In this document: one piece after another, positions 1 to 40,050 of the stretch
How the letters are laid out: every line of letters starts with the position of its first letter
Position numbering within the stretch: the stretch's first letter is position 1
DNA from: Saccoglossus kowalevskii
Lineage: Eukaryota; Hemichordata; Enteropneusta; Harrimaniidae
Length of the DNA: 40,050 nt
Direction of reading: 5' to 3'
NCBI RefSeq assembly: GCF_000003605.2
Contig: NW_003138326.1
Location: forward strand, 183,619-223,668
Notes under the pieces: model-generated
What the model was told of the DNA's origin: nothing
What the model saw: the letters and a program-made list of their open reading frames with translations, nothing else
Databases searched by the model: none
Made by a program: the position numbers and the translations under genes

Positions 1-205
1 CATCACCTCTCTCCCTCACATCAGCTCCCATCCTTCCATCACCTCCCTCCCTCACACCAGCTCCCATCCTTCCATCACCTCTCCCTCACATCAGCTCCCA
101 TCCTTACATCACCTCCCTCCCTCACACCAGCTCCCATCCTTCCATCACCTCCTCCCTCACACCAGCTCCCTTCCCCCCATCACCTCCCTTCTTCACACCA
201 GCACA
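1..205. repeat. Pyrimidine-rich minisatellite, 34-36 bp unit
   Basis: About five to six imperfect tandem copies of a unit that begins CATCACCTCTCTCCCTCACA and ends CAGCTCCCATCCTTC. Copies differ by small losses in the CTCCC tract and by ACATCAG/ACACCAG exchange; the last copies are more degenerate. The array enters from the left edge, so its full length is unknown. It lies about 120 bp upstream of a splice acceptor, so it is intronic to the gene whose last exon follows. Confidence 0.9.
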
Positions 206-326
206 GCATGTGATATTTTGTAATAATTTATATCAGACCATTCTGTTTAACAAACAGCACCACTTATGGATTTTTTTTCAAATTGCCTCATGAATATTCA
301 TATTTTTTTTCCGTTTCTGCTTTCAG

Positions 327-380
327 GCTGAATTGATTCGTGCATACGACACAACGAAGACCAAACCCGAAGGACTGTAA
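327..380 (+). CDS. Terminal coding exon of an unidentified upstream gene (3' end only)
   Basis: A polypyrimidine tract and acceptor (TTTCTGCTTTCAG, ending at 326) precede an 18-codon open stretch ending in TAA at 378-380. It reads AELIRAYDTTKTKPEGL. The other two frames stop within a few codons of the acceptor, so phase 0 entry is favoured. Two AATAAA signals follow within 160 bases, as expected for a last exon. The peptide is basic, hydrophilic and too short to place in a family; I do not recognise it. The rest of the gene is off the left edge. It is transcribed in the same direction as the PDE2A gene 15 kb downstream. A chance acceptor before a short open frame remains possible. Confidence 0.6.
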   Translation, partial: AELIRAYDTTKTKPEGL

Positions 381-427
381 AGAAATTTACAGTACTTCAA
401 CTCAACTACTTAAAGACATTTTTTTTA

Positions 428-538
428 AATAAATTTAGACATATGGCTGATTGTATTGTTTGCTGTGTATATATTATAAATACTGTCTAGTTGCTATTTA
501 TTCTGAAACGTGAATGCTCTTATTTCCCGCCAAATAAA
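428..538 (+). terminator. Proximal poly(A) signals of the upstream gene
   Basis: Two canonical AATAAA hexamers are present, at 428-433 and 533-538, 48 and 153 bases after the TAA stop. Either would give a short 3' UTR. The second is followed by AAAGTGATACATATTC and T-rich sequence. Two later AATAAA hexamers near 6143-6187 are listed separately as possible distal sites. Confidence 0.55.
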
Positions 539-1632
539 AGTGATACATATTCAAGGATTTCAATGAATATATTCAGGTATTATTTTAAAATTAATCTCTG
601 TACTTCTGTGTGACCAAACTGTTTTTTTTTTAAGTGAAAAATACTTTTTCACAGTGTGAGAGCAAAACATATAAAAAAGATGTGACATCTAGTTGTGCAT
701 TGTTTGTTTACTTTGTAATAAGATAATAGTCAGGTGAGATTTATTGTAAACAGTGTTAAATTATTAAATTTGTTATACTTGTGCAAATATAGCTGAGCAT
801 GTTTTCAGGAAAAAAAATTGTTTTTCCTTTGTGCATGAGAATTTTAACATTTTCAGCACCAAACATTTGCCTCATCTTTCAAAAGGTTTGGTTTAATGTG
901 ATATAAATTATTATTATTTATCCTGGAATAATGATATGTTTTTTTTACAATGATTTAACTCTCTCTTAATATTATTAAACATCTGACTGTCAGTGTCTCA
1001 CTTCTTTTTCTGACAACATTTCAAGTTCCCTTTGGATAAAAGTATGTTATTGTGACACCAAGCATAATTAAAAACATAAGATGTAAGGTGTTCACATCTA
1101 CTGATTGTCAGTACACTTGGTGTTACTTCTCTTATAATTGGTTTATCATAACAAGGGGGGGGGGGCAATTTTACTAATAAAAACAAGTTTTAAAATAGCT
1201 TTCAAATGAGATTCTGGTCAAAATAGGTTTGGCTTATTATAGGAACTTTAAAATGTCTTTTTTTGCCAATTTCAAGTTTTTCGTTATTTATTTTCCTGAA
1301 GAAGGAATGAAATTTCCATTTCTGAGGCTTGTACTTTCTAGAATGGCAGTGAACGAATTTGATTGTCCAAATACATGTCTGTCTGCATATAATTATGAGT
1401 AAGGCAGTCATTGGCCAAGCTTATCCAACCCCTGTCAATCTGCTTGTAATTTTAACAAAGCCATTGTAGATCTTTTGCTGATTTTTTTTTTTTTAAAAGT
1501 AACAATTCAGGTTATATTTTCAGTTACATGTATGTTACATTGTGTGTTTCTGTAATGTGATGCAAGTATGTAGCTATTTCTTAACCTATAAATATTTACC
1601 AGGGGTAGTGAGAGTCATTTAGTTCTTTGCAG
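539..1632. other. AT-rich, CpG-poor non-coding sequence
   Basis: No exon-like stretch with convincing splice borders was found. The segment contains short A/T homopolymers and one G run of about 11 bases near 1155-1165. Open frames on the minus strand here (around 998-1186 and 1202-1411) have no recognisable features. It could be downstream intergenic sequence or a long 3' UTR of the preceding gene. Confidence 0.6.
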
Positions 1633-4108
1633 ATATATGCTTGTAAAATCACGACTCACAGTTACATGTGCTTGTAAAATCATGACTCAGTTACATGTGC
1701 TTGTAAAATCATAACTCACAGTTACATGTGCTTGTAAAATCATGATTCACAGTTACATGTGCTTGTAAAATCATAACTCACAGTTACATGTGCTTGTAAA
1801 ATCATGACTCACAGTTACATGTGCTTGTAAAATCATGACTCACAGTTACATGTGCTTGTAAAATCATAACACACAGTTATATGTGCTTGTAAAATCATGA
1901 CTCTCAGTTACATGTGTTTGTAAAATCATAACACACAGTTATATGTGCTTGTAAAATCATAACTCACAGGTACATGTGCTTGTAAAATCATGACTCACAG
2001 TTACATGTGCTTGTAAAATCATGATTCAGTTACATGTGCTTGTAAAATCATAACACACAGTTATATGTGCTTGTAAAATCATAACTCACAGGTACATGTG
2101 CTTGTAAAATCATGACTCACAGTTACATGTGCTTGTAAAATCATGATTCACAGTTACATGTGTTTGTAAAATCATAACACACAGTTATATGTGCTTGTAA
2201 AATCATGACTCTCAGTTACATGTGTTTGTAAAATCATAACACACAGTTATATGTGCTTGTAAAATCATGACTCACAGTTACATGTGCTTGTAAAATCATG
2301 ACTCACAGTTACATGTGCTTGTAAAATCATGACTCACAGTTACATGTGCTTGTAAAATCATAACTCAGTTACATGTGCTTGTAAAATCATGACTCACAGG
2401 TACATGTGCTTGTAAAATCATGACTCACAGGTACATGTGCTTGTAAAATCATGACTCTCAGTTACATGTGCTTGTAAAATCATGACTCACAGTTACATGT
2501 GCTTGTAAAATCATAACTCACAGTTACATGTGCTTGTAAAATCATGACTCACAGTTACATGTGCTTGTAAAATCATGACTCACAGTTACATGTGCTTGTA
2601 AAATCATAACACACAGTTATATGTGCTTGTAAAATCATGACTCTCAGTTACATGTGTTTGTAAAATCATGACTCAGTTACATGTGCTTGTAAAATCATAA
2701 CTCAGTTACATGTGCTTGTAAAATCATGACTCACAGTCACATGTGCTTGTAAAATCATGACTCACAGTCACATGTGCTTGTAAAATCATGACTCACAGTT
2801 ACATGTGCTTGTAAAATCATAACTCAGTTACATGTGCTTGTAAAATCATGACTCACAGTTACATGTGCTTGTAAAATCATGACTCGCAATTACATGTGCT
2901 TGTAAAATCATAACTCACAGTTACATGTGCTTGTAAAATCATGACTCACAGTTACATGTGCTTGTAAAATCATGACTCACAGTTACATGTGCTTGTAAAA
3001 TCATAACTCAGTTACATGTGCTTGTAAAATCATGACTCACAGTTACATGTGCTTGTAAAATCATAACTCGGTTACATGTGCTTGTAAAATCATGACTCAC
3101 AGTTACATGTGCTTGTAAAATCATAACTCAGTTACATGTGCTTGTAAAATCATGACTCACAGTTACATGTGCTTGTAAAATCATGACTCACAGTTACATG
3201 TGCTTGTAAAATCATAACTCACAGTTACATGTGCTTGTAAAATCATAACTCACAGTTACATGTGCTTGTAAAATCATGACTCACAGGTACATGAGCTTGT
3301 AAAATCATGACTCACAGGTACATGTGCTTGTAAAATCATGACTCACAGGTACATGTGCTTGTAAAATCATGACTCACAGGTACATGTGCTTGTAAAATCT
3401 TAACACACAGTTACATGTGCTTGTAAAAACATAACACACAGTTACATGTGTTTGTAAAATCATAACTCACAGTTACATGTGCTTGTAAAATCATGACTCA
3501 CAGTTACATGTGCTTGTAAAATCATAATTCACAGTTACATGTGCTTGTAAAATCATGACTCACAGTTACATGTGCTTGTAAAATCATGACACAGTTACAT
3601 GTGCTTGTAAAATCATGATTCACAGTTACATGTGTTTGTAAAATAATAACTCACAGTTACATGTGCTTGTAAAATCATGACTCAAGTTACATGTGCTTGT
3701 AAAATCACGACTCACAGTTACATGTGCTTGTAAAATCATGACTCACAGTTACATGTGCTTGTAAAATCATAACTCAGTTACATGTGCTTGTAAAATCATG
3801 ACTCACAGTTACATGTGCTTGTAAAATCATGACTCACAGTTACATGTGCTTGTAAAATCATGACTCACAGTTACATGTGCTTGTAAAATCATGACTCACA
3901 GTTACATGTGCTTGTAAAATCATAACTCACAGTTACATGTGCTTGTAAAATCATGACTCACAGTTACATGTGCTTGTAAAATCATAACTCAATTACATGT
4001 GCTTGTAAAATCATAACTCGCAGTTACATGTGCTTGTAAAATCATAACTCACAGTTACATGTGCTTGTAACTTGATGACACAATTTAATGTGCTCATAAA
4101 ATCATGAT
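1633..4108. repeat. 2.5 kb minisatellite, 31/28 bp unit, about 80 copies
   Basis: The consensus unit is 31 bp: GTTACATGTGCTTGTAAAAT followed by CATGACTCACA. Units lacking one ACA are 28 bp. Point variants recur: TGACTCA, TAACTCA, TAACACA, TGATTCA, and ACATGTG versus ATATGTG or ACATGTT. Multi-unit blocks containing the AACACACAGTTATATGTG variant reappear at about 1865, 2045, 2170-2250 and 2600, so the array grew partly by duplication of several units at once. The first unit and the last one or two (4070-4108) are degenerate. TAA stops inside the units prevent a long reading frame. Each unit holds a CATGTG E-box, and about 40 units hold a perfect TGACTCA AP-1 core. Confidence 0.97.
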
Positions 4109-6290
4109 GGAGTCGCATTATGTGCTTGCAATATTTCAGTTTCAGTTTGATGACAGTTTGACAGTTTTTGTGTATAACGATAATGTAATTTAAACCAGAA
4201 TCAAACTTGTATTGTATTTCATTGTAGACATTCTTATAGAAACATGTTTAAATTATGTGATTTTTGACTGCCATTATAAATAGTCTAGTAACAATATTCA
4301 GTAATGTAATAATAATCCATCTTGTGACTTTCATGTCAGTTATCTTTATTATTAGAAAATTAGTTGAACATGCATTTTAAGATTACAAATTATAGAAAAT
4401 AGCATTTTTACGAGTCAAATGAGTTTTAATTGTTGTAAAGATTTGTACCGTATTTGCTCTAAAAGAAGCTCATATAAGCTAAAAATTGTGTTTATTGTAT
4501 ACAGTATCATTTAAATATGACTTATTTTGAGCATAGACACACGTATGTCATTTACATAATTACATGCACTACTAATTTAACAAATAAGGTATATCTGTAG
4601 TGAGTAGACTGGCTTAGCACTGGCCTCACACTACTGTGTATGCACTGTACTGAGAGAAATATAATTTATTTGTATTTCAAGGTTTGTATTGAACCACAGA
4701 CCAGAATGTAGCCTTGGATGCAAGAGATACAGTACAATTTGTTTGTTAACTGAATTTAATGTTTCCTTTTGCCTTCTGTCTATGAATGAACAATCATCTG
4801 AATAACATGCACGTCTCTGCTGATTTAGAAAATCCTATCGTCATAGTAACATGAATTCTGTATGAACAAAGCAGCTTAAAAGAAACAAAAAAACATGAAT
4901 TAAAGTTGCAATTCCAATTTCTTTTATATGCAGGACACCTGCCACCATCCCACTTATACAATCAATTGATTTTGCTACAAATCCTGAAATATATAAACAA
5001 TGAAGCAATCCAGTACTGAAAGTTGTGAGTTGTAATCACCAAATCAAACTTAATTAGAAGACTTCTACATTTGATATCCATATTCTGTTGGGTAACATTT
5101 CTCATGAACTGTAAAATATGCCACTCCGTGTGATACTTGCAGGGGTCAGTGAGAGATTTTTTACAAATCTTACCAAGTGTGAATGCAGCTATAACATATG
5201 TAAATATATTCTATACTGTTGGCTCTATTACGAGAGCATCTCCATATCCAAAACAAAAATTGTATTTGTTCTCTACTGAATTATCAAAATATTATTTGTT
5301 TTGATCATAGAAATACCTTTGTAATTTTATGCAGTGCATACACTACTAATAGAACAAATACGGTACTTGGCTTTACAGCCAAGGACAGAATAATGTGTGC
5401 ATTGCATGCATGCACACACACACACACATTAAGTCTGGAGATGTATATCAATACTGATTTTGTGTTTTCTTATTTAGCAAGGCAGTCTATTTTCACATGC
5501 ACATAGTCACACAGTCTTCATCCTAGCACTCTAAAACTTTGGTCTTTTATGCACATTTCAAAATTGTGAAGAAGAAATGGACCACTCTCGGATTGATTTG
5601 ATTCATTTTTATATCAGATTATTGGTAATTTAGTCTTGATAACTTCAATTTTCTCATTTTAGTGAATATCTCAAGTGATTTAATATTCTTTTGTCATAAT
5701 GCATTGCTGTATCGGCCATCAGGCTGCTAGTGAACCAGACCACTTCCTACCAGTGTAGGTTTATTTATATCACTAATGTTCAGTAGAAAAAAATGAAATG
5801 TTTACCCTTTCTTCACAATTTTAGAATGTGTATGCATAATTTGTTCTTGCAATCAATGTTCCTGTGTGTCTGGATGGGGATTGTCTATACAATATCTTCA
5901 TTTCTAACTGTTCTAATCGATCATTATTGTGCCTGCTGTGGGAAAAGATGGGAAATTCATTTTCAGACACTACACTACACTACACTAATTATCTTGAAAC
6001 TCTGGCATCTGTATTGACTTTATAATTAAATTTGTTATAATGCCTTGCCTTATATTTAATTGGTGACTACTTTGCATCTAATTTACATATCACTTTATCT
6101 TGGCTGATGACAATAGTGCAATGAACTGTGTGAATTTTAGTCAATAAAATGTACAATGTTGCTGTTCTCTGTACAAATTAAAATAAAAACATTGCGATCA
6201 TAAAGTATGCCCTCTAATGTCATGTTTTCATATTTACTTTGCTTTTGTTCCTGAGGAGAGGTTTCCCTGATTATTGTTATTTCTCTTGAC
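4109..6290. other. CpG-poor, AT-rich non-coding stretch downstream of the minisatellite
   Basis: No gene is visible. It contains a short CA run at about 5412-5428 and four tandem ACTAC/CACTA repeats near 5968-5988. CpG density is very low: I counted 6 CpG in 5041-6060. That resembles the gene body and intron downstream rather than the block that starts at about 6290. The open frames at 5219-5506 and 5793-6017 look like chance frames: composition is typical of AT-rich DNA and no motif is visible. Confidence 0.6.
6143..6187 (+). terminator. Possible distal poly(A) signals
   Basis: Two AATAAA hexamers lie at 6143-6148 and 6182-6187, with GT- and T-rich sequence between and after them. They sit about 100 bases before the abrupt rise in CpG density. 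They may mark the true end of a long alternative 3' UTR of the gene ending at 380, or may be chance hexamers in AT-rich DNA. Confidence 0.25.
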
Positions 6291-7466
6291 GTTTTTTTTA
6301 AGGCAGGTACAAAGCAGATGTACAGTGCATTTTATTCCTCACTTTCTAAGACGCAAACTATCAACATCCTCGTCAGCTTCTCACTTGAAATGAACATATT
6401 AAATATTGGGCAAAAGACGAGATGTGTTTCGAAATCATGCATAAACATTTAAAATCATCTGCTGGTTGACATGTGTTTCAGTGTTGATGAAGAAGGCGGA
6501 CACTTTATCCACCCAGCAAATACGAAAAATATTTCTCGAATATGTAGTTGTTATTGTCGTAGAGGGCGTAATTTTAACCGTTGATACGGGATGCTCGTCT
6601 TGAATTGTGTATGGATTATTAAATATCCTTTGGTTTTTATCTGCATGATATTGTGTACACTGACACTAACGCCATCTCGTGAATATGGACTGCGTTTTCA
6701 TTTATTATAAGTGTGGCTTCAATGTGCATTTTTAAAAATATGTTTGACGTTCATCCGCAACGTCGGGTTGACAAATTGATATGTCTAACAATGGATACAG
6801 ATGTTTTGAAATGTATTGTTTGTGATACCAGAGTGATCTTTGAGATCCTTTGTTTGTTGTCATAGGAACCTTTTGATACACGTAGATCTAAACGTAGAGT
6901 CAACGATATATTCGACTTAGAACTCTGAAATGATGGTAACAATGTATGGCATGGAGAACATGCATAAGGAATGGACACCTGATTTCAGCCAATTGACTGT
7001 ATGAAGATTATTTACAGCTTTCCAGGAAAAACTAGCACCCTGGGCCCGAACGTGGCAATGCATTTCAGTGGCTGATTTAAATGGGCCTTCACTTGTAATT
7101 ATGCATATGTAGTTTTACAACAATAGTATTTAATAAGTTAGATCAATTATACTATATCCTATATTATAACAATATGGCAGAGCTCTGCAATATGTAAGTC
7201 ACAACTATGAACTAACTCGTATGTGTATGTCTCGTGCCATCATCGTGATGACATATAGAAGTCACTAATGTGACTGTTGACATGTTGATGGTCGTCATCA
7301 ACAGTAATGCGTGTTCCACCATCTGATATTAAATAGATTGAGTTAGTAATGTCCTGGCAATTATCTCTGATTTTCTACTTTGTTTTGATCATGAATAATT
7401 TTCTTCATACTTCAAACCACCGCGTCGTATTCGATGCCCACGTACCTAATGTGTTTGATCACGTGG

Positions 7467-7516
<50 letters not shown>
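7467..7516. repeat. TA microsatellite
   Basis: About 25 uninterrupted TA dinucleotides. They give the spurious run of Tyr-Ile residues in a 75-codon open frame spanning this point. Confidence 0.97.
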
Positions 7517-7520
<4 letters not shown>

Positions 7521-7663
7521 AATATTTCAACACATTACTGTAGTTTAAATAAATATTCATGTAGTTGTGTATTAATTCCACTATTACCGCTCTATTTATC
7601 CGCTCTACATATACTTTGTATTGAGCACTTTTGTTTTGGATTAATCGACTCCCACATCTAGAC

Positions 7664-7993
7664 TATCCTCGGGGGGCGGACATCCGGGCATTTTCACCGC
7701 CTGGCAACCCGCGGCGGTGAAAACAAAGGCCCAAAACTCGCAGAAAACAGTACTTTGGGATGATTGTTGAGACTCCCCTGAACAGTGTAACAAGATTAGC
7801 CCTACGTGTGTAACATATATAATTTGGTTGTTCGGGATTACTTCAAAGTTGAGTTTGTGTTGTTTTCTCGAATTTTCACCGGCTCGACCGGCGTTCCACA
7901 GCAGCGCGCACAGAGCCCATAGAAATGCATGTACAGTGGTGAGCGTCGTAGCAACGTGGAACGTCTTGTGACGTAGCTCCGCCCCCGAGGATA
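7664..7993. mobile_element. MITE with TA target duplication (Tc1/mariner-like ends)
   Basis: A 326 bp body (7666-7991) is bounded by inverted termini: TCCTCGGGGGGCGGA on the left and TCCGCCCCCGAGGA on the right, one base apart in length. A TA dinucleotide flanks each side, the target duplication of the Tc1/mariner superfamily. Near the left end is a perfect 11 bp stem, TTTTCACCGCC with GGCGGTGAAAA. No transposase is encoded. A 134-codon minus-strand open frame at 7641-8045 crosses the whole element and its flanks, so it is best explained as chance. The right TA falls within a short ATATAT tract, so its exact edge is uncertain. Confidence 0.7.
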
Positions 7994-8869
7994 TATATAT
8001 ATATTTCAGGGGTGAGTTTTGGGTTCTCTCTAAAAATGTTGTCACAATTATTATTTATGATTTGTCTTCGTGTTTATTTCGATTTGTTTATTTGTTCAAT
8101 TTTTTTTTTCATTCGGCAAGCAATGGTAATGTTTATGTTCAGTAAAACACGATGATGTTCGCTAAAACCGTAAAAACCACGGCAAGCCAGACTGCTATTA
8201 ATGAATATGGATGACCTCTTTCAGATTCGTGTATGTGCTCTAGTATTTATATGTCGATCAGCAATGCCGGACCTAAATTCGCCAAAATGGCAAAGAAATC
8301 GTCCGATAATGGTACGTGGCCATTAGCGAAATCATGTTTACGTAAGACCCCCCCCCCCTTGCGGGGACCTACTTCAATTGTACTGCTAAACTTGGACGTG
8401 CCATCAAATGAGCTCCCCCTTTACCAGCGAATCTCGAAAATTTCAGAATTCAGAATTAATTCAGTTCCAGATATAGCTTTCTATTAGAAAATGCGCACTT
8501 ACTCTGGATTATTAAGTGTTTTAATACTGCGTTGCTGTACATTGTGTGTATGTTTTGAAAATTGCAGAAATTGTCAGGTTTTGGCGAATATCGTGTCCAA
8601 ACCCTCTTTTGTATGAAGGTTAACGCGCGCCCTCTACGTCGTTTGTAGGATAGCCAGTTCCATACAATCATATAATCCATCTGCACTGAGTACGCACGCA
8701 TATAAGATAACCCGTCGGACTTAGCTACGGATGCTTTGGGAGGTAAAACGCGCTTTCGACTTGATTCTCGCGACTGCGATTAAATTACTTTGGAATATTA
8801 TCACCGTCGGTCCTATTCATAGCCGGTATCCATTGGCAACCGCTTTGAATTGTCCAACGAGCTTCCTCA

Positions 8870-8887
8870 ATGGTGGACACCACACAG
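8870..8887 (+). CDS. Candidate alternative first coding exon of the PDE2A-like gene (MVDTTQ)
   Basis: ATG GTG GAC ACC ACA CAG ends at a perfect consensus donor, CAG|GTGAGT, with the intron starting at 8888. An in-frame TGA lies eight codons before the ATG, so it is the first start in this frame. The exon ends in phase 0 and would therefore join exon 3 (35506, phase 0) in frame, giving MVDTTQ-DALLELC and skipping exon 2. It cannot join exon 2 in frame. From memory, mammalian PDE2A1 has its own first exon joined at this same DALL position. The Kozak context is mediocre (T at -3, G at +4). The surrounding DNA is CpG-rich, as expected of a first exon. There is no transcript evidence, and it could be a 5' UTR exon or a chance donor. 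Confidence 0.35.
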
Positions 8888-11800
8888 GTGAGTAACAATC
8901 GTTTGTTGTGGAATTAATGGACATGTTACCTTATTGACGTATCTCTGCCGAGTAGGTGTACGTCTTGGCGATGTATAAGAGTAACACTAGCAACGCCGGC
9001 GACGCGTCACATCCACCAGCCGTATCCGTAGCAACCCATCAATCTCGTTGAGGTCGGGAATGAAAACGGGGAGGGGGACGTGTTTTTTTAATGTAGTAGA
9101 TTAAAGTGTAAGACGCTGGCTGAATTCACCGCATTCTAACAGTGTTCACTCGTACGAGATATTTCCAATACGCAACACCCCTTCACGTTATCCTCCTTTA
9201 GTGCGGTGACATAAAGACACGCGCGTCTTACACACGTTTTACACTGCGGTTTACATGCATTAATATAGATGTCACATCGTACAAAGATGCATTAAGACAA
9301 AGTGGAGCTCAGAGTATCGATCCGTTTGCCTGTTTGATGTATTGTCACTGATTCACACTGGCGTCGGCCAAGCTAACGTGGCGGCGACGAAGTGCGTGGA
9401 GGATCAACTTATGAACGTAATTGTACAGATGTGTTTCCATGGTGATAAATAAAGATTGTTCACGGTTCTTTCAGATGTTTGACGTAAAATGCAGCCGCAC
9501 TCAAGCGAAATAAAAAATGTGGGTTTCTGTTGTGTCCAGTGGTGCTTGCGGTTTAAAGTAAATAAGATTTCAAATGTACGCCATCTCAAGTTAGTCTCTC
9601 ACGATCATGAGGTCATTGGTGAAGGTAGACGTCGATTGACCATATTTCATGTATAGACAACCAAAGCTACATTGACCGATAAATCCTCTTTAGCAACCAA
9701 TGATACTCCGGCGAGTCGAAACTAGTTTGTAAGATGTTGAATGTATCAGATAATCTCAGACTAGTATTGCTAGTCGGAGAGATAATGCAACATTCACAAT
9801 AGTCCGCAAACCCAAGCAAAATATATTTCCTCCCATGTACAGTTTGAGCAATTTGTCCTTCGGTTGAGTCTAAGCCAGTAATCGTATTATTGAAGGTTTG
9901 CCAGCGGCTGCCAATTCGCACAGTTAAAATCCAAAGACGAGAATATATTTCGTACAAGGAGATTCACAATATGGTATGTATTTATTACTATAGCAGAGAA
10001 TGTCCAACTACCATATATCCTATGGTGTAATGGACTGTCCATATAAACACGGGCGGAATATCGACGAGCTCGACCGCATATGGATAGTGCAAAATGAAAT
10101 GGTTCACTGCTAACGAATGTTGTTTTCGTATACACAATGTTGCACATCGAACGTAAATTAACATTTAATTATGAACGTCCGTTTCACGCGTGATTATGGG
10201 TGGCTTCGCTACATTTCGTCTGCCAGCGATGACGTGTGCGCTCAAAGTTTTGAGTTTTCCGGGGTATTAATATAATATGCACTATATTTGCAAAGTAAGA
10301 CATCTCTGTTCGTGCAAAATATTTATGTTTACATACACGTTTAAACAGCTGATTTTTAAGGTCATGATCACGTATCATATGTAATTAAAACTATGAACAC
10401 ATTCATATTTCAAGACTAACCACATATTTATTCGCTACGAACGAAAAAGCAAATCTTTATATTTTTTATAGAAAACCTTTTCCAACCGATGATATGTCTT
10501 TAAGCTCTTTTTTGTCATAAAAAACACGATCTCGACATTTCGGTAACGGTCGGTCATGCTGAGTGTGTCCGACATGCGCAGTGGACGTTTCCTTACTCTT
10601 CTTCTTGTTATCAGGTTGGAGTCGTAGTATTATTAAAGTTAAAGTTGACTGAACGCGGTACGAAGCATAATTAATTGAGTACACACTGTTAACGAGAACA
10701 CAGAAAATTCTCCTACGGCGGTGTTTCAAATCAATGAAATTAATGTGGTGTATTTTCTATTCTGTGTAACTGCATGCTGTAAGAGAAGACATATTCTATA
10801 TTTTAAACGTGCATTAACGGCAATAAAGATTCGATACTATGTCTTCGTGAAAAAGGGCGGGTGTTCAATACGTGATGCCCCTTATATTAAAGTTGAACCC
10901 CAATTTGAAGGGAACACAATCTGCCATAGTAGTTAATGATCTTTTTTGCGGCATTTGTCACGACTCGCTCCCCAATACTGGCGGGTCTCGCCCAGTATCT
11001 ATTGATAAAAACATGCTTCTCAGTTAAGTTTAATTGAACACCGTTTTATGTGTTACAATGTCTTTGTTGTGAACTGGCCGGTTTGAACTTAGTGAAAGGG
11101 AATTCACTTCTCTCACTGTAAAGACTGGTTTATTGGTGATTTTCTCATTTATGTCCAATTCTTGGGTCAATAGGTTGTCGGTGACGCGGGAGTTCAACAC
11201 GTGCTTCTATATAACACCAAGATCTTGGTAACAGTTTCGTCAATTTCCGGTAATGTGGGCACGTTCTGACGTTATGGTTATATTTTAATTTCAGACACTG
11301 CTCTCATGTCTAGGCCCTTTCTTTGCAAGTTTTCACTTTTATTTTTGGCAGTTATTAATTATGTTAAGATTTTACTGAACATTTTGTAATATAATATAAT
11401 ACCCAAAAGTCCACCGTGAGATCCCGCGTTATTTGTGAGATTGGAAGTAAAAACATTACAAACGTCATATTCATAGCGTAGTAATGACAACACTTCGCGT
11501 GGAATTCGACACGAAAGCATTTCGAGGTATTTTCACGCATATACACATTTGATGATCATGGTCAATTTTCCTGAACTAAGTATATCGCAATGTCATATTC
11601 TCCACTGCAGCCTCGGCATTGCGATATTAAACTATAAAAAGGGAGAATTCAAGTTCAAAATCAAATCATTCGATTTTTGCAGCAGACATTCGGTCCGCGC
11701 CTTTACGCATTGTGCGAGATCTCGCAGTGAATGGAACACATATGGCAAACGTGTGTGCAGCATGTTGTATTTGTACAACAGGGTTGTCAACTAATTTTAA

Positions 11801-12484
11801 TTTAAAACTGTGGGTGACACGAATTATGATGGAACATTTTCTAAGATCTGTGGTTTTACTGAGTTTTTTGCGCCAACACTCTTACTCTGGATACAAAGTT
11901 GGTGAAATTATGGGCCAAATCATCAAATAATATCTGCGTGCAGGTGCGAATGTTGTATTCCGCCCAAATATGAGTTTGTAACGATTATACTTTTACCTAG
12001 TAGTAGAATACGATTAGACATTGCAGATCAGGGTAGTTTATGACGAGAGCGAAGATGTGCAACAAGATACGGGTAGTGACGGCCAATCTGTTGTTACTGT
12101 AGTCTAGACATTTGACTGAAATTCGTTACTCATATGCACGAAATACCCAATGCGATAACGACGTCTTTGCAAATAATCCTATCCAGATCATTCTATGCCC
12201 CTAGTTGCTATGCATTGCGTATCGCGTATTGATATTATGTCAAGATTTACCGAGGAAAGGCGTATAACTTGAGTGACGGTGGTACCTAACTCGGAACTTG
12301 TTTCCGTGGAAAAAACAATGAATTTTTAAGCCCAACTGACAATTTTAAATTGAACAGCAGGTAAAAATTCAACTAAATGAGTTTTTAAACAATCTTTTGT
12401 CTTCTCACTTTCAGGGAAATTTATATTCGGTGTTTTCATCTGCAGATGTCGCTCGCCAGACGTAATCAATTATTGTGGTCAAGC

Positions 12485-12648
12485 TTAAAGCGGGGGTATT
12501 GTCACCTGCGCATGCAGCAAACGGACATAGCGTGTTGATGTTTACAAACAAACGTCTACACATGAGCCTTAGCGTTTTCAGCGTGTGTTGTTATCGTCGC
12601 TTGGGACTCAATTCCCGCGCATGCGTAGGTGACGACCCCTCCGCATTT
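12485..12648. mobile_element. TTAA-flanked MITE, copy 1 (piggyBac-like target)
   Basis: This element of about 164 bp starts at TTAA (12485-12488) followed by AGCGGGGGTATTGTCACCTG. It ends in the inverted counterpart CGTAGGTGACGACCCCTCCG; the right TTAA is mutated to ATTT. It is homologous over its whole length to the reverse complement of the element at 19282-19448, sharing the internal block ACACGCTAAAA / TTTTAGCGTGTGTTGTTATCGTCG. The two open frames over this interval (12475-12672 plus, 12556-12768 minus) are by-products of the repeat. Confidence 0.8.
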
Positions 12649-13787
12649 CATACAATCTATTTCTATGAATAAACTGGGAAATAACGTTTTGACGGATACG
12701 TGACCATCACACATGATGTGTGTACAATGCTCGTCAGGATAAATGGATACATATTTTCTGTGCCTCAAATGTCGGTCAGTGTCCCTCTAAAACTGTGTTT
12801 TAGTTCCATGGTGTCCCGGGTCAGTGAGTTAACCTGATTTGTCACCTATACCTCACCATGTCTATCGTTGTCATGGTTCTAAACACGTTACAATGTTTAC
12901 TATTTGTATTTTCATTGCATGTGTTACATACTTCACGACCATTGAGTAGCAGATCCGTTGTTTAATAACTAACTAAAGACATCGTAAATTCGTGGACGTT
13001 TACCCAATGTATTAGTGTCGGAAAACATAGCCATTCTCGTCATTTAAAAAGAGCTAAAAATCGTCGCTACGGTAAAAGAAACACGCCTGTCCGCTGTCGT
13101 CGGCCATATCGTAAAGTATATTGTGCACGCGAGCCCCTTATTTTTCTGTTGGGTTTAGGTTATTAGAACTGTTGTCAAGTACCGTATTCATTATTTGCTG
13201 GTTTTTAATTTCGCTATTTTCGCCGATATGTATAATCCGCTAAATTAAATAAACTTCAAGGTGTAAAATAACAATAAAATTTATTGTTTCTATACCAAGT
13301 TTAAAACCCAGTGAAAAAGATCAAACTAGTGAAATTTAAACTCCAGTTTTATAATAAATATTACACTACCGAACCATCAGCGGATTCAGTATGGTAAATA
13401 AACAAGTAATCACCATGTAGTGTGATTATGAGAATCACATGGTTGCTTTGTTTCCTCCTATTAACATGTAATTCTAGTTGAAAGGACGTCTCATATATTT
13501 CAGATGTACCAAATAATTATACATGGTCGGTATCATAGTGACGTCAGGTGGACTCCACCACTATATATACAGGACAGCAACAGAGTAAGATCTCCCATGT
13601 ACTATGTAGATTTACTAAAGTTACGTGAAAGGCCACACACGTATAACAAGTATTTTAGCATTTACCTGGAACAAATCAGGCGACTCCATCGTTCGCAATT
13701 ACGTAATTGTCAATTATTATACTCCAGGATATGTGCCCGATGGGAAGCGTTTTTTACTGGAGTTCCGGGAAACCCGATCTGGACCGG

Positions 13788-13816
13788 GACCTACATACCC
13801 ATACCCATACCCATAA
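13788..13816. repeat. Short CCCATA hexamer repeat
   Basis: About four tandem copies of CCCATA (TATGGG on the other strand). This is not the TTAGGG telomeric unit. It creates Ile-Pro or Tyr-Pro repeats in overlapping plus-strand open frames at 13504-13824, which otherwise have no protein-family features. Confidence 0.85.
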
Positions 13817-14808
13817 GCTACTAGGTCATTCGATTTTTTGCACATGCGTCAAGAAGGGACTTTTGACATAACCGGAGAGAGGGGTATTTTGTGACTATGT
13901 CAGTACTGATCCAAATGAATCAAAATTGGGTCGTCTAACGTGTTCCCGATTTCTAGAGAAAGTAACTATTTTGAGCCCCCATATTAAGAGTTTAAAAAAA
14001 ACGCATAAGTTTGTGAAAAGTATTGAGTATCGCCGGGGTAACAAACGTGAAGGGGTTGTCAAATGTCCCACTTCCACACTTTAGTCACGTTTTCTGTGAT
14101 TCAGGGGGTCATTAATTTGAATATTTTGGAACAGCCACGTATAGGGTGGGTAAAAAAGAATTGCTTAGTCATACACGTCCATTGTGGACTTTTTTCATGA
14201 TAATTGCAGCTCCATCTGGTCCGGGTCATATATTTCAGACCTAGACCACTGTAAGATTCCAGACACATATACCACGTAAGTTGTTGCTTGCCTGTAAATT
14301 TTGTTTAATTTACACAAAATAAAGACTTTCTATACTTACTGGTAAAAAAATACGACTTGAAAGACGTTGACACTTTCGTTGCTATGGTATTTATGTGGCG
14401 AGTTTATATCAACCCCATGTTGATTTCATTAGTGGAATAGGGCAATACTCTTTTACACAGGTTCATTTAATTAAAGAAATGTGTATCCGTGCTCTGGAAC
14501 ACAGTCACTCACTTGGAATTTATTGCTGCTTTTGTAGTTGCCATTATATTTTTTCTGACACTTTTAACGAGTCCGTATTGAAACCCTTGGATACTGTATA
14601 TAACAAATAATTACTGGGTCGGAAAACAATAAAACTAAATTGAAGACAATTCTTCGCGGACCCTGAGAGATTTTCAATGCGCATGCAGAAAATACGTGTT
14701 TATTTACTAGTACATGTAGTTTAGAAAATACGAGGACATGTGAGTTAAATTAAACATGCTTTTGTAAATTGTCCATTATCCCAGTGTATTCAAAGTATCG
14801 CGTATCTG

Positions 14809-14850
14809 TGACGTATATAACCCAGTCTGTCCTCCATCTTCGTGTCATCA
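14809..14850 (+). promoter_or_regulatory. Candidate core promoter of the PDE2A-like gene
   Basis: TGACGTA (a CRE-like half site, 14809-14815) overlaps TATATAA (14814-14820). An initiator-like TCATCA lies about 30 bases downstream, at about 14845-14850. A transcript starting there would have a 5' UTR of about 425 bases before the ATG at 15274. That UTR would contain an upstream open frame starting at 14866 (METLSRDHSTT...). The assignment rests on motif spacing and position only. Confidence 0.3.
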
Positions 14851-15273
14851 GGAAAACATTGGCTATGGAAACTTTATCCCGGGATCATAGTACCACAGTC
14901 CACTCCGAGCTCATGAGTTGACTACATCTGAGAGATTGCTGCAGTCTCGTGCAGTTATTACAAACAGCGCTCGTCTATATACGTTTTCACTGCTCTGCAA
15001 CAATGTCTGCACACTCAGCTGGTCCAATGAACTCTACTTTATTTCCATATTCAAAGATACAATGAATTGTTCTCCTTTTGTCCCCCCCCCCTTCATAAAT
15101 CACACCGTTGTCCAATTAACGGAATCGGTTTCTCAGTCAGTCAAGCTTGGGGAAAATCAATCCGCCATTCGATCGTCTGAGTTACTGAACCGAGCTGTGT
15201 GGACTCCTCCCAGCTAGCTGATTAAAAATTAACACGATCCCATTAGCCTCCGCGATTTGCTGGTCAAAACAAC

Positions 15274-15296
15274 ATGGCGACTACAACACCGAGCAG
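15274..15296 (+). CDS. PDE2A: PDE2A-like, first coding exon of the spliced isoform (MATTTPS)
   Basis: ATG in the context AACAACATGGCG (A at -3, G at +4) begins MATTTPS plus two bases (AG) and ends at a good donor, GAGCAG|GTACAT. Joining to 15614 completes AGG (Arg) and continues DRRKFVKRLSS. The intron is 317 bases. Reading on into the intron stops after three codons, so splicing is required. The leader is short, hydrophilic and rich in Thr. It lacks the Gly2 and Cys of the myristoylated mammalian PDE2A3 leader, so this isoform should be soluble unless modified in another way. From memory, mammalian PDE2A3 also joins its common exon within an Arg codon. The splice phase and downstream homology support the exon; the precise transcription start is not known. 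Confidence 0.72.
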
Positions 15297-15563
15297 GTAC
15301 ATATAATTGTGTGTTTTATCCGCGGTGATTTTGACAAATACATATTTGGGTTTGATCAGAGCTCCTTCATCTGTTTTGTTTGTTCTATTTGGGGGTCAAT
15401 CTGACCGCTAGAGGGCGTTGATTTTAACTAACCAATGAAATTACAGTAAACTATCAACATCAATAGCTGCAAATTACTACTAGTTTTACGCTATGTTGAC
15501 CCACAAATCGCTGTCAAATTCATATTGATTGCAACTTTATGGTTGGGATTTTGAGCCCAGAAG

Positions 15564-15613
15564 ATGGTTTTGGTGCTCTACCATGTGCTAGCAGCTGCAT
15601 TTTTCTATTACAG
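15564..15613 (+). CDS. PDE2A: PDE2A-like, alternative N-terminus with hydrophobic leader (PDE2A2-type)
   Basis: ATG in strong context (AAGATGG), preceded by an in-frame TGA four codons upstream, reads MVLVLYHVLAAAFFYYR. It then runs without interruption into exon 2 (DRRKFVKRLSS). As I remember it, the mammalian PDE2A2 leader is MVLVLHHILIAVVQFLRR: the first five residues are identical, and length, hydrophobic pattern and closing Arg agree. In mammals that leader has been linked to membrane and mitochondrial targeting, so this product is probably organelle- or membrane-associated (inference). The last codons, TTC TAT TAC AG, double as the acceptor used by the 15274 isoform. Transcription would start in the 317-base intron 1, or the intron would be retained. 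Confidence 0.82.
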
Positions 15614-15716
15614 GGACCGACGGAAATTTGTGAAGAGGTTATCGAGTGACGGTCGCAAAAGTGTCGACGACAAGACAGCGGAGATGAGCGATCGAAGACG
15701 ACAAGAAACGTTTGAG
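15614..15716 (+). CDS. PDE2A: PDE2A-like, common exon 2
   Basis: This 103-base exon sits between acceptor TTTTTCTATTACAG and donor GAG|GTGAGT. It enters in phase 2 (the first G completes an Arg codon) and leaves in phase 0. It encodes 34 residues, from DRRKFVKRLSS to RRRQETFE, strongly charged and probably disordered: a linker ahead of the GAF-A region. In mammalian PDE2A the corresponding stretch is a proline-rich linker, so sequence similarity is not expected, but position and phase fit. RRKFVKRLSSD contains basic residues followed by Ser-Ser, a possible PKA-type site (RLSS). Exon 3 follows after a 19.8 kb intron. Confidence 0.85.
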
Positions 15717-18700
15717 GTGAGTATCTTCCGTCTCTTCTTTTTCCAATATTGATGCATAATTATTCAACCGTGAACATCCAGAATAGAAATGTAATGCCTC
15801 CTTCTGGCGGTGTTTGGATGTTTGTAGTACAAATACTAAAACACCTCGCTATCACAGCACCCCCTTCTTTTAAACGCATTCGTCCTCTTTTCTGCTCTCT
15901 TGAATTGTGAGAAGTGCTATTGACTTTGAAATCATTCACCAGACACGATAATTGGTGTTATGGGTGACCGAGTTGCAAAATCAAAGAGCGCATCGTTATC
16001 ATGATTGTTGTGACACTGATCATGCATAATCAGTCGTCCTACTTTGTTGTTCCATCTTTTTTTTAAAGTCTGTCTGCCGTCTAGTCTTGATCGATATTTG
16101 CAATTCGATATTGACTTCAAATGTGACATGTTTTGTTGATGTTATAAACCAGGCTGCTTGGGGTACAATGATAACAATGTATTCCTGCATTTACTAATTT
16201 AAATGACAACACATAGCATCGACACGTCAGTTAATGAATTAAAATGCCTTTAGGCAAAATCACAACTGGGCACTGGACTATTAAATTTGAAACACTCTAC
16301 TAGTTCTATAGTTCTAGGCACAGCAGCAAAAATAGATTACCTCTGTGGTGTCAGTTAAACATAATAAATCAGAGTGAGACTACATTTTTATCTAATACTT
16401 TCAGTTAGTTTTACATTAGCAAAGACATATGTATTACCCCTTTTCAACTATATGTGTTGTGAGCTTAAAATAATTCCTTGAGTTTGTTCAATGGCTCTAG
16501 CCAGCAAAAAATTGTGTGTATTACCGGTAAATGTTCGTCTCAAGTCAGCTCAAGCCGAGCCTGGCTCCAATCGTGGGGTTGAGCTGGGCCTGACATTGCT
16601 TGACTGTGTAAAATCATCGGGCCAAAATCACGCCCTCCACTGCCTTCTTAAAATAATGTTCTATTCCAATCACAGCATCTCAGGATTTGATTTTAATTTC
16701 TGTGTGGAAACTGTAGATGAATGAAGTGCAGCACCCGTGATCATGAAAATGAGTGTTGTTCGTCAGTGGCAATTGTCACAAATCGTTTGCTGCATTTTTA
16801 CTTGTCGCGAAATGTCACCCTAGCATATGTATTGTGTCTTGTACAGAAACAGGCCATGTTGTTCTCACATAAAATTTTTGTGACAGACTGTGCTGTTCAC
16901 GCAATACAAAAAATTTTCATTACTGCATTTTCTGCTGATGTCAAACTAATGAGAGAAAACTTTGTGGGATTATACAGTATTTATTTATGCTTATCCCTCC
17001 TGTCCATTAAATTGTGATTAATTATACATACCAATCTTGACCATATTACCGCCCATGTCCGGTCAAGCACCCACTCCCTTTTTTGCACAATTTTTATATT
17101 CATGGTCACATTCACCGAGGTACCTACCCATTACTGTTCTGTGATTATACTGTTGTTATTTCTCTGAAGTTATTGTTAACAGATCACAATTCAACATTAA
17201 TTTTCCCCCAAAATGTCATCAATAAATACCGGTAATCATAATTCTCAGATAATTGCATTGGTACATCACAGCATTCTCATTGGTTAATAATGGCATATTT
17301 GACCTAACAGGTCAAAGCACGTTGTTGCATCGAGAATTTGCACATGATCAAAACCATTCAATAAAGAATTGAATTACGACGCAAATTGTTTCATTGAACA
17401 ATATTTTAAGTAATATACTTCCGAACATGTAGTGAGACAATTTTCTGAGTAAGGTAAATTTGAAATTATAATATCATACGATTCATCGTAAGTTATTGAA
17501 TACGACAAAGAGATCTTCAAAAAAAGTTTGCTCAGCTGGAAATAATTCAATGACTTTAATAACGCTTTTTATTTTGCAAAAAAAAAAAAGTGCTTTACTT
17601 GATCTGTGTCATGCTTTTCTCATTCCAAAAAATAATTGAAAATAATGAATCAGCTGGGAGTCCTGAAGTAGGATATTACATTCATGACTTGTTTACATTG
17701 CCCGTTATGCCAGCAGACATGAATCCCTTGTTATTAATAAGCTACAGTTAACAACACCCTCAAGTACTTCATTGGTTTTGCAATTTTGATGTTGCACTGT
17801 CAAAAGTCTATCATCACATTTGAACTTTAGTCAGGTTGTATATGGTGCACGATGATAAAAGGTAAAATGTAATGATGTGTGGGGTCAATAAATAAAGCTT
17901 CTAATATTAAGTGGGGCGCTATAGGTATAAATCATTCATCACTGAGATTTAACCTGATAAGCATAAATACCTGCCGTGTGAGTTTTCAGTTTACCAACAA
18001 CAGCTATTTAGTTAATTAACAAGATTGTGGGACACAAAAATATACAAAGTCATCAATAATTTTTTTTTAATCTTGTAGTAATATAGTTACCGGTATGCTA
18101 AATCAAGAACTTTATACAGGTTTCAGGAAGGCGTGAATTTGTTTTATGGGCATTTGTAAATATTTATAAAACATTTTTTCCAAAAAATGTTTATGCTTTA
18201 TTCAAATCCAAAGAAGAGGCTTTTATTGGCTGGAGAAACCTTTTGGTAATGCCTATTACCCATGAGTCTTTGCAGGTTTTTTTCAATTATTGACCGAGTT
18301 TCTGCCATGAATGCAAAAAAATGGTCTGTTCAGGTCATCACTTTTCAGTAAAATAAAGTGGGCAAACCAGGATATGTAAGAATTGTGATTAGATCTTCAT
18401 GATTAAAATTGTACTAATTATACAGTAACAGAATTAAATCCATGAGTATATTGATCACATTCCTGTCATCTCAGATCACACTTTTTTTTCCTCACTTTCA
18501 CTGAAATGTGTACATGTATTAATACCTGTGACTTTATAAATTTTGATAAAGAAATTATTTGCTTCTCAAAGCTATTGAACATTTTTTCAATTCAGCATGA
18601 TTTGGCTGTCTTGTGTAGAGGAATGCAATATCACTGATGTGTTGTAACATATTTTTAATATACATTTATTACGCAAAGTAATATATATTACCAGGCACAT

Positions 18701-19281
18701 ACAATTATTTTGAGATATAGTGTTATATTACATCGTCAATCAATATCTGCACACTCATGTCTGTATTTCTGAGTAGAACCTATAACTAAAAAATGTAATG
18801 CATTATAACTTGCAGTCTCAATTCTTTGCACATAGCCAATAGACCTTTAATGGAACTGACAAATTGTCAGGATTCAGAATTTAATTAGAGGTTGACCACT
18901 CAAATCTAATTATAAAGGATTTAATTAGTTTAGTGGTCTCGGTAAATTTGTATTCTTTCCTTTCTGGGTTGACACTTGGTAATGCTAGAGAGTGTGTGAG
19001 TGTATTATGCTCATTTACTCAGTCTGTTGAATATTTATTGAGAATTGTTAAATTGAAACGACAGTGTCTGATTATTCACCAGTGATGAAATCCCATTCCA
19101 ATACATATTTTTAGTAATATGTATATACTGTTAATGGTATTTTGCTGATTGAAATGTTTTTGCAGTTGTTGTTTTGCCATTCTAATACAACTTGAATGCT
19201 AAACTGTCACTTGGATCGTGTTGATGGATATACCACAGGCAGAAACAGTACTTGTTTATAAACTTATCAAGTCATATTTGC

Positions 19282-19448
19282 TTAAAGCGGTAGGGTTGTT
19301 CCCTGCGCGCAAGCGCAGGAATTGTGTCCCAAACGACGATAACAACACACGCTAAAAATGCAAAGGCTCATGGGTAAATGCTTGTTTGCAAACAATGACA
19401 CACTATGGCCATCTGACGCATGCGCAGGTGACGACTCCCCCGTTTTAA
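19282..19448. mobile_element. TTAA-flanked MITE, copy 2 (inverted relative to copy 1)
   Basis: A 167 bp element with intact TTAA on both sides (19282-19285 and 19445-19448). The left end is AGCGGTAGGGTTGTTCCCTG and the right end is GGTGACGACTCCCCCGTT. Its reverse complement aligns along the full length with 12485-12648. TTAA duplication is the signature of piggyBac-type transposition. There is no coding capacity. The 62-codon minus-strand frame at 19368-19556 only partly overlaps the element and is not credible. Confidence 0.85.
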
Positions 19449-20955
19449 CTGTAATATTGAATGACGTACCAAAAGCATGCCAACTTTCATGACTCTTTGG
19501 CTCTGTGTCAAAATAACTGAACTTGCCAATCTCCCTTTCTCCCAGCTAATCACCAAATCTGGGTTATAACTTACTCAGGTAATGTTGTCAATTAATGTTG
19601 TAAGGTTTCAATAGTACCAAGTTCAGAAGCAGATTTTATGTGTATTTATACCTAACCCAGAAACTTTTTCAGCTCTTCATAGAAAGAACATGTTGCAGCA
19701 CTTCTTTGATTCTTATCAGTTTCTTTAGTTTATTCTGTTCACTTGTTTGTTCAAAACCCAAGTCACAAAGTTTTTATTGTATACTTTTGAAAAAAATTTC
19801 TTATTCCTAGTTGAGCTGTCAATCTGTCACAATATTTCTTCACTCTGCCAAATTGTTATCAGAATGTGTACCTCTTTGTTGAGCTAGAAATGTTTGCCCC
19901 TCAGACAATAGAGGACATAATTTTTGTCCCCACAGCATTTACATGGTTGGGCCCAGTCTTATCTGAACTCAACCCTGAGATTTATCAAAACCAAATTCTA
20001 GTCGAGCTGGCTCAAGTCAAATGTGTTGACACAGGAATTTTTGTTGGCTCCAGTCGTTTGGCTCAAATATAATGTTGTCATTGAAATGAGGTAAATGTGA
20101 ACAGTGCAGCTTGTTGTTCGATGTGTAACTATGCATATATGTACATGTGTAGTACTCTTTGCCATTTCATTGTTCCATGACTTAGCAAACAGTGTTGCTA
20201 GTTCTGGTATTGCATTTATCTGCGATACCGTGTACATGTAACATCATCACATGTATGCAAGTGCAAATAATGTGAGACCCAGGAATCACAACATGCTGGG
20301 TAATTTATGGTAGACATCTCATGCCCGAATTAGGCTAACTAAAAAATCTATGCCTGGAATGTGCACAGCTTGCAAGCTGACTGCCTTATATTGCTAGGTA
20401 GATATATATGTGTGTCAGCATCTCAAGTCATTCCCTATGTTGCATCTTGGCATATAAATTTCATTCAGGGTTATATTACTTATTGATCACATTTGCTCAG
20501 AATCTCAGATGTACATTCAGGTGCTGAAATTTAAAATATATGTAAGTCACCTGTCTGTCAAAAAAGATTTGTGTGTACTTGTGTTCTGTCCCAATTGTTG
20601 AACTGGCAGTTGTAATCAAAATGTGCAAAAATTTCATTCAATGTTTTTGGGTTTATTATATCATGGTAAAATTGCATACATACATGTATACAGTTGAAAA
20701 CTGTAAAGGTTAAATCTATTTTCAATGAGATATTGGATTTTCTTTTTCCCATTCAGTAAGTCAGTTGTGGAAACTTCTTGATTGTCTTGACAACCTAGAC
20801 AGGCAATCCAATTTCTGCAACCACCTATCTCAATGAAAATTTGCAAGTGAATATAAAATTCTTAAACTCGCTAAGTTTACATGCAGCTGCATACAGTAGC
20901 TCAATAACACTACCTAGCTTTCATTCTGAAGTTTGACACACATAAAATATTTATG

Positions 20956-21099
20956 TATAATCCCATGATATCTTCTCTTAAGTTTGACGTCAACAGAGAC
21001 GAGTGATTACTGCCAGAGTTTTGTGTCAATCCAAGCCTAAGGTTACTCTGGTGGTAATCATTAGTGTCTTCTGACGTCAAACTAAGATGTGGGATTATA
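20956..21099. mobile_element. Foldback MITE with TA target duplication
   Basis: TA plus TAATCCCA at the left and TGGGATTA plus TA at the right bound an almost fully palindromic element of 140 bp. The arms extend about 55 bases each, with a perfect 12 bp match AGTTTGACGTCA / TGACGTCAAACT and a near match GTGATTACTGCCAGAG / CTCTGGTGGTAATCAT. The loop is only about 30 bases. There is no coding capacity. TGACGTCA is also a full CRE palindrome, present once in each arm. Confidence 0.8.
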
Positions 21100-21472
21100 T
21101 ATTCATCACATGTATGTTTCCACAGTTTGAAAAATGAAACAGTAAATGGCTAAATGTGAATTGCTGATACCTGTAATATTCATACATGTATATCATTGTG
21201 TGTGTCTCATGCTACACAACACATTAATGCTCAGCATATGCTATGTATTGATTCTGCTCATTGCTGAAATTTTGCTCTACTTGGTAAAGATATTTCAAAT
21301 TGAATTGAGCGAATAATTCTAAATAAACCTTAGACAAAATTTAAATTTAAGAGTACCGGTACATGTCTATTTAAAAGCCCATTTTCAGGTATTTAGATGT
21401 TGTAAACAGCTTACTGGTACATCAAGTTCTGGTCAAAATTGTTGTTCAGTGACTAGGTTACTACATTGAATA

Positions 21473-21548
21473 TATATGTGACTAAGAATATTATCGGTAC
21501 AGTGGTTATCAAAAGTGATTTATGCCACAATAAATTGCTTATGTGTGG
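21473..21548 (+). repeat. Local dispersed duplicate, copy A
   Basis: About 75 bases that recur in the same orientation at 22216-22287. Shared blocks include TATGTGACTA, GAATATTA, CAGTGGTT, and ATGCCACAATAAATTGC followed by TATGTGTGG. Indels separate the copies. Family unknown. Confidence 0.75.
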
Positions 21549-22215
21549 TCATTTCGTCCATGATTGGTCAAAATACACAAACCATAAATGCATCACCAAT
21601 AAGCATTGTAAGGTTATTTTGCAACAAGTTCGCCTGACATGATCTTCATTACAAGATATTATCATTGAAATTGTGGAAAATTTGAAATGAATAAATAAAA
21701 TTATTAATTGACTTGTAATATCACTCTTTCTGTACTTTGTAGTGCATCTCCAAGAGAAATTCATGTAAGATGTGTAAAACTGATTTATTTTATGCTTAAT
21801 TAGAAACTCAACAATGTAAAAAAGTAGGCTTGTGCTTGACTGTTTCTCATGAAAGAAATTCTTATTTGTTGAATCATTGAAATGCTTACTATAGAGCAAA
21901 TACAGTATATGGCATACTCTGACTATATGTGTGTGATATCCAGTATGTCTAAGAAGAATATCATCTCATTATATATATATAATATAGGGTGTGAAAATGC
22001 AGGTGGCAAAGGTTAATTCTTCCCATCTCATAAAATTTGATAGCAACTTGTAAATGTTTGTTGTTATATCAATGACCAGTAAAGTTGTAATGTTCAATAG
22101 TTACCAGTACTCATGCTGTATGTGTGCTCTATAGTACACATATACTCCCTGCTGGTGCAAATCTAAGCTCATGAGATAAAATTGTTTTTGTTGGCCAGTA
22201 GGTTATATATACACT

Positions 22216-22287
22216 GTATATGTGACTATGAATATTACAGTGGTTGTCAAAAGTAATTTTATGCCACAATAAATTGCCTATGTGTGG
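22216..22287 (+). repeat. Local dispersed duplicate, copy B
   Basis: Direct duplicate of 21473-21548, about 740 bases downstream, roughly 85 percent identical by eye. Both may be ends or internal pieces of an old interspersed element. Confidence 0.75.
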
Positions 22288-23276
22288 AAATTCTGTTCAG
22301 ATTTAATATTACCGATATTTTCTCATTATACATCTGAAACAGTGGACCTATATCAGCCAACAGGCTACTAGTTACACAGTTGTTAAGGCTCAAGCAAAAA
22401 AGAAATAATTTAGTTACCGGTCGTCATTATTTGTAGGTGAACAGAAATATACATGGTTTTCCCCCCACACTGGTCAAAGACCCATGCCAACCAAATTGCG
22501 AAAGTTAGTTAATAACGAATGAATCAGATTTACTTATTGTAGCAGTCCTGGTGAAAATAGACATGAACATTTTGATACTCTTCTTCAATCGTCCACAAAA
22601 TATGAATGCTTTTTATTATATTCATGCTCAGAGAATAAGGGAAAAATACCTAGAGTGCATTTGCTTTGATAACACATGTTTTGGAGGTGTTGTCAACTTA
22701 GTTATACATTTTAGTGAGAATGCTGCCCTTAGTGTGCACAGAATTGTTTCAAATGAAAATACATGTTCATGTATACTTCATGTCTTTGAAAAAAGGTCAG
22801 TGACCCATTATTTTTATGATTAAAAATATTATTTTCAACAAACACAAAATAATTATCTAGAGTTTCAAAATAAATGGGTTTTATATTTGAAAAAGTATAT
22901 TTTTTATATTAATAAGAAACTTAACATGAAATTTTTTCAGAAATACAGTAAATTTTTTATTTGGTAATATCTGATTACAAAAAACAAATCCCCCAGTGTC
23001 AACAAAATTCTCAATATACTTGAAATTGCAGACCAGATATGAATCAGATGCTTCTAGTTCGGAGTATGCCTGGTAGATGCAGAACTGCATTTGAAATACC
23101 AGGTAATCCTGGTTTTAAGAACTTGAGGACTAAGTAATTTTTTATCGATGAACTGATTAAATGTAAAATCCTGTACAGGTTGAGTATGAGGTATTAAATG
23201 ATACAGAGATCAAACATGGGGATTCAAAGGATTTGGGCTAATGCCAATACATTTATCTGCTATACCATGGTAGTAC

Positions 23277-23302
23277 CGGTAGGTAGTAGGTAGTAGGTAG
23301 TA
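23277..23302. repeat. GGTAGTA heptamer microsatellite
   Basis: Between three and four tandem copies of a 7 bp unit (GGTAGTA) directly after an ACCGGTA word. Confidence 0.9.
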
Positions 23303-26300
23303 TGTTCTTTGTGCTTCTGTGGCTTTGGTGGAGGACAGCAGATTGATTTTCAAGTAATTGTCTAATAGTGGTGACAGTACGTGTAGCTTTAATAGTGCCA
23401 GGGGACTTTGCATTCTCTAGTCTTCATAGCTCTATGCACTCTTATGGGAATGGGTTTTAGTACCCAGTATTGTGGTTTATTATTTTGTTGCCTGCTGTAT
23501 AAATAGAATATCGAGCCAGCTGAGAACAATGAGTAGGTCATCAACATCTGTAGCCCCATTAACAATGCATACCAATTTGTTTGTTATAAATCTAGAGCAC
23601 AATGTTGTTATTTGCCACATCTGTTGAAATAAACTTATCGCATCAGTAGTTTTAATGAGATCCGAAAAAAAAAATTGTTTTTTTTTTTTTAACTTTTTTT
23701 TTTTGTCTTATGTCTTTTTATTTATGGAGTCACTGATAGAAATGAGTGGAGTCAAAGTCATGACCAATAATGGTTTAATTGTTGTTTGAGGAATGTATTT
23801 ATTCTTAAGTTAATCAGGACATTGTCCTTTCTAGCAGGTTACTGTCCTTGTCCTTTATTTGGGGAACACATAGCAGGCTGTTCAGATGCTTTCTACCATG
23901 AAATATATTATTGTAGTGGTTTAAAGCTTTCTAGATTTTCATGGTATCCCGTTAAGCCTGAACTCAATTATGTGAGGACATGTTTGCTTGTTGATGACTT
24001 TTTTTTTATTGATTTTTTTAAAATCAAATTTATTTTTCAAACTGACTTGTGTTGTGGCTATTCAGTTTTTAGTAATTCCCTGTATTAAAGGGATAGCCTT
24101 GTTGGGCGTTGTTTGATTTTAAGGTGGATGTACATATTTCATTCAATGTTAGTTAGATTAAGGTTTCAACATGTAGGTTGCAACCTAGTAATACATATAT
24201 ATGTAGTGTTAATGTACAAATGTATTTGCTCTCTTTGTAGCATGCATATCCACTTGTGTAAATGACAAAATAAGTTAATTTAATGATGAAGCACACGATA
24301 AATGTATTTCTGTTAATAGAACAAAGGCAGTAAATGTTTCATGAAAGTTTATTCTTATGAAATGATCAAATGAAATTATTAATCAGAAATCCATATTACA
24401 TAAAAGTGTGAGTAGGGATGTAATATACTTTGTCAAACTATTGATCAATTCTAATTTGCACTCTAAGTAGCAGTGTTTCAGAGGTGTTTCTATAATCTAA
24501 CTATTAAAGTAATATTTTAATGATTCAGTATACAACAAATGCCAGCTTTGGTTTATATGCATTTGATAAAGCAAATATATAATAAAGATATAATAAAGTA
24601 GTTTGTATCAATGAAATCAGTAGAAACAATTCATATTTAAGCTGAATAGTCAACTCAAAAATTAGCAGTGAAAAATACTTAAAGTAAAAGTAAAATCAAT
24701 TCATTCTTGCCAAAAACTTGCTTTATTTTTAACTTGTTTTAACTGTAATTAATTTTCACTAAAATCTGTAATTTGGGTGTGTGTAAGGTAATTTTTATTT
24801 TAAAAATAAGGAAAAGTATTTAGCTGGATTTTGCTCCAGAATAAGTGAATGTAAATGTACCCACATGTATACTAATTTGTACCACTTATTAATTATGCAA
24901 AATAATATGCAAATATGGGAAATGAATGTACAACACATCAATATTTGCAAATATCAGCTCAGTTGTATTCTAATTTGTTTAAACTGAATAACGTTTGGAA
25001 TATTTACAATAGATAGATAAATGAGCTGACATAAAGTGACTTTTGAATCAATACACATTACATAGCAAACATGTTGATCAAGCCTTTGCTGTACATGTAT
25101 AGGTTACATATAATGTATTAGAAAGCACCATTAATGTTGCTAACTGTGTAGTATTTCCCATTAATAAACTTTCAAACATACATAAATTTGATAGAATGTT
25201 ATGGGCTTGGTGTTCATGTATTCAGAGTATGTAAAACCATTTTGCATGATCTGCTGGTAAAATCATACAACATTCATATATTGATTAGTTTAATGCTGCT
25301 GTATTGAATCTACTAATGCAGTTTTTTCGTATCAAGTCTGTCAGCTGAGATATCAAGCACTGGAACTGAACTGTATGACTACTCAGTCATCTGGTAAACT
25401 CAGTCTAGCATTCAGAACTGTTGTGTGGAAAGGAGATTGCAGTAGGCAGAGGTCATGGAGTGTTAACACATAGCTTTCTTCAGACCTGAAATTGGCAATT
25501 TATAAAATTGCTGGGGGCATGGAGAACTATCTAGTTATTTCTTTCTGTGAACACTCCTTGTTTTAGACATATGCTTTGTTGATTAAATTTTGTGGTTTTC
25601 CATTTCAAATGTCAAAATTCTGCCCCTTTCCTTTTCTACTTTTGTTGTTAATGATTCCCCAGGAAATTTTGGAAAGTCTTTCAAATCGCAAGTGTTATCA
25701 TTGGAGATTGTAGTTACAGTTAAAACCTAAACTATATTTCACCTAAATGTCAAATTCGGTGTATATCATGACTGTTCATTCACTCTCTTTCAAACATACA
25801 TGTAGTTGCACTTTTGTACATAACATATGTGGTTTAAATATATAATTTAACGATATTTTCATTTCGGTTGAGTAATGCCTCCAGAGTTATGTTTGATCTT
25901 AAGCCATAGGCTTAGGAGAAATTAATGTGCAATTACCCCTATTTGAACGCCAAAGTTCATCAACATGAACATAAACCTGCATATTTTTTTTACAAAAATT
26001 GATCAGAAAATGTAGGCAGTGACAAATTTGGTCTAAAATTATAGGAAAGTATAAATATGCAAAACGATATGTACCATGCTGTTGCTTATGAGATACTATG
26101 ATATTTTCTCCTTTTCAATAAATGTTGGCTGTCGATTCATTGTTAAATATCAGTACATAGCATATATAAAGAAAAAAACAACGAAAATACTAATTATTAA
26201 AGTGTGAAAATTGTTTTTTTTTTTAAAAAAACAACTGTAATGGCCTAAATTGTAGCTTATTGTGTACACTGTAGAATACTTATTTTGGCTAGAATTAATT

Positions 26301-27603
26301 TTTGCTGAAAAGACATTTTGGTTGTTTTTCATAAATGTTCTTTTACCTGATTTTTGATGAGTCAAATATAAAATTTAGGAAAAAATGTATTTTCACTTCA
26401 GCAAAAATAAGCGAAAATAAATTCTGAGTGAAAATAATAAGTTTTTAATAATAATTTTTTTCACAGGCAGTATTCAGATTAAAATTGCCTTCTTTCTAAT
26501 TGAGTTTAAGGGTTTAGACTGAAACTCGTCTTTTTAATGAATAACAGTACATGTACCTATTCTATAAAACATAGCATGATTCATTAATTCACTATCTAAA
26601 TGTCAATTGAGTGAGGTCTGGGTACAGACTCATATAAGTACATCAAGGGTTGCTTTTACATAATGCAACAAAGAAACCTTAGATAATTGTCTGCAAAGCT
26701 GCCTTTTCATAAGAGTATTATCAAACAGTCTTGCCTATACTCTTCATGTTAGTTCTAATGTAATAATATTAGTATTTTTACATGAGATTTGCACGGAACT
26801 TTTGGCAGTTGAATAGTAACATTAATCACTGCATATTTGTAATATTGTAAAAACATTAGGCCATTGATCACTTGGTTCAAGGCTATATATTGTGCAGTGT
26901 CTCACAAATATAAAGGCAAACATTTGTAAAATAAACACTTGCATAATCATGTCCAAGTAGGTTGAGCCCAGTTTTTCCAGTTTGAATATCAAACATTAAG
27001 GTTAATATTTTCCCATTAAAATTGCTTGTTCAGTATATATAGGGGAAGGTACTAAAGTTTGTTCTTGGTTTTGGTCATATCATATTTGCTTTATTGACAT
27101 AAATGACAAAGGTATGTTTATACTTGTCATACTAATTTATAATCCAGTATAGAATAAATGCAATTGTTCATTTACATACACTTCTATTAGAGATAAAGTT
27201 CTAATAGAGCAATTAGTATGAGAGTCATTTTTACTACTAATCACTGTATGAATGTTTAGACCACTTATAACATTTCTAGCATTATTACATTTGTTTTTGT
27301 TTTCTATTTGTTATGCAATGAATATGTTTTTGAGTAGATATTGGAGTTGCATGTCTAATAAAGGAATATGGTAATTGTATGTATTTTACTGACTGCAATA
27401 TGTTTTATAATTTCTCAGAAAATGAATGTTATAGATATTAGATTCCTTAATTGAAGTACTTTTATGGGGGGGTAGTATTAAAACCTCAGTAGTAATTGTT
27501 TGTTTGTGGTTGAGAAGCAGACTTATTCAGCTAGCAGAAAGGCAGAACAGCCAGTTTAAAAATACTAGTCTGTAGCATTGGCCCCTTCTAATGCATTAGT
27601 GGT

Positions 27604-28232
27604 GTTCACGTTAGAGATCTCGGCATGTGCCAAGACTTGGACCGAGTCGACATGTGTCTAAACTTGTGTGTGACGGTCGGGACCGAGTCCGCACGCGCCG
27701 AAAAAAACTTGATCTCAGTCTCTATACATGCTTGAAACCGAAACTCAGCACATGCCGAGATTTGCTGCCTGACCACTTGGCATGAGCCGAACTCATGCCC
27801 TTGATGGTAAACATACTAGTATATATGGTCGGATGCTGTAGTAATGAATGAATGAATGAATGAATGAATGAATGAAATGAATGCAAATCGTCGTCCAGCG
27901 ATGCATATTTATGTACTGCTGCAATGCTACATTGATGTGAAAAAATAATTATTTTTCGAATCGTCTTTGCCGTTCATGTGCACGATGACTCGTAATAAAT
28001 ACCATAACAACAAATGTATATAATTTCAATATAGCAATTATTATTATCATCGTCTGCGAATCGTTTTTCATGTTTGGGTGAAATAACAGATCGGCGAATG
28101 AGGGCGTGATTTCGGCACAAGCCGAGTCGGTCCTAAGTGGATCCTGAATAACGTGAATGTAACTGCTGTAATCCCTCTGCAAACACAAAGGATTAAACAT
28201 TTCGGCACGTGCCGAGTTCCCGTAACGTGAAC
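27604..28232. mobile_element. Non-autonomous DNA transposon with GTTCACGTTA termini, 629 bp
   Basis: The left end, GTTCACGTTAGAGATCTCGG followed by CATGTGCC, is the inverted counterpart of the right end, GGCACGTGCCGAG followed by TTCCCGTAACGTGAAC. With a few mismatches and a 1 bp indel the inverted repeat is about 28-30 bp. CGGCAC/GTGCCG motifs recur inside (27690s, 27750s, 28110s), suggesting nested subterminal repeats. The element is CpG-rich within a CpG-poor intron, so it is a recent or foreign insertion. It holds a GAAT microsatellite at 27844-27884. I see no clear target duplication and no transposase; the 108-codon frame at 27949-28275 spans the right end and looks spurious. Confidence 0.7.
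27844..27884. repeat. GAAT tetramer microsatellite
   Basis: About eight to nine tandem GAAT/TGAA units with one interruption (GAAATGAA), inside the 27604-28232 element. Confidence 0.95.
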
Positions 28233-29620
28233 GTAGTAATTGTATGTACCATATACATGTACATGTACACAACATTGCACTATAACAAAAAGCCCCAATA
28301 AAATTAAAATATAAAAAAAAAATTGTTTTCCCATTTTGCTTCTAGCTAGTGCAGTGTATTAAAATCTGTTATTGACTAGAATTCTAGTAATAACATGTTT
28401 TATTATATATTTCCCCATTGGAATGAAAGAATTTGTGTTTTACAAAAAATTGCAACAGTAATCCTTATAGAGTTGTGTTTCCATGTGATGGCTTCATTTC
28501 AAATCTCATGCCTCAGAGACTTAATACAAAGGCCTGATATTTATTAATATTGCCTGTGAAAATTTAACATGCAGTGACATAAAAGATGAATTTTCCTAGA
28601 AAAAAAATGGAGCTGAGCATTTCATCCACCTGACTGCATATATATTTACTGGAAAGCTGTATTGAAAAGCCTCTAAAAATCAATTTAACACACTCTATCC
28701 TACATGCATATGACTCTAAGAAATTGTAACTGTGAGAAGACAGATTCAGGATGGCGGAAAATACATGTAATGAACCCATATGCAGATAAATGATTGAAAT
28801 AGCTGGCCCTGATTTACTGCAAGGCAGAGATAATAGATAGCCTACTTGGATATATATATACAATTCACATAATTTCTGATTTATACATATTTTACATATC
28901 ACATTTGTTAACAGCATGTTGGTATACTGTTTTATTCTACAATGTACTATAACAGTATTGGTTATGGCAACTTAATCACAAATTACTGCTTCTTAAAAAC
29001 CAATGCAAAAAAAAAAAAAAAATGGATACAGTAATTGCTATATAGTACCGTCACTCCAATAATTGACCTCGGCTTGTTGCTATGGTAATTTGCTGACATC
29101 AGTTAAATTAACTGGAAAATTGCAGGGCTGAGGTTCAGTGTATGTACATTGTACACCGGTTTTGAAATAATTTGCAAAGTGGCAGGTTTTAGCAAACTGT
29201 ACACATTTTCTTTGTTGACTTCTTGCCAGATACATATTCTGCCTGAAAAGATCAAGTAATTTCCAGTTGCTTGTATAATGAGGCGATTGTATGTCTTGTA
29301 AATGAATAATTTATGAACCAAGCAGAGAATTATTTATGCTCTGGTTGGAGGTTTGAGAATAACATGTATTTTTTTCATGATCAGATCACATGATCGACTG
29401 TGAGGCCTTTTTATCTCTTTTTCACTGAAGATTTAATTTGCATCTAATTAATCTGTTTAGAAACACATCTGGTAAATTGTTCAATGACTCTAATGCTCTA
29501 CTGATGTTTCAAGCCATTCTCGGTTTTCTCATTTTGTCTTTTGCTAATTCATTTATCATTATTTGTCATCTACATGTAGGAAGAGAACTATAATATTATT
29601 ATATTAAACCAGTGTAATTA

Positions 29621-30378
29621 GTCCCCGTTCGGACGAAGTTCGAAAACGGGGACTTATAATAAATGGTCTCCGTCCGTCCGTGCGTCTGTGCGTCCGTCCG
29701 TCCGTCCGGAGTCATATCTTTCATGTGCCTAGTACCTTATGTGGGACATATGCACATGCAGTGGTTTAGCGATTCACTTCAAAATAGCCGACTGGCAGCC
29801 ATCTTGTTTTTTGAAAATGTTGTATTTTGGACATGCTTTGTCAGTTGTCATTCAAACTTGGTACATAGATTATACATGTTAGGATACATGTTCATGACGA
29901 TTTATTTCTCAATTGGATCAAAGATGGTCGACTGGCAGGCATCTTGTTTTTGTTTTTTTATGCAGTGTCTTGGACGTGCTCTGTCAGTTTTCATTCAAAT
30001 TTGGCACATACATGTACTTTATACATGTTAGGATGCATGTCCATGACAATTTGTTTCAAAATCTGGTCAAGGATGGTCGATTGACAGCCATCTGACTTTT
30101 TGGTCTTACTACTATATTTCCACAATTTATGTACCATTTACATTCGTATTTGGCACACACATCATCCATATCAGTGCGTTTCATAATCAGATCAAAGATA
30201 GTCGAATAACGGCTGTTTTTTTAATTTTGGCCATATTACTACTACATTGTACATGGAACACGTGTTCCAATCTGTTGTATACGCCACTTGAAACTCAAGT
30301 TTCAAGGACACGCTCGCGACAACCCCTCTGCTTTAATATGACGAGCACAAGGAGAACTTTCAAAAATTTTACGGGGAC
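29621..30378. mobile_element. GTCCCCGT...ACGGGGAC-bounded repeat element with internal tandem units
   Basis: Starts GTCCCCGTTCGGACGAAGTT and ends TTTTACGGGGAC, an 8-9 bp inverted pair. The left end is itself a hairpin (GTCCCCGTT ... AACGGGGAC, 29621-29652). A run of CCGTCCGT follows (29671-29707). Then come about four degenerate units of about 130 bases: each has ATTCAAACTTGGTACATA-like sequence, a block like ACATGTTAGGATACATGTTC, and AAGATGGTCGACTGGCAGGC ending in ATCTTG. The plus-strand open frames of 122 and 60 codons (29663, 29913) are produced by these repeats. There is no clear target duplication. Similar internal units recur outside the element at 31225-31265 and 36464-36880. Confidence 0.7.
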
Positions 30379-32072
30379 TGTCATTTTCAATGACTTGTTA
30401 AAAAATATCTTGTTTTAGTTCATGCAAAGAATGGTTTAATGCACTGTTATCCATGTGTTATGGTTATTCCCCAGAATATGAATAATAAATATTGATACTA
30501 AATCAGTATCTTTCGAAAATTGGCTTTGATTCTAGGAATACAAACTACACTTATGGACAATGTGATAAATATAGACAGTTTGTTAATGGGGAGGTGAAAG
30601 TGACTTTACTGTAGTACAGTAAGCGAATGATAATAGATAATACATTTTTGTTTGCACTAATTTACTCAAGCGAGCATCAATTCGCAGTCTGTGCTTTGTA
30701 GTGGCGTTTATGATGCTGTTCATCAATTTGTTTATTATGATGTCATCAAATCTATGCAAGCCTCTGCAAAGAAATAAAATATGGAAATAAACATAACTTC
30801 AACAGCAGCATGTTAGAAGTTACGAAAATAATGCTGATATAATAATAATAACCCCTGCCAAATTCTTGAATGCTACTGTGTACTTTCCTTCCCATATATG
30901 TTGTGAATTGTGCTATACATGTATCTGGTACTATACTCTCCCTCAGCGGGGAATTAATGCTTAAATATCACTGGACCTGTTACTATATCTGTCACAAAAG
31001 GTTTTGTGAAAACACACTGCACACAAATTTAAAGGATGAACAAACTGAACATGATCAACCCAGCTCATAGTCATCCTGTTACACAGTCAAACAGTATGGC
31101 CTGATAGTCCAGTAAAACTATCTGTATCCGATTAGTAAATTTCCATGTAGGAAAGTAAATTCTTTCACACAAAAAGGACAATTACTAAAAATATACAGGG
31201 AATATGTAATTTACAATGTTTTGTAGTGTGATTAGGTCAAAATAGCGGATTGACGGTTATTTTTTGACATAAAAATGATATAAACTAATGTCTATTGATA
31301 TAATGTGTCCAGTACTGTTAATCAGATATGACTTTGTTGATTGATTTTAGTCAAATTGATAATAATAATACATATTGGGTTGCATATGAGATTTTTATCT
31401 GGGATAAGTCAAATTTGCAATGTAGACTATTAAAATTATTTGACATATTATTTGTTTTTTCGCCATTCGTCATGTGGCAGGTAAAATAAATTACATGTAA
31501 AAGGGAAATTGATATTCTGTGTGTATTAGTTTGATGTCTCCTTTTGATGTTGGTTTGACCCAACTAGTTCCAATCAGATAACTAGTAATTACGTTGCTGT
31601 TTTGGTGTATTTAACAATATGGCAGTGCCAGTAAAGCATAAACTTGCACAAATTCACCAAAAAAAATGTGTATGTTCCATTTGAGGTACTTGTAGTTACT
31701 GATGATGATCACCATTCTGGATATTCCAGTTTCTACATGATTATCCCATGGTACAGTTAACTGTTAAAAGTCCAATCAACCATACAGATTCTTGAACAAA
31801 CAGATTACAGTATGTGCTAATTGGCTTGCTAATGAACATTGACAGATTCCCCTTGGCTTTATATCAAAGTTATCAATTGGGCACATTGTTTGTCACATGC
31901 GTAGGTGATGAGTGATACATGTAGCTCTAGAGCAGTATACATTCACTCTGCTCAAATCTAATCTTGAAACTGAAAGCCTGCAATTCATTTCAGATTGGTT
32001 ACACTTGGAGTGACAGCTTTACTCCTGTTTGCGAAGCACACAATCACACAGTCTTTAGGCTTCACCGCTTGT

Positions 32073-32074
32073 CT

Positions 32075-32108
<34 letters not shown>
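32073..32108. repeat. GT microsatellite
   Basis: About 14 uninterrupted GT units with imperfect CTGTGT repeats before them; this produces the Val-Cys run in an overlapping open frame. Confidence 0.95.
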
Positions 32109-32112
<4 letters not shown>

Positions 32113-32184
32113 CTGTTCCACTCATCAGATTTCAATGTTCTGGGATGTGCAGGCCTGATTAATTTTGGGGGTAAAATCTCTGCA

Positions 32185-32605
32185 TGCTAATTACCAAATT
32201 TGCATCAGCTGTTTCAATATGAATCAGATTTTAATAATTAGCAAATTTTAACTTTCCCGGTGGTATCTCAAGAATGTTCAGCTTTCAGTGAAAGTTTGTG
32301 CATAGGTGGTCTGGGCTACTACACAGACATGATAAATACTAGTAAGCCAATTTTTAGCTGCTCCACAGATTTCAATGAAACTTGGTATATGAATGCTGGG
32401 GGATAATTTACATTACATTGGTTGTAATCCAAGCATATTAATTATCTTATTTACATGAATTAGCCAATATTTAGTTGCTCCACGGATATCTCAGGAACCA
32501 CTCAATTTGCTACATATTGGTTATCTGGGATAATCAACAGACCTCCTTAGTCTGAGATGGAAAACTGCATTTATTAATTACCTAATTTGCATAATAATGA
32601 GATAA
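32185..32605. repeat. Degenerate tandem repeat, about 125-130 bp unit
   Basis: About three diverged copies carrying the same order of blocks: ATTACCAAATTTGCAT or TTAGCCAATATTTAG, GCTCCACAGAT or GTGGTATCTCAAGAA, CAATGAAACTTGGTATAT, and a TTATCTGGGATAAT or GGGGGATAATTT segment. The ACTTGGTA block resembles that of the repeat in 29621-30378, suggesting a related family. Confidence 0.55.
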
Positions 32606-33213
32606 AAATGTCTGCACTTACAATAAAAAAATCTCTGCTTTCATCTTAAATTTACATTGTCCAATTAGGTCTAAATAGGTGGTTTCACATTGGAAAATAA
32701 GGCGTGATACAATGTACATAAGGCAACTTTTGTTGACAACAGTATTTGACCTGTGTTTGACCATTGCAGGCTTGTTGTGAACAATTGATTGATTGAAATA
32801 GAGACATGCTCTTTTTCTTGCAAAGTGATACAGTTGTTGGTTGACAGTGACCAACCAATAAATAGCCTGATGTCATGTGACCGTAGAAAGCAGACTACAA
32901 ATCAGCCCCCAGTAACAATGAAATTATGACACAACATGTAAAGTCTGTCGTGCTATTCTATATAGGTATTGTGGATTGATGAATGATTCACCTATAATAT
33001 AATTAATGAACTAGAGTATATTTGATTGAAAAAATAATGTTATATTTCTATTTGGACTTAAATTTCAATGAAGTTGTAAGGATGATAGTTAATAGGCGGA
33101 TGTATAATATTATGATGGTATGTTTAAAATACCCTGTATTAAGTAATAGAATAATTGCTATACTCACTGCACTGAGCCATAGCAACCTATCTTCTTCTGT
33201 CATTTTGAATCAA

Positions 33214-33287
33214 GTTAACAACAAATGTTGCATTCTGTCACATAATGCAATTTTTGTTACCAATACACTGCAACATTTGTTGTCAAC
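33214..33287. repeat. 19 bp inverted repeat with 36 bp loop
   Basis: GTTAACAACAAATGTTGCA (33214-33232) pairs with TGCAACATTTGTTGTCAAC (33269-33287) with a single mismatch. This is a stable hairpin in either strand. It could be a small foldback element or a structured RNA precursor; nothing else distinguishes the two. Confidence 0.75.
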
Positions 33288-33305
33288 GAACACAAAGCTA
33301 AATAT

Positions 33306-33373
33306 TTAGGCCAGCCTAAATAAGTCGTGCCTGGGAAGGCCCTATTTTTAATCCCCAAGTTAGGCCGGCCTAA
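33306..33373. repeat. Pair of TTAGGCC(A/G)GCCTAA palindromes
   Basis: TTAGGCCAGCCTAA (33306-33319) and the perfect palindrome TTAGGCCGGCCTAA (33360-33373) flank a 40-base segment. They lie 19 bases after the 33214-33287 hairpin. The pair may be the termini of a very short element, or a duplicated binding palindrome. Confidence 0.6.
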
Positions 33374-35505
33374 CAGTATGAACAAGTGCCAGAGTATGTG
33401 ATCGCCACTGTTCTTGACTAAATATGCAAATTAGGTTTGTGGCCTATGTTTCGCAGTCTCAATTTGCATAAACTGAGGGTTTGTGATTTAATCCATCTCT
33501 TGTGACTAGCTCTTGTCCAATCAGCTCATCCTACATGTATTAGAATGTGAAAGATGACAATTCCAAAGATCACAGCCCGTTTAGAAGATATTGATATAGT
33601 GAGCGCAAGTGAAAAGTTGATACTTCTGTCAGTGAATTTTAACAATCATAGTGGCTGAAAGGGAAAGACATTTTTTCCCCCATGTCCTTAAAACTCTGTG
33701 TCACCGATTATTGTCTTGTTCTAGTGTCCAGATAAGTCAAGCCACTGTAGCTGAGTTCCCGTTCAAAAGTTCAAAGCAAACCATATCCCAAATTCAACTG
33801 ATCGTTTGTGCCCACTCTTTTCCCGCCATCTAGATTCAAATTAGACAATTTAAGACACAATTTCGATGATGCAAACCAAATCTTTGTCGAGATTTGCTGC
33901 TCAAATGCAGAAAAATTTTGAGGGAAACACCAATTTGGAGTTTATAAATCTGCATTCCAAAAAAAAGAGGGAGCTTAAAGCCCACCTAAATAATGCGTTT
34001 TGACTGTGTGAAAACGAATCATATTTTAATCTTGTTTATTCAACAAACAAAAAATTTGGGCAGGCCATACGCATGTTAAAAGTAAATCAGGCTAATTTGG
34101 TACACCTTTACACATTAATGAAAGTTGATCTTATTTTGCACAATTTAACTTTTATCTCTAATGCACGTCTATTACATTCAAACTTGGTGCCCCTAAATGT
34201 TTACTACATAGTTTGAATGAGATCAAGGCATTTTCAAAATGTTTTGCCTTGAAAATGAGTACCTTCACAATACTGAAATTCAAGCCCTGTTTTGGCATAT
34301 ATAAACCTACATAATCATCAACAACTAAATGTAACTTTCTTGTTTCATTGTATTGAAAAGATGTACATTGTCTGTCATTTTGAAAATGGATATATTTTTG
34401 ACAGTGCTTGGTACTGACGACAAAGACGGTTGTCAATGATCGCGCCAATTGAAAATACATTTACAGGGAAAATAAATATTTACCCAGGGAAAAATGTTGC
34501 ACACATCAAGAAATAGTAGGAATAATCCCAAGAAAATAGATTAGATATTATTTTAAATATATCCTTGAGTTGTTAGGTTATAGAGACACTGTTACCTGTG
34601 TTTACTGCTGCATTTGTTGAGACAACTAGTTTTTTGAGAGCTAGAAGACAGATGCGCACTTCCTGACAAAAATTTACAAAAAAGCAAGCAAAGTGCTAGG
34701 CTTGATCACCATAGATCATGTCTGTTGACAACTACAACAGTTTGGTATACATGTATTTATGTATATTTACTTGACAGCCACATTGCATTGGAATGAATGC
34801 TTGATGTAGGTAAAGACCACAGTCTCTCTAAGATCAACCAAAGAACAGAACAATAGAGCAGTGTACGTGCATCATGTGACCCTTTTGAGCTTAAAAAGAA
34901 ATCAGTAGAAAAATGGATATTCACCTTTGTTTGCCAAGTTGGTCTTATGGTCTACAAACTGTATAAATTTAACATTAGACCAGAATCACTTTTATAATTT
35001 ATGATCACAGTAAATATTTGTTGTGTGTAGGTAATCTAGGCTACTGATACTGTAACTACAATTAATGTATGTGGAGTTTTTAATAGTATATTACGTTCTT
35101 TTGAAGTCAAAACCTTCTCAAAGTTGATTAAGATTTACATAAGCTTCACTGTGCTGCAAACCGATTGCAAAGGGTTGATGAGTATTATGACACATTTGAC
35201 AGTCAAAGTAAATTCTTCTTTAGAATGTAGCGTTTAACATTACTTGTAAGGCATTTTGCTACTGGTAATACATTATGCTCAAGTACACATTTTACTTGTA
35301 CGCAACACAAGAAATGAATTTTCTACTTGTATACCATGATTTCAATAGGTATTCAAAAAAATGCTTGACTGGACTGCTTTGATGTTATCAACATCAGTGA
35401 GATACCATTGTGTCTTCATGCTATGGATGTCCAACAAAGGTTCAAATCAAGCATGAATTTTAAATTGACCTATAACAGTCATCTTACTTCTCCCCTTCTT
35501 TTCAG

Positions 35506-35595
35506 GATGCTTTGTTGGAACTTTGTGCTGTGTTGGATTGGGAATCTCTTAATGAAGTCATACAAAATGTCTTGAAAGACTGCCTTCCCAATGTG
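35506..35595 (+). CDS. PDE2A: PDE2A-like, common exon 3 (start of the N-terminal regulatory region)
   Basis: A 90-base, phase 0 to phase 0 exon between acceptor CCCCTTCTTTTCAG and donor GTG|GTGAGT. It encodes 30 residues, beginning DALLELCAVLDWESL and ending VLKDCLPNV. From memory, mammalian PDE2A at the same place reads DALLSLGSVIDISGL ... LSAVLPRV: the pattern DALL-L--V-D---L ... L---LP-V is preserved with no gap, just before the GAF-A domain. PDE2 hydrolyses cAMP and cGMP and is activated when cGMP binds its GAF-B domain; the GAF and catalytic domains are not in this window. This exon is the anchor for naming the gene. The next exon (mammalian ETVYTYLLD region) was not found before the right edge, so the following intron exceeds 4.4 kb. 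Confidence 0.88.
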
Positions 35596-36463
35596 GTGAG
35601 TATACAGTTTAATCACTAAACATGATGTAATATTTTGGTTTGTTATCTCTTTCCATATGCTAGACCCGCCACCTTGTTGTTGATATCTGCTGTCTATTAT
35701 ATACACTACTGTGCTGAGAGGAGTCACAACATAGAATGCAAAGTAATTGAATTCAATTCAATTAGAGAACAAATTTAATCAATATTTAATGTTAGAAGTT
35801 AGGGTATCATGGGGGAAGGTTCCTGTAAACATTGTTCTCAGTTCAGCTGAAAATTAATTCTCTTTAGAAATACCATACCTTAAAAACAAATCAGAGATTT
35901 TTATATTTCTCTCCATATGAAATTATTAATATTTCATAAAACATAACTTACAATGGAGTAGTATGCTATAATGTAAGGAATATTACATTAATGCTATGTG
36001 GCTTCTCACCCACCACACATATTTATGGTAGAAATTAATTTACAAGGTTGTCATAAAATATAATAATAGATAATCAAACATTTATAACATAACCAGCTGC
36101 ATATTCTATAGTATATGAATTTTGAATAAAACTCGTTCCTGATGTTAATAACAAAAAAAAACACCTTTTGAGAACAAATTCTTTTACTCTTGGATACTAT
36201 CTGTATTTAAACAACTATGAAACCCAACACTGCCACATTGTATGTGGAGAAGGGCCTATGGCAAGATAATGTGTGCGACAAAGCTCTTCTCCAAAAAGAG
36301 GTTAATTATTGTTATAAATCACTACCATCAGAATCATGATGTCATGTGTTCAATAAAAGTAACTGTTCACTGGTCTGACTGAACAAAGCAGCAATTCCTC
36401 ATGTTGGAGATGATATTGGGAGTTGCATCAAATCCTGCTTTTCTTGTTCCTGTTGACAGACGT

Positions 36464-36880
36464 CAATGAAAGTTGATTATATCACAATCCAATTCAAGAT
36501 GGTCCCCTGGTAGCCATTTTGTTTGATGAAAATCAATAGTTTTTGTCTGTTTTTGCATTTATCTTCAAATTCACACTGTTCAATTACGTTCAAACTTTGT
36601 TCACAGATAATTGTGTTCTAGGCTATCACTGAAAGTTGATTATGCCACAAAACAATTCTAGATGGTTGCCTGATAGCCATTTTGTTTAACAAAAGTTTTT
36701 GTCCTTTTTTGCATTTATATTCAAAATTTACACTGTCCAATTACATCCATTTTGGCTTATATCTCTATATTCATGCAGTCCGATTAGGTCCAAACTTGGT
36801 TTACAGATAATTGTATTCAAGCATATCAACAACAGTTGATTTGTGTCATAAATAATCCAAGGCTGTAATCTCACTCTGCC
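36464..36880. repeat. Degenerate tandem repeat, about 163-200 bp unit
   Basis: Two and a half copies starting near 36464, 36627 and 36827. Each has GAAAGTTGATTATRYCACAA, a block like TCTAGATGGTTGCCTGATAG followed by CCATTTTG, a TTTTTGTC(T/C)..TTTTTGCATTTAT segment, a TTCAAACTTTGTTCACAGAT-type segment and AATTGTRTTC. The third copy carries about 40 extra bases. The ATGGTxGxCTGGxAGCCAT block is shared with the element at 29621-30378. Confidence 0.75.
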
Positions 36881-38480
36881 TCCTACCTGAGGCCCAGATA
36901 AGCAACAACACTGTCTTGTGCATCAAATGTTTGAGCGACGCTGATTTTAGCGGTTAGACTCATCCAATGTGGAGGGGTCATTGTCAGTTGCTGAGAAAAG
37001 TAAAAATGGAATAATGACACTATCTGTGGCTTGCTCCCTCAGTTATCAACAGTGTATGCGCAGACTACTGCTGTCTCTGCAGCTCACTCCCCTGATTCTT
37101 TTGTTCATGAGGAAAGCTCCCCATACTACTTTGAGGCGAGTGTTATGGCTGGAGTTGATGGATTGATTTGTGTTCCCTATCTTTAAGTTAAAACCAACTG
37201 CCATTTGGGGGCTGGTCCAGCTGTGCTGTGTTCATGCTATTTGTGTCCCCAGTGACCTGCACTGCTAGGCTCTGAATACTAGCATCTTAATCAGGCGCAA
37301 TTTGAAAACTGTCTCGTGCACTAAATCTTACATGTGCTCATTCGAGTTCTGATCTATGCAATTGGTTTGGAGTGAAACAAGACTAGTTCGGAAGATTGCT
37401 CTGGCACTGGCCTAACTGGGCCCAGATGCATGTCAAAATCCATGAAAACATTAATTTCTGGAAAGGGATTCGTAATATTTGCATTTACTATGAAACCAAA
37501 AAAATGCAGAATCTTGATTGTTGGGAAGACATATCCTAAGAGCACCTACACTGAACCAGTCAATCCACTCTCACTATCCACTATTTCACTGGCCTCTCGA
37601 CCAGATTGGTGATTGTGGAAATGAATGCTCATCATATCTAGCCATCATTGGTCCACCATACTCCGTGATACGTATGGCTGCGCTAAAATATGAGGCCCTA
37701 AGAGTGAATGGCTTGCCCCGGCGGCAGTGGTCCAAACAAGTTTAGTCCTAACCAATCACAAGATTTCAGTTTAAAATACCAGTACTCCTGTTGAACAAAT
37801 GTCTCTATGAAAAAAACTTTTAAATACCTGGCCAAAGAAAACATCAGCTTTCCTCAAAGGCAACTCTGGGTCCATAAGTGGCCTACATCATGTGGTTCTG
37901 AGGAGTCCCCCGCCCCTGATGGGCTGGTCACTGATAATCTGGTAGTGTAGATCCCACTTACCGGTACTGTAGTCTCCAAAGGCAAAATGGCATTGGTTGA
38001 TACTTGAAATCATGATGACCAGTTTAGTCCTGCTATAGTCAGTATATCTCAAGGGCTTAGTCTGAGACCTATTAGCAGCTTTACCAGTTCTTTGGTGGAC
38101 CCTGTCACTCTTTGATCAATGAAACAACCAGTGGCTTGCTATGCTCTGGCTTAGCAAACATGTTGCGCACCACCTCATTTGTTTTAAAATTGTGTAACAC
38201 AGGCCCACTTACAAATGACACAATTGTAGTTACTACCTCCTCAGTGCTCTGTAATGAGGGTGCTGCTGAACCCAGTCTTCAGTATTATTGTGTTTCTATG
38301 CGGCTCATTGCCAATAGAATCAAGATAACTAGATGCAGAAATACATGTATTTGCCTGCAACCCTGGAGAGTCAGACCAAGTCTTATCACTTGCACTACTT
38401 ATGCACTCTCAACTTACATCTCAATTGCACTCATGATTATAGGCAATATCCTGCACTTACTTGTGCACTCATAAAAATGT
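36880..38480. pseudogene. GC-richer patch with broken coding-like frames, origin unknown
   Basis: Composition shifts here: less A/T homopolymer, more balanced codon-like sequence, and several moderate open frames on the plus strand (65 codons at 36969, 60 at 37430, 75 at 37518, 120 at 38112), none with a motif I recognise. In another frame, 37005-37187 reads through about 60 codons, from TICGLLPQLSTVYAQTT to DGLICVPYL, before a stop. This looks like a decayed coding element or retrocopy broken by stops and frameshifts, but I could not assign it. No reverse transcriptase YxDD, transposase DDE or zinc-finger pattern was found. It may simply be unusual non-coding DNA. Confidence 0.2.
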
Positions 38481-40050
38481 TATAAATTACATCAAAATTG
38501 CATTTCTTATACAGGCAATATCACTTGTACTTACTAATACATTTGTATAAATAGAATAAACAAATTCAAGATAGCACATACCCACCAGAAACATTTCAAA
38601 CAAATGCAATAATAAGTAAGTACCTTTCCATCACAGGCGAGGGGGAGCATTCTGGTTCTCCTCAACGTCTTGAGAAATTCAAAAAGGTATTTTCAGCCTT
38701 TTACAGACATTACTAATTGTGGTAAAATAAATATGACTGAACAAGTGAAATTGAATACACATGCAGTGGTAGGTTTGAGAAGGAAAAATAACAAATGTGG
38801 TTAGTGTGTTGAAGATGCTTGCATTTTGGTTATGTGTAGAACACAGACAACCAAATGATATGTAGTGTATATGCTTATATGTAATTCTCCAGATGAAAAT
38901 GGCCAGGATTTCTTTATGTGAAAGAATCATAATACAAGTATGTATTGACCTCAATTCTGTCAAGTTACAGTTGTATAGTCTGATGACTGGGCAGCATGTG
39001 TTACTGATCAGCAATTAAAAGCAATGTTGTTTAAATAATTGGCAGCGCACAGTATTATAATCCTGAATAATAATAATCTGGGCTACTTTGTTGCATTGAG
39101 ATACTTGTACATACTTTCCTCTCTAGGTGACAGGAATGGAAATAATGGTATCACAAATTGATTTTTGAAAATGGAATTCAGTATGCTGTGTGCATTTTTT
39201 GGTTTATGAATCACCTAATTGCTTGGTCTTATATTCCATTGTAATATACTTACTTTGAAAATTTTGTTCAATAGAAGGGAGTAGTCTCAAATTCAATATA
39301 GTTCATCTAGAGTAACTGACCTCTTTATTCACCACTGTTTAAAATCAGATAATATAGTTTGTAACCAACCTTTATGTAAGGGTTAGGATTGTGTTGCTAG
39401 GCATGTGTTTGAAGCATTGCGTATGTGATGCAGATTATTTGTGGTTTTGATAGGATCTGTGTATGACTGTGTACCTGGTACTGTAGTGCTACCAGAGCTG
39501 ATAACAATCTTCTTCTTTTGATATTGTTGCATTTCATTCCATTATTTTGTTTTATTCAATCTATAAGCTATTTCAATATGTTATTAGTTGTTCAAATGAA
39601 GTGAATTCGGTCAGATAACAAATAAAGAACCCCTTACAGTGATTGTGTGATTGCCAACTAATCCGTGTTGTTACTGTGTTTTTTTGGCTATCTACAGAAC
39701 AATATTTGATTTTGATGCGCAATATACAAATGCATTAAATAAAAACTTAGTGATACACCCCACCCCAATACACAAAAGTATGTGTATAATTATAGTGGTC
39801 AGCACCTAGCTTATCAAAATGTACATTGCACTAAGTGTTTTATTATACTGACACTTGACAAGTATAAACAACTGGGGTTTACATGTCAGTTAACTTTAAT
39901 ACTTATATATTGATGTACTTTACCTAATAGCCACTGTAAATAACACTACTAATTTATCATGTATACTTTTTTCAAAATTGACAGTTATCTGCTCACTAGA
40001 GCATGTCTGTGTGTGGTATCTTATCATGTACCAAATCATAGTCAAATTGA

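Follow-up and report, generated by a model that had tools for sequence, protein, structure and literature searches.

The short N-termini by which isoforms of PDE2A, a cGMP-stimulated phosphodiesterase, differ place the enzyme in the cytosol, mitochondria or plasma membrane, and the locus described here raises the question of whether this choice of N-termini is older than vertebrates. We analyzed a stretch of 40,050 nucleotides from the acorn worm Saccoglossus kowalevskii (contig NW_003138326.1, positions 183,619 to 223,668 of the forward strand; hereafter the window), in which the initial annotation had placed an invertebrate PDE2A gene with three possible starts. Among the matches listed in the open-access literature there is no report of N-terminal isoforms of invertebrate PDE2A. 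All starts, exons and stop codons described below are on the plus strand.

The gene was identified through five collinear exons on one strand (15564–15716, 35506–35595, 46383–46486, 61456–61565 and 65581–65636), which have compatible phases and contain no stop codon when joined. These joined exons, numbered 2 to 6, encode 171 residues; exons 2 and 3 are in the window and exons 4 to 6 downstream of it. Their product was compared with 177,635 sequences of solved structures and gave a sole significant match, PDE2A chain 9lrn_A (E = 3.3e-14), the remaining four matches at E up to 10 being importin beta chains (E = 0.07–0.09). The chain is presumably human, as judged from its identity over 282 residues to the human PDE2A sequence. 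Exon 4 scored 44, compared with a maximum of 28 for 60 random sequences. The expectation of a PDE2A gene in an invertebrate was thus borne out by the 9lrn_A match, the host being a hemichordate. Other GAF-type phosphodiesterases were rejected as the gene identity, since only PDE2A among the solved structures matches the joined exons. Exons 2 and 3 alone gave nothing significant against the PDB (best E = 0.73), nothing significant was obtained with Pfam (best E = 0.11), and no Rfam family matched in the window at gathering thresholds. Very probably, what lies in the window is the 5' portion of PDE2A, with an ATG at 15564 that opens an N-terminus of the PDE2A2 type read directly into exon 2. The contig ends at window coordinate 69875, past exon 6. 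No GAF-A, GAF-B or catalytic exons assignable to PDE2A were found in a genome search that was insensitive, because it also missed known exons. Another contig, C2075, was rejected as the carrier of the rest of the gene; its exons appear by eye to resemble PDE5/11 rather than PDE2.

The PDE2A2-type first coding exon (15564–15716; MVLVLYHVLAAAFFYYR...QETFE) is contiguous with common exon 2 and comprises the start ATG, a 16-residue hydrophobic segment MVLVLYHVLAAAFFYY, Arg17 and the basic stretch RDRRKFVKR. It ends at the donor GAG|gtgagt, which ranks second among the 2701 GTs of the window. An in-frame TGA stop (15552–15554) is located 12 bases upstream of the ATG, which is therefore the first in frame after a stop. 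Of the 17 residues compared, the 15564 peptide shares 9 with mammalian PDE2A2, including all of the first five, and scores 44; the next best among 2041 window ATGs scores 24 (25 with neighbours added). In a blastp alignment, Arg17 is paired with human Arg18, the first residue common to PDE2A2 and PDE2A3. The acorn-worm exon resembles mammalian PDE2A2, the membrane or mitochondrial isoform, in its 17-residue hydrophobic N-terminus from MVLVL, the shared Arg and the exon leading to DALL. It differs in the strongly basic residues that come after the anchor, and may also differ in that the anchor reading runs uninterrupted into exon 2. Of the mammalian 17-mer used in this comparison, HILIAV(V) and the length of 17 are confirmed from papers. 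Among the three candidate starts, homology support was found only for 15564, and we accept it as homologous to the mammalian PDE2A2 N-terminus, on a comparison sequence that is confirmed in part. A published human PDE2A2 primer codes for HILIAV and extends two bases into another Val codon (PMC3621658), and the region unique to PDE2A2 is defined elsewhere as aa 1–17, without which mitochondrial targeting fails but which do not suffice for it (PMC7578833); a similar anchor therefore need not imply a similar address. Promoter use, splicing and membrane or mitochondrial targeting are inferred.

As it would appear after splicing from an upstream exon, common exon 2 spans positions 15614–15716. Its acceptor, tttttctattacag|g, sits inside the anchor reading frame, where codon 17 (AGG) is split AG|G and 15614 is the first exon base. 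The rank of this acceptor, 18/1866, at the position of mammalian isoform divergence suggests that some upstream exon joins there. Common exon 3, DALLELCAVLDWESLNEVIQNVLKDCLPNV (35506–35595; DALLELC...), is in phase 0 at both ends, has an acceptor of rank 1/1866 and a donor of rank 5/2701, and matches human PDE2A in tblastn with E = 0.015. We take DALL to be the second mammalian divergence point; since exon 3 begins there in phase 0, a distal exon could also make an anchorless form. The earlier claim that the same two junctions occur in mammals and in this gene holds for good acceptors at Arg and at DALL, as a match at the level of protein divergence points, that at DALL being assumed.

All three candidate starts fall within a CpG-undepleted domain (6001–16000). 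The ten bins inside it have a median CpG o/e of 1.10, compared with 0.32 for the 82 bins outside, 5 of which reach at least 0.84. Outside the domain, CpG depletion affects most of the flanks and the greater part of the PDE2A gene body; some gene-body bins (27–31 kb and 47–49 kb) reach 0.62–0.85. The end of the CpG-rich domain just past exon 2 fits a start near 15.2–15.6 kb.

Every sequence feature named for the three proposed starts is present, 8870 being in phase 0, 15274 in phase 2 and 15564 contiguous. The candidate distal first coding exon MVDTTQ (8870–8887) ends at CAG|gtgagt, the strongest donor of the window (rank 1/2701), and would reach exon 3 in phase 0 to give an anchorless form. 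Simulation produced an ATG followed by a phase-0 donor that good in 2 of 60 whole windows (null P = 0.03) and, for the CpG domain, in 0.8% of 600 sequences (null P = 0.008). The Kozak context is weak. Within the window, no phase-0 candidate upstream of exon 3 other than 8870 and 15564 has a donor score of at least 10; a further five, none matching the donor of 8870, are found over the 30 kb that precede the window. Some of these five lie in apparent neighbour-gene exons. Joining at DALL in phase 0 would make the product comparable to the soluble, anchorless mammalian PDE2A1, but its six residues have no likeness apparent by eye to the bovine PDE2A1 start. From its splice sites, a MVDTTQ start joined to exon 3 is plausible.

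It is possible, though on the unlikely side, that the gene makes two forms, an anchored one from MVLVL and an anchorless one from MVDTTQ, with MATTTPS as a chance reading. The rank and null probabilities of the 8870 donor and its lack of competitors other than 15564 within the window favor this arrangement, whereas the five candidates farther upstream and the weak Kozak context count against it; in addition, this pairing would leave the good anchor-internal acceptor in need of a different upstream exon, and the 9–15 kb region is unlike a CpG-depleted transcribed body. Use of the MVLVL start alone, with 8870 and 15274 both as chance readings, is doubtful: homology support is confined to 15564, as this would have it, but the high-ranking codon-17 acceptor is located at the mammalian isoform divergence position.

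The remaining arrangements involve the candidate first coding exon at 15274–15296, which encodes MATTTPS plus AG, ends |gtacat and would join exon 2 in phase 2. Its Kozak context is good, and its donor ranks 52/2701, without G at +5. Between 6 and 15.6 kb, five phase-2 candidates with that donor strength were observed versus 5.6 expected, and one with good Kozak, that at 15274, versus 0.76 expected; over the whole window upstream of exon 2 there are 11 versus 8.2 expected, 6 of the 11 being inside a tandem repeat. The MATTTPS start is weak, no better than a chance candidate. A junction with exon 2 at the Arg where the mammalian PDE2A3 first exon joins would be possible for it, but human PDE2A3 begins MGQACGH, while MATTTPS has neither the Gly2 that N-myristoylation requires nor a Cys for palmitoylation. 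Human PDE2A3 is described as myristoylated and palmitoylated (PMC3169605). None of the 13 phase-2 candidates with a donor of at least 8.5 between –30 kb and 15.6 kb (5083 bases before the window being N) is a PDE2A3-like exon starting with MG, and within the window, phase-2 candidates that contain MG and have a donor above 2 number just two, both with weak donors (2.5 and 3.9). An allelic copy in which the two weak starts could be compared was sought with the 488-base exon 1/2 DNA, which matched once, to itself.

The full three-way scheme, with 8870, 15274 and 15564 all used and equivalent to PDE2A1, PDE2A3 and PDE2A2, respectively, is unlikely. Each of the three reading frames is present, as are the phases and acceptors, and both junctions coincide with the points of divergence in mammals, the one at DALL being taken as given, but MATTTPS is at chance level, its donor ranking far below those of MVDTTQ, exon 2 and exon 3 (1, 2 and 5), it lacks the Gly2 of the myristoylated human isoform, and both short exons are below the length needed for a homology test. 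Of the proposal that a three-way scheme is pre-vertebrate, the parts supported are the PDE2A2-type start and both junction positions, the three-way localisation being unsupported. We also consider improbable a pair of forms from MVLVL and MATTTPS, the latter spliced through a 317-base mini-intron (15297–15613), with the 8870 motif as a chance occurrence or an untranslated exon. The good acceptor at 15614, the occurrence near it of the only good-Kozak candidate of this kind in 6–15.6 kb (P = 0.04 in a post-hoc test that required a good Kozak context no more than 400 bp from the acceptor) and the proximity of both starts to the CpG-domain edge agree with such a pair, while the weak donor at 15274 and a candidate count equal to chance do not.

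A mechanism can be proposed for the junction at exon 2. The final bases coding for the anchor would also act as the acceptor of the intron before them, so the position of the transcript start would decide whether the anchor is translated or removed: if transcription began shortly before 15564, those bases would be translated as the anchor, and if it began farther upstream, they would be spliced out and the anchor lost. A distal exon, for which MVDTTQ at 8870 is the best candidate, could join exon 3 to give an anchorless form. Taken as a whole, the proposal that this isoform switch predates chordates, with ~50 bases serving as both anchor code and intron-1 acceptor, promoter choice deciding between them and a third, distal promoter producing the anchorless form, is speculative and has a low probability.

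It is highly improbable that the MVLVL likeness is a coincidence arising where T-rich acceptor sequence happens to spell hydrophobic residues. Such a tract does favor hydrophobic codons, and the PDE2A2 comparison sequence is confirmed only in part, but the score of 44 is far above the maximum of 35 among 204,584 random ATG peptides, so that chance was rejected for this peptide; moreover, the codons of the identical MVLVL precede the T-rich tract, and their frame is continuous with exons 2–6.

Given the homology of the anchor and the good acceptors at both divergence points, the PDE2A2-type start, along with the two junction positions, appears to predate the vertebrates. If the anchor is common to the hemichordate and mammals, then the anchored form and two switching junctions would have been present in the deuterostome ancestor, and acorn worms, sea urchins and amphioxus would offer a test of how PDE2A placement originated. 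The acylated plasma-membrane PDE2A3 start would, if this is true, be the later or more changeable part.

Two compositional features of the anchor can be added. The acceptor within it could partly reflect T-rich hydrophobic codons, and residues 1–16 have a mean hydropathy of 1.86, compared with 2.35 for the mammalian PDE2A2 comparison sequence.

The three PDE2A starts and two common exons proposed by the initial annotation were all found at their positions on the plus strand of the window. The candidate first exon MVDTTQ (8870-8887) ends in CAG/gtgagt, in phase 0, and the candidate MATTTPS plus AG (15274-15296) is followed by gtacat, in phase 2. The third, anchor start is contiguous with exon 2 (15564-15716, peptide MVLVLYHVLAAAFFYYRDRRKFVKRLSSDGRKSVDDKTAEMSDRRRQETFE), which ends in GAG/gtgagt in phase 0; a TGA at 15552 is in frame with the 15564 ATG, and 15684 is another in-frame ATG within exon 2. 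The splice acceptor tttttctattacag followed by g sits within the anchor reading frame; it divides codon 17 (AGG, Arg) as AG/G and leaves 15614-15716 as the common part of exon 2. Exon 3 (35506-35595) has phase 0 at both ends.

We conclude that the gene is an ordinary PDE2A ortholog whose alternative start is conserved to an unusual degree. In a tblastn search of the window with human PDE2A, exon 3 alone stands out, weakly (E 0.015; runner-up 2.6). Further exons of fitting phase lie downstream on the same contig, beyond the window, at window coordinates 46383-46486 (exon 4), 61456-61565 (exon 5) and 65581-65636 (exon 6), the contig ending at 69875. Against the human sequence, exon 4 reaches a score of 44; the runner-up of the seven candidates has 18, and the top score among 60 random 24-kb sequences was 28. 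Among solved structures, the joined exons (171 residues) matched the PDE2A chain 9lrn_A at E 3.3e-14, the other four matches being importin beta chains (E 0.07-0.09); 9lrn_A agrees at every one of 282 residues with the human PDE2A3 N-terminus used for comparison. A whole-genome search did not find the GAF and catalytic exons of PDE2A, but it missed known exons too, thus this absence means little. Contig C2075 (fetched stretches L016-L018) carries exons of a different GAF-type phosphodiesterase, which by eye resembles PDE5/11.

Judged by sequence comparison, the anchored start is the only one of the three with homology support. Its peptide scores 44 ungapped (9/17 identical) against the 17-mer that we take to be the mammalian PDE2A2 N-terminus; the next best among the 2041 ATG peptides of the window scores 24 (25 with neighbouring stretches added), and the maximum in 204,584 random ATG peptides was 35. 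A one-sequence blastp search of the joined protein against the assumed PDE2A2 gave 53/171 identities and 74.7 bits, aligned from residue 1, and paired Arg17 with human Arg18, the first residue common to PDE2A2 and PDE2A3. Anchor residues 1-16 are hydrophobic (mean 1.86 versus 2.35 in the assumed mammalian form). The PDE2A2 part of the proposed mammal-like layout stands, with an anchor far above chance and an aligned Arg junction; the three-way start scheme is still hypothetical. Moderately interesting is the conservation of the PDE2A2-type anchor and of the junction positions. The human PDE2A2 primer described in PMC3621658 encodes HILIAV plus two bases of one more Val codon, which confirms that part of the assumed 17-mer; according to PMC7578833, the region unique to PDE2A2 is aa 1-17.

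Most likely, RNAs whose 5' end lies downstream of the 15296 donor but upstream of 15564 would begin translation at MVLVL and yield an enzyme anchored in the membrane. RNAs with a more upstream 5' end would be spliced at the acceptor that lies within the anchor code, which removes the anchor, and the phase-0 boundary of exon 3 could offer a second route to an anchorless enzyme. In mammals, PDE2A1 is described as cytosolic, PDE2A2 as mitochondrial and PDE2A3 as the plasma-membrane form (PMC5423767, PMC7578833), with aa 1-17 of PDE2A2 needed but not sufficient for mitochondrial targeting (PMC7578833). A non-coding human variant that exceeds PDE2A2 by 62 bases is mentioned in PMC3621658, which may mean that in human the PDE2A2 start occupies an exon of its own instead of running on into exon 2. 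No allelic copy of the 488-base exon 1/2 DNA was found.

The MVDTTQ donor ranks first among the 2701 GT donors of the window, ahead of those of exon 2 (second) and exon 3 (fifth); among the 1866 acceptors, exon 3 ranks first and exon 2 18th. An ATG with an equally good phase-0 donor arose in 2/60 simulated whole windows, which average 0.17 donors as good; in 600 sequences simulating the CpG-rich domain, such a pair arose in 0.8% and any such donor in 3.3%. Only 8870 and 15564 are phase-0 candidates with a donor score of at least 10 within the window; the 30 kb upstream hold five more, all poorer than 8870.

For the 15274 start, proposed as the PDE2A3 counterpart, the reading and phase 2 are present, but such candidates are no more numerous than chance predicts and Gly2 is absent. 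Its donor ranks 52/2701. Between 6 and 15.6 kb, 5 candidates of this type were observed versus 5.6 expected (with good Kozak, 1 versus 0.76); upstream of exon 2 the whole window holds 11 versus 8.2 expected, with six of the 11 inside a tandem repeat. A post hoc test for a good Kozak within 400 bases gives 4%. MATTTPS lacks Gly2, whereas human PDE2A3 begins MGQACGH and is described as myristoylated and palmitoylated (PMC3169605). From -30 kb to exon 2, where 5083 bases read N, none of the 13 phase-2 candidates with donor score of at least 8.5 has an MG start.

CpG is undepleted at 6001-16000 (10 bins, median o/e 1.10), a domain ending just past exon 2. Outside it the median is 0.32 (82 bins; at least 0.84 in five), with some bins of the PDE2A gene body at 0.62-0.85. 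Such an edge would be consistent with germ-line transcription that begins near 15.2-15.6 kb, and would count slightly against a promoter at 8.8 kb being constitutively active. Among eight other PDE loci on five contigs, two from one contig lie at 1.1-1.2 and six at 0.37-0.68, a range indicating patchy CpG depletion, as the mosaic methylation of invertebrates predicts. At 1638-4107 the 31-base unit TGCTTGTAAAATCATGACTCACAGTTACATG is tandemly repeated some 80 times. Same-strand open stretches at about -28.8 to -14.4 kb (L014/L012), which we take to be P4-ATPase flippase-like (ATP8A-like), are likely the upstream neighbour gene of PDE2A. A minus-strand open frame in a CpG-rich patch (L013:160-690) resembles that of a Tc1/mariner-type transposase.

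The assembly (G000) also contains a mitochondrial contig of 17,037 bases (C4830; L019-L021), whose gene order and codon use lead us to take the host for Saccoglossus kowalevskii or a closely related acorn worm. With genes presumptively named by eye, ND1 and COX2 are encoded on one strand and COX1 on the other, and ND2 is ahead of ND1. For S. kowalevskii, PMC3121625 describes COX1 as inverted and ND1 or ND2 as transposed relative to Balanoglossus, and a code with AUA Ile, AAA Lys, AGG absent and AGA Ser. Of the nine aligned COX1 ATA codons, most (five) fall at human Ile sites and one at Met, and the single aligned AAA falls at Lys. Across ten gene frames (ATP8, ND3 and ND4L left out), AGG is absent bar one codon in the COX3 frame before its likely start, and AGA is rare (7 in total).
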